A DNA stretch of 64,000 nt, from NCBI RefSeq assembly GCF_013127955.1, contig NZ_CP053435.1:4774001-4838000 (forward strand), in the 5' to 3' direction. Below are positions 1 through 64,000 of the stretch, in pieces. Source of the DNA: Spirosoma taeanense. Its GTDB lineage: Bacteria > Bacteroidota > Bacteroidia > Cytophagales > Spirosomataceae. Below the pieces are notes generated by a model. That model did no database searches and had not been told where the DNA came from. It was given only the letters and a program-made list of their open reading frames with translations. The position numbers were made by a program, and so were the translations under genes. How positions within the stretch are numbered: the first letter of the stretch is position 1; each line of letters starts with the position of its first letter.

Positions 1-310
1 CCGGCGACCGGGTGATGACTTTAACGTAATCTTCGACCTCGCCAAACGCAGCCTTGAACGAGCTACCGGCGGCATGGGCTCCGGCCGCCCATTGGGTGCT
101 TAGCTTGCCCTCATTGTAGCGATCCTGCCGGACCCGGTAGATCCGGTCGCCTTTCTCGTGAAAGTCATCATAGCTCAGCTCAAACGATACGTATTGCAGA
201 ATGAGCACACAGGCCGCAATGCCAAGCGCCAGCCCCAGGATGTTGATGGCCGAAAACGTTTTATTGCGGACAACGTTCCGCCAGGCAATTTTGAAGTAGT
301 TCCGCAGCAT
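1..310 (-). CDS. MacB/FtsX-type ABC permease, N-terminal fragment cut by window edge
   Basis: The minus strand opens at an ATG at 308-310 and reads MLRNYFKIAWRNVVRNKTF, followed by a hydrophobic helix (ILGLALGIAACVLILQYVSF) and then ELSYDDFHEKGDRIYRVRQD. This is the standard N-terminus of the ATPase-less MacB_PCD/FtsX permeases found elsewhere in this window. The first transmembrane helix and the start of the periplasmic core domain are present; the rest lies outside. It begins 12 bp after the stop of the small secreted protein at 323-949, so the two form one operon, probably driven by the sigma54-type promoter P1 (981-1086). Product and family are secure; the substrate is unknown. Confidence 0.85.
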   Translation of the reverse strand, partial: MLRNYFKIAWRNVVRNKTFSAINILGLALGIAACVLILQYVSFELSYDDFHEKGDRIYRVRQDRYNEGKLSTQWAAGAHAAGSSFKAAFGEVEDYVKVITRSP

Positions 311-322
311 GACCAATTCAGT

Positions 323-949
323 TTATTTAATGACTACCTGATTTTCGTTACCTGATTTGACGGTAAAACCGGACTGAATCTGCAGCACGCCATTCTGGTA
401 ATACTTCAGTTGATAATTGCCGAATGGCAGGGCCAGCTGATACGGGAAAAAGCGTTTGTCCTTATCCCGCCTGGTATCCCAGACAAACGAATAACTCGCC
501 GACGCACTCGTCAGCGTCAGCCTGATTCTACCCGCGCAGGTCGCACACTGGAACGTAACCAGTTCCTGTCCATCAGGCACGCTCGGATCGACGAACGAGG
601 GCGGAGTGGGTGGTTCGGGCGTTACCATCGTTCCGCCCAGCGCACCAGACGAACGCCGATCATCCTCCGGACCAATCGAAATGCGGCTTTCGGCCCAGTC
701 GGGCGCATCGCCGATGCCCAGCGAATCTAGTACGCGCTTCTTAAGTGCATCCCGTTCCGCATTGCTGAGCCGGGTTACGTCGAACGTGCGGTCATAGTTG
801 ATCACCCGACCGTTGCGCTGACCCTCGGCCCGAATCGACATTGTTTTGCCGTCTTCGTTAATCGACGTATTTAGCGAGGAGTGAGTCGACTTCTGCGCCA
901 GGGCAGCAAAGCCAACCAGGAAGAAGAAAAGGCTGAGAAAAGGTTTCAT
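323..949 (-). CDS. Small secreted protein, paralogue of 7329-7907; precedes a MacB-type permease
   Basis: A 208-residue protein with a signal peptide (MKPFLSLFFFLVGFAALAQ). I do not recognise a named domain. The N-terminal half (INEDGKTMSIRAEGQRNGRVINYDRTFDV, then a KKRVLDSL segment) aligns by eye with the product at 7329-7907 (VHYNRSFDV, ENRILDSL), so the two are paralogues. The C-terminal half holds a CATC pair near residue 134 and a beta-rich stretch (FGNYQLKYYQNGVLQIQ). It is the first gene after promoter P1 and lies 12 bp before the permease start at 310. A periplasmic or surface accessory of the exporter is an inference. The paralogue also has a P-type promoter, which supports a link to the export regulon. 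Confidence 0.8.
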   Translation of the reverse strand: MKPFLSLFFFLVGFAALAQKSTHSSLNTSINEDGKTMSIRAEGQRNGRVINYDRTFDVTRLSNAERDALKKRVLDSLGIGDAPDWAESRISIGPEDDRRSSGALGGTMVTPEPPTPPSFVDPSVPDGQELVTFQCATCAGRIRLTLTSASASYSFVWDTRRDKDKRFFPYQLALPFGNYQLKYYQNGVLQIQSGFTVKSGNENQVVIK

Positions 950-980
950 GGGAAGAATCGGTCAGGGTACCAGAGAATAA

Positions 981-1086
981 CTCAACTGCCGTGCCACGAA
1001 CGTAAACAGCCGTTTCCAGCAAGGAGACGGCTGTTTGTCCGGCTTTACTGTCCGAAAGTGGACAAGAGTACGTCCGATTGTGAACG
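981..1086 (-). promoter_or_regulatory. P1: sigma54-type promoter with two upstream activator sites
   Basis: Minus-strand -24/-12 element TGGCAC-GGCAG-TTGAG at 981-996, 32 bp before the start codon at 949. Upstream activator palindrome TGTCCGAAAGTGGACA lies at 1049-1064 (53 bp upstream) and a degenerate copy CGTCCGATTGTGAACG at 1071-1086. The same geometry recurs at five other promoters in the window. It is predicted to drive 323-949 and the permease at 1-310. Confidence 0.72.
1004..1036 (-). terminator. Hairpin terminator after the 1151-3508 permease
   Basis: Perfect 10-bp stem AAACAGCCGT / ACGGCTGTTT with a 13-nt loop. It lies between the P1 activator sites and the P1 -24 element, so it would stop read-through from the upstream permease before P1 starts. 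The T-tract is short. Confidence 0.6.
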
Positions 1087-1150
1087 GCCCTCAAAACGCC
1101 CATCCGTTTCCGGTAGAGCAACAAACAGCCTGATTTGTACTTCGCTTGAA

Positions 1151-3508
1151 TTATTCCGTACGCAGGCTCTTCACGGGGTCCATCAGGGCGGCTTTTATGC
1201 TTTGAAAACTCACCGTCAGTAAAGCAATGGCAATAGATAAAAAGCCCGCCAGGGCGAACATCCACCATTCAATATCGATGCGGTACACAAAGTCCTGGAG
1301 CCAGCGGCTCATGGTGTACCAGGCAATCGGAGTAGCAATCAGGATGGCAATCAGCACCAGGCGGAGAAAGTCCCTGCTGAGCAGGCTGACAATGCTCGTT
1401 ATCGATGCGCCCAGCACTTTCCGCACGCCAATCTCCTTGGTCCGCTGCTCAGCGGTAAACATCGCCAGCCCGAACAGACCCAGACAGGCGATGAAGATGG
1501 CCAGAACCGCGAAATAATTGGTCAATCGCCCAACCAGGGTTTCGCTCTGATACTGCTTTTCAAAACTGTCGTCGGCAAACTGGTAGTCGAACGGATAGGC
1601 CGGATTGTACTGCTTCGCCAGCCGCTGCATACTTGCCAGCGCCTGCTCGGTCTGACCGGGCTGTGCCCGCACCAGCATCGTGTTATTATTGGTCGTATCC
1701 AGCCGCAGTATCAGTGGCTCGATCGCCACGCGTAATGAGTTCAGGTGGAAATTCTTCATCAGACCGATGATTTTACCCGATTTTCCCCAGAACTTCAGCG
1801 GCTGGCCAACAGGCTGTTTCATGCCCATCCGCCGGGCAGCTTCTTCGTTGACGAGGTAATTGGTACTGTCGGTCACAAACTCCTTCGAAAAGTCGCGGCC
1901 ATCCAGCAGTTTGACTTTCATCGTATTAATGAAGTCGTAGCTAACCGCCATCTGGGTAAACAGCGTCTTATCGGCCGGATCTTTTCCCGTCCATTCAACG
2001 CCAATCGTGGAACTGCCAATGGCCAGCGGATCGGAGTTAGACGACGACACAGCCTGAATGCCCGGCGATTGCAGCAGTTCCTGCCGGAACACGTCGAAGT
2101 GTTTGGTCAGGTCGCCTTCCAGCGGCACATACACCACATTCTCCCGGTCGAGGCCCAGGTTCTTGGTGCGGATATAGTCAACCTGTCGCCCAGCAATCAG
2201 GGTTCCGATGATAAGCAGCAGCGACAGGGCGAACTGAAACACCACCAGACCCTGCCGGAACAGCACTGCTCCGGACCTGAACCGCAGCGTTCCTTTCAGC
2301 ACCGTTACCGGCTGGAGCGACGACAGAAATAAAGCCGGGTAACTGCCCGACAGAATCCCCGTAATCAGCGCCAGGCCCAGCAAGGTCAGCCAGTAAACCG
2401 GGTTGCTGTACTGAATGGCAATCTGTTTCTCGGTCAGCCGGTTAAAAACCGGTAGCAAAAGCTGAACCAGCACAACCGCGAACAGCAGCGACATGCCGGC
2501 CGTCAGCACCGCTTCGCCCATAAACTGCCCGATCAGGAACGACCGCTCAGCACCAACGACTTTCCGGATGCCGACCTCCTTAGCCCGCTTGGCCGATCGG
2601 GCCGTAGCCAGATTCATGAAATTGATGCAGGCAATAATGAGTATGAAAATAGCAACGATCGTAAATAGCCGTACGTACTCAATCCGTCCGCCATCGGGCT
2701 TACCGTTGGTAAACTTGGAGTAGAGATACACGTCCTCATACGGAAACAGGAAGGTGGTGATGGTCGTCACCTTCTTATCGTGCTGATGGACCATATTCAG
2801 AATTCTGGCGTTGACGCGGTTTACGTCGGCGTTCGGGTGCAGCATGGCGAAGGTCCGGATGCCGTTGTTTTCCCAGCTCTTCAGCCATTCGTTCTTTTTG
2901 ATAAAAGGCCCTACCGGCAGGAGAAAATCAAACTTCAGCGATGAGGTTTCGGGAATATCGCGCACGACGCCCGTTATCTGCCGGTTTTCTTTGTCATCCA
3001 CCCGAATCAGCCGACCCATGACGTCTGTTCGGCCGAAGAGCTTGCGAGCTACTTTTTCGGAGATGACAATTGACGTAGGACCGGTGATGGCCGTTTTCGG
3101 CTGACCATAAGCCAGCGGAAACGAAAAAATCTGAAACAGGTCCGGGCTGGTGAATCGTCCTTTTTCTTTATAAGCCTTCTCACCTACGGCCAGCAGGTGC
3201 TCCTCTTCCCAGGTGAGGTGAACGGCTTTGTCTATCTCCGGCACTTCGGCGGTCAGCGCGGCAGCCATTGGACCGGGCGTGGCAGAGGTTGTACTTAGCT
3301 CGTTGCCGGTCCACTGCTGGTTTTCAAACACCTGATACATGCGCGCGCCGTTGGCGTGAAAGCGATCGATGTTCCGCTCGTCCTGCACCCACAACAGAAT
3401 CAGCAGGCTGCACGTCATGCCCAGGGCCAGGCCGAGTACATTGATGAAGGAAAAGGTTTTGCTCTTGGCAATATTTCTCCAGGCAATCTTCAGATAGTTG
3501 CGCAGCAT
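1151..3508 (-). CDS. MacB/FtsX-type ABC transporter permease (two-domain, no ATPase)
   Basis: A 785-residue inner-membrane protein starting MLRNYLKIAWRNIAKSKTF. The order is: TM1 (about residues 20-42), MacB periplasmic core, a three-helix FtsX block (about 285-405) with the coupling-helix signature RAKEVGIRKVVGAE, a second periplasmic core, then a second FtsX block ending near 785 with RTKEIGVRKVLGAS. This is a fused tandem of two MacB-like half-permeases without a nucleotide-binding domain, so it needs a separate ATPase; the MacB/LolD-type ATPase at 26307-26984 is a candidate partner. Unlike most of its paralogues here, I found no -24/-12 element or activator palindrome upstream. The transported molecule cannot be deduced. 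Confidence 0.93.
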   Translation of the reverse strand: MLRNYLKIAWRNIAKSKTFSFINVLGLALGMTCSLLILLWVQDERNIDRFHANGARMYQVFENQQWTGNELSTTSATPGPMAAALTAEVPEIDKAVHLTWEEEHLLAVGEKAYKEKGRFTSPDLFQIFSFPLAYGQPKTAITGPTSIVISEKVARKLFGRTDVMGRLIRVDDKENRQITGVVRDIPETSSLKFDFLLPVGPFIKKNEWLKSWENNGIRTFAMLHPNADVNRVNARILNMVHQHDKKVTTITTFLFPYEDVYLYSKFTNGKPDGGRIEYVRLFTIVAIFILIIACINFMNLATARSAKRAKEVGIRKVVGAERSFLIGQFMGEAVLTAGMSLLFAVVLVQLLLPVFNRLTEKQIAIQYSNPVYWLTLLGLALITGILSGSYPALFLSSLQPVTVLKGTLRFRSGAVLFRQGLVVFQFALSLLLIIGTLIAGRQVDYIRTKNLGLDRENVVYVPLEGDLTKHFDVFRQELLQSPGIQAVSSSNSDPLAIGSSTIGVEWTGKDPADKTLFTQMAVSYDFINTMKVKLLDGRDFSKEFVTDSTNYLVNEEAARRMGMKQPVGQPLKFWGKSGKIIGLMKNFHLNSLRVAIEPLILRLDTTNNNTMLVRAQPGQTEQALASMQRLAKQYNPAYPFDYQFADDSFEKQYQSETLVGRLTNYFAVLAIFIACLGLFGLAMFTAEQRTKEIGVRKVLGASITSIVSLLSRDFLRLVLIAILIATPIAWYTMSRWLQDFVYRIDIEWWMFALAGFLSIAIALLTVSFQSIKAALMDPVKSLRTE

Positions 3509-3623
3509 AATGAAACGGGAGGGTTACCGGGTTATCGAGCCTAAAGACGAAGGATTTTTCGTTTACGTTGCTTGACGACCAGCTCCGTTTGGAAACGAGC
3601 CCAAAAACGTGGCTCAACTCACT

Positions 3624-3905
3624 CTACACAGCACACCGAACCGTCCTGGCCGGATAAAAACGGGACTTCGCCGGGCTAAGGCGATGAAGCGCATCGTGGT
3701 AGTACGGATGCTCCCTGCACGGGGCTTCGCTGGCATACGGTCTCGGCGGGTCAACGCGGAGCCGGAACTGCGCATAGCTCTGTTCGGACTGCCACCACGA
3801 ATGCAGGAGCAGGCCAGCGGCCAGGCCTGCTCCAAGCCATATCAGGACAGCGGAAAGCCTGTCCGGCGACAAGATGTGCCAGATGTTGACATGATTGCAT
3901 CGCAT
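3624..3905 (-). CDS. Possible small membrane protein (unrecognised)
   Basis: A 93-codon open frame in the 463-bp gap between the DUF4097 gene (ends 3972) and the permease (starts 3508). The predicted product has one clear hydrophobic helix (LSAVLIWLGAGLAAGLLL, about residues 17-36) followed by a basic, Arg/Pro-rich tail. It starts 67 bp after the preceding gene stops, so it could be the fourth gene of the sigma/anti-sigma/DUF4097 operon. I recognise no family, and overlapping frames in this GC-rich stretch are also open, so it may be spurious. Nothing else is evident in the rest of the gap. Confidence 0.35.
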   Translation of the reverse strand: MRCNHVNIWHILSPDRLSAVLIWLGAGLAAGLLLHSWWQSEQSYAQFRLRVDPPRPYASEAPCREHPYYHDALHRLSPAKSRFYPARTVRCAV

Positions 3906-3971
3906 GGTAGTTGGGTCAGGAAGTTCAGCGGAAAAGCCGCTTACGTTGGATCAACAGGTCATAAAAGGCCC

Positions 3972-4802
3972 TTATTTAGCTTTCCGGACGAAGATGTTGC
4001 CGTGCATGTTTTTCATCATGATCTCCGGGCCACCACCGTTGATTTTGCCACACACCCAATCCTCTACCGTTACCCGGTACATACCCGACTGGCCGGAACG
4101 ACTCGTTTTGGGCTGGTTTTTATCCACATCAATCTCGAAATCACTGTAGATATCGCCCTGATCCGATTTCAGCTTTACGGATGCCTTTAGGTTGGATGGA
4201 TACGTTACGTCAACATTGCCATTCAGCGTCGAAAACGCCATGGGCTCACCGGTATTAATGCTTTTGAACGTAGCGATCAGGTTTCCGTTGACGGTGTTGG
4301 CAACAGCCGAACCCGATACGTTGGTGAGGGTAATGGTCCCGTTGACGTTGCTCACCTCCAGTTTGCCATTCACATTATCAACCACAATATCTCCCTGGTT
4401 AACCGTACCCAGCTTGAGCGTAAACCGCTGCGGCACCTTGATGGTCAGATCGACGGGGCGTTTCCAGGAATCGGAATTTACCTTAATCCGATTGTCGCGT
4501 TCTTCGGCTTTGATGTCCATGCCGCTCCCGGTCGAAATCCGGCGCATGCCGTTGGCACTGGCTTCGGTTCGGTCTTCCTTCTTGCTTTGGCGCGATACGG
4601 CGTCAATCACTACGTCTTTGCCCGAATAGCCAACCACGCGAATGGAACCGTTGACCAGATGGACTTCCATGAAACCGGGATCATTGGGTTTACTCAGCGG
4701 CACAACCAGCTGTTCTTTCGTGTCATTTTGAGCGGCCAGTGGCGTAATCCAGCTCATGGCCAGCAGCAGGCAACCGGCGGTTAATAGCTTATGGGTAATC
4801 AT
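3972..4802 (-). CDS. DUF4097-family secreted beta-solenoid (putative adhesin-like) protein
   Basis: A 276-residue protein with a signal peptide (MITHKLLTAGCLLLAMSWITPLAAQ). The body has the rhythm of DUF4097 beta-strand repeats: NVNGKLEVSNVNGTITLTNVSG, then TVNGNLIATF and TLNGNVDVTYP, where each strand pair ends in a Gly turn. It probably acts in the periplasm or at the cell surface. It starts 5 bp after the stop of a second DUF4097 gene (4808-5659) and follows an ECF sigma / anti-sigma pair on the same strand, so it is a likely target and member of that envelope-stress operon. The biochemical role of the family is not established. Confidence 0.85.
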   Translation of the reverse strand: MITHKLLTAGCLLLAMSWITPLAAQNDTKEQLVVPLSKPNDPGFMEVHLVNGSIRVVGYSGKDVVIDAVSRQSKKEDRTEASANGMRRISTGSGMDIKAEERDNRIKVNSDSWKRPVDLTIKVPQRFTLKLGTVNQGDIVVDNVNGKLEVSNVNGTITLTNVSGSAVANTVNGNLIATFKSINTGEPMAFSTLNGNVDVTYPSNLKASVKLKSDQGDIYSDFEIDVDKNQPKTSRSGQSGMYRVTVEDWVCGKINGGGPEIMMKNMHGNIFVRKAK

Positions 4803-4807
4803 CGTGG

Positions 4808-5659
4808 TCAGGCTTGTTTTTTAATGTAAATATTTCCGTTGAATGTCTCGAACCGGAGGGTTTTTCCTCCATTGCCAATTCGAATAGACGTGTTTGTATT
4901 GAGTTTATAAACGGTCCTGTCGCCCCTTCGCTCCTGATTTTTGACAACCTGTACGGGCAGAACCTCTACATTGGGAAAGTCGGTATAGAACTGTCCCTGA
5001 AAACTCTTGAAGTACAGATCGGCGGACAGGTTAGCCGGGTACGTCACCCGGATAGCGCCGTTGAGTGTGTAGTATGTCGATTGATCGGGCGGGCTGGCGA
5101 GGTAGTTCACGTCCACATCGCCGTTGATCGTGTGGACGTCCGTGGCACCCCGGGCGTTTGTCAGCGTAATGGCGCCGTTCACGTTACGTACCCGCAAGGC
5201 ACCCGCTACGTCTTTAACCGTAACGTCGCCATGGTTCACCGTCGAAATGGCCAGATTTGTCTGGTTCGGGACTTTAACGGTGAAGTCCAGGTTGAAATCA
5301 TACTCAATCCGGCGGTGGTTTTCGTTCCGGTTCGGACGCGAGTCGAACGGCTCGGCGATGTAAGCGATAATACTGTCGCCTTTCTGCTCAAACTGGAGTT
5401 TGAATTCCTGCTTACCCGTTTCCAGCGCCTGCTTGTCTTTGGCCGTGATAGCTTTATCTACATCCAGCACGACCTTGTCGCCCGAATAGCCTTCTACCTT
5501 AATGAACCCGTTGATATTGTAAATAACCAGCGTGCTTTTGCCGCCTTTTGCGGGCGTAAACTCCCGGTTAATATGCTCCCGGGATTCCTGCGCTTTGGCT
5601 GGCAATTGGGCACAAGCGAGCGCTAACCCCGCCAGACAGGGAATGATAAATCGGTTCAT
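4808..5659 (-). CDS. DUF4097-family secreted beta-solenoid protein
   Basis: A 283-residue protein with a signal peptide (MNRFIIPCLAGLALACAQLPAKAQ). Repeating strands such as VKDVAGALRVRNVNGAITLTN, VHTINGDVDVNYL and TLNGAIRVTYP give the DUF4097 pattern. It is a paralogue of the protein at 3972-4802, whose start lies 5 bp downstream, which suggests a tandem duplication. The anti-sigma gene ends 34 bp upstream on the same strand. Tandem DUF4097 genes behind an ECF sigma/anti-sigma pair are a common Bacteroidota arrangement. A surface or periplasmic structural role is inferred from the fold only. Confidence 0.85.
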   Translation of the reverse strand: MNRFIIPCLAGLALACAQLPAKAQESREHINREFTPAKGGKSTLVIYNINGFIKVEGYSGDKVVLDVDKAITAKDKQALETGKQEFKLQFEQKGDSIIAYIAEPFDSRPNRNENHRRIEYDFNLDFTVKVPNQTNLAISTVNHGDVTVKDVAGALRVRNVNGAITLTNARGATDVHTINGDVDVNYLASPPDQSTYYTLNGAIRVTYPANLSADLYFKSFQGQFYTDFPNVEVLPVQVVKNQERRGDRTVYKLNTNTSIRIGNGGKTLRFETFNGNIYIKKQA

Positions 5660-5693
5660 GATGTGATTTGGTTTAGCTTATTTACAACCTGGC

Positions 5694-6515
5694 TCAGGAC
5701 AGTTCCCGAATGCTCTGCTCGATTTTGTTTTTGACGAGACCGTTCAGGTTATCGTCCCGGAGTAGCTGCCGGAAGGGTTTGATAGACCGTTTCTCCTGCA
5801 ATTTCACCATTACGTCAGCCAGGGCCGACTGAACCAACGGGGAGTCCTGCCGGGCAATGGACTGGACCAGCCCTTCCCGTACTTTGGGATCATCAGCCAG
5901 CTTGGCCAGGGCTTCCAGCGTCACCAGCCGCACATTTACATTCGAATCGTTGTTGAGCGTCGTCAGTAAAGCCGCGACAACTTTGTCATCGGCCTGCCTG
6001 ATTTCATTCGTATAACTCACCGCCCGAAGCCGTTCCGTGGCTGATGGATCGTCAATGAGCGAGAGCAGCATCATCTGCCGCATTTCCTGAACCTGCGTCG
6101 AGAGCGTGTCAATCTGCTGCTGATAGGCCACAGTGGGTCCGCTGTGCTGGTGGAACCAGTACCCCGCAACAACGCCAACCAGCACCAGCGCCAGACTATA
6201 GGCGACACGCAGGGCCGGCTGGTCGGTCCAGCGTTGCCGAAGCTGTCGTACCAGGCCATTTACCCAGCTTTTCTGTTCTGTGGCTACGGTATCTTTATAC
6301 GTATCGAGCATCGCCTGGAACCGAATACGCAGGACATCGCTGGGCTCGGGCACCGGGAGTTTGCCCATCCGCTGCCACAACTGCCGAACGGTACTCAGTT
6401 CCTCCCGACAGGCCGGACACTGCGCCAGGTGAGCGTCGAAGGATTCGCGCTCCTGTTCCGGCATCTGGTTGCTCAGCCAGTCGGCCAACAGTAGGTTGGC
6501 TTCATCACAGTTCAT
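5694..6515 (-). CDS. Transmembrane anti-sigma factor with zinc finger and HEAT repeats
   Basis: About 273 residues. The N-terminus carries a zinc-binding anti-sigma (ZAS) motif, H-x3-C-x2-C, in FDAHLAQCPACREEL. One transmembrane helix follows (VAYSLALVLVGVVAGYWF, about residues 100-118), then a short coiled coil (QQQIDTLSTQVQEMRQM), then HEAT-type helical repeats such as NVNVRLVTLEALAKLADD and SPLVQSALADVMVKLQ. It should hold the ECF sigma factor encoded just upstream at the membrane; the HEAT domain would lie outside the cytoplasm as a sensor (inference). I chose the start at 6515 (MNCDEANLL); an ATG at 6530 is also possible. Either start overlaps the sigma gene, which ends at 6505, so translation is probably coupled. 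Confidence 0.87.
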   Translation of the reverse strand: MNCDEANLLLADWLSNQMPEQERESFDAHLAQCPACREELSTVRQLWQRMGKLPVPEPSDVLRIRFQAMLDTYKDTVATEQKSWVNGLVRQLRQRWTDQPALRVAYSLALVLVGVVAGYWFHQHSGPTVAYQQQIDTLSTQVQEMRQMMLLSLIDDPSATERLRAVSYTNEIRQADDKVVAALLTTLNNDSNVNVRLVTLEALAKLADDPKVREGLVQSIARQDSPLVQSALADVMVKLQEKRSIKPFRQLLRDDNLNGLVKNKIEQSIRELS

Positions 6516-7125
6516 GGGCTTTGCTTCCATTTTCTATTCGTAGGTAAAGACTTTTCAACGCATTCATGGCCCGATGGACCCGAACCTTTACGGCCCCTTC
6601 CGTTGTCGCCAGAATACGGGCAATTTCCTCGTACTTCAATTCCTGAAACCGGCTCAGAATCAACACTTCGCGATTGTCGTCGCTCAGCTTCGACAGCGCT
6701 TTGTTTAACACAGCCAGTTCCTGCTCTTTCTGAATCGGCTCGTCGGCGGCAGCGCCCCCGCCAATCGTTTCGACCAGATCGGCTACGTCGTACTTATGGG
6801 CAGACCGTTTGTTCTTTTGCACATGATCGGCCAGCACGTTTCGGGCCAGGTGATACATCCAGGTCCGAAATTCGCCATCGCCCGTAAAGGTGTGCCGATA
6901 CTTCAGCATCCGGAAAAACACGTTCTGAACCAGATCTTCGCTTACGTCCCGCTGCCCCGTCATGTGGTAAAGGAAGCCGAACAAAGGACGATGGTATCGT
7001 TCAAAGAGCAAGCCCATCTTGTCCAGATCCCCCGCCTTTACCCGGAGCATGAGTGCGTTATCCGTTAATGAGTTCAAACCGGGTAAGGTGGGTTTAGCGT
7101 ATCTGGAAGTGGAAACCGGGCTCAA
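6505..7125 (-). CDS. ECF-type RNA polymerase sigma factor (sigma-70 family)
   Basis: A 206-residue protein with the two conserved ECF regions. Region 2 (about residues 25-105) includes LFERYHRPLFGFLYHMTG and the -10-binding segment EFRTWMYHLARNVLADH. Region 4 (about 135-190) includes LSDDNREVLILSRFQELKYEEIARIL and the helix-turn-helix TTEGAVKVRVHRAMNALK. It is the first gene of a four- or five-gene minus-strand locus (sigma, anti-sigma, two DUF4097 proteins, perhaps 3624-3905). ECF loci usually autoregulate, but I could not define a convincing promoter in 7126-7190. Confidence 0.93.
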   Translation of the reverse strand: MSPVSTSRYAKPTLPGLNSLTDNALMLRVKAGDLDKMGLLFERYHRPLFGFLYHMTGQRDVSEDLVQNVFFRMLKYRHTFTGDGEFRTWMYHLARNVLADHVQKNKRSAHKYDVADLVETIGGGAAADEPIQKEQELAVLNKALSKLSDDNREVLILSRFQELKYEEIARILATTEGAVKVRVHRAMNALKSLYLRIENGSKAHEL

Positions 7126-7190
7126 TGGCGCAGGTTACAGAAAAAAATGAAAAAAGTTTTGGGGCCACTGGCTACTATAAACCATAAATG

Positions 7191-7218
7191 CAGAAGCCGC
7201 CCGAATGAGCGGCTTCTG
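7191..7218 (-). terminator. Hairpin terminator after 7329-7907
   Basis: Perfect 10-bp stem CAGAAGCCGC / GCGGCTTCTG with an 8-nt loop. It lies between the stop of the small secreted protein gene (7329) and the start of the sigma gene (7125), so it separates the two minus-strand units. Confidence 0.65.
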
Positions 7219-7328
7219 GGCACTTGAGGAAGGTTGAACGGTTCTGACACCGCTCAAGGCTGGCGTGGTTTAACACCGGCAAAAAGGTAAGGGAATAGGA
7301 ATAGATGTCTTTAATGCGATAACTGGGC

Positions 7329-7907
7329 TTACTGGTTTGCCGTTTTAATACCGAAGCTTCGTTCCGTTTCCCGGATGATGGCCTGTTTTTCCCGCTCGGT
7401 TTTGCCGATTACATTGGCGGTTCGCTCAATGACCAGCTCCTCGCCGTCTTTCTGGAAGGTGTACTGCATCCAGAGCCGCCCGTTTTCTTTGTCTTCGCGG
7501 TGGATGACCGACGACGGAGCTACATCGCCCGGCGAAAGCGACGAAGACGCATGGGCTTCGAATTGTTCGCTCCGGCTCTCGCTCACTGTACTATAGGCAA
7601 CCTGCTCATCGCAGTCCGTCTGCTTCGTCCAGACGGCCCGCTTCTTTCCAACCGACACCGCGCTGCGGTTGTCGGTCAGCGACTGGTCCAGTGAGTCAAG
7701 GATCCGGTTTTCCAGCGCCTTGACAGCGCTTTCTTCCATGTCTGCTACGTCGAACGAGCGGTTGTAGTGTACCGATCGGCCCGGCTGTTCGATATCTACG
7801 CGAATACGGAGTTGCCGACCATCGGTCGTTACTTCTTTCCTTGACGACCGTTGGGCTACTGCGCCAAAGCCAGTCAGGAGCAGTAAAAGGGTAACCAGCG
7901 CTTTCAT
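7329..7907 (-). CDS. Small secreted protein, paralogue of 323-949
   Basis: A 192-residue protein starting at the ATG at 7905-7907, which opens directly into a signal peptide (MKALVTLLLLLTGFGAVAQ). Longer upstream reading lacks a sensible N-terminus. Residues 25-75 (TTDGRQLRIRVDIEQPGRSVHYNRSFDV, then ENRILDSL) match the paralogue at 323-949. The rest is charged, with WMQYTFQKDGEELVIERTANV near the C-terminus. No named family is recognised. It stands alone between terminator 7191-7218 and promoter P2 (7974-8078), whose architecture matches that of P1 in front of its paralogue. That is the main clue that this family belongs to the export regulon. Confidence 0.8.
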   Translation of the reverse strand: MKALVTLLLLLTGFGAVAQRSSRKEVTTDGRQLRIRVDIEQPGRSVHYNRSFDVADMEESAVKALENRILDSLDQSLTDNRSAVSVGKKRAVWTKQTDCDEQVAYSTVSESRSEQFEAHASSSLSPGDVAPSSVIHREDKENGRLWMQYTFQKDGEELVIERTANVIGKTEREKQAIIRETERSFGIKTANQ

Positions 7908-7973
7908 AGAACAAAAAGATAAGAGGAGTTTCGTAGCGGTATGTTTAACAAGGCGGTGTATCTCTCTGGGCAC

Positions 7974-8078
7974 ATCTACGATCGTGCCAGCTTAATAAGT
8001 AACTATAAATCAATAGATTACACAGAAAATCCCGAAACAAATGTCCGATAATGGACATTATTCGTACGACACCGGACA
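7974..8078 (-). promoter_or_regulatory. P2: sigma54-type promoter with two upstream activator sites
   Basis: Minus-strand TGGCAC-GATCG-TAGAT at 7974-7989 (good -24, weak -12). Activator palindrome TGTCCGATAATGGACA at 8042-8057 begins 53 bp upstream, and a second copy CGTACGACACCGGACA lies at 8063-8078. Spacing matches P1 and P5. It faces the secreted protein gene at 7329-7907. Confidence 0.65.
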
Positions 8079-8095
8079 AGTGATTATATCGTAAT

Positions 8096-10483
8096 CTATT
8101 CGGCTCGCAGACTTTTTACCGGATTCATCAGCGCGGCTTTCAGGCTTTGAACGCTCACCGTCAGCAGCGCAATAGCCGCTGCCAGCCCGCCAGCCCCGAC
8201 AAACAGCCACCATTCCATCTCTACATGATAGGCAAAACTTTGCAGCCACTGCCCGCTGAAATACCAGGCAAGGGGTAGAGCCAGTCCAATAGCGACGCCA
8301 ACCAGCTTGAGAAAATCTTTGGAAAGCAGCGTAACGACGCTTCCTACGGATGCGCCCAGCACTTTCCGAACGCCAATCTCCTTCGTACGGGCTTCGGCGG
8401 CAAAAGCAGCCAGCCCAAACAAACCCAGGCAGGCAATCAGCACGGCAAGGATCGTAAAGGACAGCAGCACCTGCCCCTGCTTTTGTTCGGCCTTGTATTG
8501 CTGGGAGAAATTCTGATCCAGAAAATGAAAATTCAGACTGGCTGACGGATCGAACCGGCGGTATACCTGACGGATGGCCGCGAGTGCTTCGGTCATTTTG
8601 CTCGCCCGGATGCGCACGTACAGATTGTCTTTGTCGAGGGGGGCCGGCATCTGTAAAACCAGCGGCTCAATCGTATGCTGAAGTGAATACGTATGAAAAT
8701 CCTTGACGACGCCAATAACCCGCGCTTCCGCCGTCTGGTCTTTACCAACCGAATAGGCTACCCGCTTGCCGATGGGCTCCCGCCAGCCCATTTTTTTCAC
8801 CAGCGCTTCGTTTACCAGCACCGACGCGGTTGCATCGCCCGGAAACGACTCGGAGAAATTGCGGCCTTTGCTCAATTTTATTTCCAGCGTATTCAGGTAG
8901 TCCGGGTCCACAGCGAACTTCTGAACGGTCTGTGTATACGTCGGCATGACGCCGTTCTGCTCGAAAAACATGCCTCGGGAGCCAAGGTCATTGTTGCCGA
9001 TCGGATTGGTAGCCGCCGACACCTGTTCGACAAACGGACTTTTCTTCAGCTCGTCTTTCAGCGCCTGTACCTGCTTCCGCGCTTCTTCATTTTCAAGGTG
9101 GAAGGTCAGCACCTGCTCCTTATTAAAACCAAGGTTTTTGTGCAGTACATAATTCATCTGCCGGTAAATCAGGGCCGAACAGGCAATCAGTACCACGGCG
9201 GCCACAAACTGAAACACGACCAGCGACTGCCGGAACTGAACCTTCCCGAACCGATTGCCCAACTGCCCTTTTAACGCCGTAACGGGCCGGAACCCCGACA
9301 GCAGCAACGCCGGATACAGTCCACTGCCCACACCCAGCAGAACTGCGAATGAAACCGTAATGACCAACGTTGTGAGCTGGCCATACTGCGTAAGGACAAG
9401 CGACCGATCGGCCAGTTCATTGAACCAGGGCAGGAAGGCGTTCGCCAGTAAAGCCCCGGCGGCACAGGCCAGCAGAGCCATTAGAATCGACTCGGTCATA
9501 AACTGGCCGATAAGCTGACCCCGGCGGGAGCCGATGGCTTTCCGGACACCTACTTCGCGGGTTCGGGCAATGGATCGGGCGGTGAAGAGATTTACATAAT
9601 TGATACCGGCAATGAACAGGATCAGCGCGGCTATGATGGCGAATACCGTGACCGTCTGTACGTTGCCATTGGCGCTCAGTTCATAATCCAGGTGCGAATG
9701 AAGATGAATGGACGTAAGCGGCTGAAGCTCCATCTGGTAGGTCAGCTCGCCCATTTCGTTTTTAAGATATTTCTGGTAAAATCCCGAAAGTTTGGCTTCC
9801 AGCGCTTTTGCATCGCTGCCCCTGGTTAGCAACGCATACGTATAAAGATCCGCATTTTGCCAGCCATTGGTATAGTTGTCCGGGAGCGAACGGAGCGCAC
9901 TGAACTGCACATGTGAATTTGCCGGCACATCGGCAATAACCCCCGTAACGGTATTCACGAAGTGATTACTGAACTCAACTGGCTGCCCCAGGGCCTTAGC
10001 GGCATCGCCAAACAGCTTTTCGGCCAGACTCTCCGTCAGCACAATACTCTGTGGCCGGGTCAGCGCCGTAGCCGGGTGACCGTAGAGGAACGGGAACGTA
10101 AAGACGTCAAACACCGTGTTATCGGCAAAAAAGATGTCAGAGACTTCGATTTGTTTATCCTTGTACGTAACCACGCCCCCCCCTTCGGGCTGGATGCGTA
10201 CGACTTTTTCGATCTCCGGATAATCGGTTTTGAGGGCACCGGCAAAAGGGGCCGAGGTCAGCGCCATGTTGAAATTTCCACCCGCCCAGGCCGCGTGCTG
10301 CGCCACCCGAACGACGCGACCGGCATTAGTGTGGAAGCGGTCGTAACTCAGCTCATGCGCAACGTAAAGACTCATCAGACCGGCGGCCGCCATACCAACG
10401 CCCATGCCAACGATATTTAAGGTGCTGAATAACCGATTCTTCCACAGATTTCGGATAGCGATTTTCAGATGATTCCGGAACAT
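8096..10483 (-). CDS. MacB/FtsX-type ABC transporter permease (two-domain, no ATPase)
   Basis: The start is the ATG at 10481-10483 (MFRNHLKIAIRNLWKNRLF), which matches paralogue N-termini; an upstream in-frame start would lie inside promoter P3. The 795-residue product has TM1 (TLNIVGMGVGMAAAGLMSLYV), a periplasmic core, an FtsX block with TREVGVRKAIGSRRGQLIG, a second core, and a second FtsX block with RTKEIGVRKVLGASVGSVV. There is no Walker motif, so an ATPase must come from elsewhere. It is transcribed alone from P3; its stop lies 18 bp from the P2 activator sites. The substrate is unknown; an antimicrobial-peptide or lipoprotein-type export role is only family-level inference. Confidence 0.93.
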   Translation of the reverse strand: MFRNHLKIAIRNLWKNRLFSTLNIVGMGVGMAAAGLMSLYVAHELSYDRFHTNAGRVVRVAQHAAWAGGNFNMALTSAPFAGALKTDYPEIEKVVRIQPEGGGVVTYKDKQIEVSDIFFADNTVFDVFTFPFLYGHPATALTRPQSIVLTESLAEKLFGDAAKALGQPVEFSNHFVNTVTGVIADVPANSHVQFSALRSLPDNYTNGWQNADLYTYALLTRGSDAKALEAKLSGFYQKYLKNEMGELTYQMELQPLTSIHLHSHLDYELSANGNVQTVTVFAIIAALILFIAGINYVNLFTARSIARTREVGVRKAIGSRRGQLIGQFMTESILMALLACAAGALLANAFLPWFNELADRSLVLTQYGQLTTLVITVSFAVLLGVGSGLYPALLLSGFRPVTALKGQLGNRFGKVQFRQSLVVFQFVAAVVLIACSALIYRQMNYVLHKNLGFNKEQVLTFHLENEEARKQVQALKDELKKSPFVEQVSAATNPIGNNDLGSRGMFFEQNGVMPTYTQTVQKFAVDPDYLNTLEIKLSKGRNFSESFPGDATASVLVNEALVKKMGWREPIGKRVAYSVGKDQTAEARVIGVVKDFHTYSLQHTIEPLVLQMPAPLDKDNLYVRIRASKMTEALAAIRQVYRRFDPSASLNFHFLDQNFSQQYKAEQKQGQVLLSFTILAVLIACLGLFGLAAFAAEARTKEIGVRKVLGASVGSVVTLLSKDFLKLVGVAIGLALPLAWYFSGQWLQSFAYHVEMEWWLFVGAGGLAAAIALLTVSVQSLKAALMNPVKSLRAE

Positions 10484-10529
10484 GAGCGTCTGGCGTTTAG
10501 GTAAGCTGAGCAATCTACCCGAATATCGG

Positions 10530-10637
10530 TTCAAAGGTCATACCATAAATGATAAGATACTATCTATCAAGTTATTATAAACTCCTCAATAAGCCATCCT
10601 GTCCGCAAATGGACGAAAATCCGTTCAGTTACGGACA
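10530..10637 (-). promoter_or_regulatory. P3: sigma54-type promoter with two upstream activator sites
   Basis: Minus-strand TGGTAT-GACCT-TTGAA at 10530-10545, about 47 bp before the permease start at 10483. Palindrome TGTCCGCAAATGGACG at 10600-10615 begins 55 bp upstream, and a degenerate copy CGTTCAGTTACGGACA lies at 10622-10637. The core element differs from P4 at only two positions and the spacing is identical. Confidence 0.7.
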
Positions 10638-10770
10638 AACAGGAAACTTTGTCCGCTCCAGTCAGCCGCTAACATAATAGAATGATAATGTGTTGAGAAA
10701 CGGATTTCGTAACAGAAACCCTGACCTTTGCAACCGTTTGTCTTTCTATCGGCAAAAACAGCTTATTGCC

Positions 10771-12363
10771 ATGCGCACTTTTTTTCAACTAAAGAAGATT
10801 TATGTTGCCTGTCTGGTAACCGGCTCGCTGGCCGTTGCCTGCCATTCCCTCGAGGGCACTGAGCCTGTCGGCCAGACTGCCCGGCTGCGTTCGGCAAGAA
10901 TCCAGTCGGTCTCGCTGTCCGAAGGGTTTGAAGTCGGTACCAGCAGCCCTAAGACTGCTTATGACGTATCGCCAGCCGGCTCGTCAAGTGGCGACAATGT
11001 AACTCTACAGGCCAAATCCTGGAACCTGTACGATGCTCTGATTGGTAACACAACCGCAGATCTGAAAGCCGGTAGCTGGTCGGCCCGGGTTCGGAATACG
11101 GGAAAAATTACGATGCTGTTCGACGTAACTTCGGGCATCAGCACCGTTACGATCAAGCACGGTACGTATGGCAGCGATGCCGCCAGTCAGTGGAGCCTGT
11201 GGTACTCGACCAACGGCGGTAGCAGCTGGACCCAGACCGGCAGCAATGTTACAACGGCTTCGACGCTGCAAACCCAGACCTTTACGCTCAATTTATCGGG
11301 TAGCGTCCGGCTGGAGATCCGTAAAGTTTCGGGATCGGCTAACCGCATTAACATCGACGATATTGTTATCAATGATAATGCGGGCGGCACAACGCCCCCA
11401 ACTGGAAAAAAATTCCTGTTCGATGCCAGCAAGCTGGAGAATGCAGGCAGCGCCGACTGGCAGATTGACGCCGACGGAACCGAAAGCGTGCCAACGTATA
11501 CGGGCGGGACAACGGTTGAGACGAAAGCACAGCGAACTCCAACCCCTTCGTATACGGGTATTACGGCCAGCACCGCCGAAACATACTGGAAGGGCGCTAT
11601 TTCGGCCTGGGCCATTGACCTGGTGAAACGCGGTAACCTGGTCGAAACCCTGCCGGGCGGTTCGATCATCACCTATGGAAACACCAGTAATGACCAGGAC
11701 CTGAGCAACTACGCCGTTTTCGTGGTGGTCGAACCCAATCGTTTGTTTTCGGCTTCGGAAAAAACGGCAATTATGAATTTTGTAGCTAATGGCGGGGGCC
11801 TGATGATGGTGGCCGATCATACGGCACCTTTGCTGACGGGTACCGACCCGAACGGGTATAACCCTTCAGATCGTGACGGCGACGGCGCCGATTCGCCCCG
11901 GGTCTGGAATGATCTGATGGCCAACAACGGCATCAATAACAACAAACCGTTTGGTTTCACGGTCGATTACGTCGATATCAGCGAAAAGCCTACGACAAAA
12001 GTTTATTCGGGCACCAATACCAATGCGCAGAAAGTACTCGGCGGTATGGCCGGTACGGCGTCCAAACTTGCTTTTTACAATGGCGCAACCGCCACGCTTT
12101 ATCCAACTAACAATGCAAATGTACAGGGCCTGTTCTGGCGCATGAGCAGCACACTGGGCGGAACAACCGGCGTCATGGCCCTGCTCTCTACGTATGGCAG
12201 TGGCCGGGTTGTCTTCATTGGCGACAGCTCACCCTGCGATGATGGCACCGGCGATACCAACGATAACCTGTTTAACGGGTGGTCGGGCGACGCTCCCTCG
12301 GGCTATACCTCGCACCCGGCTCTGCACATCAATGCTTCCCTGTGGCTGGCCAGGATTCAGTAA
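10771..12363 (+). CDS. Secreted lipoprotein with beta-sandwich and GATase-like/DUF4350-like domains
   Basis: The start is the ATG at 10771, which leads straight into a lipoprotein signal (MRTFFQLKKIYVACLVTGSLAVAC, lipobox LAVAC); an upstream start would add a non-signal tail. About 530 residues. Roughly residues 55-200 look like a beta-sandwich, carbohydrate-binding-like module (WSLWYSTNGGSSWTQTGSNV and NRINIDDIVIND). Residues 210-530 contain LSNYAVFVVVEPNRLFSASE and FVANGGGLMMVADHTAP, the pattern of a class-I-glutamine-amidotransferase-like (DUF4350/ThuA-type) fold that often has no enzymatic role. The divergent P3 activator sites lie 130 bp upstream, but the sigma54 core there faces the other way. 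The function is unknown. Confidence 0.78.
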   Translation: MRTFFQLKKIYVACLVTGSLAVACHSLEGTEPVGQTARLRSARIQSVSLSEGFEVGTSSPKTAYDVSPAGSSSGDNVTLQAKSWNLYDALIGNTTADLKAGSWSARVRNTGKITMLFDVTSGISTVTIKHGTYGSDAASQWSLWYSTNGGSSWTQTGSNVTTASTLQTQTFTLNLSGSVRLEIRKVSGSANRINIDDIVINDNAGGTTPPTGKKFLFDASKLENAGSADWQIDADGTESVPTYTGGTTVETKAQRTPTPSYTGITASTAETYWKGAISAWAIDLVKRGNLVETLPGGSIITYGNTSNDQDLSNYAVFVVVEPNRLFSASEKTAIMNFVANGGGLMMVADHTAPLLTGTDPNGYNPSDRDGDGADSPRVWNDLMANNGINNNKPFGFTVDYVDISEKPTTKVYSGTNTNAQKVLGGMAGTASKLAFYNGATATLYPTNNANVQGLFWRMSSTLGGTTGVMALLSTYGSGRVVFIGDSSPCDDGTGDTNDNLFNGWSGDAPSGYTSHPALHINASLWLARIQ

Positions 12364-12378
12364 GCAATTACATGATTC

Positions 12379-12420
12379 GGGCATGTTTAGTAAGCTGAAA
12401 TTGGCTTACTAAACATGCCC
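12379..12420. terminator. Bidirectional terminator between convergent genes
   Basis: A perfect 17-bp inverted repeat (arms 12379-12395 and 12404-12420, GGGCATGTTTAGTAAGC and its complement) with an 8-nt loop. It sits between the lipoprotein stop (12363, plus) and the permease stop (12438, minus). Confidence 0.75.
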
Positions 12421-12437
12421 GGTCTATATAAAGTTAG

Positions 12438-14864
12438 TTATTCAGTTCGTAAAGAATTCACCGGGTTCATCAGCGCGGCTTTGATACTCTGGAAACTTAC
12501 CGTCAGCAGGGCGATGCCAATGGCCAGCCCACCCGTCAGGGCAAACATCCACCACTCGATGTCAATCCGGTACACAAAATCATCCAGCCACTCGCTCATC
12601 ACATACCAGGCGATGGGCGAGGCCAGCACCAGCGCAATCAGCACGAGCTTAACAAAGTCGGCCGAGAAAATCCCAAAGATATGCGTTGTCGAAGCGCCCA
12701 GGGCTTTCCGGATACCAACCTCTTTCTTACGCGACTCGACCATGAAGGCGACTACGCCATACAGGCCAAGACACCCGATGAAGATGGCAATGCCCGCCAG
12801 CAGCCGGAATAGTGAGTACATCCGCTCTTCGCTCTGGTAAAAATCGGCGAGCGTCTGATCCAGGAATTCGTACCGGAACACAAAATCGGGGAAGGTGGCC
12901 GTCCAGGCTTTTTCCACCTCGCCCAGTAGCTGACTGATCGCTTCGGTGCCGCCCTGCCGGGTGGACAGCTTAATGCCCAGTGTATTATAAGCATCGCGGT
13001 GCGAGGTCAGCACGCAGGGTTCGGTCTTCTGGTGCAGAGAGAACGTATTAAAGTCCCGGACAACGCCTACAATGGGTTTCTTCACCGAGGGTCTGCCACT
13101 CAAGGCCATAGATTTACCAATAATCTGCCGGGGGTCCCGAATACCGAGCCGCTTCACAAACGACTCATTAACCACAAACTCGCGCATGGTATCGGCCGGC
13201 AGATACATCCGTCCCGCAATTAGTTTCAATCCATACGTGCGCACATAGGCCGTATCGGCAGGACGCATCACTACGCCGTAATCGGAATCTTTCTCGGCAT
13301 TTTCATAGCGGAATCCGGTCCACCAGTTCCCATTGGCCGACGGCACCGAGATACCGTAACTAAGCGACTGCACATTCGGCTGATTAATGAGTCTGGCCCG
13401 GAGCGTTTCCAGCTGACCCGGTTTATGGTCGGGTATGGGGATGGTCAGCACCGCTTCTTTGTTATAGCCCAGATCGGCGGATCGGAAATACTTCATCTGG
13501 CTATAGGCAACGATGGTACCAATCAGCAGCAACTGCGAAATGGCAAACTGAAACACAATCAGACCCCGGCGGAGCGTCAGCTGTCCACCGCCCGAACTGC
13601 GCACCTTACCCTTGAGGGCCAGCGCGGGCTGATAACCAGACAGCACCAGGGCCGGGTAGAAACCAGCCAGAACCGTTGTTATCACTGCTAAGACCACCAG
13701 GAAACTGATAACAACCGGGTCGGTCAGGTGAAGGGAGGCCTGTTTGATATTCAACAGGTCGGCAACGTAAGGCAGCGCCAGATAGGCAACCAGCAACGCC
13801 AGTCCTACGGATAAACCGGTCAGCAGCCCGGTCTCGCCCAGAAATTGCCGCACCAGCTGAACGCGGGTGCTGCCCAGCACTTTCCGAACGCCCACCTCCT
13901 TGGCCCGCCGAATGGCCTGGGCGGTGGCCAGGTTAATGAAGTTTACGCAGGCCGTGATGAGAATAAACAGACCAATGAGGCCCATGGCCCAGATAATCTC
14001 TTTGCTGATGGTACGTCCGGCAAAGTTGCCCGTCCGGCTATCAAAATGAATCGTTGTGAGCGGCTGAAGCTCATATTTCAAATCTTTTGCCTCTTCCGGA
14101 CGCAGGTATTTGTTGGCAAAGGCGACGAGTTGCCGTTCGGTCTGCTCCGGGGCCATCTGGGGAGGCAGCATCAGATAAATCTGGCAACCGCTGTACGTAG
14201 ACTGCCAGTCATTCCAGTCGGTATTGGCGCCAAACTGTTTCAGTGAGGCAAATGACAGCAGAACTTCAAACGGCACGCTGCTCGTTGCAGGCGGGTCCTG
14301 CACGACACCACTCACGACGAAGTCCATCTTGTTATCCACCCGGATTGTTTTACCCATCGGCTCGGCGTCGCCAAAATACTTGTGCGCCATCCGTTCCGAT
14401 AAGACCACCGTGTTCGGGTTATTCAATGCTGTCTGCGGATTACCGCTCTTCCACTGGTAATCGAACAAGCGAAAATATTCGGGTTCGGCAAACGCTACCA
14501 TGCCTCCCTCCTCTTCGAACTTATTCGCGCCCGGCCCGCCCACCCGAACCACAACCCGTCTGGCATCATAGACCAGGGTTAACTGGCGTTTCAGTTCCGG
14601 AAAATCGGACCGTAAAGCCGCCAGGGCCGGCAGGGGGATCCCCGAATTGCGACCATCGCCTTCAGAGCGCCTGTTGCGCGTAATGATTCGATAAATGCGA
14701 TCTGCATGAGCATGATGCCGGTCGTGGCTCAGTTCATACCGAATGGCCAGGAACAGAATCAGACAGCACGCCAGACCAAACGTCAGGCCAACCAGATTGA
14801 TGACGGTATAACTGCCGTTACGCTTCAGGGCGCGCAGGGCCGTCGTAAAATAGCTCTTTAGCAT
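12438..14864 (-). CDS. MacB/FtsX-type ABC transporter permease (two-domain, no ATPase)
   Basis: The start is the ATG at 14862-14864 (MLKSYFTTALRALKRNGSY). The 808-residue product has TM1 (VINLVGLTFGLACCLILFLAI), a MacB-type periplasmic core, an FtsX block with RAKEVGVRKVLGSTRVQLV, a second core, and a second FtsX block with SRKKEVGIRKALGASTTHI. The coupling helix in the second block (VESRKKEVGIRKALG) departs from the RTKEIGVRKVLG of the other copies, so this is a more diverged paralogue. No ATPase domain is present. It is monocistronic and faces promoter P4 (14990-15096); the leader is about 110 nt long. Confidence 0.93.
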   Translation of the reverse strand: MLKSYFTTALRALKRNGSYTVINLVGLTFGLACCLILFLAIRYELSHDRHHAHADRIYRIITRNRRSEGDGRNSGIPLPALAALRSDFPELKRQLTLVYDARRVVVRVGGPGANKFEEEGGMVAFAEPEYFRLFDYQWKSGNPQTALNNPNTVVLSERMAHKYFGDAEPMGKTIRVDNKMDFVVSGVVQDPPATSSVPFEVLLSFASLKQFGANTDWNDWQSTYSGCQIYLMLPPQMAPEQTERQLVAFANKYLRPEEAKDLKYELQPLTTIHFDSRTGNFAGRTISKEIIWAMGLIGLFILITACVNFINLATAQAIRRAKEVGVRKVLGSTRVQLVRQFLGETGLLTGLSVGLALLVAYLALPYVADLLNIKQASLHLTDPVVISFLVVLAVITTVLAGFYPALVLSGYQPALALKGKVRSSGGGQLTLRRGLIVFQFAISQLLLIGTIVAYSQMKYFRSADLGYNKEAVLTIPIPDHKPGQLETLRARLINQPNVQSLSYGISVPSANGNWWTGFRYENAEKDSDYGVVMRPADTAYVRTYGLKLIAGRMYLPADTMREFVVNESFVKRLGIRDPRQIIGKSMALSGRPSVKKPIVGVVRDFNTFSLHQKTEPCVLTSHRDAYNTLGIKLSTRQGGTEAISQLLGEVEKAWTATFPDFVFRYEFLDQTLADFYQSEERMYSLFRLLAGIAIFIGCLGLYGVVAFMVESRKKEVGIRKALGASTTHIFGIFSADFVKLVLIALVLASPIAWYVMSEWLDDFVYRIDIEWWMFALTGGLAIGIALLTVSFQSIKAALMNPVNSLRTE

Positions 14865-14989
14865 GGTTGTCAAGGGTATCTGTTCAGAAGTATATGCCGT
14901 TCGCAACGATTTACAGATTCATCAGGACGTTATCACCGCTCTGAAAATGTGCCGTCGCCACGAACAATCGCTATTCATCCACAAAGTCA

Positions 14990-15096
14990 ATCAAAGGCCA
15001 TACCAAGAGACTAAACTACTAATTACCAATAAATTATATTTCCAAATCAGCGCTTTCCCTGTCCGCAATCGGACGAATGCCGTACGCAGGCGGACA
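14990..15096 (-). promoter_or_regulatory. P4: sigma54-type promoter with two upstream activator sites
   Basis: Minus-strand TGGTAT-GGCCT-TTGAT at 14990-15005. Palindrome TGTCCGCAATCGGACG at 15060-15075 begins 55 bp upstream, and a second copy CGTACGCAGGCGGACA lies at 15081-15096. The 406-bp gap between 14865 and 15270 holds this element. On the plus strand there is only a weak TGGTAA-CGTAG-TTGGT at 15232-15247 before the gene at 15271, which might be served by the same sites. Confidence 0.7.
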
Positions 15097-15270
15097 CAGC
15101 CGGGTTACAACCGTAGTTGACTGGCTGACAAAACAGATTCACGGGTACGTAACGTCGGCCTGATTGCTTTCGCTTATAGACCAACCACTTGTCACAGATC
15201 AGTTGCCCCGTTCCTGCCGGTTAGATTAACTTGGTAACGTAGTTGGTAAACGTTGGCTACCCTGTCTGCA

Positions 15271-16494
15271 ATGAAAAAGATTCTTGTTTCGTTTGCCACC
15301 GCCCTGGATAATATCCGCACCCGGTTTTTTCATACCGTCTTATCCATTCTCGGTATCGTCATCGGCGTGGCTGCTCTGGTTGCTATTCTTTCCCTGATCG
15401 ACGGTATGGAGCAATACGCCCGGGATCAGATTACCAAAACAACCTCGCTCAAAGCAATCCTGGTGTATTCGAAGCCTTACAAACTCGTCAACGAGGTCGA
15501 GATACGTAAGAATGACTTTGCTTATTTCCGGTACGACTCGTTCCGGAAAATGCGGTCGGGCCTGACCAAACCCGCTGCGGCTTATCTGTACTGGCGGCAG
15601 AACGATGAGATTACGCAACGCGCTACCAACCGTAAAACAGGCACAATCGTTACGGGCGTGAGTTTGCCCTTACACCCGGATCTGCAACTCATTCACGGCC
15701 GGGCCTTTATCGAAACAGAGTTGAATGAACAACGCCCGGTCGCCTTCATCAACCAGCGGCTTGCCCGTCAGCTGGTGGGGAAACAACCGGAGCAGAACGC
15801 GATTGGACAACAGGTTATCTTTAAGAACCAGATTTTGACGGTAATTGGCATCTCAGCGGATAAAGACGCCAGAACGCCCCAACTGCTGATTCCGTTGACG
15901 CTGTTTCCAGATAGCGCTCTGAAAGCAAACCCGCCCTTTTGCGTGATTGAAGCCGATAAGGTTGAAGACGTTTCCACACTGAAGACAGAGGTTGAACACT
16001 GGTTGAACGACAACATGAAAAACCAGCTGGCGGATTTTTCGATCAATACTAACGAGCAGCGAGTTAATCAGGCGACACAAGGGTTTCTGCTGTTTCGGCT
16101 TATCATGGGCCTGATCGTCGGTATATCGGTCCTGGTGGGCGGCATTGGCGTTATGAACGTTTTGCTCATTTCAGTTACGGAACGTACCGTCGAAATCGGC
16201 GTGCGAAAAGCGCTTGGCGCTAAAAAACAGGACATCCTCTACCAGTTCCTGTCTGAGTCCATCACCATTTCGACCCTCGGCAGTTTGCTGGGTCTGGGCT
16301 TAGGTATCCTGAGCACCCTGGCCTTTGTGCCCATTGTCAAATCGATTACCGACGTACCGTTTCAGGTCGCCTATACCTGGAACACCTTTCTGATTATTGT
16401 TGTCATCGCGCTGCTGATCGGCGTTGTTTTTGGGACCTATCCCGCTTGGCGAGCCGCCCAACTCGACCCGGTTGAAGCCATTCGGCGGGAATAA
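15271..16494 (+). CDS. MacB-type ABC transporter permease (single-domain)
   Basis: The start is the ATG at 15271 (MKKILVSFATALDNIRTRFF). The 407-residue product is a classical MacB-like half: TM1 (VLSILGIVIGVAALVAILSLI, about residues 22-45), a periplasmic core (about 50-270), then three helices (about 275-400) with IGVMNVLLISVTERTVEIGVRKALGAKKQDILYQF and the C-terminal PAWRAAQLDPVEAIRRE. Unlike the 800-residue paralogues it has one core and four helices, and it is closer to the LolC/MacB permeases of other phyla. It stands alone on the plus strand with no ATPase next to it. It may pair with the ATPase at 26307-26984, but nothing in the sequence proves that. Confidence 0.9.
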   Translation: MKKILVSFATALDNIRTRFFHTVLSILGIVIGVAALVAILSLIDGMEQYARDQITKTTSLKAILVYSKPYKLVNEVEIRKNDFAYFRYDSFRKMRSGLTKPAAAYLYWRQNDEITQRATNRKTGTIVTGVSLPLHPDLQLIHGRAFIETELNEQRPVAFINQRLARQLVGKQPEQNAIGQQVIFKNQILTVIGISADKDARTPQLLIPLTLFPDSALKANPPFCVIEADKVEDVSTLKTEVEHWLNDNMKNQLADFSINTNEQRVNQATQGFLLFRLIMGLIVGISVLVGGIGVMNVLLISVTERTVEIGVRKALGAKKQDILYQFLSESITISTLGSLLGLGLGILSTLAFVPIVKSITDVPFQVAYTWNTFLIIVVIALLIGVVFGTYPAWRAAQLDPVEAIRRE

Positions 16495-16621
16495 ATCACC
16501 AGCAGCCAATAGGCAAAACGCCTGCTTTGTTGTAACATTGAAGCATTTTTCGCCCAATAATCTATGGGTGAAAATTAATTTTATTTCTTCTTTATTCTGT
16601 TACATCTTTATGCCTTTCGTG

Positions 16622-17923
16622 ATGAAACCAACGGCCGTAGCCGCCTTACTCACCCCACTCCTTATCGGCACGGCTCATCTGGTGCAGGCGCAGGCTGAAA
16701 AGCCCGTAGCGATTGACAAGCGTTACGAGACCGAAATCCAGAATCTGGCGAAACGCCCGGCCGTGCAGAGTGCGTTTAAATTCTTCATGGACCTGGAACC
16801 GCAGACCAAACAGGACCTTATCAACCTCACCGAAACGCCGTCGCCCCCGTTTAAAGAGCAGGTCCGGGCCAGGAAATACGCCGATATGATGAAAGCCGCC
16901 GGAGCCGATTCGGTCTGGCTCGATGACGTGAGCAACGTACTGGCGCTGCGCCGGGGAAAAGGCCGCCAGAAAACCGTTGTAGTCGAAGCACATCTGGATA
17001 CGGTGTTTCCGGAAGGCACCAACGTAAAGGTGAAGCAGAAAGGCGATACGCTGTATGCGCCCGGCATCGGTGACGACACCCGCGGCCTGACGGCGGTGCT
17101 GGCGGTGCTGAAGGGTATGGAAAAAACAGGGATTGAAACCGATGCAGATGTGCTGTTCGTTGGAGCCGTGGGCGAAGAAGGCCTGGGCGATTTGCGGGGC
17201 GTGAAGAACCTGTTCAAACCGAATGGTCCGAAGATTGATTCCTATATCGCCGTGGATGGCGACGGTATCGACGAGATCACACACCGCGGCCTGGGTTCGC
17301 ACCGCTACCGGATTACGTTCAAAGGGCCGGGCGGCCACTCCTACGGCGCGTTTGGCATTGTAAACCCGCACGGTGCTCTGGGAAAGGCCATCTATTATTT
17401 TACGCAGGAAGCCGACAAGTTTACCCGAGAAGGCGTCAAAACAACGTATAGCGTGAGTGTCATTGGCGGGGGCACATCCGTAAACGCCATCCCCTACGAA
17501 TCCTGGATGGAAGTAGACATGCGGTCGGAGAGTGCGGACAAGCTGAACGGCATTGATAAACTCCTTCAGACAGCTGTACAGCGTGCGCTGAACGAAGAGA
17601 ACCAGATGAAGCGCTCCGGCCCCGATTTGACGGTCGACGTAAAACAGGTGGGCGACCGCCCCTCCGGCCGTACTGAGCCGACCGTGCCGCTGGTGCAGCG
17701 GGCTATGGCCGTCGCGAAGTTCATGCAGGTAGAGCCGAAGCTGAGCGTCAGTTCCACGGATGCCAACACGCCCATTGCCAACGGCATACCCGCCATCACA
17801 ATCGGCAGCGGAGGCAAGGGCGGCAATGAGCACTCACTGAACGAATGGTGGCTGAACGACAAGGGCTACTTAGGCATGCAGCGCGTTTTGCTCGTGCTAC
17901 TGGCCGAAGCGGGAATGAAGTAA
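16622..17923 (+). CDS. M20-family metallopeptidase, secreted
   Basis: The start is the ATG at 16622 (MKPTAVAALLTPLLIGTAHLVQAQA, signal peptide); the ATG at 16610 adds four residues. About 433 residues. M20 zinc-binding motifs are visible in order: VVEAHLDTVFP (His and Asp), GIGDDTRG (bridging Asp), GAVGEEGLGD (catalytic Glu pair) and NEHSLNEWW (late His). The central GLGSHRYRITFKGPGGHSYGAFG marks the lid domain. It resembles peptidase-T/carboxypeptidase-like dipeptidases. Secretion suggests peptide scavenging in the periplasm. It is separated by 127 bp from the permease gene upstream and has no operon partner. Confidence 0.9.
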   Translation: MKPTAVAALLTPLLIGTAHLVQAQAEKPVAIDKRYETEIQNLAKRPAVQSAFKFFMDLEPQTKQDLINLTETPSPPFKEQVRARKYADMMKAAGADSVWLDDVSNVLALRRGKGRQKTVVVEAHLDTVFPEGTNVKVKQKGDTLYAPGIGDDTRGLTAVLAVLKGMEKTGIETDADVLFVGAVGEEGLGDLRGVKNLFKPNGPKIDSYIAVDGDGIDEITHRGLGSHRYRITFKGPGGHSYGAFGIVNPHGALGKAIYYFTQEADKFTREGVKTTYSVSVIGGGTSVNAIPYESWMEVDMRSESADKLNGIDKLLQTAVQRALNEENQMKRSGPDLTVDVKQVGDRPSGRTEPTVPLVQRAMAVAKFMQVEPKLSVSSTDANTPIANGIPAITIGSGGKGGNEHSLNEWWLNDKGYLGMQRVLLVLLAEAGMK

Positions 17924-18069
17924 GGAATGGGCATCATCCTTATAGCACACTCACTTGAATTTTTGAGTAGATTCTTGCGATCGCTTTTACAGCAAAGGAG
18001 GTGTGATAGACCATAAAATGACTATTATTTATTAGTTTAGTCCAGTCATTGTATACAATCTATTCCGCC

Positions 18070-18666
18070 ATGTCAGCCCTTGCCTTAAACCTTATTAAAC
18101 AAGCCAAACTGAGCCGAGCCATTTTTCTTGATCTTGGTAACTGCGGTCTAATGGAATTACCTGATGACTTAACAAAATTGATCTGGCTCGAAAGATTAAA
18201 TTTAGGGGATTACTATTACGACGAAGATAAAAAGAGATATACTATTTCAGCCAATAGAGGCCGCAATAATAATCTGGACTCGTCCAGTTTAACAAAGTTA
18301 ACTCAGCTCCCCAACCTGCAGTCGCTAAACCTTTGGGATACTCAAGTCAGCGACATTCAGGTGCTGGCTCAGCTCCCCAACCTGCAGTCGTTAGACCTGA
18401 GTGGTACAAAAGTCAGCGACATTCAGGGGCTGGCTCAGCTCCCCAACCTGCAGTCGTTAGACCTGAGTGGTACAAAAGTCAGCGACATTCAGGGGCTGGC
18501 TCAGCTCCCCAACCTGCAGTCGCTAAACCTGCGTGGTACAAAAGTCAGTGATATATCGCCGTTACGTTCTTTGATTGAGGCAGGTATTGAGGTGAAGTGG
18601 AGTGATTCCTATTGGGGAAATAATAGCATTTATATAAGAAGCTGTTTGGGAATTGTTAAAGGCTGA
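18070..18666 (+). pseudogene. 5' part of an IS-interrupted leucine-rich-repeat membrane protein gene
   Basis: Reading from the ATG at 18070 (MSALALNLIKQAKLSR), the product has an amphipathic start and then SDS22/internalin-type leucine-rich repeats of 22 residues (LPNLQSLDLSGTKVSDIQ). The last dozen codons (RSCLGIVKG) are encoded by the left end of the IS at 18638. Removing the IS and one TAA target copy joins ..NNSIYI to KNINWRVAAILAVVV at 19502 without a frame change. The restored gene would be 1098 bp (365 residues), with cytoplasmic repeats, a transmembrane helix and an outer domain. The region is AT-richer than its neighbours, which suggests transfer. Confidence 0.85.
18304..18567 (+). 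repeat. Tandem 66-bp leucine-rich repeats
   Basis: Four copies of a 66-bp (22-codon) unit begin at 18304, 18370, 18436 and 18502. The second and third look identical base for base, while the first and fourth differ at several positions. That points to recent expansion by slippage or unequal crossing-over. Confidence 0.9.
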
Positions 18667-19498
18667 GCGTCGAGTCATTTTTGTATCGACCAAGATGCAA
18701 AGCAATGACCAAACAGTGGAAGCCACTGACCGACGCCCAGTGGGATGCAATTTCTCCTTTTTTACCACTTGATCGTCAGCGGACTCATGATTTGCGACAG
18801 ATTGTTAACAGTATTTTGTGGCTGCTACGCACAGGATGCCAATGGCGCAATCTGCCTACCGAGTGGCCTAATTGGCAAACCGTCTATTACTATTTTAGAC
18901 GTTGGAAACAGGATGGTACTTTTGGTCGAATCAATCTGGCCTTAAATCAACTTGACCGTAAGCGGGTCGGTAAAGAAGCATATCCATCTGCAGTATGTAT
19001 TGATTCACAAAGTGTTAAGTTGGCTCCGATGATTTGGGAGAACCGAGGTCTCGACGCGAATAAACGAGTGAATGGCCGAAAAAGGCAACTCATCGTTGAC
19101 ACCCAAGGGCGTCTATGGCTAGCAGATGTCCATTCTGCTAATCAAGCGGATGGCCCTTCAGCCGTATCGATGGTCAGTGACTTACTATGGCTAGTTGGAG
19201 AGCGTTTGGAGAAAGTCTACGGTGATCAATCTTATAATGGCGTCTTCGCTCAAGAGTTGGCTAGATGGAGCCTTGATTTTGAAAAAGCGTCTCGTCCTGA
19301 ATCAACTCTGGGCTTTGTACCCGTAGCCAAACGGTGGGTAGTGGAACGGACCATTGCTTGGACGAATCACTTTCGAAGGATTGTCAAAGATTATGAATAC
19401 ACGATATCATCTTCGGTTTGCTGGCTGTACTTAGCCAACATTCAGATTATATTGCAACGGATCATTTGAATGGCAAAAGATAATTCCCAAACACATTC
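18638..19498 (+). mobile_element. IS5-family insertion sequence, copy 1
   Basis: An 861-bp element. The left terminal inverted repeat starts GAAGCTGTTTGGGAATT and the right end complements as GAATGTGTTTGGGAATT. It is flanked by direct TAA (18635-18637 and 19499-19501), a 3-bp TNA target typical of some IS5-family groups. A second copy lies at 59855-60715. It splits a leucine-rich-repeat gene. Confidence 0.92.
18705..19469 (+). CDS. IS5-family DDE transposase, copy 1
   Basis: A 254-residue protein starting at the ATG at 18705 (MTKQWKPLTDAQWDAISPFL); an upstream TTG is less likely. The N-terminus is the DUF4096-type helix-turn-helix region (LRQIVNSILWLLRTGCQWRNLP). The DDE catalytic residues fit CIDSQSVK (first Asp), KVYGDQSYNG (second Asp) and RWVVERTIAW (Glu). 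The product is identical to that of copy 2 at 59922-60686. The frame is intact and the ends look complete, so the element is probably active or was recently so. Confidence 0.93.
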   Translation: MTKQWKPLTDAQWDAISPFLPLDRQRTHDLRQIVNSILWLLRTGCQWRNLPTEWPNWQTVYYYFRRWKQDGTFGRINLALNQLDRKRVGKEAYPSAVCIDSQSVKLAPMIWENRGLDANKRVNGRKRQLIVDTQGRLWLADVHSANQADGPSAVSMVSDLLWLVGERLEKVYGDQSYNGVFAQELARWSLDFEKASRPESTLGFVPVAKRWVVERTIAWTNHFRRIVKDYEYTISSSVCWLYLANIQIILQRII

Positions 19499-19501
19499 TA
19501 A

Positions 19502-20031
19502 AAAACATCAATTGGCGTGTTGCCGCTATTCTGGCAGTGGTAGTATTAGCTTTCTTCGGCTTTGCCAAATCAAACAGCGAACTAGACTTTTTAGGTTTGT
19601 TTCATGCCAAACAAGGCCAGGAAGCAAGTCTCAGTGACAAGCCAGAAGCTAACATAAAACCAGAAACACCCTCAACGGCTACGGTTATCGGCAGCATCGT
19701 CATTAATGGGCGCAACGTTAGTGCTGAGGATGTTAAACAGGTTCGGGTAAAAGATCAAACTGCAGTGCAGCCAGCAAGACTTAGCAACAATAGATTCGTC
19801 TTACGGGAAGTCGAAATTCCCAGAGATCGACTCCTTGAAATTGCTATAGACCTAAACGATGGCAGAAGTCCATCTCAGCTTTTCAAGCTACCCCAAGCTA
19901 ATAAAGAGAATACCATTGACTTGAGGGAAGTCCTGCTTGAGGCTAAGCAGATTTCCGTAAACCAGCGCAAAACTGGCCAACGTAACAACCCTACCATTAT
20001 AATCAGGAATCAGAACATACAGACGAATTAA
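19502..20031 (+). pseudogene. 3' part of the IS-interrupted leucine-rich-repeat membrane protein gene
   Basis: From 19502 the frame that continues the interrupted gene reads KNINWRVAAILAVVVLAFFGFAKS, a transmembrane helix, then a linker (EANIKPETPSTATV) and a domain with GSIVINGRNVSAEDVKQVRVK and RDRLLEIAIDLNDGRSPS that I do not recognise. A start at 19537 would give a 164-residue protein lacking half the helix. The piece has lost its promoter and N-terminus to the IS. Its stop is 6 bp from the convergent permease stop at 20037, with no terminator between. Confidence 0.8.
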
Positions 20032-20036
20032 GGCGC

Positions 20037-22463
20037 TTATTCCGCCCGGAGGCTCTTCACCGGGTTCATAAGCGCGGCTTTGATACTCTGGAAGCTTACG
20101 GTCAGCAGGGCGATGCCAATGGCCAACACGCCCGCCAGGGCGAATATCCACCACTCGATGTCGATCTTGTAGGCGAAGTCCTGCAACCACTGCCGCATGG
20201 CCCACCAGGCAATCGGCGTAGCGATCAGAATGGCAATCAGCACCAGCCGGAGGAAGTCGCGCGACATCAGGGCGATAATACTGGTCACGCTGGCACCCAG
20301 CACCTTGCGGACGCCAATCTCCTTGGTCCGCTGCTCGGCCATGAACGTAGCCAGCCCAAACAGCCCAAGACAGGCAATCAGGATGGCCAGCACGGCAAAC
20401 GTCAGGGCAATGGTGCCGATGCGCTGTTCAGCGCGGTACATATTCTCGAAATCATTAGCCAGAAACGAATAGGCAAACGGCTGACCCGGCGCTATATGCC
20501 GCCATATTCCCTCAATCTGCCGGACTAAAAAGGGGATGTTGGTGGTGCTCAGTCGGAACGAAGCGGCTCCGGTGTTGGGCGAGAGAACCATCGACAACGC
20601 GCCAATGTTCTGCCGAAGGGATTCAAAGTGAAAGTTTCTGACAACCCCGATCACCGTGTAGGTCTTTGTGGTTTTAGCCTCCGGATCGGCATACTGGGTT
20701 ATGCGCTTGCCAATGATGTTTCGGCCGCCAAAGAGTTTAGCCGCCGTTTCGTTCAGAATCAGTGCCGACGAGTCGGACCCGAACTCCCGCGAGAAATTCC
20801 GGCCCTCGGCCATCTGCATGCCCATGGTGTTGATGTAGTCGTGGTCAACGCCCCAGCTTTGCATGTTGACGGCCTTGGTCTGGTTAATCTCGCCCTCCGG
20901 GAAAAACGCGTTATCGCTCCGACTGGAAGGCGTCGGCAGATAACCCGATATGGAGCCGCTCACCACCCCCGGCAGACGTAACACTTCCTGCTTGAACGTT
21001 TCGGCCTGTTTGCCAATCGCATACACATCATTCACCGTCAGGACCTGCTCGCGGCTGAAGCCCAGATTCTTGGTCTGGATATAGCTGATCTGCCGATACA
21101 CGATCAGCGTACCCACCATCAGCACGACCGACATCATGAACTGAAACACTACCAGTCCGCTGCGTAATCGGGAACTCCGAAAACTGACGTCAATCCGCCC
21201 TTTCAATACACTGACCGGCCGGAACGACGACAGGAAGAACGCCGGATAGCTACCCGCCAGTAAACCAACGACAATCGGCAGGATGATCAGGACTGGCAAC
21301 AAATAAGGAGAAAGCAGATTCCGGGCGCTCAACGTCTTGGCTGCAAGAGTGTTGAAGAAAGGCAGTGCCATCCCGACCAGTACAAGGGCCAGCGCCATAG
21401 CCAGCACGGTCATCAGCACCGACTCCGCCATGAACTGCCCAATGAGCTGCTGGCGTTCTGAACCCAGCACTTTCCGAACGCCCACTTCTTTTGCCCGATT
21501 GGCCGAGCGGGCCGTGGCCAGATTCATGAAATTGATGCAGGCGATCAGCAGGATAAACAGGGCTACCGCCGAGAAGATATACACGTATTGAATATCGCTG
21601 TTCGGCTCCAGTTCAACCTGCTGTTTCGAGTACAGATGAATGTCCGTTAAGGGAATCAGCCAGAATCGGTAACGATTTCCGGCCTTGCGAAACTGCTCCA
21701 GCGTCGCGCCAATCATATCATACGCCTGTGGCCCGACGTATTTTTCGATAACCGCATCGAAATTCCGCTCGAATGCCCGGTAGTCAGTACCCTCACGTAA
21801 GACGATGTAGGTGTGGTGGTTATTGCTGAGCCACTGCCCCCACGTATAGTCATCGCTGGCCATACTCAGAAAGAAATTACTCCGGAAATGCGAGTTGGCC
21901 GGCATGTCGCGCATGACCCCCGTTACTTTAAACGCCTGCCGATTATTAAACAGCAGCGTCTGCCCGATTGGGTTCTGATCGCCAAAGTGCCGCTTTGACG
22001 CCGATTCGCTGATGACAACCAGATTTGGGCCCGCCAGAGCCCGTTTGGGATCACCGGCAATCAGCGGCAGCGTAAAGACGTCGAACAGCGTCGAGTCGGC
22101 AAAGTGAATGTTGTCTTCGCGCAGGATGTTGGTGGACCCCGCCCGCTTGACGAGCCAGGTGCCCCGCTGATGCAGCCTGACAAACTGCTCAACCTGCGGG
22201 TAATCCTGCTTCAGCGTTTGGCCAACCGGATCGGGCGATACGGCAAAATGCATGTCGTTCCCCCCGAATTTAATGTCAGTATGAATCCGGTAGATGCGGT
22301 CGGCTTTGGTGTTGTAGCGATCGTAGCTGAGCTCATCCAGGACGTAAAGGGTAATGAGCAGACAGCACGCCAGCCCGGTAGCCAGCCCAACGATGTTGAT
22401 GAACGTAAGGCCGCGTTGCTTACTGAGCGTACGCCAGGCGATTTTGAAGTAATTACGTAACAT
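20037..22463 (-). CDS. MacB/FtsX-type ABC transporter permease (two-domain, no ATPase)
   Basis: An 808-residue protein, MLRNYFKIAWRTLSKQRGLTF. TM1 is FINIVGLATGLACCLLITLYV. A periplasmic core is followed by an FtsX block with RAKEVGVRKVLGSERQQLIG, a second core, and a second FtsX block with RTKEIGVRKVLGASVTSII. It is the second gene of a two-gene unit: the paralogue at 22517-24937 ends 53 bp upstream, with a palindromic repeat (22481-22513) in the gap, and P5 lies ahead of both. Paired permeases could form a heterodimer (inference). No nucleotide-binding domain is present. Confidence 0.93.
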   Translation of the reverse strand: MLRNYFKIAWRTLSKQRGLTFINIVGLATGLACCLLITLYVLDELSYDRYNTKADRIYRIHTDIKFGGNDMHFAVSPDPVGQTLKQDYPQVEQFVRLHQRGTWLVKRAGSTNILREDNIHFADSTLFDVFTLPLIAGDPKRALAGPNLVVISESASKRHFGDQNPIGQTLLFNNRQAFKVTGVMRDMPANSHFRSNFFLSMASDDYTWGQWLSNNHHTYIVLREGTDYRAFERNFDAVIEKYVGPQAYDMIGATLEQFRKAGNRYRFWLIPLTDIHLYSKQQVELEPNSDIQYVYIFSAVALFILLIACINFMNLATARSANRAKEVGVRKVLGSERQQLIGQFMAESVLMTVLAMALALVLVGMALPFFNTLAAKTLSARNLLSPYLLPVLIILPIVVGLLAGSYPAFFLSSFRPVSVLKGRIDVSFRSSRLRSGLVVFQFMMSVVLMVGTLIVYRQISYIQTKNLGFSREQVLTVNDVYAIGKQAETFKQEVLRLPGVVSGSISGYLPTPSSRSDNAFFPEGEINQTKAVNMQSWGVDHDYINTMGMQMAEGRNFSREFGSDSSALILNETAAKLFGGRNIIGKRITQYADPEAKTTKTYTVIGVVRNFHFESLRQNIGALSMVLSPNTGAASFRLSTTNIPFLVRQIEGIWRHIAPGQPFAYSFLANDFENMYRAEQRIGTIALTFAVLAILIACLGLFGLATFMAEQRTKEIGVRKVLGASVTSIIALMSRDFLRLVLIAILIATPIAWWAMRQWLQDFAYKIDIEWWIFALAGVLAIGIALLTVSFQSIKAALMNPVKSLRAE

Positions 22464-22480
22464 AGGGGCTCCGGTCTGAG

Positions 22481-22513
22481 AAACCTGGAAGGTCTTAGAG
22501 ACCTTGCAGGTTT
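22481..22513. repeat. Intergenic palindromic element between two permease genes
   Basis: AAACCTG..AAGGTCT-TAG-AGACCTT..CAGGTTT forms a near-perfect hairpin with one mismatched pair inside the stem. It could be a REP-like intergenic repeat or a partial terminator that lowers expression of the downstream permease. No T-tract follows on the minus strand. Confidence 0.6.
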
Positions 22514-22516
22514 AGG

Positions 22517-24937
22517 TTACTCGGTTCGTAAACTTTTTACGGGATTCATCAGCGCAGCTTTAATACTCTGAAAGCTTACGGTCAGTAGCGCAATCAGGAT
22601 GGCCAGCAGGCCCGCCAGCACGAACACCCACCACTCGATGTCGATCTTGTAGGCAAAGTCGGACAGCCATTGGTTCATGGCCCACCACGCCACCGGCGAA
22701 GCAATCATAATAGCAATCAGCACCAGCTTGATGAAGTCGCGCGACAGCAGCCCCACAATGCTAACCACCGACGCACCCAGCACTTTTCGCACCCCAATCT
22801 CTTTGGTCCGTTGCTGAATACTGAGCAGCGCAATGGCAAACAGCCCCATGCACGACAGCGCGATAGCAATGCCAGCGGCCAGACTGAGCATCTGTGCCAT
22901 CTTCTCTTCCTGCCGGTACCAGCGGTCGGTGTTTTCGTTTAGGAAACTACCCAGGAACTCGGACCTGGGCGCAATCTCCCGCCACTCCCGTTTCAGCGTT
23001 TCCATCATCGAGACCATGTTCTGCGGAGCCACGCGCATCAGAATGTACCGGATCTCCGCGTCCTGGTGCAGGTGCATCGCAATCGGCTTAATCTCGCTGC
23101 GAAGCGCGTATAAATGAAAGTCAGGAATCAGGCCAATGATCTGGTATTTGCCCCCCGCTGAATCGGTCTGAAAGAACGCACCGATGGGTTGTTTTTCTCC
23201 TAACTGTTTGGCAAAACTGGTGCTGACAATCACCGACGTTGTCGAATCGACGGGGTGCTGCCGACTAAAATCCCGACCGGCAAGCAGTTTGATACCGAGC
23301 GTTTGCAGATAATCGTAATCAACCCGCAGCCAGTCGCTGGTCACTTCGCGTCCTTTGTGAACGAACCCGACCATGCCCCGCTGGCTGCTGCCGTCGAGCC
23401 CACGTCCGATGTTAACCCCGGTCCCCGTCATCGTCACAACACTGGGATTACTGGCCAGCCGATTACGCAGTTGCGCCAGCGCATAGGTTCCTTCGACCTC
23501 GTTGCCAACGGGAATGCTGATAACCTGCTCTTTGTTAAAGCCTAGTGGTTTTCCGCGCAGATAGCTTGTCTGTCGAAGTACCACGAACGTACCGATGATG
23601 AGCAGACAGGCGATGGCAAACTGCGTAACGATGAGCGCATTACGTAGGGTGCCCGGCTTACCGGACGTTACCTTTCCTTTCAGCACCTGAACGGTCTGAA
23701 AGCGGGTCATCACCAGGGCTGGGTACCCCCCAGCCAATAGCGTAACCAGCAGAAACCCAGCCAGCGCAATCAGAAGCGTAGTCGGCTGCATAATGAAGTC
23801 TGCCGACAGTTTTGCATTAAACAGGACGTTGAAGGGCTGACGCAGCGTAACTACCAGTACAGCACCGATAACTAAGCCAAGGCCACAGGTCAGCAGCGTT
23901 TCGCCCCAGAGCTGAGCAAACAACTGGCCGCGCTGGGCGCCCAGCGACTTCCGCACGCCCACTTCCCGCGCCCGCGTAAACGACCGCGCCAGTGTTAGGT
24001 TAATGAAGTTGATAGCCGCAATCACCAGAATAAACAGGCCAATGGCCATCAGCGTGTACACATACATCCGATTAATGCCGTGCCCCTGAATCAGGTCTGT
24101 GTCAAAATGCACATCCAGCAGCGGCTGCAGCCGGATACTGTATAACTCGCCCCGTTCGTCGGGCCGGGCCCCCTGCTGCTTCAGATAGCTAATCTCGCTC
24201 TGAAAGTATTTCTGCGTGAACGGTTGCAGGCGTTTTTCGAATGCTGCCTGATCGACGCCCGGCCTGAGCGCAACATACGCTTCGTGGTTGGTATTATCCC
24301 AGCGTTTCAACCCCTCCAGGTATGCGGGCTGATTTTCAATCCGGATGAACGCGTCAAACTGGAAGGTTGAATTATCAGGCGCGTCGGCAACCACGCCGGT
24401 CACGATGAAGTTACGCCAGCCGCCAAATCCGTTGATCCGGAGTGGTTTTCCCATCGGGTTTTCCTTGCCAAACAAATCGTTGGCCATATCCTCGCTGATC
24501 ACAATGCTGCTCAGGCTGTTCAGCGCAGTCTGCGCGTTTCCCTGCCGCATGGGAAACGAAAACATGCTGAGCATATCGGGATCGACGCCATCAATCTCTT
24601 TCGCCAGTTGCTTGTCCTTATACTGCACGGCGCCGTTTCCCTGCTGGTAGCGTGTGGCAAACGCCACTTCCGGATATTCCTGCTTCAGAGCCGGTACAAA
24701 CGGATACGGCATCGAAGCCGACCGTTCCTGCCCTTTAGGATCGTTAATGACGAAGTACGTTCGAAAGATACCCTCGGCATTGGTGTGAAACTTGTCAAAC
24801 GACAGTTCAAAAGCCGCCGATAGAAACAGTAGCACCGAACTACAGAAAGCAATCGACAAACCAACGACGTTGATCAGGGTTGACGACTTGTGTTTCCACA
24901 GGTTGCGCAGAGCGATTTTCAGATAATTCCGGAACAT
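22517..24937 (-). CDS. MacB/FtsX-type ABC transporter permease (two-domain, no ATPase)
   Basis: An 806-residue protein starting MFRNYLKIALRNLWKHKSS at 24937. TM1 is LINVVGLSIAFCSSVLLFLSA. The first FtsX block has RAREVGVRKSLGAQRGQLFAQ; the second has QQRTKEIGVRKVLGASVVSIV. Two periplasmic cores separate the blocks and no Walker motifs are present. It is the first gene after promoter P5 (25062-25167) and is followed by another permease at 20037-22463. The central helices are more diverged from the other copies (an SFTRAREVG coupling segment), so the pair may carry a distinct substrate. Confidence 0.93.
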   Translation of the reverse strand: MFRNYLKIALRNLWKHKSSTLINVVGLSIAFCSSVLLFLSAAFELSFDKFHTNAEGIFRTYFVINDPKGQERSASMPYPFVPALKQEYPEVAFATRYQQGNGAVQYKDKQLAKEIDGVDPDMLSMFSFPMRQGNAQTALNSLSSIVISEDMANDLFGKENPMGKPLRINGFGGWRNFIVTGVVADAPDNSTFQFDAFIRIENQPAYLEGLKRWDNTNHEAYVALRPGVDQAAFEKRLQPFTQKYFQSEISYLKQQGARPDERGELYSIRLQPLLDVHFDTDLIQGHGINRMYVYTLMAIGLFILVIAAINFINLTLARSFTRAREVGVRKSLGAQRGQLFAQLWGETLLTCGLGLVIGAVLVVTLRQPFNVLFNAKLSADFIMQPTTLLIALAGFLLVTLLAGGYPALVMTRFQTVQVLKGKVTSGKPGTLRNALIVTQFAIACLLIIGTFVVLRQTSYLRGKPLGFNKEQVISIPVGNEVEGTYALAQLRNRLASNPSVVTMTGTGVNIGRGLDGSSQRGMVGFVHKGREVTSDWLRVDYDYLQTLGIKLLAGRDFSRQHPVDSTTSVIVSTSFAKQLGEKQPIGAFFQTDSAGGKYQIIGLIPDFHLYALRSEIKPIAMHLHQDAEIRYILMRVAPQNMVSMMETLKREWREIAPRSEFLGSFLNENTDRWYRQEEKMAQMLSLAAGIAIALSCMGLFAIALLSIQQRTKEIGVRKVLGASVVSIVGLLSRDFIKLVLIAIMIASPVAWWAMNQWLSDFAYKIDIEWWVFVLAGLLAILIALLTVSFQSIKAALMNPVKSLRTE

Positions 24938-25061
24938 ACGGTCTAAAGGTTTTCAGCATCCATCGGGTCAATCCTGACGATGGTCGCCGGACAGGGGTCC
25001 GCGCAATAGCCAGGCGAACGGGATAGCTTGATTACATCGGCAAGATGCTTTCAGCAAACCA

Positions 25062-25167
25062 ATCAACTGTTATGCCACGAACAAAAAAGGCCGTTTCCTG
25101 TAGGAAACAGCCTTTTTTCACCCCTATGCTGTCCGATTGCGGACACCTGTCCGTCCGATAGCGAACG
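25062..25167 (-). promoter_or_regulatory. P5: sigma54-type promoter with two upstream activator sites
   Basis: Minus-strand TGGCAT-AACAG-TTGAT at 25062-25077. Palindrome TGTCCGATTGCGGACA at 25130-25145 begins 53 bp upstream, and a second copy CGTCCGATAGCGAACG lies at 25152-25167. The leader to the permease start at 24937 is about 110 nt. As at P1, a terminator sits between core promoter and activator sites. Confidence 0.73.
25083..25118. terminator. Strong bidirectional terminator inside the P5 region
   Basis: AAAAAAGGC / GCCTTTTTT outer stem with an inner GTTTCCT / AGGAAAC stem and a 2-nt loop; there are A- and T-runs on both sides. It ends transcription from the decayed gene at 25173-25715 just before the P5 core promoter. 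Confidence 0.85.
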
Positions 25168-25172
25168 TAAAA

Positions 25173-25715
25173 CTACCGGGTGCCGGACCCAACGTTAGTT
25201 GTTATGCTGGAGATGGTAAAGATGTTGTTTTTAGTCCCGGCCGTATAGGTTCCATTCTGATATAAGCCGTTGGTTACGGCGCCGGTTGAGCTGCCGCCCA
25301 CGTAAATGTCATAGGTTGAACTGGTAGCCCGCGACGGCGAAGAAAACGCTACCGACTGATAGTTCTTGACCGGAACGAAGGTTAAGATATCCTTGCCTTT
25401 GCTATTCTGGATATGAACTATTGAACCCGCCTTTTGCGACGAGGTGAAGTTTATCAGCACCGAATTCTACGTAGACGATGCGCCCGGCAGCTGGGCCATT
25501 CCCGAGTTACCTACGGCCAACAGGTAGCCGTCCGTGATTGTAAATGTCCCATCATTGTTGGCGGCCGGCCCGTTTACAATGATGGTGCCGTTCGACATTT
25601 CAGCCAAACCGTTTACGTCCACTCTGTTTTTCATTTGCCAGTACGTGCATCCGCTCACTAGTATTGCGAAAAATCGCCAGCAATGAAAAACAGACAGGAA
25701 GAAGGAGCTGCACAA
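25173..25715 (-). pseudogene. Remnant of a DUF4353 (carbohydrate-binding) protein with in-frame amber stop
   Basis: The frame reads VDVNGLAEMSNGTIIVNGP, GTFTITDGYLLAVGNSGMAQLP, then GASST-stop (TAG, about 25467), then NSVLINFTSSQKAGSIVHI, ILTFVPVKNYQSVAFSSP and YDIYVGGSSTGAV. This is the C-terminal part of the DUF4353/Cthe_2159-type calcium-dependent polysaccharide-binding family. The family normally has several hundred more residues upstream, which are missing here. The TAG sits where relatives usually have Gln (CAG to TAG), and the frame is otherwise unbroken across it. A degraded fragment is the simplest reading. Confidence 0.78.
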
Positions 25716-25854
25716 ATCCCCCTACATCAGTCTACCCGTAGCAACCCATTTCCTACAGGCTGATTAATAAACAAAACTCGTCTTAGCAGATGTGAACGTT
25801 ATTTTCAAATCTGCTAAGGTTCATTATCTTTAAAGTGTAATATACGATGATCCA

Positions 25855-26301
25855 ATGAGTTACTTAAAACCGTCTTCTATCGCAACCCTGGTCAGAGAAG
25901 ATGATATGGGCGTAAATGCGCCTATTATTCATCAGAGTGTTATTGCCCGGCTAACATCCGGACTTTATCCTCTTTATAAATCAGGCCGAATTAATTTCGA
26001 ACCCCTTCCAGAAATGATGCTCACAGAAGGCTATAGCAGTCCGGTTCCCGATCTGCTATTATACGATCACCAGACAGAACAAGCTAAGGTTATCATTGAG
26101 GTCTGCCAGACAAATGGACTTAAACACGACACCAACAAAGTTATTCGGCTGATTGACGAAGGCGAGTATGGGATTCTCGAGGGACTCGTCTTCAACTATA
26201 AGACTCAACAGTGGCTATGTTATAACAAAGGTGATGGCGGCATGGCCAGCCTTTCTTCCTTCTCCAAAATTCTCCAGCTGGACTTAAATGAGTTTTTATA
26301 G
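25855..26301 (+). CDS. Uma2/DUF820-like putative nuclease-fold protein
   Basis: A 148-residue protein, MSYLKPSSIATLVREDDMGV. The centre has SSPVPDLLLYDHQTEQAKVIIEV, which fits the PD..(D/E)xV core of the Uma2/DUF820 restriction-endonuclease-like fold, with the usual Lys replaced (IIEVCQ). Such small proteins are common and mostly uncharacterised in Bacteroidota and Cyanobacteria. It is less GC-rich than its neighbours, stands alone, and ends 6 bp before the convergent ATPase stop at 26307. Nuclease activity is not established. Confidence 0.7.
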   Translation: MSYLKPSSIATLVREDDMGVNAPIIHQSVIARLTSGLYPLYKSGRINFEPLPEMMLTEGYSSPVPDLLLYDHQTEQAKVIIEVCQTNGLKHDTNKVIRLIDEGEYGILEGLVFNYKTQQWLCYNKGDGGMASLSSFSKILQLDLNEFL

Positions 26302-26306
26302 AAACG

Positions 26307-26984
26307 CTAAACGTGGAAGTTTTCGGTGACAACTTTTCCGTCGAAGAGATTCACGATCCGATGGGCGAATCCGGCGTCGTAGGGCGAGTGCGTTACCATG
26401 ATGATCGTCGTGCCTTCGTCGTTTAGTTCCCCTAATAGCTTCATCACCTCTTCCCCGTTCTTCGAATCCAGGTTTCCCGTCGGTTCATCGGCCAGAATCA
26501 GTTTGGGTTTGGCGACCACGGCCCGGGCAATGGCCGTCCGCTGCTGCTGACCGCCCGAGAGCTGCTGTGGGAAGTGATTCCGGCGGTGCATGATGCTCAT
26601 GCGGTTCAGGGCTTCCTCTACGCGCGCCTTACGTTCGTCGGCAGGCGTTTTCAGATACAGCAACGGCAGTTCGACGTTTTCATACACGGTAAGCTCGTCG
26701 ATTAGGTTAAAGCTCTGGAATACAAAGCCAATCGAACCTTTCCGAAGCTGCGCCCGCTGCCGCTCGGTCATTTTGGCCACCTCGGTTCCGTAAAAGTTAT
26801 ATGCACCGTCGGTGGGGTTGTCCAGCAGACCGAGAATGTTCAGGAGCGTGGATTTACCGCAGCCAGAGGGCCCCATGATGGCCACAAACTCGCCGTCTTT
26901 AACATCCATGCTGATGCCATTGAGGGCCGTGGTCTCGACTTCTTCGGTCGTAAAGAGTTTCTGAAGGTTAATTGTCTGAATCAT
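26307..26984 (-). CDS. ABC transporter ATPase, LolD/MacB type
   Basis: The start is the ATG at 26982-26984 ([21 protein letters not shown]), the standard LolD-like opening; longer reading runs into the upstream spacer. 225 residues. Walker A is GPSGCGKST (residues 38-46), the signature is [14 protein letters not shown], Walker B is [12 protein letters not shown], and the switch His lies in IIMVTHSP. This is the only export-type ATPase in the window and is the likely motor for the ATPase-less permeases. It follows the HlyD adaptor on the same strand, but a plus-strand four-helix-bundle gene (27073-27435) lies between them, so co-transcription from P6 must read through about 500 bp. Confidence 0.95.
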
Positions 26985-27011
26985 TGGCTTAAGGTAGAAA
27001 AGGGAAGAGAA

Positions 27012-27482
27012 GGAGTAAGGGGACAAAGGGGATTTCAGTAGCTTTGACCACACTCACTAAACTTCTGTATTCATGGCTAAAGTTGAAAAATTTGAAGATC
27101 TGTTAGTTTGGCAAAAAGGTTTAGCTCAGGCAATTGATTTGTACAAATTACTCGCTGACTGGAACGATTACGGCCTTCGTGACCAAATGCGTCGTTCGGC
27201 GGTTTCTGTCCCTTCAAACATTGCAGAAGGTTTTGAACGCCACACCAATAAAGAGTTTATTCGATTTTTACGCATTGCAAAAGGGTCGAATGGCGAATTA
27301 AGAACACAAATTCATTTGGCTATAGGCGTCGGAATCCTGAACCCAGATACTGGTGCTGTATTATTGGCAAAGAGCCGGATTATTTCATCTATGTTGCAGA
27401 ATCTGATAAAAACGCGGGAAGAAAAATTCACTTAAAGCTTCATTTCCCCTCTCCTCCTTCGTCCCTTTCGTCCCCCTACTCC
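27012..27482. repeat. Inverted repeats flanking the antisense four-helix-bundle gene
   Basis: Left arm GGAGTAAGGGGACAAAGGG at 27012-27030. Right arm at 27463-27482 complements as GGAGTAGGGGGACGAAAGGG (one substitution and one indel). The arms enclose the gene at 27073-27435 and could pair in a transcript crossing the whole insert. Confidence 0.6.
27073..27435 (+). CDS. Four-helix-bundle protein (23S rRNA intervening-sequence family)
   Basis: A 120-residue protein with the hallmarks of the S23/IVS four-helix-bundle family: FEDLLVWQKGLAQAIDLYKL near the start, LRDQMRRSAVSVPSNIAEGFER in the middle and FIRFLRIAKGSNGELRTQI after it. In other bacteria members are encoded inside 23S rRNA genes or as free genes; some associate with reverse-transcriptase-based diversity elements, but no such genes occur here. 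It is AT-richer than the flanking genes, lies antisense inside the adaptor-ATPase operon and is bounded by imperfect inverted repeats, so it looks inserted. Its function is unknown. Confidence 0.9.
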   Translation: MAKVEKFEDLLVWQKGLAQAIDLYKLLADWNDYGLRDQMRRSAVSVPSNIAEGFERHTNKEFIRFLRIAKGSNGELRTQIHLAIGVGILNPDTGAVLLAKSRIISSMLQNLIKTREEKFT

Positions 27483-27484
27483 TG

Positions 27485-28732
27485 TTAAAATTCCAGAACT
27501 TCGTTATCGCCAAAGTTCTCGTAGCTGCTCGTAATCACCTGCTCGCCGGGCTGGAGTCCTTCCAGCACTTCGTAATACTCCGGATTCTTACGACCCAGGG
27601 TAATATTGCGCTTTATGGCCCGCTTACCGGAGTTATCCACCACGTACACCCAGTTGCCGCCCGTATCGGAGAAGAAACCACCTACCGGCAGCAGCGTGGC
27701 TTTGGCGGCTTTGCCTAGTTCCAGCTGAATGGGCGACGATTGACCGCGCTTGATGCCTTTCGGCGCGCCTTTGCTGAATACCATGTCTACTTCAAACCGC
27801 CCGTTGCGCACTTCGGGATAGACGCGGGTAATCTCCAGGTCATGCTTTTCGCCGTTGAATTCAAAGGAGCCGGTCAGACCCGTAAAAATTCGGTTCAGGT
27901 AGTGTTCGTCAACACCGACGCGCATCTTGAATCCGTTCAGATCATCAATCTGACCAATATTTTGTCCCTGGTTAATATTCGACCCCACTTCAATATCCAT
28001 GGACGATAACAGACCCGATACGGGGGCCTTCACAACCAGATTGTTAAGCGTTTGCTGCCAGAGCGCTACGTTCTTCTGCGTGCGGGCGAGCGTACCTTCC
28101 AGCATCTGGATCTGGGTTTTGGCATTGTCTTCCTGGTATTTCTGCGACTCGGCCTCAATCTTGCGCTGCTCAACTAATTTCTCGTAGTCTAGCTTGGCTT
28201 TCATGTAGTCCTGCTCAGAAATGACTTTGTCTCTGAATAATTTCGACTGGCGATCATAAATGTCTTTCGCCTGATTAATCTGGAAATCGAGGTCAGACAA
28301 GGCTTTACGAAGCGAATACCGCTCTACACGTAAACGTTGCCGGGTATTTTGAAGGTCGTTCACCAGGCGGTTGGCTTCTGTCTCCGACTGAAGAAAATTA
28401 AGCCGCAGATTCTGGTTTTCCAGCCGCAGCAGTACATCGCCCTGCTTCACCATGCTACCGCCTTCTACCAGTTTTTCGGTTACGTATCCCCCGGCGATTG
28501 CATCGAGCCGAATGGTTTTCAGGGGTTGAACAACGCCCGTTACGGCAATAAAATCCTCAAACGGTCCGGTGGTTACGTTCGAGATGGTTATTTTATCTTT
28601 TTCGACATTCAGCTTTGAACGACGATCAGCGAAAAAGAAGGTGTAAGCCAGCAGACCCAGAATCAGCACACCGCCACCTGATAAAATAAGGCGTTGGCTG
28701 GTCCAGAAGCGTTTAGGTAAGGCGCGATCCAT
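27485..28732 (-). CDS. HlyD/MacA-family periplasmic adaptor protein
   Basis: A 415-residue protein with an N-terminal membrane anchor (LILSGGGVLILGLLAYTFFF, about residues 14-33). Next come a barrel segment (VTGVVQPLKTIRLDAIAGGYV), a lipoyl half (VKQGDVLLRLENQNLRL), a long alpha-helical hairpin (about 100-225, rich in Q/R/E heptads), the second lipoyl half (VVKAPVSGLLSSMDIEVGSNINQGQNIGQID), and beta-barrel and membrane-proximal domains. It links an inner-membrane ABC exporter to an outer-membrane channel, as MacA does for MacB. It is the first gene after P6, and its ATPase partner lies downstream at 26307-26984. Spread-out permeases under similar promoters are probable partners. Confidence 0.93.
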   Translation of the reverse strand: MDRALPKRFWTSQRLILSGGGVLILGLLAYTFFFADRRSKLNVEKDKITISNVTTGPFEDFIAVTGVVQPLKTIRLDAIAGGYVTEKLVEGGSMVKQGDVLLRLENQNLRLNFLQSETEANRLVNDLQNTRQRLRVERYSLRKALSDLDFQINQAKDIYDRQSKLFRDKVISEQDYMKAKLDYEKLVEQRKIEAESQKYQEDNAKTQIQMLEGTLARTQKNVALWQQTLNNLVVKAPVSGLLSSMDIEVGSNINQGQNIGQIDDLNGFKMRVGVDEHYLNRIFTGLTGSFEFNGEKHDLEITRVYPEVRNGRFEVDMVFSKGAPKGIKRGQSSPIQLELGKAAKATLLPVGGFFSDTGGNWVYVVDNSGKRAIKRNITLGRKNPEYYEVLEGLQPGEQVITSSYENFGDNEVLEF

Positions 28733-28790
28733 TTGTATTGACGATTAAATAGCTGAACGATTAACAGGCTCAGTCAGCCGATCAGCTAGT

Positions 28791-28896
28791 TACCAATGCC
28801 GTGCCATTTTTTCGAATACCTGATTTACAGACGCTTGCGATTCTATTCTCTAGAATGGCTGTCCGGTATCGGACATTTGTTGTCCGGTGGCGTTCA
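28791..28896 (-). promoter_or_regulatory. P6: sigma54-type promoter with two upstream activator sites
   Basis: Minus-strand TGGCAC-GGCAT-TGGTA at 28791-28806 (perfect -24, weak -12), 58 bp before the adaptor start. Palindrome TGTCCGGTATCGGACA at 28860-28875 begins 54 bp upstream, and a second copy TGTCCGGTGGCGTTCA lies at 28881-28896. Confidence 0.7.
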
Positions 28897-28938
28897 GACT
28901 TTCTTACCCATTCATCCTTTGCCTGTTCAGCTTCCAGC

Positions 28939-30639
28939 TTACTCCTTTATTTCGGCCAGAATATACGGCATGAGCGTCTGCGCGCGGGTTTCCCGATTCA
29001 GGAAATTGTAGGTTAGCTGGCTGACGTGGTAATAGGGGAAGATAGCTAACCGCTGAACTGTAAACCCGCGAAAGGCCAGCGAATCGGCCTGAACGCCGGT
29101 CGTAAATACCAGCGACGGTTGCCGTCTAACCTCTGCTCGCAAAGCCGAATCAGTCCGGGCGTAACGCACCGGGCTGTCCACGTAAAATTCATACGTCCAG
29201 AAACTTCCCCCACCCGGTCCCGTCCCGGGCAGATACAGTACCGTTGGCCGCTGCGCCGAAGCGGGTCGGCTGTTTACGTACCGGGCCACCGTCATCCCCG
29301 CCTGATACTGCATCAGCGTCGGGTAAATAAACAGATTCAGGACGCCCATCAGCACCAGCATGGCTCCCACCATCCGACCCGCCAGCGACAGCAGGTTATT
29401 CGGCCGGAACAGCGTGATCGTCGCGAACGTAATCACAACGCCCCAGACCAGCGCCTGGGTTAGCCGATCTGGCTGAACAATGACCAGCAGGGCCATTGCC
29501 AGGACAATCAGTAAAGCACCGATGACGCTCTGGCCGATTGTCCACCGGCGCAGGTTGACAGATTTCAGGCCAGTCAGGAACTGAGCAGTCAGGATGGCAT
29601 AAAACGGAAAGACAATGTTCAGGTAATGGGGCAGCTGAAACCCCGACAGCGAGAACAGCAGGAACGTGGCCAGCCCCACCCCCAGCGACACGTACTCGGG
29701 CAGGACCGGTTGACGACGAACGAGTCCGGCCAGCGCCTTGCCGGTGCCTATGTAGAGCGGCAATGACCAGGGCAGAAACGCCCATAGCAGCGTGTGGGTA
29801 AAGAAAAGCTTGTCGCCCGCGCCTTTGATCGGCCCCGTATTGAAAAACCGCCCGAACTGACTATCCCAGAAGAAAAACCGCACACCCGACACGCCCGTCT
29901 GCCCGAAAACAACCTTCTCCGGATGCAGGTCGAACTGCTCGTACAGGGCGTAGAACTCGGGGGCGGTAAACAGCAGCGATAGCCCCACGGCCAGATACCA
30001 GCGTAACTTGAGCAACTCCCGCCACTGCCCCGTCAGCAGCCAGTGAACGACTAATCCGGCTCCGATGGGCACAAGCACAAACGGTCCTTTGGTCATCAGG
30101 GCACAACCGGTCAGCAAGGCCCCAATTACTAAATGATAACCTTTGGCACCCAGAAAGATTCGGTAATAATGATAAACAGCGCCAATAATCAACGGCGTTA
30201 GATACGGTTCGGCCCGAACGTCGTTATTCGATAAAACGCCGTGAAAGGCTGTCATAAACACCAATACGGCTACCTGCGCAACTAGCTTCGGATAAACCAG
30301 CCGGGCAAAATGGTACGTATAGACCGCGCTGCCCACGGTAAACAGCAGCGCCGGGAACTTGTAGGCAAACGAATTTATACCAAAAACTAAATAGCTAACG
30401 GCTGTAACCCAGAACGGAAAGTGTGGTTTATCGAGCCAGTCGCTACCGACCGCGTAGAGATTGACGAAATCGCCCGACTGCGCTATCGTTTTGGCAAGGC
30501 AGGCATACAGCGCACCATCCGGTTCAAGAATAGGCGAGAACAGGCCCGTGGCGTTCAGGAAAATCCCAACGATTGCCAGGGCATAAAACCAGCGGTCGTC
30601 GAGCGGAAGCAGAGGCAGTCGTGAATCGGAAAGCGTCAT
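28939..30639 (-). CDS. GT39/ArnT-like membrane glycosyltransferase
   Basis: The start is the ATG at 30637-30639 (MTLSDSRLPLLPLDDRWFYAL); upstream in-frame codons do not look like a protein. The 566-residue polytopic membrane protein carries, near the first helix, LEPDGALYACLAKTIAQSGD, the acidic first-loop signature of the PMT/ArnT (GT39/GT83) fold, then DWLDKPHFPFWVTAVSYLVFG. About 11-12 hydrophobic helices follow and a soluble C-terminal domain (about 460-566). It should transfer a sugar from a polyprenyl-phosphate donor to lipid A-like or protein acceptors outside the inner membrane; the acceptor is unknown. It ends just upstream of the P6 activator sites. Confidence 0.88.
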   Translation of the reverse strand: MTLSDSRLPLLPLDDRWFYALAIVGIFLNATGLFSPILEPDGALYACLAKTIAQSGDFVNLYAVGSDWLDKPHFPFWVTAVSYLVFGINSFAYKFPALLFTVGSAVYTYHFARLVYPKLVAQVAVLVFMTAFHGVLSNNDVRAEPYLTPLIIGAVYHYYRIFLGAKGYHLVIGALLTGCALMTKGPFVLVPIGAGLVVHWLLTGQWRELLKLRWYLAVGLSLLFTAPEFYALYEQFDLHPEKVVFGQTGVSGVRFFFWDSQFGRFFNTGPIKGAGDKLFFTHTLLWAFLPWSLPLYIGTGKALAGLVRRQPVLPEYVSLGVGLATFLLFSLSGFQLPHYLNIVFPFYAILTAQFLTGLKSVNLRRWTIGQSVIGALLIVLAMALLVIVQPDRLTQALVWGVVITFATITLFRPNNLLSLAGRMVGAMLVLMGVLNLFIYPTLMQYQAGMTVARYVNSRPASAQRPTVLYLPGTGPGGGSFWTYEFYVDSPVRYARTDSALRAEVRRQPSLVFTTGVQADSLAFRGFTVQRLAIFPYYHVSQLTYNFLNRETRAQTLMPYILAEIKE

Positions 30640-30765
30640 CGAAAATAAAACCTCATCAGCGTAAAAACTGATGCATGTTGACGGGCAAAGTACGTAAGAA
30701 AAGCCTAATCTGCCGTTCATCAAGCAATGCATGCAACAATTCGTTCATCCATATATCTTTGAGGT

Positions 30766-32127
30766 ATGCAAGATGCTAAACTCCTAATCGTGGACGATGA
30801 TCCCGACGTGTTGCTAGCGGCCCGGCTACTGCTGAAACGGCACGTTGGCGCAGTGGACATCGAAAAGAACCCCGAAAAATTACCTTTTCTGCTCAACAAC
30901 AATCGCTACGACGCCATCGTGCTCGACATGAACTTCCAGCGCGACGTGAGCAGCGGACGCGAGGGCTTCGCCTGGCTCGACCGTATCCTGGACATTGACC
31001 CCAAGGCGCGGGTTATTCTGTTTACGGCCTATGGCGACGTAGAAATGGCCGTCCGGGCGATCAAGGCCGGGGCGGCTGATTTCGTGCTGAAACCCTGGCA
31101 GAACGACAAGTTTCTCGAAACGATCCGGGGCGCCGTGACCCGCAAACAGGAGAGCGACGAGACCGACAAAAGCCCGGACGATAAACAGCGGCTCAAACGA
31201 TCAGCCGGCTCCGTGTCCATTATCGGCTCGGCGATGCGCTCCGTCCTGGAAACGGTTGAACGCGTGGCCCCCACCGATGCCAACATCCTGATTCTGGGCG
31301 AAAACGGCACGGGTAAAGACCTGATTGCGCGGGCAATGCATGAGCAGTCGAATCGGCGCGACAAGCCGTTTGTGAGCGTGGATGTTGGCGCTTTGACCGA
31401 GAGTCTGTTTGAGAGCGAACTGTTCGGCCACGTAAAAGGCGCCTTTACCGACGCCCGCGACGACCGCGCCGGTCGGTTTGAGGAAGCGAACGGCGGCACT
31501 ATTTTCCTCGATGAGATTGGCAACCTGACTCCCGCCCAGCAGGCCAAGCTGCTGACCGTACTCCAGCAGCGGCAGGTAACGCGCGTTGGCTCCAACAAAG
31601 CCCGGCCGGTGGATGTCCGGCTCATCTGCGCAACCAATGCCAATCTGAACGAACAAAGTCCCGACCGTCCCGTCCGGTTCCGGCAGGATTTGCTGTACCG
31701 GATCAACACCATCGAACTGCATTTACCCCCGCTGCGCGAACGGCCGACCGACATTGGCCCACTGGCTGACTATTTCCTGAAAAAGTACGCCAAACAATAC
31801 AACCGACCCGTCACCAGCCTGAGTCCGGCGCTGCTGGCCGAGATGAAACAGTACCGCTGGCCGGGCAACGTACGGGAGCTGCAGCACGCTATCGAGCGGG
31901 CCGTTATTCTGGCTCAAGGCACTACGCTGGAACTGACTGATTTTATCTTCCGCAAAGACGTACCCGCGGCCTCACCGGTGAACGAAACCCTGCAACTGGA
32001 AGATATGGAACGGCAATTGATTCAGCAGGCGATGCAGAAACACCGGGGCAGCATCACCGACGTAGCGCGGGAACTAGGCCTGTCGCGGCAGGCGCTGTAC
32101 CGTCGCCTGGAGAAATTCGGGCTTTAA
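30766..32127 (+). CDS. Sigma54-dependent response regulator (NtrC family)
   Basis: A 453-residue protein. The receiver domain spans residues 1-125 with acidic pocket DDDPD, phospho-acceptor D54 (IVLDMNF), and later LFTAYGD and LKPW. The AAA+ domain (about 150-385) has Walker A GENGTGKD, the sigma54-contact loop written GAFTDA instead of GAFTGA, Walker B GTIFLDEIGNL and an R-finger region (FRQDLLYRIN). The C-terminal Fis-type helix-turn-helix ends SRQALYRRLEKFGL. The histidine kinase follows 11 bp downstream. The GAFTDA variant recurs in Bacteroidota activators. It is the natural candidate to bind the TGTCCG-N4-YGGACR sites of P1-P6. A -7-like TATCTTTG (30754-30761) ends 4 nt before the ATG, so its own promoter looks housekeeping. 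Confidence 0.95.
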   Translation: MQDAKLLIVDDDPDVLLAARLLLKRHVGAVDIEKNPEKLPFLLNNNRYDAIVLDMNFQRDVSSGREGFAWLDRILDIDPKARVILFTAYGDVEMAVRAIKAGAADFVLKPWQNDKFLETIRGAVTRKQESDETDKSPDDKQRLKRSAGSVSIIGSAMRSVLETVERVAPTDANILILGENGTGKDLIARAMHEQSNRRDKPFVSVDVGALTESLFESELFGHVKGAFTDARDDRAGRFEEANGGTIFLDEIGNLTPAQQAKLLTVLQQRQVTRVGSNKARPVDVRLICATNANLNEQSPDRPVRFRQDLLYRINTIELHLPPLRERPTDIGPLADYFLKKYAKQYNRPVTSLSPALLAEMKQYRWPGNVRELQHAIERAVILAQGTTLELTDFIFRKDVPAASPVNETLQLEDMERQLIQQAMQKHRGSITDVARELGLSRQALYRRLEKFGL

Positions 32128-32138
32128 CTGGCTGATCG

Positions 32139-33476
32139 ATGAACCGTTTTGCCTTTGGCATAGGCTGGCGTATTGTCAGCATCGTCGTTCTCACCGGCGC
32201 GATGGTGACCCTATACCTGCATCAGTCGGCCCTGTTCTGGCTCGTTCCGCTATTCGTTCTCCTGGGTACACTCTGCGTCAACCTGTACCAGTACGTTACG
32301 GGGCTTAACCGGAAGCTGACGCGCTTTCTGGAATCGGTTCGGTATTCCGATTTTTCAGTTGCCTTCCGGGCCGACAGTAGCTTTGGCCCTTCCTTCCGGA
32401 ACCTGAACGATCAGTTTAACGAAGTGCTCGATGCGTTTCGGCAGGCGCGGGCCGAGAAAGAAGCGAACCTGCATTACGTGAACACCATCGTTCAGCACGT
32501 CAGCGTCGGGCTATTGACCTTCGACGCGGCCGGGCAGGTCGAACTGGTCAATCAGACCGCGCTTCGGCTGCTGGGCATTTATAGGCTGCGCACCCTCAGC
32601 GACCTCAGCGCCACCCATCCCGATCTGGCCGACCTGCTTCGCTCAGCGACCAGTGCATCGGCGCCAGTCCTTTACCAGACGGGTACCGATGGCGAACTGT
32701 CGATCCGGTGTACGGCCGTTCGGCTTCGCGGACGACTGGTTACCGTAGCGTCGCTGCAGAATATCCGGACGGAACTCCAGCAGCGCGAACTCGAAGCCTG
32801 GCAAAACCTGACGAAAGTACTGCGTCATGAGATCATGAACTCGATTACGCCGATTGTGTCTTTGGCGGGAACCATGCGCGACATCGTCGAAACGGACCTG
32901 GCGCTGCCTGTAGCGCACGACAGGCAATTAACCGAATCCGTCAACGACCTGCGCGACGCCCTCTCCACCATCGAACAGCGGGGAGCGGGGATTATGCAGT
33001 TTGTGGATGCCTACCGGCACTTTACGGCCATTCCGCAGCCGGTTTTCGCCGATGTGCGCGTCGATCAGTTGCTGCGGCACGTTACCCAGCTCGCTCAGCC
33101 CCATGCGCAGCGACACCAGATCACCATCACGACGACTTCGCCCAATCTGGCAATCCGTGCCGATGAGAGCCAGATCGAAATGGTTCTTTTGAACCTGCTC
33201 AAGAATGCCGTGGAGAGTCTAGAGAATACGCCCTCACCTGCTATCCAACTGGAAGCCTCTGGCGAGGGGCCGAACGTAATCATCCGGGTTACGGATAACG
33301 GCCCCGGCATTGAGCCCGAAGCGCTGGAGCAGATTTTCATTCCGTTTTATACGACCAAAAAAACCGGATCGGGGATTGGCCTGAGCCTGTCGCGGCAAAT
33401 CATGCAGCTGCACGGCGGACAGCTTACAGCCGAATCAGAACCGGGACTGGGCAGTACGTTCAGTCTGGTATTCTGA
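32139..33476 (+). CDS. Sensor histidine kinase (NtrY-like), partner of 30766-32127
   Basis: A 445-residue protein. Two transmembrane helices lie within residues 10-52 with almost no external loop. A HAMP-like linker and a PAS-type domain (about 110-210, IVQHVSVGLLTFDAAGQVELVNQ) follow, then the dimerisation box LRHEIMNSITPIVSL with H230, and a HATPase domain with N-box NLLKNAVESLE, DNGPGI, and TTKKTGSGIGLSLSRQI. With so small a periplasmic part, it probably senses a membrane or cytoplasmic signal. It is 11 bp downstream of the NtrC-type regulator and should phosphorylate its D54. Its last 17 bp overlap the convergent MATE gene. Confidence 0.95.
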   Translation: MNRFAFGIGWRIVSIVVLTGAMVTLYLHQSALFWLVPLFVLLGTLCVNLYQYVTGLNRKLTRFLESVRYSDFSVAFRADSSFGPSFRNLNDQFNEVLDAFRQARAEKEANLHYVNTIVQHVSVGLLTFDAAGQVELVNQTALRLLGIYRLRTLSDLSATHPDLADLLRSATSASAPVLYQTGTDGELSIRCTAVRLRGRLVTVASLQNIRTELQQRELEAWQNLTKVLRHEIMNSITPIVSLAGTMRDIVETDLALPVAHDRQLTESVNDLRDALSTIEQRGAGIMQFVDAYRHFTAIPQPVFADVRVDQLLRHVTQLAQPHAQRHQITITTTSPNLAIRADESQIEMVLLNLLKNAVESLENTPSPAIQLEASGEGPNVIIRVTDNGPGIEPEALEQIFIPFYTTKKTGSGIGLSLSRQIMQLHGGQLTAESEPGLGSTFSLVF

Positions 33477-34863
33477 CGGTGGGCTGACTGGATGCAGCCG
33501 CCGGTATCACCCGGTTTATCCGCTGAAAAAACCGTACCGTCAGCAGTACCGCTGCCACCGTCAGTCCTGTCAGCAACCCGATCCAGACGCCAATGGCGTC
33601 CATCCTCAATGGAAACGCCAGCACATAACTGAGCGGCAGGGCCACAACCCAGTACGAGAACAGCGTAATAATCGTCGGTACGTTGACATCCGACAGGCCC
33701 CGTAATCCGCCTAACGCCACCACCTGAACGCCATCGGAAAGCTGAAAAAAGCCCGCCATGATCACCAGTGAGGCCGCGATGCGCATAACCTCAGGATTGT
33801 CACGAATATAGAGCGATACCAGCCAGTCGTTGGCCGTCAGAAACAGCAGAGCCGCCAGACTCATGAAGCCCACTGACAACGTAAAAGCCGCCAGACCCGC
33901 CCGAAACACGTCTTCGCGACTCCGCCGACCTACAGCGGCTCCCACCCGAATGGCCGCTGCCGACGAGATGCCCGTTGCCATCATATACGTAACAGAAGCC
34001 ATATTGATGGCGATCTGATGAGCCGCCAGCCGGTCTTCGCCCAGCCAACCGACAATGACGACCGCCAGCGAAAACGTAGCTACCTCAAAGAAAAAGGTCA
34101 GACCGCCGGGAATACCCAGCCGCAGAATCGTCTCGACTTCCGAACGGGTGGGCAACGTTCGAAACGCGCTGAGCAGATAGGGCCTGAATCGGGCGGTTCG
34201 ATGAATATAGGTCAGCATAGCCCCGGCCATAAACAGTCGCGACAACAGGGTTGCCGTTGCCGATCCCATCAGACCTAATTCAGGAAACGGCCCAACGCCC
34301 GTAATGAGTACGTAATTGAACAGCGCATTCAACAGCAGCGCCGACAGCGTAATCGCCATGGCAACGCGGGGCTGGCGCAGGCCATCGCAAAGCTGCCGGG
34401 CGCCTACAAAAACCAGCAGCGGCAAAATTGAAGCACTCAGAATCAGCATGAAATCGCGGGCCAGCCGCGTCACTTCGGCCGACTGCCCGAACAAGCTAAA
34501 GTTAAATGCCAGCAGCACCGACAGGCCGCTCAGCACAACACTCATAAGCACCCCCACACGTAATCCCGCCCGATATAACCGGTTAATGGCCGCCGGGTCG
34601 TTCTGACTATTGGCTTTCGCTACCAGCGCAGCCACCACAGCCAGCCCCCCTACGCCAATACTCGACATCAGAAAGGATAAGGAATTGGCCAGCCCAGCCG
34701 CGCCCAGCGGTATAGCCCCCAGCAATCGCCCGACAAACAGATTATCAGTAACGCCCATCAGGATAACCCCTAACTGAGCAATGACAATAGGGATACTCAG
34801 GCGAAGGGTATCGGCCAGTTCGGACCGGTAGATCCGTATCCGGGAGTGAGAAGCAGAAAGCAT
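33460..34863 (-). CDS. MATE-family multidrug/Na+ exporter
   Basis: A 467-residue protein with about 12 hydrophobic helices in two homologous halves: TLRLSIPIVIAQLGVILMGVTDNLFVGRL opens the first, and ILRLGIPGGLTFFFEVATFSLAVVIVGWLG the second. Both carry the MATE pattern P-x(n)-D..vGrLG. It probably expels cationic organic compounds using a Na+ or H+ gradient. It is convergent with the histidine kinase (17-bp overlap) and divergent from the DUF4290 gene. The substrate cannot be told from sequence. Confidence 0.93.
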   Translation of the reverse strand: MLSASHSRIRIYRSELADTLRLSIPIVIAQLGVILMGVTDNLFVGRLLGAIPLGAAGLANSLSFLMSSIGVGGLAVVAALVAKANSQNDPAAINRLYRAGLRVGVLMSVVLSGLSVLLAFNFSLFGQSAEVTRLARDFMLILSASILPLLVFVGARQLCDGLRQPRVAMAITLSALLLNALFNYVLITGVGPFPELGLMGSATATLLSRLFMAGAMLTYIHRTARFRPYLLSAFRTLPTRSEVETILRLGIPGGLTFFFEVATFSLAVVIVGWLGEDRLAAHQIAINMASVTYMMATGISSAAAIRVGAAVGRRSREDVFRAGLAAFTLSVGFMSLAALLFLTANDWLVSLYIRDNPEVMRIAASLVIMAGFFQLSDGVQVVALGGLRGLSDVNVPTIITLFSYWVVALPLSYVLAFPLRMDAIGVWIGLLTGLTVAAVLLTVRFFQRINRVIPAAASSQPTVRIPD

Positions 34864-34913
34864 GAATCAAAGGTACAGTATCGGCGTCAACCTGCGCGCT
34901 CCATCGACTACCC

Positions 34914-34944
34914 TTTGAGCCTTGCTGCATTCTTTGTACTTTTG
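34914..34944 (+). promoter_or_regulatory. Bacteroidota-type promoter of the DUF4290 gene
   Basis: TTTG at 34914-34917, a 19-bp spacer, then TACTTTTG at 34937-34944, a match to TTG-N19-TAnnTTTG. Initiation near 34951 would exclude any start codon upstream of that point and supports the TTG start at 34972. Confidence 0.6.
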
Positions 34945-34971
34945 TTTTTCATCACGAATCAGGCACAGCCC

Positions 34972-35775
34972 TTGAAAGAATACGGCAGTAGTATCCAGAA
35001 GTTGGTTGACAACATGATCAACATCGAAGATCGGGAAAAGCGCACCCGGTATGCGCATATCCTGATCGAGTTGATGCGGCAGATTCATCCCAACATGAAG
35101 GATGGGCAGGACTACTACAACAAGTTGTGGGATGACCTTTACATCATGTCGGGCTTTACGCTGGACGTGGATAGTCCCTATCCGCCCCCATCCGAAGAAG
35201 CCCTGGGTAAAAAACCGCAGCGCGTTCCCTACAATACGCATCCGCTTAAATTCAAGCACTTCGGCCGCAATATTGACCTGCTGGTGGCAAAGGCCATTGC
35301 CATGGAAGACCCCGAAGAAAAACGGGCGTTTGTTTCTTACCTGACCCGGCTGATGCGAACCTTCTACCAGGCCTGGAACAAGGAATCGGTCGAAGACGAG
35401 ACGATCTACCAGAGTCTGCTGGAAATCTCGAACGGCAAACTCGCCGACGATATTCAGCTCATCCGCGAACAGGGTCTGGTCGAAGCGACCCCGCGTGAAC
35501 GCACCGGCGATCAGACGCAGCCCCAGCGCATTGGCGGGGGCAACAACTACCGCGAGGGTAACCAGCGGAACAACAACCAAGGGCGGCCCAACCGAAACGA
35601 TAACCAGGGCGGTCAGCGCAACTTCGGCAACCAGCGGAACAACAATCAGGGGCGTCAGAACAACCGCAACGACAACCAGGGGGGCCAGCGTAACTTTGGT
35701 GGCCCGAATCAGCGGCCAAACAACCGCGACCGGAACGACGGACCCAATCGCAACAACGACCGCAGAAGACGGTAA
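34972..35775 (+). CDS. DUF4290 protein with Arg/Asn/Gly-rich tail; probable TTG start
   Basis: The DUF4290 core begins KEYGSSIQKLVDNMINIEDREKRTRYAHILIELM; family members usually start right at this KEYG. The codon before it is TTG (34972), 21 bp after the predicted transcription start. An in-frame ATG at 34846 would add 42 residues, overlap the divergent MATE gene and lie upstream of the promoter, so I prefer TTG (267 residues). Residues 1-190 are the helical DUF4290 domain; residues about 190-267 are low-complexity (repeats of NRNDNQGGQRNFG), ending RRRR, as in disordered RNA-binding tails. The domain has no known role. It is followed by murA after 96 bp. Confidence 0.85.
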   Translation: MKEYGSSIQKLVDNMINIEDREKRTRYAHILIELMRQIHPNMKDGQDYYNKLWDDLYIMSGFTLDVDSPYPPPSEEALGKKPQRVPYNTHPLKFKHFGRNIDLLVAKAIAMEDPEEKRAFVSYLTRLMRTFYQAWNKESVEDETIYQSLLEISNGKLADDIQLIREQGLVEATPRERTGDQTQPQRIGGGNNYREGNQRNNNQGRPNRNDNQGGQRNFGNQRNNNQGRQNNRNDNQGGQRNFGGPNQRPNNRDRNDGPNRNNDRRRR

Positions 35776-35871
35776 CTCCTTTACCCAACCAGTAGCAAGA
35801 TCGGGGATGAATCAGGGCCGCGAACAATCTCGGGGGTAGCTGGTTCATCCTTATCACTCATCAGTTAATCA

Positions 35872-37179
35872 ATGGCATCTTTTAAAATTACGGGCGGACG
35901 CAAGCTTAAGGGTGAACTCGTTCCGCAGGGCGCAAAAAATGAAGCTCTCCAGATTCTTTGCGCCGTTCTGCTGACCAAAGAACCCGTCACAATTCATAAC
36001 ATTCCCAACATTCGCGACGTAAACCAGCTCATCGACCTGCTGGGCGACATGGGCGTATGGGTCACCAAAATCGGAACAAGTTCCTACCGGTTCGTTGCGT
36101 CGGACGTTAACCTCGACTACCTCGAAACCGATACGTATAAACGTAAAGCAGCCGCTCTGCGCGGCTCGGTCATGCTGCTGGGGCCCATGCTCGCCCGGTT
36201 TAAGAAAGGTCGGATTCCCCGGCCCGGTGGCGACAAAATTGGTCGTCGGCGGCTGGACACCCACTTTCTGGGCTTCGAGAAATTAGGGGCTCAGTTCAAC
36301 TACGACGCAAACGACGGCGGTTACTACCAGGTGGATGCCAGCAACCTGCGCGGCACGTATATGCTCCTGGATGAAGCCTCCGTAACGGGCACAGCCAACG
36401 TCCTGATGGCTGCGGTAATGGCCGAGGGAACTACCACTATTTATAATGCCGCCTGTGAGCCTTATCTGCAGCAGCTGAGCAAAATGCTCAACGCGATGGG
36501 TGCGAAGATTACGGGTGTGGGCTCCAACCTGCTCACCATCGAAGGCGTATCGGAACTACACGGTACCGAACACACGATGCTGCCCGACATGATCGAAATT
36601 GGCTCGTTTATCGGCATGGCCGCCATGACGCAGTCGGAAATCACGATCAAGAACTGCCAGATTCCACAACTGGGCATCATTCCCGATCAGTTCCGGCGGC
36701 TGGGTATCCAGATGGAGTTCCGGGGCGACGACATTTTTATTCCGGCGCAGGAACGCTACCAGATCGAGAGTTTTCTGGATGGCGGCATGATGACCGTTGC
36801 CGATGCGCCCTGGCCCGGCTTTACGCCCGACCTGCTGAGCATTGTGCTGGTTACGGCCGTACAGGCGCAGGGTACGCTGCTGATCCATCAGAAAATGTTC
36901 GAAAGCCGGCTATTCTTTGTCGACAAGCTGATTGATATGGGTGCGCAGATCATCCTCTGCGATCCGCACCGGGCTACGGTCGTGGGTCTGAACCGGCAGC
37001 TTCCGCTGAAAGGTATCCGCATGTCGTCACCCGATATTCGGGCGGGGGTTGCCCTGCTAATTGCGGCCATGTCAGCACAGGGTACGAGTATCATCGACAA
37101 CATCGAGCAGATTGACCGCGGTTATCAGCACATTGATACGCGTCTGAACGCCATCGGCGCTGAGATTATCCGGCTCTAA
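35872..37179 (+). CDS. murA: UDP-N-acetylglucosamine 1-carboxyvinyltransferase
   Basis: A 435-residue protein, full length. It transfers enolpyruvate from PEP to UDP-GlcNAc, the first committed step of peptidoglycan synthesis, in the cytoplasm. Substrate residues K22-N23 lie in QGAKNEAL. The active-site loop reads RIPRPGGDKIGRRRLDTHF: D121 takes the place of the Cys found in E. coli MurA (C115), the residue alkylated by fosfomycin. DMIEIGSFIGMAA and VTAVQAQGTLLIHQKMFESR are further conserved blocks. It has its own terminator (37196-37230). The Asp form predicts natural fosfomycin insensitivity at the target, as known for other Asp-type MurA enzymes. Confidence 0.97.
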   Translation: MASFKITGGRKLKGELVPQGAKNEALQILCAVLLTKEPVTIHNIPNIRDVNQLIDLLGDMGVWVTKIGTSSYRFVASDVNLDYLETDTYKRKAAALRGSVMLLGPMLARFKKGRIPRPGGDKIGRRRLDTHFLGFEKLGAQFNYDANDGGYYQVDASNLRGTYMLLDEASVTGTANVLMAAVMAEGTTTIYNAACEPYLQQLSKMLNAMGAKITGVGSNLLTIEGVSELHGTEHTMLPDMIEIGSFIGMAAMTQSEITIKNCQIPQLGIIPDQFRRLGIQMEFRGDDIFIPAQERYQIESFLDGGMMTVADAPWPGFTPDLLSIVLVTAVQAQGTLLIHQKMFESRLFFVDKLIDMGAQIILCDPHRATVVGLNRQLPLKGIRMSSPDIRAGVALLIAAMSAQGTSIIDNIEQIDRGYQHIDTRLNAIGAEIIRL

Positions 37180-37195
37180 GTTATTTTAAGCCATC

Positions 37196-37230
37196 AAAAA
37201 AGCATTTCTGACAACTGGAAGTGCTTTTTT
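37196..37230 (+). terminator. Rho-independent terminator after murA
   Basis: AAAAAAGCATTTC / GAAGTGCTTTTTT stem (one G-T pair) with a 9-nt loop and a T-run, 17 bp after the murA stop. Confidence 0.88.
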
Positions 37231-37411
37231 ATTGTCTGTCAGCCCGTTACCGGCCCCGTCTTATTACCAACTAAGTGTGCGCTGTATTATTCCCCGAAAA
37301 AGTGTTTTCATCTAACGTTTCTACGGTGTAATCTCCTTTTTTCAGAATTTTCAACAATCTTGCTTTGTCTTTTGACATCTTTGCAACCTGAAGCCGTTTT
37401 TGTTGAGAAGT

Positions 37412-40400
37412 ATGAAGGAGTACATCCGCCCAATTAAACGCCTGCTTGTCGCCAACCGGGGCGAAATTGCCATCCGGATCATGCGGGCTGCTACCGAACT
37501 TGGCATTACCACCATTGCCGTCTACACCTACGAAGACCGCTATTCCCTGCACCGTTATAAAGCGGATGAAGCGTATCAGATCGGCCGGGACGAGGACCCG
37601 CTGAAACCTTATCTTGATGTTGAAGGCATTATTCTGCTGGCTAAACGCCACCAGGTCGATGCAATTCATCCGGGCTACGGCTTCCTGTCGGAGAACGTAA
37701 AACTGGCGCGTCGGTGCCGCGAAGAAGATATCATCTTCGTTGGACCCTCGCCGGAAGCAATGGATGCGCTGGGCGACAAAGTGCGGGCCAAGAACCTGGC
37801 GACCAAAGCCGGTGTACCGCTCATTCCTGATTCGCGCGAGGAAAACATGAGCCCCGAATTTGCGCTGCAGGAAGCAAAACGGATTGGTTTTCCGGTTATG
37901 GTAAAGGCCGCGGCCGGTGGCGGAGGCCGGGGTATGCGCGTGGTTCGGCAGGTTGAGGACTTCGATAAAGCCTTTACCGAAGCTAAAAATGAAGCCCGGA
38001 ATGCCTTCGGCGACGATACCATCTTCCTAGAGAAGTTTATCGAAGACCCTAAACATATTGAGGTACAGCTCCTGGGCGACCAGCACGGCAACATCGTCCA
38101 CCTCTACGAGCGCGACTGCTCCGTACAACGGCGGTTTCAGAAAGTTGTTGAGGTTGCGCCGTCGTTTGGCCTACGCCAGGATACCAAACAGAAACTCTAT
38201 GATTACGCCCTGCAGCTTGGGCGGGCGGTGAACTACTCCAACGCCGGAACGGTCGAGTTTCTGGTTGATAAAAACGAGAATATCTTCTTCATCGAGGTTA
38301 ACCCCCGCATTCAGGTTGAGCATACGATCACGGAAGAGGTAACGGGGATTGATATCGTCCGGACGCAGATTCTGATTGCGATGGGCTACCAGCTCTCCGA
38401 TAACGGCATCTATATCAGCCACCAGGACGAAGTGCCCCTGAACGGCTACGCTATCCAGTGCCGGATCACGACTGAAGACCCCGCCAACGGCTTCAAACCG
38501 GATTTTGGGACGATCATTGCCTATCGGAACGCGGCCGGTTTTGGTATTCGTCTGGATGAGGGCAGCAGCTACGCGGGCGTAAAAATCTCGCCGTACTTCG
38601 ACTCGATGATTGTCAAGGTTTCGGCGCGGGGCCGGACCCTGAAAGGCGCAACCCAGCGCCTGACGCGCGCACTGGTCGAATTCCGGATTCGGGGCGTAAA
38701 GACCAACATCGGCTTTTTGCTGAACGTAATCAGCCACCCGATTTTTCAGCGGGGCGAAGCGCGGGTATCGTTCATTGAAAACCACCCTGAACTGTTCAAT
38801 CTTCGCCAGCCGCAGGACCGCTCAACCCGGGCGCTCAACTATCTGGCCGATGTTATTGTGAATGGCAATCCAGAGGTTAAGAAGAAGGACGACAGTAAGA
38901 TTTTCCGTACCCCGGTTGTTCCTCCTTACGACATCTTCAGTTCCTACCCAAAGGGCAGCCGCGACCGGCTCAAAGAGATGGGCCGTGACTCGTTTGTGAA
39001 CTGGGTAAAGGAGCAGAAATGCGTGCTGTACACGGATACTACCTTCCGCGACGGCCACCAGTCGCTGCTGGCAACGCGCGTCCGAACGCAGGATTTACAG
39101 AAAGTGGCCGAAGGCTTTGCCAAGAATCACCCGGAGCTGTTTTCGATGGAGGTATGGGGCGGAGCAACCTTCGACGTAGCGATGCGGTTCCTCTACGAAA
39201 GCCCGTGGAAACGGCTGGCGGCTCTGCGCGAAGCCATGCCGAACATGCTGCTGCAAATGCTGTTCCGCGGCTCCAACGCAGTTGGTTACTCGGCCTACCC
39301 CGATAACCTGATTGAAAAATTCGTTGAGCAGTCGTGGGAAACAGGTATTGATGTGTTCCGGATTTTCGACTCGCTCAACTGGGTCAAGGCCATGAAGGTT
39401 AGCATCCGGGCGGTTCGGGAGCGGACCGATGCGCTCTGCGAAGCAGCGATCTGCTATACCGGCGACCTGCTGGCCCCTGACCAGAAAAAATATACCCTCC
39501 AGTATTACCTCGATATGGCCCGCCAGCTCGAAGATGAGGGAGCGCATCTGCTGGCGATAAAAGACATGGCCGGGTTGCTGAAACCGCTTGCGGCCGATGT
39601 GCTGGTACGGGAACTGAAACAGGTAGTCAGCATTCCGGTTCACCTGCACACCCACGATACGGCAGGCATTCAGGCGGCCACGTACCTGAAAGCTATTGAT
39701 GCCGGGGTCGATATTGTCGATTGCGCTCTGGGTGCTTTGTCGGGCCTGACCTCGCAGCCAAACTTCAATTCTGTAGTGGCGATGATGCAGGGCCACGAGC
39801 GCGAATGCCCCATTGACCTGCACTCGCTGAACGCCTACTCCAACTACTGGGAGGATGTTCGGGAGTATTACTATCCGTTCGAGTCGGGTATGAAGGCGGG
39901 CAGCGCCGAGGTTTACGAGAACGAAATTCCGGGCGGTCAGTACTCCAACCTCAAACCCCAGGCCATTGCAACCGGCCTGGGCGATAAGTTCGAGACGCTG
40001 AAGCGCAATTACGTTATTGCGAACCAGTTGTTCGGGGATATTGTCAAGGTAACGCCTTCTTCAAAGGTCGTTGGCGACATGGCGATCTTCATGACGGCCA
40101 ACAACCTGACCGCCGACGATGTTCGGGAGCGGGGCGAATCGCTGGCGTTTCCTGAATCGGTGAAAGGCTTCTTCAAAGGGGAGCTGGGGCAACCCGTTGG
40201 CGGTTTCCCGGAAGACATCCAGCAGGTAGTTCTGAAGGACGAGAAGCCAATAACCGGCCGCCCGAACGAACACCTGAAACCAATTGATTTCGACGCTGAC
40301 TTTACAGCCTTTAAAACAAAATACCCCCAGAACGACGGCTTCGTTGATTATTTGTCGTACCAGATGTACCCAAAGGTTTACGACGAATATTACAAAGCCA

Positions 40401-40861
40401 ACCAGCAGTACGGCGATGTCAGCATCATTCCAACGCCCGCGTTCTTTTACGGTCTGAAGGAAAACGAAGAGATTCTGATCGAGATCGAAGAAGGTAAGCG
40501 GATTCTGGTGCGGCTGCTGTTCAAGTCGGAGCCCGACGAGTTCGGTATGCGCACGATTACGTTCGAGCTGAACGGTCAGAGCCGCCAGGTGCAGGTTCGG
40601 GATAAATCGTCGAAGGTCGAGAAAGCCATGAACGCCAAGGTTGGCAAAGTGGGCGATGTAGGCGCACCGCTACAGGGCCGTCTGACCCGTATTCTGGTTA
40701 AGGAAGGCGATGTGGTTAAAAAGAACCAGCCTCTGTTCGTGATCGAAGCGATGAAGATGGAAAGTATCGTAGCCGCGCCTAAAGAAGGCAAGGTCTCGAA
40801 GGTGGTGCTGAAAGAAGGCATCACCATCGAGCAGGACGACTTGGTTATCGAACTGTCGTAA
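37412..40861 (+). CDS. pyc: Pyruvate carboxylase
   Basis: A 1149-residue single-chain enzyme starting at the ATG at 37412 (MKEYIRPIKRLLVANRGEIAIR). Order: biotin carboxylase with ATP-grasp (about 10-460; VMVKAAAGGGGRGMRVV, EVNPRIQVEHTITEEVTG), carboxyltransferase TIM barrel (about 535-810; DTTFRDGHQSLLATRVRT, HLHTHDTAG), an allosteric/tetramerisation linker (about 830-1050) and a biotinyl domain with AMKM, biotin on K1115. It converts pyruvate, bicarbonate and ATP to oxaloacetate and feeds the TCA cycle and gluconeogenesis. It is monocistronic, with a terminator at 40887-40919. All key motifs are intact. Confidence 0.97.
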   Translation: MKEYIRPIKRLLVANRGEIAIRIMRAATELGITTIAVYTYEDRYSLHRYKADEAYQIGRDEDPLKPYLDVEGIILLAKRHQVDAIHPGYGFLSENVKLARRCREEDIIFVGPSPEAMDALGDKVRAKNLATKAGVPLIPDSREENMSPEFALQEAKRIGFPVMVKAAAGGGGRGMRVVRQVEDFDKAFTEAKNEARNAFGDDTIFLEKFIEDPKHIEVQLLGDQHGNIVHLYERDCSVQRRFQKVVEVAPSFGLRQDTKQKLYDYALQLGRAVNYSNAGTVEFLVDKNENIFFIEVNPRIQVEHTITEEVTGIDIVRTQILIAMGYQLSDNGIYISHQDEVPLNGYAIQCRITTEDPANGFKPDFGTIIAYRNAAGFGIRLDEGSSYAGVKISPYFDSMIVKVSARGRTLKGATQRLTRALVEFRIRGVKTNIGFLLNVISHPIFQRGEARVSFIENHPELFNLRQPQDRSTRALNYLADVIVNGNPEVKKKDDSKIFRTPVVPPYDIFSSYPKGSRDRLKEMGRDSFVNWVKEQKCVLYTDTTFRDGHQSLLATRVRTQDLQKVAEGFAKNHPELFSMEVWGGATFDVAMRFLYESPWKRLAALREAMPNMLLQMLFRGSNAVGYSAYPDNLIEKFVEQSWETGIDVFRIFDSLNWVKAMKVSIRAVRERTDALCEAAICYTGDLLAPDQKKYTLQYYLDMARQLEDEGAHLLAIKDMAGLLKPLAADVLVRELKQVVSIPVHLHTHDTAGIQAATYLKAIDAGVDIVDCALGALSGLTSQPNFNSVVAMMQGHERECPIDLHSLNAYSNYWEDVREYYYPFESGMKAGSAEVYENEIPGGQYSNLKPQAIATGLGDKFETLKRNYVIANQLFGDIVKVTPSSKVVGDMAIFMTANNLTADDVRERGESLAFPESVKGFFKGELGQPVGGFPEDIQQVVLKDEKPITGRPNEHLKPIDFDADFTAFKTKYPQNDGFVDYLSYQMYPKVYDEYYKANQQYGDVSIIPTPAFFYGLKENEEILIEIEEGKRILVRLLFKSEPDEFGMRTITFELNGQSRQVQVRDKSSKVEKAMNAKVGKVGDVGAPLQGRLTRILVKEGDVVKKNQPLFVIEAMKMESIVAAPKEGKVSKVVLKEGITIEQDDLVIELS

Positions 40862-40886
40862 GCAAACTGACAAGTCCAGATTTGTT

Positions 40887-40919
40887 AACAGAAGCACCGC
40901 CTGGAGCGGTGCTTCTGTT
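40887..40919 (+). terminator. Terminator after pyruvate carboxylase
   Basis: A perfect 14-bp stem AACAGAAGCACCGC / GCGGTGCTTCTGTT with a 5-nt loop, followed by GTTTC, 25 bp after the stop codon. Confidence 0.88.
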
Positions 40920-41027
40920 GTTTCGGGGCAATCCGGGGCGTAGACGGCGACGAGCAATTTGATCGTAACGTTGTGTTCGTCAAAATTTTAGCCGAATTTA
41001 CCTCTCTAAACCAATCCTGTTCTTACA

Positions 41028-41417
41028 ATGGAAAATCCGCCACCGATACCCCCCTCCTCGCCCGCTCCGGTTACGTTCAGCGACTCCGACGCACGTATGT
41101 GGGCCATGATTACGCACCTGAGCGCCCTGCCTGGTTCTTTTGTGCTGATTGGCAGCATTGTGCTCCCCCTAATCATCTGGCAGATTCAAAAAGATAAATC
41201 GGCCTTTATTGACTATCACGGCAAGGAAGCCGTCAACTTCAACATTACGATGGCCATCGCGGCTGGCATCTCGTTCATCCTGATGTTTATCCTCATTGGC
41301 GTCTTTCTGCTCTGGATCGTTGGGATCGTCTGGCTAATTTTCACAATTATCGCGGCTATCAAAGCCAACAATGGCGAACACTATCGGTACCCATTATCCA
41401 TTCGCTTCATAAAATAA
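41028..41417 (+). CDS. DUF4870 (Tic20-like) small membrane protein
   Basis: A 129-residue protein. The N-terminus is Pro-rich (MENPPPIPPSSPAPVTFSDSD). ARMWAMITHLSALPGSFVLIGSIVLPLIIWQIQKDKS then forms the first membrane helices, FIDYHGKEAVNFNITMAIAAGISFI the conserved DUF4870 centre, and a Leu/Ile-rich helix (LWIVGIVWLIFTIIAAIKA) the end. Three to four helices in total. The family is widespread and uncharacterised. It is monocistronic between two terminators. Confidence 0.9.
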   Translation: MENPPPIPPSSPAPVTFSDSDARMWAMITHLSALPGSFVLIGSIVLPLIIWQIQKDKSAFIDYHGKEAVNFNITMAIAAGISFILMFILIGVFLLWIVGIVWLIFTIIAAIKANNGEHYRYPLSIRFIK

Positions 41418-41423
41418 ACCATC

Positions 41424-41459
41424 AGCTATGCTGTCCGTTTTCAGTCCGGCAGCATAGCT
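41424..41459 (+). terminator. Hairpin terminator after the DUF4870 gene
   Basis: A 10-bp stem AGCTATGCTG / CAGCATAGCT with a 16-nt loop, 7 bp after the stop. The loop contains a TCCG..CCGG pair that could extend the fold. Confidence 0.7.
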
Positions 41460-41461
41460 GG

Positions 41462-41493
41462 TTGCAGCCCGCTGCACTAAGGGTTTATTTTTG
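41462..41493 (+). promoter_or_regulatory. Bacteroidota-type promoter of the DUF2490 gene
   Basis: TTG at 41462-41464, a 21-bp spacer and TATTTTTG at 41486-41493. Initiation would fall near 41499, exactly on an ATG, which suggests a leaderless or near-leaderless message. Confidence 0.5.
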
Positions 41494-41498
41494 CAGCT

Positions 41499-42280
41499 AT
41501 GTTATCCGCCTGCTTATTCTGTCAGTCTGTTTACAATTACCTGTTTGCCTGCTTGCTCAGACAACTTCGCTCCCTACCACACCCTGGGGAACGTGGCTCA
41601 TCGGGACTTTGACCATACCCGGTAACGATACCAGCCGATGGGGCGGTTTTGCTGAAATTCAAACGCGCTCAAACGGCTTGTTCAAACAATATTTTTATAG
41701 TGAGATTAAGGGCGGCATCAGTTACGACCTTGATAAGAACGTAACAATCATGCTGGCTGGCGGCCGTTACGCTACTTCTGATTATAACGAACTCCCGGCC
41801 GGTCCGCTCAATATTGAAAAGCGCTTCTGGCAGCAGCTGCAGTTAAATCAGTACCTGAACCGAATCAAGTTTGAACACCGCTACCGGATTGAACAGCGCT
41901 GGTTTACATTCCGGGATGGACGAGAGGAATTCCGAAGCCGAATACGCTACCGGCTGAACGTGTTTGTACCGCTGAATGCCCGCGTAATTGGCCCGCATAC
42001 CACCTTTATGTCGGTTTATAACGAAATTTTCCTGAATCCGCGCGGTCCTGCTTTTGAGCGCAATCGTTTGTATGCCGGTTTGGGGCATCAGCTCGATAAG
42101 CACTGGGTTATACAGGCGGGCTGGGTCAATCAGACTAACTACAGCCTGGCATCTTTTACGCAGGGGCAGTTTGCACCGATTGTTACGGCGGGTAAAAACA
42201 ACCTGGTTCTGGCAGTCATTTACCGGCTCAATAAGCACAAAGCCAACCCCGCCGAAAAGCTTCCTTCGCAGCCGGACTGA
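41499..42280 (+). CDS. DUF2490 outer-membrane beta-barrel protein; start region shifted in frame
   Basis: The body frame reads VIRLLILSVCLQLPVCLLAQ (signal peptide), then WGTWLIGTLTIPGNDTSRWGGFAEIQTRS, and alternating beta-strand segments (FKQYFYSEIKGGISYDLDK, LNRIKFEHRYRIEQRWF) to a C-terminal VLAVIYRLNKHK. This is the DUF2490 pattern, about 260 residues. The expected ATG at 41499, 6 bp after a good -7 box, is one base out of frame with the body. A single lost T after the ATG (ATGTTTATC to ATGTTATC) would restore MFIRLLILSV. The only alternative in-frame start is TTG 41462, which lies in the promoter. So the gene is either frameshifted at codon 2 or uses an unusual start. Confidence 0.75.
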
Positions 42281-42327
42281 ACCAGCCTGATGCCAGATGC
42301 CCAGCAAGGCTGTTTCTGCTCAGTTAA

Positions 42328-42912
42328 TTAAAACCAGGGACGTCGGGACTTAAACGATCGCTTCAGGCCCGTGATGAGCAGGAACGCGCCCAACAGCCCG
42401 AAGATTACGGCCAGGATGGTAATGTGCAGGATCGCAAACAGCACGGCAACCAGAATAATAATGAATGATGCTTTGAGCTTCCAGCTGATGCGCTGCCACC
42501 AGTTCAGCTCTTCCCGGAGCGGCAAACCCAAACCCTGCCGAATGCGATTTCCGAGCCGAAGCTGTTTTTTGGGTTTTGGCTTCGGTTGCTGATCAATAAC
42601 CGGCGCAGCCAGTACCGATTGTATATGTGCCACCCGCTGCCGGATGCGCTGACTCCGCTCCATAGCTGGCTGCAAACTAACCAGCGCCTGATCGGGGCTC
42701 GTAGGCTGATCGATTGACGCTACTACGGAATCTGATAAACTCTTGATAGATAACGTATCCGAAGCGGTATTGAGCAACTTGCTTTCTGCCGGCTGCTCAA
42801 CGGAGAGCCGGGCCGCTACATGGGGGGTTCGGTGAAAATAGGCAACTGGCCGGTGACAGGAGGCAAGAAAAAGGCATAACGCAGCAAACAGAAAGGCAAA
42901 CAAGTTTTTCAT
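42328..42912 (-). CDS. Lipoprotein with C-terminal membrane helices (unrecognised)
   Basis: The start is the ATG at 42910-42912 (MKNLFAFLFAALCLFLASC, lipobox LASC). 194 residues. A polar linker with MERSQRIRQRVAHIQSVL and a KPKPKK stretch leads to a basic segment (RLGNRIRQGLGLPLREELNWWQRISWKLK) and then two close hydrophobic helices (FIIILVAVLFAILHITIL and VIFGLLGAFLLITGL) and a basic tail (KRSFKSRRPWF). The C-terminus resembles other small Bacteroidota membrane proteins, but I cannot name the family. It is convergent with the DUF2490 gene. Confidence 0.75.
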   Translation of the reverse strand: MKNLFAFLFAALCLFLASCHRPVAYFHRTPHVAARLSVEQPAESKLLNTASDTLSIKSLSDSVVASIDQPTSPDQALVSLQPAMERSQRIRQRVAHIQSVLAAPVIDQQPKPKPKKQLRLGNRIRQGLGLPLREELNWWQRISWKLKASFIIILVAVLFAILHITILAVIFGLLGAFLLITGLKRSFKSRRPWF

Positions 42913-42985
42913 CAGGTTGTGTTGTACGATTAGCAACTGTGGTCGCAAAAGTCCCACTTACAACGAATCAGATAAGGAGGTTAAT

Positions 42986-43051
42986 ATGATTTTGATGAAA
43001 AAGGTAATCGCCGGGGCAGATTTTGTCTATTCAAAACCGGTTAAACAGTAG
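42986..43051 (+). CDS. Possible 21-residue peptide with perfect Shine-Dalgarno
   Basis: AAGGAGG at 42974-42980, 5 nt before an ATG, and the frame MILMKKVIAGADFVYSKPVKQ then TAG. Good Shine-Dalgarno sequences are rare in Bacteroidota, including this window, so the match stands out. It lies 54 bp upstream of the CE15 esterase start, so it could be a leader peptide, a small protein, or chance. No family is recognised. Confidence 0.3.
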   Translation: MILMKKVIAGADFVYSKPVKQ

Positions 43052-43104
43052 GGCATACGGCCTATTTAGCTTTTCGGACTGTTAATATCTCCTGCTCTAT
43101 TTTT

Positions 43105-44373
43105 ATGGTCCGCACACTGTCGTGGTTCGCCTTTGGGCTCCTGTCATCCCTGCTGGTTAATGGCCAAACTGCTTCGCCAATCGCTAATTACGACGAAGCC
43201 AAAGTTGGTACCTCGACCCTACCCGACATCTTACGGTTCAGTAATGGTAAATCGGTAAAGTCTCGAACCGACTGGCAAACCCGGCGGCAGGAGATCCGGC
43301 AGCTCTTCGCTGACCACGTATATGGGCAGACGCCGACTCAACCCGTCCGGCTTCAGTTTCATGTTCAGCAAACCGACGAAAATGCGCGGGGAGGCCTGGC
43401 CGTTCGCAAGCAGGTCGCCATCTCCTTTCCCGACTATCCGCAACTAGCGCCTATCAACATCCTGCTGTACATTCCTAAAGCAGCCAGCAGGCCCGTTCCG
43501 GCTTTTCTGGGGCTGAATTTCTGCGGCAATCACTGTGTTACCAACGAAACCGACCTGCCCCTGTCAACGCGCTGGGTAGCCGATGGAGCCGGCAATGTGG
43601 CTGTTAACCATCGGGCCACTGAGAAAGCCCGGGCTTTGCAGGCCCGGCGCTGGCCCATCGATACCATTCTGAAGCGAGGCTACGCACTGGCTACGGCCTA
43701 TTATGGCGATATCGAACCCGATCATCCGCAGGGCTGGCATACGGGCATCCGCTCCGTTCTGGGCGACACCACCCGCAGCGATAACTGGGGAGCGATAGGC
43801 GCCTGGGCATGGGGCATGAGCCGCATGCTTGACTACCTGCAGACCGAACCGGCTATTGACGCAAAACGGGTTACTGCTACCGGTCATTCCCGCATCGGCA
43901 AAGCTGCCGTTTGGGCGGGCGTGCAGGACGAACGGTTCGCAGCTGTTATTGCCAATGAATCCGGCGAAGGCGGAGCAGCCCTGGCCCGGCGCTGGTATGG
44001 CGAAACCGTAGAGCATCTGAACACCAGTTTCCCACACTGGTTTTCGGGACGTTATAAAACCTACAATAAGCGCGTGGCCGATTTACCCGTCGATCAGCAT
44101 GAACTGCTGGCGCTGGTAGCCCCGCGTCCACTCTATGTAGCCAGCGCCGATGGCGATCAATGGTCCGACCCGAAAGGCGAATTCCTGGGCGCAGCCCTGA
44201 CCGAACCCGTTTATCAGTTGTACGGTAAAACGGGGCTGGGTACCCTGAATTTTCCGGGCGTTAACCAGCCCATTGGCCAGACTGTCCGCTACCACAACCG
44301 CACCGGCAAACACGACGTTACGGATTACGACTGGGAACAGTACCTTCGTTTTGCGGATGAATTGGTACGTTAA
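43105..44373 (+). CDS. CE15-type glucuronoyl esterase / acetyl xylan esterase-like hydrolase, secreted
   Basis: A 422-residue protein with a signal peptide (MVRTLSWFAFGLLSSLLVNGQ). It has an alpha/beta-hydrolase fold. The nucleophile elbow is TGHSRIGKAAVW with S262 (CE15 usually has GCSRxGK, here His replaces Cys). The acid is probably E285 in ANESGEGG, and the late His is H403 in TGKHDVTDYDWEQYL. LGLNFCGNHCVTNETDLPL is also typical. The family cleaves ester links between lignin alcohols and glucuronoxylan, or related sugar esters. Export to the periplasm or surface is expected. No carbohydrate-utilisation genes lie next to it. Confidence 0.9.
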   Translation: MVRTLSWFAFGLLSSLLVNGQTASPIANYDEAKVGTSTLPDILRFSNGKSVKSRTDWQTRRQEIRQLFADHVYGQTPTQPVRLQFHVQQTDENARGGLAVRKQVAISFPDYPQLAPINILLYIPKAASRPVPAFLGLNFCGNHCVTNETDLPLSTRWVADGAGNVAVNHRATEKARALQARRWPIDTILKRGYALATAYYGDIEPDHPQGWHTGIRSVLGDTTRSDNWGAIGAWAWGMSRMLDYLQTEPAIDAKRVTATGHSRIGKAAVWAGVQDERFAAVIANESGEGGAALARRWYGETVEHLNTSFPHWFSGRYKTYNKRVADLPVDQHELLALVAPRPLYVASADGDQWSDPKGEFLGAALTEPVYQLYGKTGLGTLNFPGVNQPIGQTVRYHNRTGKHDVTDYDWEQYLRFADELVR

Positions 44374-44390
44374 GCGCTACCTTTGCAGCT

Positions 44391-44942
44391 ATGACGTTCA
44401 ATAACGATCCCAGGCCCTGGCAGGTTGAACAATCTGAGTACATCCACCAGCTACCGTGGTTCACGGTGCGTAAAGACGCGGTTCGAATGGCCAACGGCGG
44501 GCACATTCCCGATTACTTCGTGCTGGAATACCCCGACTGGATCAACGTGGTGGCCGTTACGACGGATGGCCAGCTGGTGTTCATCCGGCAGTACCGTCAC
44601 GCCATAGCCGGCGTTCATTACGAACTGTGTGCAGGCGTCGTTGATCCGGGCGAAGATCCCCTCACAACTGCGCAGCGTGAACTGCTGGAGGAAACGGGTT
44701 TTGGCGGAGGAAAGTGGCAGCACCTGATAACGCTTTCGGCCAATCCGGGCACGCACACCAATCTAACGTATTCCTATCTGGCCTTAGGCGTCGAACCGAA
44801 ACAGGCGCAGGCGCTCGAAACTACGGAAGAGATTACGGTCCATCTGGTCTCGCCGGATCGGGCGCGGCAGATCATCGACAATGGTGAAATGATGCAGGCT
44901 CTGCATATCGCTCCGTTACTGAAATACCTGTCCCGGCTTTAG
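44391..44942 (+). CDS. Nudix hydrolase (ADP-ribose pyrophosphatase-like)
   Basis: A 183-residue cytoplasmic protein. The Nudix box G-x5-E-x7-REUxEExGU fits GVVDPGEDPLTTAQRELLEETGF (G82 to F104). VAVTTDGQLVFIRQYRHAIAG just before it and LSANPGTHTNLTYSYLALG after it resemble ADP-ribose pyrophosphatases. A -7-like TACCTTTG (44378-44385) ends 5 nt before the ATG, so the message may be leaderless; a clear -33 box is missing. It starts 17 bp after the esterase stop and has its own terminator. Confidence 0.92.
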   Translation: MTFNNDPRPWQVEQSEYIHQLPWFTVRKDAVRMANGGHIPDYFVLEYPDWINVVAVTTDGQLVFIRQYRHAIAGVHYELCAGVVDPGEDPLTTAQRELLEETGFGGGKWQHLITLSANPGTHTNLTYSYLALGVEPKQAQALETTEEITVHLVSPDRARQIIDNGEMMQALHIAPLLKYLSRL

Positions 44943-44964
44943 TAACGATCAGTTAATGAACATA

Positions 44965-45002
44965 AAAACGCCCTGACTACCAACCAGCGATCAGGGCGTT
45001 TT
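44965..45002. terminator. Bidirectional terminator
   Basis: A perfect 12-bp stem AAAACGCCCTGA / TCAGGGCGTTTT with a 14-nt loop, between the Nudix stop (plus) and the subtilase-like stop at 45022 (minus). Confidence 0.88.
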
Positions 45003-45021
45003 ATAAATTCTTCTATGGGGT

Positions 45022-46287
45022 TCACCGATTCGCGATCGGTGAAATTCGCGAACCTTTCGGGTCGGGTGTGCCGTCCGGATCGTTAGTTACGGTGCCGTTG
45101 GCATAGATCGTGCCGCTATTGGCCAGCAGAATTCCGGATAAATGGGCCGTGGCAGCGGTTGTACCCTGCGTAATAGTCAGATACCCTCCTCCTTTGTACG
45201 TCGATTTAACGTTAACCGCCGGTGCTGCAAAGTCGATAGGGGGATTTCCAACGCAGGAGACGGTTGCAAAAACGCCGTTTTTATCGTGTCCTGACGCCGT
45301 GAAAATAGTAGGCCCGTTGGCCCGGGCGGGCGAAATCTGATTGGCGTTACTTACACCCGAATTGACGTTTGTATTCCCCGCCGATACAGCCACAAAAATT
45401 CCTTTCGAGGCCATGTTGACCACCGCCTGATCGACCGCATCCGTTGCACTGATGCCCAAGCTGATGTTGGCGACATCGCCCGGCCGGGCGTTGGCGGCTA
45501 CAAAGTTAATGCCAGCAATAAAGTCCGAAACGACGACTTTCGTTGGAGCCGCGCATACTTTAATTGGCACCACTGTTGCGCCAGCAGCTACGCCCACTAC
45601 CCCAATTGTGTTGTTAAGGGCCGCGATGATCCCCGATACCAGCGTGCCGTGCCCGTCAAAATCTTTGGTTGACCGGTGCGCCCCAAACTTAAACACCGAG
45701 TAGCCTTTGGTTGAATCTACTTTCAGATCAGGGTGCGTCAGTTCAATGCCGGAATCGATTACGTATGCTACGTTAGAGCCCGCGTAGTTGACCGAACCCC
45801 CTACATAGGTAATGCCCCAGGGTACCTCCTGGCCAGCCGCAACCCGAGCAGTCTTATCGCTTTGACTTTCTAGACCATCGGGTGTACTGACCGCCTGCCG
45901 GTCGGCTTCGATATAGGACACAAGCGGGTTTTTGCGCAGCCGGGCCAGCTCAGCCGGAGTCAGCCGAACAGCCATTCCGGACAACGCGGCCCCGTATACG
46001 TGTAGAATATTTTCAGGGTTAATCCCTAACTCCGACAGGAATTTCTCGCCAACCTGTTTCAGACGAGCCTGCTGCCGGGCAAAGGTCTCCAGATTCTGCG
46101 CCGAGAAGGCATCCTGCTTCAGAACAACGATGTACTGCCCATCAATTCCGCCTGTTGCAGTTGCGGCTTGTGCAGCATCAACACTCTGGAGAGAATTATC
46201 AACTGCCAATTCGGCCGGACGGCACGCGTCCAGACCCGTTAAGCCCATCAGCAATAGGCCAGCAAACAAGTAGAGAGTATGTTTCAT
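45022..46287 (-). CDS. Subtilase (S8)-like lipoprotein with Thr at the catalytic Ser position
   Basis: A 421-residue protein with lipobox GLDAC (about residue 22), an inhibitor-I9-like propeptide (YIVVLKQDAFSAQ to LVSYIEADRQ, about 50-130), and an S8 domain. The Asp motif is VIDSGIELTHPDL (D178), the His motif FDGHGTLVSG (H213), and the oxyanion Asn SAGNTN (N305). The nucleophile motif is GTTAATAHLSG: T377 stands where S8 enzymes have Ser (GTSxAxPH), and the following Pro is Ala. The codon is ACC. The neighbour at 46432-47643 shares this. It is either an inactive scaffold or an atypical Thr-nucleophile enzyme. Confidence 0.88.
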   Translation of the reverse strand: MKHTLYLFAGLLLMGLTGLDACRPAELAVDNSLQSVDAAQAATATGGIDGQYIVVLKQDAFSAQNLETFARQQARLKQVGEKFLSELGINPENILHVYGAALSGMAVRLTPAELARLRKNPLVSYIEADRQAVSTPDGLESQSDKTARVAAGQEVPWGITYVGGSVNYAGSNVAYVIDSGIELTHPDLKVDSTKGYSVFKFGAHRSTKDFDGHGTLVSGIIAALNNTIGVVGVAAGATVVPIKVCAAPTKVVVSDFIAGINFVAANARPGDVANISLGISATDAVDQAVVNMASKGIFVAVSAGNTNVNSGVSNANQISPARANGPTIFTASGHDKNGVFATVSCVGNPPIDFAAPAVNVKSTYKGGGYLTITQGTTAATAHLSGILLANSGTIYANGTVTNDPDGTPDPKGSRISPIANR

Positions 46288-46382
46288 TAGAATATGTTAA
46301 ACATCAAAGGTAAAGAAATCTATACCATCCAGATAGATTCAGAAATATCCTGAACGGTCATTATGGTTAAAAGGCTATTAAA

Positions 46383-46411
46383 AATGGCGTCTGTGTAAAG
46401 CAGACGCCATT
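46383..46411 (-). terminator. Terminator after the second subtilase-like gene
   Basis: A perfect 11-bp stem AATGGCGTCTG / CAGACGCCATT with a 7-nt loop, 20 bp after the stop at 46432, which separates the two subtilase-like genes. Confidence 0.82.
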
Positions 46412-46431
46412 AAGACAATGCCGGACTTAAA

Positions 46432-47643
46432 CTAAGGTACGCGCGACATCTTGATATCGGGTATGCTGTCGCGGTCGGCGGTTACGGTTCCTTTGCCGTA
46501 AATCACCCCCTTATTTGCCAGCAATATGCCCGAAGCGTGCGCCGTGGCCATGGTTGTTCCTTTGGAAAAGTAGGTATATTTCCCTCCCCGCACCGTTGAT
46601 TTTATGCTTACGCCGGGCCCGGCAAAATCGATGGGTGGGTTCCCACTACACGATACCGAGGCAAACACTCCTTTGCTATCATGCGCCGATAAACTGTACA
46701 GATTGGGCGCGTTAATTCGAGCCGGTGAAATATTATTGGCATCAAAATTATTGGTTGTCGTATTCCCGGCTGACATCGCAATAAATAAGTCGCCCCGGTT
46801 GGTCAGGTTCATTACTGCTGCATCCAGCGCATCCGACGCTTTAGCACCTAAGCTGATGTTGATCACATCGCCCGGGCGAGCATTTGCCATTACAAAATCC
46901 AGACCGGCTATCACATTCGAAACCTGCATATTTTCAGGCTTCTCCGTAACTTTTATCGGGATAACCGGCGCGCCCGCGGCTACACCCACTACGCCAATGC
47001 TATTGTTTTTAGCCGCAATTGTGCCTGAAACGTGCGTTCCATGGTCGTGGTTGTCGGCAAGCGATTTGGCGCCCGTTCCGGTTGTGAGCGCATTGTATCC
47101 CCGCGAAGCATCTACGTTCAGGTCAGGATGCGTGAGGTCAATCCCCGTATCCACAATATAAGCTGCATTCGAGCCGGTATAGTCAATAAAGCCGCCAACG
47201 TATTTAATTCCCCAGGGTACCTCCTGCCCAGCGGTGATGTGCATATCGTCGCCAGCCACGGCCTCCTCTACGCTTGTACTGCCAATCTGGTCGGCTTCTA
47301 TAGATGCAATGTCCGGATACTGACGCAGAAACGATACCTGCGCTTCGGTTAGCTGGGCCACAAACCCTCTCAGGCAGGAGCCATACACATGGCCCAGCTG
47401 ATTACGGTCTATGTTGAACCGGCTCATCATCTGTTCGGCGTACTGCCGCATGAACTGCTGACGTTTTGCGTAGGGAGAGGCAGCTGACAGACCGGAAAGC
47501 GGATCGACTTTCAGGACAACGATATAGGGGTTGGTAGCGCCCTGACGGCCAGAGCCAGTAACCGTTTCGCCAACGGGCTGACAGCTCTGCAGGCTTAACA
47601 CAGCTGCAGTAAGTACAGTAAGGTAACAGTGAATTGTTTTCAT
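46432..47643 (-). CDS. Subtilase (S8)-like lipoprotein with Thr at the catalytic Ser position
   Basis: A 403-residue protein with lipobox LQSC (Cys 21), an I9-like propeptide (PYIVVLKVDPLSG to IASIEADQI), and an S8 domain. Asp motif YIVDTGIDLTHPDL (D165), His motif DHGTHVSGTIA (H201), Asn motif SAGNTT. The nucleophile motif is GTTMATAHASG, with T364 (ACC) in place of Ser and Ala in place of Pro, as in its tandem paralogue at 45022-46287. The pair is similar throughout, so they arose by duplication, and the change predates it. A terminator separates them, so they are expressed independently. Tested activity is needed to call this a protease. Confidence 0.88.
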   Translation of the reverse strand: MKTIHCYLTVLTAAVLSLQSCQPVGETVTGSGRQGATNPYIVVLKVDPLSGLSAASPYAKRQQFMRQYAEQMMSRFNIDRNQLGHVYGSCLRGFVAQLTEAQVSFLRQYPDIASIEADQIGSTSVEEAVAGDDMHITAGQEVPWGIKYVGGFIDYTGSNAAYIVDTGIDLTHPDLNVDASRGYNALTTGTGAKSLADNHDHGTHVSGTIAAKNNSIGVVGVAAGAPVIPIKVTEKPENMQVSNVIAGLDFVMANARPGDVINISLGAKASDALDAAVMNLTNRGDLFIAMSAGNTTTNNFDANNISPARINAPNLYSLSAHDSKGVFASVSCSGNPPIDFAGPGVSIKSTVRGGKYTYFSKGTTMATAHASGILLANKGVIYGKGTVTADRDSIPDIKMSRVP

Positions 47644-48075
47644 AATTCATTTGGGCAGAAAAAGGGTGGACAGTTACTTAAATTGTTATCTGATTTATTT
47701 ATCGGCGTTTTAATAGAGTGTTATTACTAGTTTTTGAGAGATCTATTGGATGCAGCACTAATCCGGTATCTATAAAAGCTCGTCAGCTATCTGAAAAGAT
47801 TCTATTTTTCTCCAGGCAGGTTTATAAGCCACGAATATAAATTGAGGGTAAACAGTCGGGAAAAGGCATTTCGTTAACGGTCAAAAATTGACAACTCGGT
47901 AGGTTGATGCTCCTCTGCGCACGCTCAGCACCCGTTACTGACCTGTTCTGCCAGATTCCATGCGCTACCTGGAACTGACATTCACTATTTTGCCCGTACC
48001 TTTGTGGCCCTGATCATCAACCCGCTTATCTGATTCAGCCACGTTCTACGATTACTGCGGCAATCCAATTTGTTT
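47644..48075 (+). promoter_or_regulatory. 432-bp gap with one -7-like box upstream of the aminotransferase gene
   Basis: The gap lies between divergent genes. On the plus strand CTG at 47975-47977, 19 bp, and TACCTTTG at 47997-48004 approximate TTG-N19-TAnnTTTG and could start the aminotransferase-tyrA transcript near 48011. I see no gene, repeat or further motif in 47650-47970, which is AT-richer than its surroundings. Confidence 0.4.
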
Positions 48076-49254
48076 ATGATTATCCCCCTGGCCCACCGCG
48101 CCAATCAAACCCAGGAATACTATTTTTCGGTCAAGCTGGCTGAGGTTCGTCGGCTTCAGGCGGCCGGACATGATGTTATTAATATGGGCATCGGCAATCC
48201 TGATCTGATGCCCTCTCCGAATACGCTGGATGCCCTGACCACCTCTGCGCGGCAGCCCAGCGCCCACGGCTACCAGCCGTATAAGGGAACGCCGGCCCTG
48301 CGGCAGGGTATTGCCCGCTTTTATAACCACACATACGGTGTTACGCTCGATGCCGAAACCGAAATTCTGCCTTTGATTGGCTCTAAGGAAGGCATTACGC
48401 ATCTATCGCTGACGTTCCTCAATGATGGCGATGGCGTGCTCGTGCCTGAACTGGGTTATCCGGCCTATCGTGCCGTGAGTCAGATGGTCGGCGCGCGGGT
48501 GCTGGAATACCCCCTGCTCGAACATGACGGCTGGCAGCCCGACTGGAACGCCATGACCGACCTGCTGGCTGAATCGCCCGCGTCGAATCCAACGCGGATT
48601 ATCTGGCTCAATTACCCGCACATGCCTACAGGTGCCCCAGCCACCCGCGCTCTGTTCGAGCGGGCAGTGCGCTTCGCCCACGACCATCGGGTGCTGCTTT
48701 GCCACGATAATCCATATAGCCTGATTTTAAATAAAAAGCCGCCTATCAGTCTGCTATCGGTCGATGGGGCTAACGAGGTGGCCGTAGAGCTGAATTCGCT
48801 TAGCAAATCGCATAATATGGCGGGCTGGCGGATTGGCTGGATGGCCGGCGCTAAAGCTTACGTCGATGCCGTGCTGACGATCAAGAGCAACGTAGATTCG
48901 GGCCAGTTCCGTCCCCTGATGGACGCTGCCGCTGAAGCACTCACCAACCCGGACGACTGGCACCACGACCGGAACGCAATCTACCAGGATCGGCTGGAGG
49001 CCGTCCATGCGTTCCTGGACACGTTGGGCTGCACGTATGCCACCGACCAGGAGGGGTTATTTATCTGGGCTAAGCTGCCCAATTCGGTTGAATCGGCAGA
49101 AACACTGGTGGACGATCTGCTGTACAAACAGCATGTATTCATTGCGCCGGGTTTCATCTTCGGTCCGAAGGGCAATCGGTATATCCGAATCTCCCTCTGC
49201 ATGCCTAAAGAACGAATCTGGGAAGCGGTAAACCGCCTGAAACTAGCTAATTAA
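48076..49254 (+). CDS. PLP-dependent class I/II aminotransferase, probably aromatic amino acid pathway
   Basis: The start is the ATG at 48076 (MIIPLAHRANQTQEYYF); a TTG 6 bp earlier is also in frame. 392 residues, fold type I. INMGIGNPDL near the start, ELGYPAYRA, IIWLNYPHMPTGAPA, CHDNPYS with the PLP-binding Asp, the Schiff-base Lys in SLSKSHNMAGWRIGW (K244), and the carboxylate Arg in RYIRISL. It resembles LL-diaminopimelate/aspartate aminotransferases. The prephenate dehydrogenase 63 bp downstream suggests it makes tyrosine or phenylalanine by transamination; Bacteroidota often cluster these genes. The exact substrate is inferred from context. Confidence 0.9.
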   Translation: MIIPLAHRANQTQEYYFSVKLAEVRRLQAAGHDVINMGIGNPDLMPSPNTLDALTTSARQPSAHGYQPYKGTPALRQGIARFYNHTYGVTLDAETEILPLIGSKEGITHLSLTFLNDGDGVLVPELGYPAYRAVSQMVGARVLEYPLLEHDGWQPDWNAMTDLLAESPASNPTRIIWLNYPHMPTGAPATRALFERAVRFAHDHRVLLCHDNPYSLILNKKPPISLLSVDGANEVAVELNSLSKSHNMAGWRIGWMAGAKAYVDAVLTIKSNVDSGQFRPLMDAAAEALTNPDDWHHDRNAIYQDRLEAVHAFLDTLGCTYATDQEGLFIWAKLPNSVESAETLVDDLLYKQHVFIAPGFIFGPKGNRYIRISLCMPKERIWEAVNRLKLAN

Positions 49255-49317
49255 CCTGTTGCTATTTGCTTTGTTGCCTTACAGCCCGACACACTAATCT
49301 TGAAAATTCCGGTTCAG

Positions 49318-50175
49318 ATGACAGTTAGCATCATTGGTATTGGCCTACTTGGCGGCTCCTTTGCGCTGGCCCTCCGCGAAAAATACCCCAAAATGCGTTT
49401 CATTGGCGTTGACACCTCCCTCGTCAACAGTCAGCTGGCGCTGGCCAAGGGAATTGTGGATGACGTGCTGCCACTTACCGAAGCCGTAGCGCAAAGCAAT
49501 CTCGTTGTGCTGGCAACGCCTGTTAACGTAATTATGAACCTGCTGCCAACGGTCCTGGACCACTTATCACCAAGTGGAACGGTGGTGGACCTGGGCTCTA
49601 CGAAGGGGTTGATCTGCGAGGTGGCCGATCAGCACCCAAAGCGGGCGCAGTTTGTGGCGGCTCACCCCATGGCCGGCACCGAGAACTCCGGCCCCGGCGC
49701 AGCCTTCCGGGAGTTGCTGCCGGGTAAAAACCTGATCATCTGCGATCGCGAAAAAAGCCAGCCCGATTGCCTACTGCTGACCGAGAGCCTGTTCCGGGAC
49801 GTCGGTATGAAGCTGTTTTACATGACTCCGCAGGAGCACGACCTGCACCTCGCCTATGTTTCTCACCTGAGCCATATCAGCGCGTTTGCGCTGGGACTAA
49901 CGGTGCTTGAAAAGGAAAAAGATGAGCAGGCTATCTTCGATATGGCCAGCACGGGTTTCAGCAGCACCGTCCGGCTGGCCAAAAGCTCTCCGCAGATGTG
50001 GGCGCCTATTTTCGACCAGAACCGCACGAACGTATCCAGCGCCCTGGCCGATTATATTGAGTTTCTCCGGCAGTTTAAGCAGGTTATTGACGACCAGGAC
50101 GTAACGACCTCGCTCGACTTCATGCAACGGGCCAACGTTATCCGGCGGGTGCTGGACGGCATTGAGAAACGGTAA
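49318..50175 (+). CDS. tyrA: Prephenate dehydrogenase
   Basis: The start is the ATG at 49318 (MTVSIIGIGLLGGSFALAL); an upstream TTG would add six residues. 285 residues. The dinucleotide-binding GxGxxG is IGIGLLGG, followed by FIGVDTS. VVDLGSTKGLICE, AAHPMAGTENSGPGAA (substrate-binding His and Gly) and LAYVSHLSHISAFALG are TyrA hallmarks. It oxidatively decarboxylates prephenate to 4-hydroxyphenylpyruvate, the tyrosine precursor. The aminotransferase upstream would finish the pathway. No fused chorismate mutase or ACT domain is present. Confidence 0.93.
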   Translation: MTVSIIGIGLLGGSFALALREKYPKMRFIGVDTSLVNSQLALAKGIVDDVLPLTEAVAQSNLVVLATPVNVIMNLLPTVLDHLSPSGTVVDLGSTKGLICEVADQHPKRAQFVAAHPMAGTENSGPGAAFRELLPGKNLIICDREKSQPDCLLLTESLFRDVGMKLFYMTPQEHDLHLAYVSHLSHISAFALGLTVLEKEKDEQAIFDMASTGFSSTVRLAKSSPQMWAPIFDQNRTNVSSALADYIEFLRQFKQVIDDQDVTTSLDFMQRANVIRRVLDGIEKR

Positions 50176-50218
50176 TTTCGACAAAAAACTGCGGTTGCCT
50201 TATACAAAATCCGCTACG

Positions 50219-50276
50219 GTTGGTTAAATCATCAGACTCCGGGACGACATCGTTCCGGGTTGATGATTTAACCAAC
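50219..50276. promoter_or_regulatory. 58-nt hairpin immediately before the aldo/keto reductase start
   Basis: A perfect 16-bp arm pair GTTGGTTAAATCATCA / TGATGATTTAACCAAC (50219-50234 and 50261-50276) with an inner CCGG.ACG / CGT.CCGG stem. It ends 7 nt before the ATG at 50284 and no T-run follows, so it could terminate tyrA, block the start, or be an operator. Confidence 0.6.
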
Positions 50277-50283
50277 TAACCTC

Positions 50284-51150
50284 ATGCAGGCAACGACGCA
50301 ACAACCGGCAACACAGGCCGGAACGATTACTATCGGCGGAGATTTAACCGTCAACCGAATGGCCTATGGGGCCATGCGCATCACCGGAGACGGTATCTGG
50401 GGACCACCTAAAGATCACGACGAGGCTATCCGGGTTCTGAAACGCACGCTCGAACTTGGCATCAATTTTATCGACACTGCCGACAGCTACGGCCCTTACG
50501 TGTCGGAAGAACTCATCGCCGAAGCACTTCACCCCTACCCCGACGGCTTGGTAATTGGCACCAAAGGTGGTCTGTTACGTACCGGCCCGAACCAGTGGCC
50601 GGTTGACGCCAGTCCCGAACACCTCGACGAAGCGCTGAAAGGTTCGCTGAAACGCCTGAAACTCGACCGGATTGATCTGTACCAGCTTCACCGCTTCGAC
50701 AGCAAAGTGCCTAAAGAAGAAACCCTTGGGTATCTGAAGGAAAAACAGCAGGAGGGTTTAATCCGGCACATTGGTTTGTCGGAAGTAAGCGTCGATGATA
50801 TCAAACTAGCCCAGCAGCATGTCGAAGTGGTTTCAGTTCAGAACATGTATAACTTCGGGGAGCAGAAATGGAACGACGTGCTGAACTACTGCGAAGCGAA
50901 TAATATCGTCTTTATTCCTTGGTATCCGCTGAATGCCGGAGACGTTGCCGCCGAAAATGCGATCCGGAAAGTGGCCCAGCGCCATGGCGCTACCGATTAT
51001 CAGATTGCGCTGGCCTGGCTCCTGGCGGCATCGCCCGTCATGCTGCCCATTGCCGGAACATCGTCGGTAAAGCACCTTGACGAAAACGTTCAGGCGGCTA
51101 CCATCCAGCTGACCGACGAGGACTTGCAGGATATGCCATTGCCCAACTAA
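50284..51150 (+). CDS. Aldo/keto reductase
   Basis: A 288-residue cytoplasmic (alpha/beta)8 barrel. The NADPH oxidoreductase tetrad is visible: Asp and Tyr in FIDTADSYGPYVSEELI, Lys in VIGTKGG, His in LYQLHRFDSKVP. Later blocks IRHIGLSEVS and LPIAGTSSVKHLDENV (phosphate-binding) fit the family. It reduces aldehydes or ketones; the substrate is unknown. A large hairpin ends 7 nt before its start. The helical protein at 51174-51521 starts 23 bp after its stop, so they probably form one operon ending at the terminator 51537-51575. Confidence 0.93.
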   Translation: MQATTQQPATQAGTITIGGDLTVNRMAYGAMRITGDGIWGPPKDHDEAIRVLKRTLELGINFIDTADSYGPYVSEELIAEALHPYPDGLVIGTKGGLLRTGPNQWPVDASPEHLDEALKGSLKRLKLDRIDLYQLHRFDSKVPKEETLGYLKEKQQEGLIRHIGLSEVSVDDIKLAQQHVEVVSVQNMYNFGEQKWNDVLNYCEANNIVFIPWYPLNAGDVAAENAIRKVAQRHGATDYQIALAWLLAASPVMLPIAGTSSVKHLDENVQAATIQLTDEDLQDMPLPN

Positions 51151-51173
51151 GTTATCACTAACTCAATCTGCCT

Positions 51174-51521
51174 ATGACAACCCAATTAAAACAGGACCCT
51201 CAGCAACTTCTGGTGTCTACCCTGTCGCGGCTGCAGCAGGGTGTCGAAACGATTTCGCCGGCCGGCGATCTGATTGATCAGTGGAGTCAGGCGCTCGGTG
51301 AAGGCAACCAGACACTCGAAAACATTGCCGATGAACTTTACGCCCTGAAACAGGCGCTGACGGAGGGCAGGGCTCCGCGGATTGCCGGATCGCTGCATAC
51401 GCTCAGCAAACTTACGAAGCAGGCGGCTAACGAATCGTCGGATGTGGGGCTGGTCGGGCAATTAAACCAGCTCGCTGAAATCCTCGACGACGCATCGGCT
51501 CGAATTGCGCAGTCGCGGTAA
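51174..51521 (+). CDS. Small helical protein (unrecognised)
   Basis: A 115-residue protein with no hydrophobic helix and no signal peptide. It is almost wholly predicted alpha-helical, with leucine heptads (LVSTLSRLQQGVETI, LENIADELYALKQALTEG, LVGQLNQLAEILDDASARI), and therefore probably forms a bundle or coiled coil. I recognise no family. It follows the aldo/keto reductase by 23 bp and is closed by the terminator at 51537-51575. Convergent beyond it lies a ferritin-like stress protein. Confidence 0.7.
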   Translation: MTTQLKQDPQQLLVSTLSRLQQGVETISPAGDLIDQWSQALGEGNQTLENIADELYALKQALTEGRAPRIAGSLHTLSKLTKQAANESSDVGLVGQLNQLAEILDDASARIAQSR

Positions 51522-51536
51522 TGACCCGGCACAAAG

Positions 51537-51575
51537 AAGCGGGGTAGGCATCCAGTGGACGCCTACCCCGCTTTT
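51537..51575. terminator. Bidirectional terminator
   Basis: A perfect 13-bp stem AAGCGGGGTAGGC / GCCTACCCCGCTT with an 11-nt loop and a T-run, between convergent genes (stops at 51521 and 51591). Confidence 0.92.
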
Positions 51576-51590
51576 AGATGAAATGCAGTC

Positions 51591-52040
51591 TTACTTGTGC
51601 AGTGCCTTCACTTTCTGATAGGCTTCCTGCAACTCATTGAGCTGCCTGGTCAGATCCTCCTTAATATAAGCAGGGATATGATCTTTTTCGATAGCATCTT
51701 TATAAGCTTCTACAGCCGCGTTCTCGCCAAACTCGACCGAACTTAGCACGGTATCCCGGTCTTTACCCGTAAGGGCCGACTTGATGTCAATCCAGGCGCG
51801 GTGAATTTTGCTGGAAACGTCCGTCGTGGTTTCATCCGATACGGCCGAGCCGTCGATCCGTACGATGTGATCGGCCAGTTGGCTGCGGAAGTTCTGGCTC
51901 TGGATAATGTAGTGCCGGAACAGATCATCCAGCTCAGCGTCTTTATTGTCTTCGATGGCTTTTTCGTAGCCATGAATGCGGTCATTGTTGATTTTGACCA
52001 GGTCGTTGAGATCCTCAACGATTTCTTCGTTCTTAATCAT
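51591..52040 (-). CDS. PA2169/DUF2383-type four-helix (ferritin-like) protein
   Basis: A 149-residue protein. VEDLNDLVKINNDRIHGYEKAIED, LDDLFRHYIIQSQNFRSQLADHI, and VLSSVEFGENAAVEAYKDAIEK supply the acidic/His pattern of the DUF2383 bundle (E/D..H spacing), which resembles ferritin-like dimetal sites. In many bacteria it is a stress-induced protein of unknown action. It lies 107 bp downstream of the rhodopsin gene on the same strand, with no terminator evident, so it may be on the same transcript. Confidence 0.88.
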   Translation of the reverse strand: MIKNEEIVEDLNDLVKINNDRIHGYEKAIEDNKDAELDDLFRHYIIQSQNFRSQLADHIVRIDGSAVSDETTTDVSSKIHRAWIDIKSALTGKDRDTVLSSVEFGENAAVEAYKDAIEKDHIPAYIKEDLTRQLNELQEAYQKVKALHK

Positions 52041-52147
52041 AACAGTTGCTTTCGATAGTTTGTGAACCAGCTAATACAACTCCACCTTTTTATGAATTGT
52101 TTGCTGAAAGCAGGCTTTCCTGCCGACAATTATTGAGTCAATTGGAG

Positions 52148-52963
52148 CTAAACAGATATCTCGTCCGGCAACGGCTTCAGCTCACCGGTACTGGCTACAT
52201 AAGCCACTAGACCAACGCCAGCTTTATTGATCAGATCGGCCACGGAAAAGGCAATGTGAATCCAGTTCAGGTCGATGTCAAACACCGTCAGGATATAACC
52301 AATGGGATAAACGCCCCAGAACGTTACGGTTGTCAGAGCCATCAGCCGATACGCCCACCGCTCACGGGGCTGCACACGACCCGCAAATTGTTGCCAGAGT
52401 CGGTAAAGCGTCAGCAGAACAAGCACATAGCCAACCGTTGAGACCGCCCCCCAAATCAGTTTCGGCCCTACCTGTATCTCGTTGCCGAACGAAAGCTGCT
52501 GTTCGCCGATAAAGCCGGTTAAAATCATGAAGAAGTCGGCCAGCAGCAGAATGGTCAGCGGCCGCTTCTGCTCACGCCAACTGAGCCGGAGCATCAACAC
52601 CATCTTGACAAGCAGCAAGGGGGTTGTAACGGCCCAGTCCATGTAGCGATACTGGTTGATGGCGCTATAGGACTCCCGGATAAGCGTTCGTCGATCGTCG
52701 GGGCTAGGCAGCGTACCCAGTTCAACCAGCAGGTCGTGGTAATAGCCCTGAATCAGGAAATACGACAAGCCAGCTATAGCCGAAATAACAGCCGTCAGAA
52801 TGTGGGCGGTACGGTGTTCGGCTACCACCTGGTCGCGAGTGGCCCATGCAAAGAGAAACGTGCCCAGAAAGGCATACGTGGTCACGATCAGAAAGAAATA
52901 CGTGACCATGGGCATCAAGCCAACAGTACCCGCCGTTGGAATAAATGTATCAGCTAACTCCAT
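52148..52963 (-). CDS. Microbial (type 1) rhodopsin, D-T-K motif, probable proton pump
   Basis: Seven transmembrane helices, 271 residues from the ATG at 52961-52963 (MELADTFIPTAG). An in-frame TTG at 52996 is possible but less likely. Helix C reads QYRYMDWAVTTPLLLVKM: R106, D109 (Schiff-base counterion), T113 and K120 at the bacteriorhodopsin 82/85/89/96 positions. Lys at the proton-donor position is known from Exiguobacterium rhodopsin. The retinal Lys is K247 in ADLINKAGVG, with D243. Helix B has S67 where proteorhodopsins have His. L117 is the green-tuning residue. No retinal-synthesis gene is in the window. The start codon sits in a 15-bp hairpin. A light-driven outward proton pump is inferred. 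Confidence 0.93.
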   Translation of the reverse strand: MELADTFIPTAGTVGLMPMVTYFFLIVTTYAFLGTFLFAWATRDQVVAEHRTAHILTAVISAIAGLSYFLIQGYYHDLLVELGTLPSPDDRRTLIRESYSAINQYRYMDWAVTTPLLLVKMVLMLRLSWREQKRPLTILLLADFFMILTGFIGEQQLSFGNEIQVGPKLIWGAVSTVGYVLVLLTLYRLWQQFAGRVQPRERWAYRLMALTTVTFWGVYPIGYILTVFDIDLNWIHIAFSVADLINKAGVGLVAYVASTGELKPLPDEISV

Positions 52964-53012
52964 AGATGCAGTAACATCGGTACAGAAACTATCCAACGTT
53001 ACTGCATCTATG
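52961..53012 (-). promoter_or_regulatory. 15-bp inverted repeat that contains the rhodopsin start codon
   Basis: Arms CATAGATGCAGTAAC (52961-52975) and GTTACTGCATCTATG (52998-53012) are perfect complements with a 22-nt loop. On the minus strand the 3' arm ends exactly with the rhodopsin ATG, so the start codon would be paired in the folded mRNA. No T-run follows, which argues against a terminator. It could also be a protein operator. Confidence 0.7.
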
Positions 53013-53028
53013 AAGGCATTGTTTTAAA

Positions 53029-53679
53029 TTATTTAAGCGCAGTTTTTATCTGGGTCATTTCCTGCTGCGCCTTCGTGACTAACTCCCTGGCGTAGTCTTT
53101 GAGCGCACTGTTGTTGCCATACTGCAGGTAGGTATTAGCCATGTCGATGGCATCCTGCCGATGCTCAAGCATTACCGTGACAAAATTTTTGTCGAAATCG
53201 CTCGTCAGCTTGTCTTCCGTTCCGCCCTGCTGCAGTTTGAGGGCCATAGCCTGCATGTTGCGGCTTTGCTGCTGGGTGAAGGCCTGATTCGGGCGCGATG
53301 GCTTAATCTGCCGCATTGTTCCGTCCAGCTGCGTAATCTCGCTTTGCGTGGCCTTGAGCAGATTCTGCGCCAGTTGCTTCAGCGTTGTATCTTTTCCGTT
53401 CTGTACCTCCTGCTTCAGCAGATCCTGCTCGCCCTGCGCGTGGATTTTGGCCTGGAGCACATAGTCGAAGTCCGGATCACCCGTGGCCTGAAGTTTTTTG
53501 AGTTTTTCCATCATCTGGCGCATCGGCTCCAGCAGAGCCGTTTTGGCCGGATCACTGGCTGAGGTCCGGGCGGCACCCGTTCCCCCCGTTGTTGTGGCCT
53601 GCGCGCAGGCGACCATTGTACTTCCCGACAGGCTAACCGCCAGCAGACAGGCAAATAGGTTGTTGTTGCGGATTTTCAT
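53029..53679 (-). CDS. DUF4142 secreted protein
   Basis: The start is the ATG at 53677-53679 (MKIRNNNLFACLLAVSLSGSTMVACAQA), which gives a signal peptide; upstream reading is not protein-like. 216 residues. The DUF4142 bundle shows in FDYVLQAKIHAQGEQDLLKQEVQNG, TLKQLAQNLLKATQSEITQL and NFVTVMLEHRQDAIDMANTYLQYG with ferritin-like H/E spacing, ending ALKDYARELVTKAQQEMTQIK. Its stop is 66 bp before the rhodopsin ATG on the same strand. The family is periplasmic and uncharacterised; the genes around it (rhodopsin, DUF2383) suggest a stress or light/energy setting. Confidence 0.9.
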   Translation of the reverse strand: MKIRNNNLFACLLAVSLSGSTMVACAQATTTGGTGAARTSASDPAKTALLEPMRQMMEKLKKLQATGDPDFDYVLQAKIHAQGEQDLLKQEVQNGKDTTLKQLAQNLLKATQSEITQLDGTMRQIKPSRPNQAFTQQQSRNMQAMALKLQQGGTEDKLTSDFDKNFVTVMLEHRQDAIDMANTYLQYGNNSALKDYARELVTKAQQEMTQIKTALK

Positions 53680-53857
53680 CGTATGTAATGAATTAATGAC
53701 TACGTGAATGATTTGGTCTCGCCAAATTAGGCACTTGCATACTAAAGACAAACGAAGCCGCCAATGGTTTAACCCGGCCCGGTTTATGAGCCGTTATCTG
53801 ACGGCCCGTACGCTCCTCTTCACCATATTTGCTATTCATTGAAGGTAGCCCGTCCGT

Positions 53858-54664
53858 ATGTCCGCCCACATTGCCCTGGTTGTTAGTCTGACTTTCCTGA
53901 TTCATCTCGTTGGAACGCTGGCGCTGGGCGCGCGAATTGTGGGAATTCGAACGGGCAAATGGTCGGTCACCTATGCCCTGTTCAACATCATGACGCTGGT
54001 GTCCCGGCTGGCTACAACGCTTCAGGCTCCGCTGCTGGCTAAAACGGTCGAGATGGACATCCAGTCGGGCCGGTTGGGCAACTACGGCGACTTTCAATGG
54101 ATTATGGCCTCGGCTACGGTCGCTACGCTCGTCAGCATCCTGTTGTTTCCGTCCTTTCAGCGCTTGCTGGCCCAGGCAGTTGACCGCTATTACGAGTACC
54201 GCTCAATTCCCCGACTGCTGTACCATAGCCTGTCCTGGCGCTACCTGCGCCGGGTTCCGGTGCACATGAAGTGGCCCGATCGCGCCAACTTCCAGCACGT
54301 TCAGGGCAGCCGGGCGGTTTCCAGGTCCATCATCTTGCTGAATGTGCTGTCAAGCGCCGTTCTTACAGTGGGCGTTCTGGCTACGCTCTACGCGGGGTAT
54401 CTGAATCCCGACCTGCGCTCTACGTCGGCTTCGATGGCCGGGTTTATTAACGGCATCTCAACTATCCTCGCGGTGATGTTTATCGACCCCGACGTAGCGC
54501 TACTGACCGATGAGGTAACGGGTGGCCGCGTCAGCGAAGGCTATTTCCGGCGGTATCTGGTGCAGGTGCTGGCGGCCCGGCTGGCGGGTACAGTGCTGGC
54601 GCAGGCACTACTGGTGCCGTTTGCCTACGTAGTGGTCTGGGCGGCCGAGCAGTTACGGGTTTAA
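53858..54664 (+). CDS. amj: Amj-type (DUF2837) lipid II flippase-like membrane protein
   Basis: A 268-residue protein with about six to seven helices. VVSLTFLIHLVGTLALGARIVGIRTGKWSVTYALFNIMTLVSR and LQAPLLAKTVEMDIQSGRLGNYGDFQWIMASATVATLV near the start, and FINGISTILAVMFIDPDVALLTDEV later, match the pattern I know for B. subtilis Amj (YdaH), which flips lipid II across the membrane when MurJ is absent. That gives a peptidoglycan-precursor role, by family inference only. It overlaps the convergent NIF3 gene by 4 bp. Confidence 0.87.
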   Translation: MSAHIALVVSLTFLIHLVGTLALGARIVGIRTGKWSVTYALFNIMTLVSRLATTLQAPLLAKTVEMDIQSGRLGNYGDFQWIMASATVATLVSILLFPSFQRLLAQAVDRYYEYRSIPRLLYHSLSWRYLRRVPVHMKWPDRANFQHVQGSRAVSRSIILLNVLSSAVLTVGVLATLYAGYLNPDLRSTSASMAGFINGISTILAVMFIDPDVALLTDEVTGGRVSEGYFRRYLVQVLAARLAGTVLAQALLVPFAYVVVWAAEQLRV

Positions 54665-55404
54665 TGCAGGAATAAGGTCAACTCCGGCCAGCGTTCGCGC
54701 AGCAGATCGGCCAGGGCCCGCAGGCCCCACTCCTCGCTCCGACGATGCCCAACGGCCATTACGACGATGCCCGTCTGCGTTACGGCCTCCTGCGCTGGTT
54801 TGCGATAGGCACCGGTCAAATATAAGTCTACGCCCCGACCAGCTGCTTCGCGAATCAGGCTGTCATTCATGGCCCCAACTACGGCCACGCGGCTAACCAT
54901 GCCTGTAGCTCCCGCCACAATCTGATCGTAGCCTCCGAATAGCTCCCGGATAATCGTTTCCCAGTCGGCCAGGCTGCACTTTTCCATATCGAACACCATC
55001 CCTATTGGGCGCGCGGGCAGCAGATCGCCCGTTTCGGACTGGCTTTGCTTAAAGCCAAGCGGCTCAAGCGAACCGATAGCCCGGAGCTGAGCCGCTAATC
55101 GGGTATTAAAGCCCATGGTCAGCGTTTCGTCAAACGGCAGATGATGCGCTAAAATGCTTACGTCGGCGGGCAGCGGTATGTCGTCTATTCGCCAGGGACG
55201 ATGGAGATAAAGCGAATCGAGCTGATGTTGAACCACCCAGTGGGCAATGTCGGGCCAGGGTTCCAGCGCCAGACCCAGCCGCTGAACCCGTCGTCCGGCG
55301 AACCGGTACAGACCGCCCTGTTCGCTGGCGGGGTAACGCGAAGCCGCGAATTCGTTCGCTAAGAAATCAGCGATGTCATTGAGAGAAGCAAAGGAACCCG
55401 TCAT
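54661..55404 (-). CDS. NIF3/DUF34-family dinuclear-metal protein
   Basis: A 247-residue protein. LDSLYLHRPWRI and ADVSILAHHLPFDE give the first metal-binding His/Asp cluster, and VVMAVGHRRSEEWGLRAL the last (His and Glu), with VSRVAVVGAMNDSLIREAAGRGVDLYLTG in between. The usual NIF3 HHP..D pattern is present in modified form. The family forms toroidal hexamers with two metals per subunit and has been proposed as a GTP cyclohydrolase-like or metallochaperone protein; the true function is open. It is shorter than NIF3 forms with an inserted PII-like domain. Confidence 0.83.
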   Translation of the reverse strand: MTGSFASLNDIADFLANEFAASRYPASEQGGLYRFAGRRVQRLGLALEPWPDIAHWVVQHQLDSLYLHRPWRIDDIPLPADVSILAHHLPFDETLTMGFNTRLAAQLRAIGSLEPLGFKQSQSETGDLLPARPIGMVFDMEKCSLADWETIIRELFGGYDQIVAGATGMVSRVAVVGAMNDSLIREAAGRGVDLYLTGAYRKPAQEAVTQTGIVVMAVGHRRSEEWGLRALADLLRERWPELTLFLH

Positions 55405-55439
55405 ATTTGCATAACGGCCCGTTCGGGGTATGGTTTATC

Positions 55440-55982
55440 ATGCGAAAACTAATCCTTTATATTGCCAGCTCGCTCGATGGGTTCATTGCCCGTTCCGACG
55501 GTAGCTTCGACTGGCTCGACGCTACGCCTAACCCCAATCAGCTCGACTACGGCTACCATTCGTTCTACGTATCCATTGATACGACCCTGATGGGCAACAG
55601 CACCTATCAGACAATTCTGGATATGGGGGGCGACTTCCCCTATCCCGACAAAACCAATTACGTATTCAGCCGCCAGCCGGGGCAGGTCGATACGGCGTAT
55701 GTCCGGTACATCACCGACGATCCGGCCGCGTTTGTTCAATCGCTCAAGAATCAGGAAGGAAAGGCCATCTGGCTGGTTGGTGGTGGGCAATTGAACGCTG
55801 CTTTACTGAACGCCCGGCTGATCGATGAAATTATTCTGACACTGGTTCCAACTGTCCTGGGCAGCGGTATTCCCTTATTTGCTGATTCATCTCTGGAGAC
55901 TCAGTTTTCGCTGACCAACAGCGAATCGTTTGAAACCGGGTTTGTACAGCTAACCTATGCTCCTGCCCTTAATTCATTCTAA
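55440..55982 (+). CDS. RibD C-terminal / dihydrofolate-reductase-like reductase
   Basis: The start is the ATG at 55440 (MRKLILYIASSLDGFIARSDG). 180 residues. The DHFR-like fold of the RibD-C family shows in LYIASSLDGFIA (strand 1 and substrate loop), DTTLMGNSTYQTIL, TNYVFSRQ, IWLVGGGQLNAALLNARLIDEIILTLVPTVLGSGIPLF (NADPH-binding GGG and final strands). Stand-alone members reduce unknown pterin- or flavin-like substrates; some are annotated as dihydrofolate reductases. The upstream NIF3 gene is divergent, 35 bp away. Confidence 0.92.
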   Translation: MRKLILYIASSLDGFIARSDGSFDWLDATPNPNQLDYGYHSFYVSIDTTLMGNSTYQTILDMGGDFPYPDKTNYVFSRQPGQVDTAYVRYITDDPAAFVQSLKNQEGKAIWLVGGGQLNAALLNARLIDEIILTLVPTVLGSGIPLFADSSLETQFSLTNSESFETGFVQLTYAPALNSF

Positions 55983-56039
55983 TCCAGGCTACGTAAATAC
56001 AGCTTTTTGACGACAACACGACCGTTCGCTCAAGACAGC

Positions 56040-56147
56040 TTGTTATTTTGGCATCCAGCATCGTAGCTTTGTGGCAGCTTAAACGCGTCCGCCCGACGGT
56101 TCGCCTACGCCGATGATTCTCTCCTGCTAAGCCCCTACGGGGGGCTT
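56040..56147 (+). promoter_or_regulatory. Promoter and structured leader of the MATE gene
   Basis: TTG at 56040-56042, 21 bp, then TAGCTTTG at 56064-56071: a Bacteroidota promoter starting near 56078. The resulting 170-nt leader contains hairpin AAGCCCC / GGGGCTT at 56129-56147 and pyrimidine-rich sequence after it, so attenuation or a drug-responsive leader is possible. Confidence 0.5.
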
Positions 56148-56249
56148 CCTTCATTTCCTTACCGCTGCCTCTTTAGGGAGCCATTTCTATTTTTCACATC
56201 CTGTTTGTCGCTGCTGGCTGTTGAGCCGGGGCTTGACTTGTTTTCATCA

Positions 56250-57635
56250 ATGACCAGATACTTCCGGTTATTTCTGGACGCTTTGCGCGGTTCAGAAACC
56301 AATTTTACGTCCGGCAGCATTAACCGGGCCATTTTTCTGCTATCCGTTCCCATGATCCTGGAGATGGTCATGGAATCGCTGTTCGCCGTAGTCGATGTTT
56401 TTTTCGTGGCTAAAATCGGGACGGAAGCCGTTGCCACCGTAGGCCTGACCGAGTCGGTGCTGACGCTGGTGTACTCCATTGCCATTGGCCTGAGTACGGC
56501 CGCTACGGCGCTGGTCGCCCGACGTATTGGCGAGAACAGCGCACGCGAGGCCGGTCGGTCCGTTGGGCAGGTTATTCTGGTGTCCGTTACGCTGGCGATT
56601 GCCATGGGGGTTCCGGGCTTTCTGTTTGCCGAAGACATTCTGCGGCTGATGGGGGGCGATGAACAGCTCATTGCCAACGGCGCCAACTTTACGCGTATGA
56701 TTTTTGCCAGCGCCCCCGCTATCGTTCTGCTGCATACGCTGAGCGGCTGTTTGCGGGGCGCGGGCGAAGCGTCGGTGGCCATGCGCTCCCTGTGGCTGGC
56801 CAATGGCATCAACATTGTTCTGTGTCCGGTGCTGATCTTTGGCCTCGGCCCCTTTCCCGAACTGGGCGTGCTGGGGTCGGCCGTAGCGACGACGACGGGC
56901 CGAACGGTAGGCGTCCTATATCAGTTGTATGCCCTGACGCGTCCGGGCAGTATCGTGCAGATTCATCGGGCCGACGTAACGCCGAATGCCGACATTATCC
57001 GCAACCTGCTGGGGCTGGCAGCCGGCGGTACGGGGCAGTTCCTGATTTCATCGGCCAGCTGGGTGTTCCTTACCCGGATCATGTCCACCTTCGGCAGCGA
57101 TGCCGTGGCCGGATACACCATTGCCATTCGGATTATCGTCTTTACGATCCTGCCTTCCTGGGGGATGGCCAACGCTGCCGCTACCCTGGTTGGGCAGAAT
57201 CTGGGGGCGGGTCAGCCCGAACGTGCTGAAACATCGGCCTGGCGGGCGGCCTTCTGCAACATGCTGTTCCTGGTGGCCGTTGGGATCGTGTTTTTCCTGG
57301 GCGCTGCGGAAGTGGTGGGTCTGTTTAATCGCAATATCCGGGTGGTGGAGATTGCGGTGCAGTGTCTGCGGGTGTTCTGCGCGGGTTACGTATTCTTTGC
57401 CTATGGCATGGTCCTGACGCAGTCGCTCAACGGCGCGGGCGACACCCGAACGCCTACCCTGCTCAACATCGTCTGCTTCTGGCTGATCGAAATTCCGCTG
57501 GCCTATACGCTCGCCAACGGGCTGGGCTGGGGACCGCAGGGCGTTTTCTGGTCGGTGGCCATCAGTGAATCGCTGCTGGCGGTGTTCGCGATCTGGGCCT
57601 TTCGCCGGGGCCGCTGGAAGGTTGTTCAAGTCTAG
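56250..57635 (+). CDS. MATE-family efflux transporter
   Basis: The start is the ATG at 56250 (MTRYFRLFLDALRGSETNFTSG). 461 residues, about 12 helices in two halves: RAIFLLSVPMILEMVMESLFAVVDVFFVAKIG starts the first and IIRNLLGLAAGGTGQFLISSASWVFLTRI the second; GAGDTRTPTLLNIVCFWLIEIPLAY is near the end. It is a DinF/NorM-like cation-coupled exporter, distinct from the one at 33460-34863. It has its own promoter with a structured leader, and a hairpin (57701-57735) follows. The substrate is unknown. Confidence 0.93.
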   Translation: MTRYFRLFLDALRGSETNFTSGSINRAIFLLSVPMILEMVMESLFAVVDVFFVAKIGTEAVATVGLTESVLTLVYSIAIGLSTAATALVARRIGENSAREAGRSVGQVILVSVTLAIAMGVPGFLFAEDILRLMGGDEQLIANGANFTRMIFASAPAIVLLHTLSGCLRGAGEASVAMRSLWLANGINIVLCPVLIFGLGPFPELGVLGSAVATTTGRTVGVLYQLYALTRPGSIVQIHRADVTPNADIIRNLLGLAAGGTGQFLISSASWVFLTRIMSTFGSDAVAGYTIAIRIIVFTILPSWGMANAAATLVGQNLGAGQPERAETSAWRAAFCNMLFLVAVGIVFFLGAAEVVGLFNRNIRVVEIAVQCLRVFCAGYVFFAYGMVLTQSLNGAGDTRTPTLLNIVCFWLIEIPLAYTLANGLGWGPQGVFWSVAISESLLAVFAIWAFRRGRWKVVQV

Positions 57636-57700
57636 ACAAAGCCGGTTAAAACAGGCCCTGATTAACCGAAACTTTTACCAAAACAGGGCCGTTATACACT

Positions 57701-57735
57701 ACGGGGCTTTATTGGAATCCCGCATAAAGCCCCGT
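57701..57735 (+). terminator. Hairpin between the MATE gene and hflX
   Basis: A perfect 12-bp stem ACGGGGCTTTAT / ATAAAGCCCCGT with an 11-nt loop. No T-run follows. It ends 22 bp before the hflX ATG and probably ends the MATE transcript. Confidence 0.55.
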
Positions 57736-57757
57736 CTAACCACTCGAATAAGACTAC

Positions 57758-59038
57758 ATGATCGACACCCATAAACAACCCGAAACCGCCGTTCTGGTCG
57801 CGCTGATTACGCAGAAGCAAACTGCCGACCAAACGAAAGAATACCTAGATGAATTAGCGTTTCTGGCCGAAACGTCGGGCGTAAAGACCGTCCAGTCGTT
57901 TACCCAGAAACTCGACCGACCCGACACCCGCACGTTTGTGGGTAAAGGCAAGCTGGAGGAAATCCAGACTTATATTCTCGCCAACCCGGTTGATACCATC
58001 ATTTTTGATGACGACCTGACCCCGGCGCAGGTCCGTAACCTCGAAGCCGAGTTCAAGGAGATCAAAGTGCTGGACCGGAGCCTGCTCATCCTGAATATTT
58101 TCTCGATGCGGGCGCAGACGGCGCAGGCGCGCGTGCAGGTTGAGCTGGCGCAATACCAGTACCTGTACCCGCGACTCACCCGAATGTGGACCCACCTGAG
58201 CCGCCAGAAAGGCGGTGCGGGGATGCGCGGACCGGGTGAGAAAGAGCTCGAAACCGACCGCCGGATCGTGAAAGACCGGATTGCGTTTCTGAAAGAGAAG
58301 CTGGCTAAAATTGACAAGCAGAGCGTTACGCGCCGGAAGGAACGCGACCGGCTGGTACGGGTCGCTTTAGTGGGGTACACCAACGTAGGGAAGTCTACGC
58401 TGATGCGCACCATGGCCAAAACCGACGTGTTTGCCGAAAACAAGCTCTTCGCTACGGTGGATTCGACCGTGCGCAAGGTTACACTCGGCAACATTCCGTT
58501 TCTGCTTACCGATACGGTTGGATTCATCCGGAAACTGCCGACGACCTTAATCGAAGCCTTTAAATCGACGCTCGATGAGGTCAGGGAAGCCGACGTGCTC
58601 GTACACGTGGTGGACGTATCGCATCCGCTGTTTGAGGAGCAGATTGAGGTAGTCAACACGACGCTTGCCGACATCAAAGCGGCCGACAAGCCAGTTGTGC
58701 TGGTGTTCAACAAAATGGACAAGTTCGTTCCGCGCGACGAGTGGACGGGCGGCCCCGACATGCACCCGATGGACGACGAGTTCGACCAGGATGCTACCAC
58801 GCAGGCGGTTGAAGTGCCGGTTGCCATCCGGAAGCAAACCGCGCTCGACTATCTGAAGAAGACGTATCTGACCAAAAAAGCCGATCACGTCGCGTTCATA
58901 TCCGCCGAAACGGGTGAGAACGTCGGGGAGCTGCGCGAGTTGCTCTACTCGCTCGTCAAGGAGAAGCACTACCAGATTTACCCCAACTGGGTAAACGTGC
59001 CCCTGTCCGAGTCAGCCGAATACAGTGACGAGTTGTAA
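57758..59038 (+). CDS. hflX: Ribosome-associated GTPase HflX
   Basis: A 426-residue protein. The N-terminal HflX domain (about 1-190) includes TFVGKGKLEEIQ, DDDLTPAQVRNLE, DRSLLILNIFSMRAQTAQARVQVELAQYQYLYPRL and the glycine-rich GGAGMRGPGEKELETDRR. The GTPase domain has G1 GYTNVGKST (206-214), G3 DTVGF and G4 NKMD. HflX binds the 50S subunit and splits stalled or heat-damaged ribosomes. A short C-terminal extension (LVKEKHYQIYPNWVNVPLSESAEYSDEL) is present. It is monocistronic, with a terminator at 59058-59087. Confidence 0.96.
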   Translation: MIDTHKQPETAVLVALITQKQTADQTKEYLDELAFLAETSGVKTVQSFTQKLDRPDTRTFVGKGKLEEIQTYILANPVDTIIFDDDLTPAQVRNLEAEFKEIKVLDRSLLILNIFSMRAQTAQARVQVELAQYQYLYPRLTRMWTHLSRQKGGAGMRGPGEKELETDRRIVKDRIAFLKEKLAKIDKQSVTRRKERDRLVRVALVGYTNVGKSTLMRTMAKTDVFAENKLFATVDSTVRKVTLGNIPFLLTDTVGFIRKLPTTLIEAFKSTLDEVREADVLVHVVDVSHPLFEEQIEVVNTTLADIKAADKPVVLVFNKMDKFVPRDEWTGGPDMHPMDDEFDQDATTQAVEVPVAIRKQTALDYLKKTYLTKKADHVAFISAETGENVGELRELLYSLVKEKHYQIYPNWVNVPLSESAEYSDEL

Positions 59039-59057
59039 AAACCCGTTTTCATAAACC

Positions 59058-59087
59058 AAAAGACCGCTCTCATAGGCGGTCTTTTTT
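59058..59087 (+). terminator. Rho-independent terminator after hflX
   Basis: AAAAGACCGC / GCGGTCTTTT stem with an 8-nt loop and six Ts, 20 bp after the hflX stop. Confidence 0.92.
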
Positions 59088-59188
59088 GTTGTTAACGCTT
59101 TATATAATCTGTAATTTAGTGCGAACTACTTTCGGTTGGCCGTAAGCCAGGGGTTATTGCTCCAGCCTTCAGCAAGATTTAAAATGTA

Positions 59189-59833
59189 ATGAAAAAAGAA
59201 ACATTAGAAAAAGTGTTCATAGAGAGTTTAAATAAAAACTTCCAAGCGCAGTCTAAATACTTCGACTGCAATTTTTTAGTACTTCACGAATTAGTGAGCC
59301 CAATATTCGAAATAAATAAATGCATTATACTTCAATTTTATAGAGCTTCTATAACGCTTACCAATATGTTGTTAGAGCGCGCTTTGAAAATAGCTTTAAT
59401 TTATAACGAGGCAGGAATTGAACCCGAACCTATTGAGAATTGGCACTCTACGTTTTCTGAGCCTAACCATAAGTATAGTAATTTCAAGCTGGCTAATTCA
59501 ATAGATAAGTGTAAAAAGGAGGGCCTAATTTCAGAAGCCGAAAGAGATGTATTAAGCAATAATATTCGAACACTCATACGCAATGGTTTTTCGCACGCAG
59601 ACCCAACTGAAGTTTTAAAGCCGCTTCCTGACGAGAAGAGTATATGCCAAGGGGACTTTTCAAAGCCAGTAGAATTGAAATTATTTAAAGTCAACTTCAA
59701 AGCCATTCCAGCTTTCCAAGCTGAAGAAATGGAGCTTTTTGCTATAAGAAATGCTTCGTCCTACTTTGATTTTGTATTTAGGCTTACAATAGATATAGAT
59801 AAAAGGCTTTTTGATAAGTCTAATAAAGTTTAA
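59189..59833 (+). CDS. HEPN-like protein, AT-rich, possibly transferred
   Basis: A 214-residue protein, clearly AT-richer than hflX before it, beside an IS. The predicted all-helical product has FEINKCIILQFYRASITLTNMLLERALKIALIY and, after a charged loop, VLSNNIRTLIRNGFSHADPTEVL. R131-N132-x3-H136 matches the Rx4-6H motif of HEPN ribonuclease/toxin domains, including the polar residue after Arg. No partner nucleotidyltransferase or other defence gene is visible. IS copy 2 inserted 21 bp after its stop, between the gene and its probable terminator (60718-60759). A defence or toxin role is speculation. Confidence 0.6.
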   Translation: MKKETLEKVFIESLNKNFQAQSKYFDCNFLVLHELVSPIFEINKCIILQFYRASITLTNMLLERALKIALIYNEAGIEPEPIENWHSTFSEPNHKYSNFKLANSIDKCKKEGLISEAERDVLSNNIRTLIRNGFSHADPTEVLKPLPDEKSICQGDFSKPVELKLFKVNFKAIPAFQAEEMELFAIRNASSYFDFVFRLTIDIDKRLFDKSNKV

Positions 59834-59854
59834 TGTTTTATTGCAAACTCATAA

Positions 59855-60715
59855 GAAGCTGTTTGGGAATTGTTAAAGGCTGAGCGTCGAGTCATTTTTG
59901 TATCGACCAAGATGCAAAGCAATGACCAAACAGTGGAAGCCACTGACCGACGCCCAGTGGGATGCAATTTCTCCTTTTTTACCACTTGATCGTCAGCGGA
60001 CTCATGATTTGCGACAGATTGTTAACAGTATTTTGTGGCTGCTACGCACAGGATGCCAATGGCGCAATCTGCCTACCGAGTGGCCTAATTGGCAAACCGT
60101 CTATTACTATTTTAGACGTTGGAAACAGGATGGTACTTTTGGTCGAATCAATCTGGCCTTAAATCAACTTGACCGTAAGCGGGTCGGTAAAGAAGCATAT
60201 CCATCTGCAGTATGTATTGATTCACAAAGTGTTAAGTTGGCTCCGATGATTTGGGAGAACCGAGGTCTCGACGCGAATAAACGAGTGAATGGCCGAAAAA
60301 GGCAACTCATCGTTGACACCCAAGGGCGTCTATGGCTAGCAGATGTCCATTCTGCTAATCAAGCGGATGGCCCTTCAGCCGTATCGATGGTCAGTGACTT
60401 ACTATGGCTAGTTGGAGAGCGTTTGGAGAAAGTCTACGGTGATCAATCTTATAATGGCGTCTTCGCTCAAGAGTTGGCTAGATGGAGCCTTGATTTTGAA
60501 AAAGCGTCTCGTCCTGAATCAACTCTGGGCTTTGTACCCGTAGCCAAACGGTGGGTAGTGGAACGGACCATTGCTTGGACGAATCACTTTCGAAGGATTG
60601 TCAAAGATTATGAATACACGATATCATCTTCGGTTTGCTGGCTGTACTTAGCCAACATTCAGATTATATTGCAACGGATCATTTGAATGGCAAAAGATAA
60701 TTCCCAAACACATTC
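59855..60715 (+). mobile_element. IS5-family insertion sequence, copy 2
   Basis: An 861-bp element with the same ends as copy 1 (GAAGCTGTTTGGGAATT left; complement GAATGTGTTTGGGAATT right), again flanked by TAA (59852-59854 and 60716-60718). It appears identical to 18638-19498. It inserted between the HEPN-like gene and a downstream terminator and interrupts no gene. Confidence 0.92.
59922..60686 (+). CDS. IS5-family DDE transposase, copy 2
   Basis: A 254-residue protein from the ATG at 59922, identical to that of copy 1. The first Asp is in CIDSQSVK, the second in KVYGDQSYNG, and the Glu in RWVVERTIAW. Identity between copies 41 kb apart indicates recent transposition or gene conversion. 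Two same-orientation copies could also recombine to delete the intervening 41 kb, which includes murA, so such deletions should be lethal. Confidence 0.93.
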   Translation: MTKQWKPLTDAQWDAISPFLPLDRQRTHDLRQIVNSILWLLRTGCQWRNLPTEWPNWQTVYYYFRRWKQDGTFGRINLALNQLDRKRVGKEAYPSAVCIDSQSVKLAPMIWENRGLDANKRVNGRKRQLIVDTQGRLWLADVHSANQADGPSAVSMVSDLLWLVGERLEKVYGDQSYNGVFAQELARWSLDFEKASRPESTLGFVPVAKRWVVERTIAWTNHFRRIVKDYEYTISSSVCWLYLANIQIILQRII

Positions 60716-60717
60716 TA

Positions 60718-60759
60718 AAGAATAAGGTTGGAGTGCCATGATGTTCCAACCTTATTCTT
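60718..60759 (+). terminator. Terminator probably belonging to the HEPN-like gene
   Basis: A perfect 15-bp stem AAGAATAAGGTTGGA / TCCAACCTTATTCTT with a 12-nt loop. IS copy 2 separates it from the gene at 59189-59833. Nothing else is evident from 60760 to 60955. Confidence 0.75.
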
Positions 60760-60955
60760 ATCATCTCTCCCCGACTAGTTTAATATTTTAATCGTACCGA
60801 ACGTATGCTTAGCGGTATGGTAGTTACTTCGAAGAGAATACGGCATCTTCGCCAATCTTTGCTAGGAGCCCCAGGGATGTTGCTAATCGGAATAGGGCTG
60901 GGATAACTCACACAACGAGGTTGTCACTAAATTGCTAGTAGTAATCACTTGAGAA

Positions 60956-61005
60956 CTCCCAAACAAAAGACCTCATACACATGTATGAGGTCTTTTGTTT
61001 GGGAG
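60956..61005 (-). terminator. Long hairpin after tRNA-Arg
   Basis: A perfect 23-bp inverted repeat (60956-60978 and 60983-61005) with a 4-nt loop and T-rich 3' flank on the minus strand, 8 bp beyond the tRNA 3' end. Confidence 0.85.
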
Positions 61006-61012
61006 AGATGTG

Positions 61013-61084
61013 TGGTCCCGACGGGAATCGAACCCATATCAAACGTTTAGGAAACGTCTATTCTATCCGTTGAACTACGGGACC
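61013..61084 (-). tRNA. tRNA-Arg (anticodon CCU)
   Basis: Minus-strand cloverleaf: acceptor GGTCCCG / CGGGACC, D arm GTTC..GAAT, anticodon stem GACGT / ACGTT with loop TTCCTAA (anticodon CCT, reads AGG), T arm ATGGG / CCCGT with TTCGATT loop, discriminator A. The genome encodes ACA, not CCA, at the 3' end, so CCA is added after transcription. It is isolated and followed by a strong hairpin terminator. Confidence 0.96.
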
Positions 61085-61201
61085 GGTGAAAGCCTGCAAA
61101 TTTGCCTAAAAATCGCCAACTCCCCAAGTGTGTGGATAAGCCGGGGCATTAATGATTTTAAACGAATCGTAGCAGGCTGACATGATGAGGCCAGCGCCCA
61201 T

Positions 61202-61426
61202 GTGCTGTATGTCGATCAACACGGCAACGTCTTTATTGAATGCGTAACTGGCGGCTGGACCGAAAACCGGCTTAAAGACCTCCTGTTCCGATTTGAGGTG
61301 TTTCCGCAGGGCTGGGGTTACGTCGGCTCAGCAGCGGCCGAAGATGACAGCCATCTAACTACACTCTATGCTGCTCTGCTGCATAACTGGCAGGCGAAAA
61401 CCACGGGCTGTATCAATAGCTGGTAA
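61202..61426 (+). CDS. Possible small protein with GTG start (unrecognised)
   Basis: A 74-residue frame starting GTG (61202): MLYVDQHGNVFIECVTGGWTENRLKDLLFRFEVFPQGWG, then YVGSAAAEDDSHLTTLYAALLHNWQAK. The composition is protein-like (acidic, balanced, with a beta-type start and amphipathic end) and the frame fills most of the space between the tRNA and a terminator at 61439-61468. No in-frame ATG exists. It could be a decayed C-terminal fragment. No family is recognised. Confidence 0.4.
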   Translation: MLYVDQHGNVFIECVTGGWTENRLKDLLFRFEVFPQGWGYVGSAAAEDDSHLTTLYAALLHNWQAKTTGCINSW

Positions 61427-61438
61427 CCTATAAAACAA

Positions 61439-61468
61439 CCAAAGCCGACCCTGACAGACCGGCTTTGG
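61439..61468. terminator. Bidirectional terminator
   Basis: A 9-bp stem CCAAAGCCG / CGGCTTTGG with a 12-nt loop, between the small frame at 61202-61426 and the convergent gene stop at 61492. Confidence 0.75.
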
Positions 61469-61491
61469 CACAACAGACCGTAACCTACTGG

Positions 61492-62208
61492 TTATTTGGC
61501 TGGCTTTTTGAAGATCGATTCATCCACCTGGCCGTTGACGGTTATTTTGTTGGTGGTCATGACGATACCGCCCATCTGGGGATTCGATATTTCCATGGTG
61601 TTGGCAAATTTAACCCCCTCCGTGTCTTTGTAATCCGAAAAGGCGATTTCCCCTTCCTGACCGTTCATCGATGTTTTGACTTTATTGACCAGGTACGTGT
61701 TGGCATCAATAAACTCATCGATTACCTGGCCTTCTTTGGTCGTCACTTTCAGGTGGTAGGCATCTTTGCCATCCACTTTTTCTTTCCCAACCAGGTCAAT
61801 TTTACTGCCTTTGTCCTTATAGTTCACCAGCGCGCCAAACGGGTCAAGCTGGCCAATCTGCTGCTTTATCTGATCGGCAGGCATGTCTTCAGGATCGCCC
61901 GTTCCGCCCATCATAGCGGGGCGAATCATCCAGCCCGTCGAACCGTCAACCACCTGCACCATCGAGTTGCCCATGACCGACGACTCCGAGCGCATGGACT
62001 TACCCACAACCAGAGTGGTTTTGTTGGGAATTTCCATTCCCTGCACGGAAAGCGACCGCTCCGTAACCAGCGTTTTAACGTTCTTGAGTTTGTCCATGCC
62101 GCCCAGGGCCGCAATGTGCTTGTCGACAATTTCGTCTACTGACTGCGCATAAGCGCCGATGGTTGTAAAAACGGCCAGTGCAGCGGCCAGAAATGTGTTC
62201 GTTTTCAT
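61492..62208 (-). CDS. LolA-like secreted protein (outer-membrane lipoprotein-sorting fold)
   Basis: The start is the ATG at 62206-62208 (MKTNTFLAAALAVFTTIGAYAQ, signal peptide). 238 residues. SVDEIVDKHIAALGGMDKLKNVKTL is the typical opening of the LolA-like/insertase-like beta-clam proteins of Bacteroidota; WMIRPAMMGG, DPFGALVNYKDKGSKIDLVGKEKVDGKDAYHLKVTTKEG and YLVNKVKTSMNGQEGEIAFSDYKDTEGVKFANTMEI form the half-barrel strands. It probably works in the periplasm or outer membrane; the lipid or lipoprotein cargo is unknown. The outer-membrane receptor upstream on the same strand ends 138 bp before its start. Confidence 0.85.
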   Translation of the reverse strand: MKTNTFLAAALAVFTTIGAYAQSVDEIVDKHIAALGGMDKLKNVKTLVTERSLSVQGMEIPNKTTLVVGKSMRSESSVMGNSMVQVVDGSTGWMIRPAMMGGTGDPEDMPADQIKQQIGQLDPFGALVNYKDKGSKIDLVGKEKVDGKDAYHLKVTTKEGQVIDEFIDANTYLVNKVKTSMNGQEGEIAFSDYKDTEGVKFANTMEISNPQMGGIVMTTNKITVNGQVDESIFKKPAK

Positions 62209-62345
62209 TCTATTCATTGGGTTTATCAGGCAAAGTACACCGACTTGCACTCTTTTGCTATGTTAGTTAAAAAACAGTGGATTACCAAACGGGTGTCACC
62301 TCATTTTTCCGGACCGGCTTTTCAGCCCTTCCGAGGGTGCAGCGT

Positions 62346-64000
62346 TTACTGTCGCGGCTGACCGCCACCCGCCGGAGCGCCACCCGACTGCGTCTGTCCG
62401 CCACCCTCGCTCTTGACATCATCGTTGTTAACCGAGCGGGCTTTCTTACGAGGAGCGTCCATTGTCATCTTGCCAATTTTGTAGGTAAACGTCAGGCGGA
62501 TACCCCGGTTGTAAAGATATACATCGCTTACCTGGCTGAATTGGGCTGAATTCAGGACGGTGTGGATGTTGAACCGGTTCGAGAGGAAGTTTTCGGCCGC
62601 CAGCCCAATGCTGCCTTTCTTATTGCTGAAGTCTTTCTTCACCCCAACGGTGTAGAAGCCAAAGCCACCCTGCCGTCCCTGCAACTGTACCTGCGATCCC
62701 TGCATGAAGCCGAAGGCCTGCGCGCCCCAGCCATTCTTAAACTGCGCCGATGCAAACGAACCTCCGCTGACGTTGAAGCCGGTGTTGGTCAGTGTTTCCG
62801 AAATACCATCGACGCTCATAGCCTGACCCGTCAGACTGGTGTAGAAGGTATTCAGAAACAGACCAATGTTAATCTTCGAGGTTACCGCTACGTTCGCAAA
62901 GATGTTGGTTCCGTAGGCGTGTTGCCGACCGATGTTCTGATACGTAGTGACGATAGCCCCCGGCAGCGTATCGGACGGTTGACGAACCTGCGTGATGGCG
63001 TTGTTCGTTACCCGGCCGAAGAAGGTTGCGTTGATGAACGTTTTCTTGATGGTTCTGCTCAGCCCCAGTTCAACGTTGTTCGTCAACTCCGGACGCAGCG
63101 ACGGGTTACCGATGGTGATGTTCTGCGGGTTGGCCGCGTTGAAATTAGGGTTCAGCTGCTGCAGGCCGGGCCGCTGAATCCGCCGGTTATACCCCAGTTT
63201 TACGGTGGTTCCCTTAATGGTTTTCGACGCATTCACACTGGGCACCAGCACACCGTAATTACCGATGCCGAGGGTACCGCTTTCGCGGGTGCTGGCGTCG
63301 ATAAACGTGTGTTCATAACGCAGGCCACCCTTCAGTGTATATCGCTGCTTGGTTGTGTAGGTATAGGACGTATAGCCAGCCGCGATGTTCTGGTGATACA
63401 GAAGTTCACCGAGCGTATTGTTGTTTTCGGTTACGAAATTTCCCGAAGGCCCAGCCTGCAGGTAGCGGTAGTCGCTGTTGACCTGCCGGAAGATGGCTTT
63501 ACCGCCGAACTCAATCAGCTGGTTTTTCTTGATGGGCGTCTGGTAATCGGTTTGCAGCGTAAGTTCCTGGTTTACGTTTTTATTCAGGTTACGCTGGCGA
63601 CCCGTCAGCACGTCGGAGCCGTTCAGCAGATCGGCGTCGAAGTTGTTGGTCAGATCATTCCGGCTATACAGCGTCGAAATGCTCCACTCCTGCTGTGGCT
63701 TGAAGGTATGCAGGTAATCCACGTTTACGTCAACCGTACCCGACAGGTTCTTGGCGTCTACGTTCCGGTTTGACACCGAACCGGCCATACCGTTGGTAAA
63801 CAACCGCGTGACGAGGTCCTGCTGGCTGATCATGTTCCGAACGCCATACCGTACGCCCGCCGTCAGGCTCTGATTTTTAGCCAGATCGTAGTCGAAGCCC
63901 AGGTTATACTGCCCGAACATTCCCGAGCTGTGGCCGTCGCCGGTCTGACGCGTCATGGTTGTTACGCCATCCACCTGGCTGGTCTGCTCCAGGCTGGTCT
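62346..64000 (-). CDS. Outer-membrane beta-barrel / TonB-dependent-receptor-like protein, C-terminal part
   Basis: The frame is open to the right window edge, so the N-terminus is missing. Over 550 residues are seen. Alternating beta-strands (YNLGFDYDLAKNQSLTAGVRYG, VNVDYLHTFKPQQEWSISTLYSRN, TYTTKQRYTLKGGLRYEHTFI, NPQNITIGNPSLRPELTNNVELGL) match the barrel domain of the Bacteroidota outer-membrane beta-barrel family 3 (TonB receptor-like without plug similarity). After the last strand (RGIRLTFTYKIGKM) comes a disordered Gly/Gln-rich tail (GGGQTQSGGAPAGGG). The substrate is unknown. Confidence 0.88.
   Translation of the reverse strand, partial: TSLEQTSQVDGVTTMTRQTGDGHSSGMFGQYNLGFDYDLAKNQSLTAGVRYGVRNMISQQDLVTRLFTNGMAGSVSNRNVDAKNLSGTVDVNVDYLHTFKPQQEWSISTLYSRNDLTNNFDADLLNGSDVLTGRQRNLNKNVNQELTLQTDYQTPIKKNQLIEFGGKAIFRQVNSDYRYLQAGPSGNFVTENNNTLGELLYHQNIAAGYTSYTYTTKQRYTLKGGLRYEHTFIDASTRESGTLGIGNYGVLVPSVNASKTIKGTTVKLGYNRRIQRPGLQQLNPNFNAANPQNITIGNPSLRPELTNNVELGLSRTIKKTFINATFFGRVTNNAITQVRQPSDTLPGAIVTTYQNIGRQHAYGTNIFANVAVTSKINIGLFLNTFYTSLTGQAMSVDGISETLTNTGFNVSGGSFASAQFKNGWGAQAFGFMQGSQVQLQGRQGGFGFYTVGVKKDFSNKKGSIGLAAENFLSNRFNIHTVLNSAQFSQVSDVYLYNRGIRLTFTYKIGKMTMDAPRKKARSVNNDDVKSEGGGQTQSGGAPAGGGQPRQ

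Follow-up and report, generated by a model that had tools for sequence, protein, structure and literature searches.

Tandem palindromes and sigma54-type promoters point to one regulon for a modular ABC-exporter kit in Spirosoma

Introduction

The 'acidobacterial duplicated orphan permeases' (ADOP, TIGR03434) carry two MacB_PCD/FtsX units per chain, have no ATPase of their own and occur in many copies per genome. The relevant sections of two reports count 28 copies in one Dyadobacter species and 33 in another, all 'of unknown function' (PMC11573002), and 102 copies, with no known function, in an acidobacterium (PMC10564751). Permeases of the same layout recur behind similar promoters in a stretch of 64,000 nucleotides of Spirosoma taeanense (contig NZ_CP053435.1, positions 4,774,001 to 4,838,000), hereafter the window. 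What ties such genes together, and which partners would serve them? We conclude that they very probably form, with their partners, a single sigma54 regulon that encodes a modular ABC-exporter kit. In Spirosoma and its relatives, a sensor and its partner regulator appear to activate, by way of one common promoter type, nearly the whole orphan exporter family together with the shared parts that it would need. An unexplained permease family would thereby be tied to one response, and placing nearly all orphan permeases of one genome, with their missing parts, under one two-component system would give a direct handle on the function of the family.

Results and Discussion

Six promoters of the window, all on the minus strand, share one arrangement. 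P1 (982-1086) has the core TGGCAC-GGCAG-TTGA at 982-996, a proximal palindrome at 1049-1064 and a distal one at 1071-1086. The same elements, in this order, are TGGCAC-GATCG-TAGA at 7975-7989, 8042-8057 and 8063-8078 in P2 (7975-8078); TGGTAT-GACCT-TTGA at 10531-10545, 10600-10615 and 10622-10637 in P3 (10531-10637); TGGTAT-GGCCT-TTGA at 14991-15005, 15060-15075 and 15081-15096 in P4 (14991-15096); TGGCAT-AACAG-TTGA at 25063-25077, 25130-25145 and 25152-25167 in P5 (25063-25167); and TGGCAC-GGCAT-TGGT at 28792-28806, 28860-28875 and 28881-28896 in P6 (28792-28896). A preliminary description of this DNA had given the same core letters, and its palindrome TGTCCG-N4-YGGACR begins without mismatch at 1049, 8042, 10600, 15060, 25130 and 28860. 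The degenerate second copy that it placed 21-22 bp further upstream is present at all six promoters, and its distances of 53, 53, 55, 55, 53 and 54 bp correspond to 52, 52, 54, 54, 52 and 53 bases between palindrome and TGG. The canonical TTG is missing in P2 (TAG) and P6 (TTG one base early), and both retain GG-N10-G. Taken by itself, the palindrome is moderately above chance (33 window matches with up to two mismatches, against a shuffle mean of 17.8). What distinguishes these promoters is the complete unit: across the 5.7 Mb genome, GTCCR-N4-CGGACA-N30..60-TGGYAY matches six times, exactly at P1-P6, against three matches of the reversed control.

The genes behind these promoters also lie on the minus strand. 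P1 is followed by the gene of a small secreted protein of 208 aa (323-949), whose start resembles a signal peptide by look and for which a Pfam search gave no match, and then by the start of a duplicated permease (2-316). The preliminary description assigned both to P1, which holds, but the edge permease is not the only one: the run extends beyond the window to G000:C1:4758942, so that P1 probably serves six permeases, of which this is the first, reaching about 15 kb to the left. P2 precedes a second small secreted protein (192 aa, 7329-7907), to which the N-terminal 77 residues of the 323-949 product are 38% identical; one site elsewhere (L180) is directly followed by the gene of a homologue. 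The duplicated MacB_PCD/FtsX permease at 1151-3508 (785 aa) has no site of its own and might at most be the gene that ends the P2 run. Duplicated MacB/FtsX permeases follow P3 (8096-10534, given as the longest reading frame, whose start codon may be internal), P4 (12438-14906) and P5 (22517-24937, then 20037-22463). P6 leads to an HlyD-type periplasmic adaptor (27485-28732) and, downstream, a stand-alone ABC ATPase of MacB/LolD/DarD-like appearance (26307-27053); a site precedes hlyD in related genera as well.

The promoter unit consists of tandem TGTCCR-N4-YGGACA-type palindromes, 21-22 bp apart, followed at a distance of 50-65 bp by a sigma54-type core GG-N10-G. This genome contains at least 13 such units: P1-P6 and seven further sites, which a strict pattern missed owing to longer spacing, a different core or a palindrome variant. 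GG-N10-G is kept in all 13 and the canonical TTG in 11 (P2 and P6 deviate). A matrix trained on eleven sites recovered the other two; the 13 sites score 37-56 and every other match 20 or less, over 317 kb of this genome, in stretches picked around sites, permeases and activators. Two exact palindromes (C1:2117075 and C1:5232038) and one loose combined match (C1:1355320) lie inside unrelated genes and were discarded as chance, and a match at C1:4799131 proved to be P5 read on the other strand. The 13 sites all stand ahead of genes for permeases, PadR-permease pairs, adaptors, ATPases or small secreted proteins. Outside the window they include a second ATPase-TolC-HlyD set (site S11; TolC named by look), and in some units a PadR-like gene stands between site and permease. 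The genome encodes rpoN (one PF04552 match, E 2.7e-55), and the promoters would presumably be driven by sigma54 in the cell.

We then surveyed 98 sites in ten other genomes of seven genera. All but one (L271) lead into the expected genes, the match set being drawn from this regulon itself and the first match alone being classed: 43 reach a permease through a PadR-like gene and 39 directly, eight precede the second ATPase followed by TolC, six HlyD followed by the ATPase and one a small secreted protein. The expectation of the preliminary description that the combined motif is commoner before permease and adaptor genes than elsewhere is thus borne out in this genome (13/13) and in the others (97/98). 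For 82 of the 98 sites the best-scoring position of the distal palindrome, which lay outside the search pattern while the proximal one and GG-N10-G lay inside it, is 21 or 22 bp; this palindrome agrees at a mean of 9.9 of 12 positions, compared to 6.9 in shuffled upstream regions.

A candidate regulator of these sites is encoded in the window on the plus strand. The protein at 30766-32127 combines a receiver, a sigma54-interaction AAA+ domain and a Fis-type HTH (PF00072, PF00158 and PF02954, all above cut-off). In NtrC-type regulators the GAFTGA loop makes the contact with sigma54; this protein reads GAFTDA, one change from that consensus. The proposed cognate histidine kinase (32139-33476, plus strand) has PAS and HATPase domains and two predicted transmembrane helices (residues 12-28 and 31-47) joined by a short loop, with no periplasmic domain. 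Among 28 orthologues retained at 45% identity or more, a simple hydropathy rule places two helices 2-20 residues apart in 25; L120, L133 (its start cut) and L135 show a single helix each. The preliminary description named neither this regulator nor the second ATPase-TolC-adaptor set, and it covered neither the PadR-permease branch nor the division of the spacings into two classes (described below).

The presence of this regulator and the number of sites go together across the family. In the 117 of 200 family genomes with the regulator (E<1e-170), 913 sites were found against 62 reversed-pattern matches; the 83 genomes without it gave 12 sites against 14. These controls reject a chance origin of the pattern within the family. 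One apparent exception, G089, with seven sites and a weak regulator match, has a regulator gene split by contig ends (pieces at 82-84% identity) and is counted among the 117. Fifteen genomes with the regulator have no exact match: 13 of them carry, ahead of a divergent hlyD, a near variant in which one half-site is TGTTCR and the core lies 65 bases away, and in G064 and G187 no TGTTCR-type variant was found. In related genera, the regulator gene has the adaptor gene and a site next to it. The gene hlyD is present at 25 of the 36 regulator loci examined and is preceded by a site in 23, none being detected at the script's threshold at L131 and L138; the 11 loci without hlyD in the stretch examined comprise three short contigs, four Fibrella/Fibrivirga loci, two distant genes and two others.

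The number of sites also tracks that of first-look ADOP candidates, which we used as a rough proxy because the family search scores only four candidates per genome: the Spearman coefficient is 0.93 over 34 Spirosoma genomes. Genus g32 has the regulator and many such candidates with few exact sites (38 in 33 genomes), and no tracking was found there (Spearman 0.27, p 0.13). A search of the phylum matched 29 of 395 genomes, four of which are family members; outside the family, where it matches the remaining 25, the pattern is mostly at chance level, the reversed control matching 39 outside-family genomes by our own count. At 9 of 26 outside-family loci examined a permease, ATPase or adaptor match follows the site, four of the adaptor matches being weak (21-24% identity). 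Co-occurrence and synteny thus support, indirectly, the binding of the tandem palindromes by this protein, and the NtrC-type regulator with its kinase is likely to be the regulator of these sites.

From the sites, their spacing, gene content, conservation and co-occurrence with the regulator, all directly observed in the sequences, we propose the following mechanism. The membrane kinase would phosphorylate the regulator. The active oligomer of the latter would then occupy the paired palindromes from a single side of the helix, starting about 53 or 64 bp ahead of the -24 box, and loop to sigma54-RNA polymerase so that the promoters open. The regulator would act on nearly every duplicated MacB/FtsX 'orphan' permease that the genome encodes, on the HlyD adaptor and ATPase behind P6, on the second ATPase-TolC-adaptor set and on the small secreted proteins. 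Since genes for an ATPase, an adaptor or an outer-membrane channel are lacking next to most of the permeases, these probably share the co-induced parts; this absence and the presumed co-regulation suggest that one ATPase and adaptor are common to many permeases. One signal could then assemble a whole set of tripartite exporters, each with its own permease and otherwise alike. The PadR-like proteins of some operons probably add local, ligand-specific control, and the cargo, if the system exports as the darobactin exporter does, may be peptides or other envelope-active compounds.

The regulon could be read differently at several points. The permeases might be independent systems that have a common stress promoter. 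The ATPase and adaptor would in that case serve no more than one or two of them, and the rest would act as sensors or use unlinked ATPases. At least two further stand-alone ATPases of similar look do exist in the genome (C1:2640831 and 4318843), and a Bce-module transporter acts in sensing, according to the pertinent part of PMC10314905. The general lack of an adjoining ATPase speaks against this reading, as do the P6 and S11 sets, which place ATPases, adaptors and TolC under these same sites across genera; we regard it as rather unlikely.

The identity of the DNA-binding protein can be questioned as well. Besides the window regulator, the genome encodes four sigma54 activators whose interaction domain is complete, five in all, and one of the four belongs to a further HlyD-TolC-ATPase-permease locus (gene names by look) some 15 kb away from site S9. 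An activator such as that at C1:2644578-2645954, beside a second exporter set, might thus bind the palindromes, with sites and promoters otherwise as described. The palindrome nevertheless adjoins the window regulator gene or its adaptor at most loci examined, and site numbers follow the presence of that regulator, for which the co-occurrence was computed, which makes another activator quite improbable. More radically, the palindromes might bind a repressor or another protein, PadR for example, the sigma54-like cores reflecting mere kinship of duplicated permease upstream regions. Duplicated genes could have inherited these regions with them, and a PadR-like gene does follow nearly half of the surveyed sites (43/98). 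Against this, sites also stand before adaptor, ATPase-TolC and secreted-protein genes, none of which are permeases, and 39 lead straight to a permease without PadR. Moreover, the spacers look dissimilar while the helical phase, the palindrome and GG-N10-G (the last two being in the search pattern) persist, and site number follows a sigma54 activator gene. We hold this explanation to be highly improbable.

The regulon we favour resembles several known systems in part. DarBCD (NF038008, NF038010 and NF038007) likewise comprises a stand-alone ATPase, an HlyD-type adaptor and an FtsX-type permease of about 780 aa. The matches to its three models are long and all below the equivalog cut-offs (109-192 of 700 bits for three permeases, 207 of 450 for the DarC-like adaptor, 277 of 375 for the ATPase); unlike DarBCD, the present system has many permeases and a dedicated sigma54 system. 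In MacAB-TolC, MacB carries the ATPase in the same chain; the MacB-type periplasmic core with FtsX domain, the HlyD-type adaptor and a TolC-like gene (by look) are found here too, whereas the ATPase is a protein of its own and the permease is duplicated. On the ADOP model three permeases score 310-364 bits against a cut-off of 622, which none of the 200 family genomes exceeds with four candidates scored per genome. ADOP genes have PadR neighbours (TIGR03433), and here too a PadR-like partner occurs in one branch; one such protein scores 26 against 101.8 on that model. A link of ADOP to sigma54 or to a shared adaptor was not found in the portions of the ADOP literature examined.

The preliminary description knew of no account of such a regulon. 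Our literature searches found no prior description of the enhancer, the regulator or the logic of shared parts, and to this extent the statement stands. The promoter link itself has been reported: a 2025 statistical survey found that, in Bacteroidia, sigma54 promoters are enriched at permeases of the FtsX type (COG0577) and called this first evidence; its sections on these genes name no activator or enhancer sequence and mention neither a PadR branch nor a shared adaptor nor a rule for the spacing (PMC12316311).

On the sensing side, the regulators of Bce modules are of the OmpR type. Here, instead of an OmpR-type regulator with one dedicated transporter, we find an NtrC-type regulator, sigma54, a PAS domain and many permeases, together with the two helices, short loop and missing periplasmic domain of an intramembrane-sensing kinase. 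BceAB-BceRS of Bacillota likewise ties a kinase without a dedicated sensing domain to an inducible ABC transporter, as outlined in PMC10314905. One could imagine a Gram-negative sigma54 counterpart of Bce flux-sensing, in which the kinase reads the working state of one or more permeases in the membrane and, via its NtrC-type partner, induces the whole family with its shared ATPases, adaptors and channel, giving an 'interchangeable-permease' exporter tuned to demand and refined by PadR. We consider this extension speculative and, as formulated, unlikely.

The 925 pattern matches in the 200 genomes form a natural series for enhancer-promoter spacing at sigma54 promoters. Among the 98 surveyed sites the spacing from palindrome to core is bimodal, with 65 sites at 50-55, 33 at 62-65 and none at 56-61, so that the two classes lie one helical turn apart; the survey range stopped at 65, and the long class may therefore be cut off. 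With a freer range and a stricter core, applied to the window and 34 loci, 18 of 24 matches fall at 52-55, three at 65-66 and one each at 68, 76 and 85. An IHF-like or TGATAATCA-like element seen by eye in this region is not claimed, as a crude pattern matched only 6 of the 98 sites. Hairpins are visible by eye in the spacers of P1 and P5, and 38 of the 98 spacers contain one with a stem of at least 8. A co-directional upstream gene is present at 17 of 20 long-hairpin sites (of 22 such) compared to 12 of 20 hairpin-free ones. The difference is small, and its simplest reading is that the hairpin is the terminator of the upstream gene, in favour of which a role as a bend or regulatory element was set aside.

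Thirteen sites and the genes that follow them

The preliminary description had placed six sigma54 promoters with upstream palindromes (P1 to P6) on the minus strand of the window, and all six palindromes and cores were found exactly where it had put them. A search of the whole Spirosoma taeanense genome (5.72 Mb) for the palindrome followed by TGGYAY at N30-60 returned six matches, all inside the window, which spans contig C1:4774001-4838000, and three for the reversed control. Exact palindromes outside the window led to four further sites, S7 (2345402), S8 (2355856), S9 (2628775) and S10 (4503471). S11 (1178321) emerged when the pattern was relaxed, and a matrix trained on these eleven sites found S12 (2359070) and S13 (2074006). 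The matrix was run over 317 kb of stretches of this genome picked around sites, permeases and activators, in which the 13 sites scored 37-56 and every other match 20 or less. Exact palindromes at 2117075 and 5232038 are intragenic and were not counted as sites.

Duplicated MacB_PCD/FtsX permeases come first after P3, P4, P5, S9 and S13, with two in succession after P5, and P1 precedes a small secreted protein and then a single run of six permeases ending at 4758942. S7, S8, S10 and S12 are each followed by a PadR-like gene and a permease of ~900 aa; the permease after S8 carries a perm_prefix_2 domain. P6 stands before HlyD and its ATPase, and S11 before a second ATPase followed by a gene that by look is TolC and by another HlyD-type adaptor, with an opposite-strand gene between ATPase and TolC. 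A second small secreted protein comes first after P2, and a permease (1151-3508) lies at the far end. In the same direction after the P2 gene, 3972-7125 holds ECF-type sigma factor-like, anti-sigma-like and two toastrack-type-like genes, PF13349 being matched in one of the two toastrack-type proteins; the regulon may thus have an additional level of sigma-factor control attached to it.

Counting frames of at least 790 aa gave 19 duplicated permeases in the genome. Sixteen lie directly after a site or within a tight run, two are separated from their site by other genes (2348708 from S8, 1151-3508 from P2), and one, at 4319631, has no site and adjoins its own ATPase. Both permease clusters contain transposase genes (window 18681-19469; contig C1:2347420-2348585), IS4/5-type by Pfam and IS3-like by look.

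Conservation and geometry of the sites

The combined pattern occurs in 113 of 200 Spirosomataceae genomes, with 925 matches against 76 for the reversed pattern. Exact sites are few in genus g32, which has many candidate permeases. We surveyed 98 of 107 matches from ten genomes of seven genera (all listed places, one double reading excluded), matching downstream ORFs against the products of the S. taeanense regulon itself and classing each site by its first match. This was PadR-like at 43 sites, a permease at 39, the second ATPase at eight, HlyD at six and a small secreted protein at one, with no match at one. A permease came next in all 43 PadR-like cases, TolC in all eight cases of the second ATPase and the ATPase in all six of HlyD. 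The first match started at most 776 bp from the -12 box at 97 of 97 sites.

Spacings from palindrome to TGG in these 98 sites form two classes one helical turn apart, a short one (50, 1 site; 51, 1; 52, 15; 53, 29; 54, 14; 55, 5) and a long one (62, 2; 63, 13; 64, 11; 65, 7; the search ended at 65), with no site at 56-61. The long spacing is found mainly in PadR operons (29 of 43, versus 3 of 39 direct permeases; Fisher 1.6e-8). In 82 sites the second palindrome, which was no part of the search pattern, had its top score at a distance of 21 or 22 bp. Judged from the sequence, this geometry would suit the requirement of a regulator oligomer on one face of the DNA. At some sites, such as loci L203, L204 and L210, a terminator-like hairpin lies between enhancer and promoter, so that the enhancer would occupy the 3' end region of the upstream gene.

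Outside the family the pattern was found in 25 genomes and the reversed control in more (39 by our count); permease, ATPase or adaptor genes followed the site in 9 of 26 loci compared. One of these nine, L164, comes from another class of the phylum; its regulator (54% identity) and its HlyD (39% identity) are divergently oriented.

The candidate activator

The gene at 30766-32127 (+) encodes receiver, sigma54-interaction and Fis-type domains. Its product is 86% identical to the counterpart in Spirosoma fluviale, 33 other genomes of the genus being among the 200. The consensus for the sigma54-contact loop is GAFTGA, and here it reads GAFTDA. The proposed cognate histidine kinase (32139-33476, +) also has PAS and HATPase domains, and two predicted helices 2-20 residues apart are found in 25 of 28 kinase orthologues.

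Family genomes with the regulator total 913 sites (control 62), and those without it 12 (control 14). Among 36 regulator loci, hlyD is present in 25 and preceded by a site in 23 of these, in Spirosoma, Fibrisoma, Larkinella, Rhabdobacter, Persicitalea, Arundinibacter and Emticicia. At the threshold used, no site accompanies hlyD in L131 and L138. The 11 loci without hlyD in the stretch examined are L113, L137, four from Fibrella/Fibrivirga, three on short contigs and the distant matches L140 and L141. In 13 of 15 genomes with the regulator and without an exact match, a near variant, often TGTTCGTTATCGGACA, stands ahead of a divergent hlyD, with the core 65 bases on; G064 and G187 have no near variant. 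In four of six genomes with a 57-62% identical regulator and without an exact match, a tandem palindrome adjoins the regulator gene, and the same pattern found no core there. Synteny and co-occurrence point to 30766-32127 as probably the activator of the sites.

In many Spirosoma loci, regulator and kinase are ~2 kb or more apart; acyltransferase-like and desaturase-like genes (sequence look) separate them in the three such loci inspected, L106 (11972-13851), L110 (11993-13878) and L114 (12676-14565).

Proposed mechanism and relation to known systems

From these DNA and gene patterns we infer each biochemical step of what is probably the following scheme. A signal would reach the regulator through the kinase, and the regulator, from the tandem enhancer, would act on a looped sigma54 promoter to express the whole exporter kit. 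One ATPase and adaptor set would be shared among the permeases, the PadR-like proteins may serve as a local filter, and the cargo may be peptides or similar compounds.

The components of the regulon are of known kinds. DarBCD shows the best overall likeness among named exporters with an NCBIfam model, all scores being below cut-off. A link between sigma54 and FtsX permeases in Bacteroidia has been published as a statistical result (PMC12316311). ADOP-type expansions are listed in the literature as having no known function (PMC11573002; PMC10564751), and the sigma54 regulon described for F. psychrophilum takes in chaperones, envelope stress, gliding and exported proteins (PMC9723704). The literature searched yielded no description of the enhancer, its activator or the family-wide control.

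In the S. taeanense genome, a second exporter locus (C1:2638044-2647252; L071) holds by look HlyD-, TolC- and ATPase-like genes and two permeases of ~400 aa, alongside a kinase and an NtrC-type regulator of its own; it is possibly a parallel, self-regulated system. Between the window's ATPase and HlyD genes, on the opposite strand, 27073-27435 (+) encodes a four-helix-bundle protein, which we take to be S23-like. Such a gene occupies the same gap in Emticicia (L135, 8055-8417), and a similar one lies ahead of the second activator, at C1:2644168.
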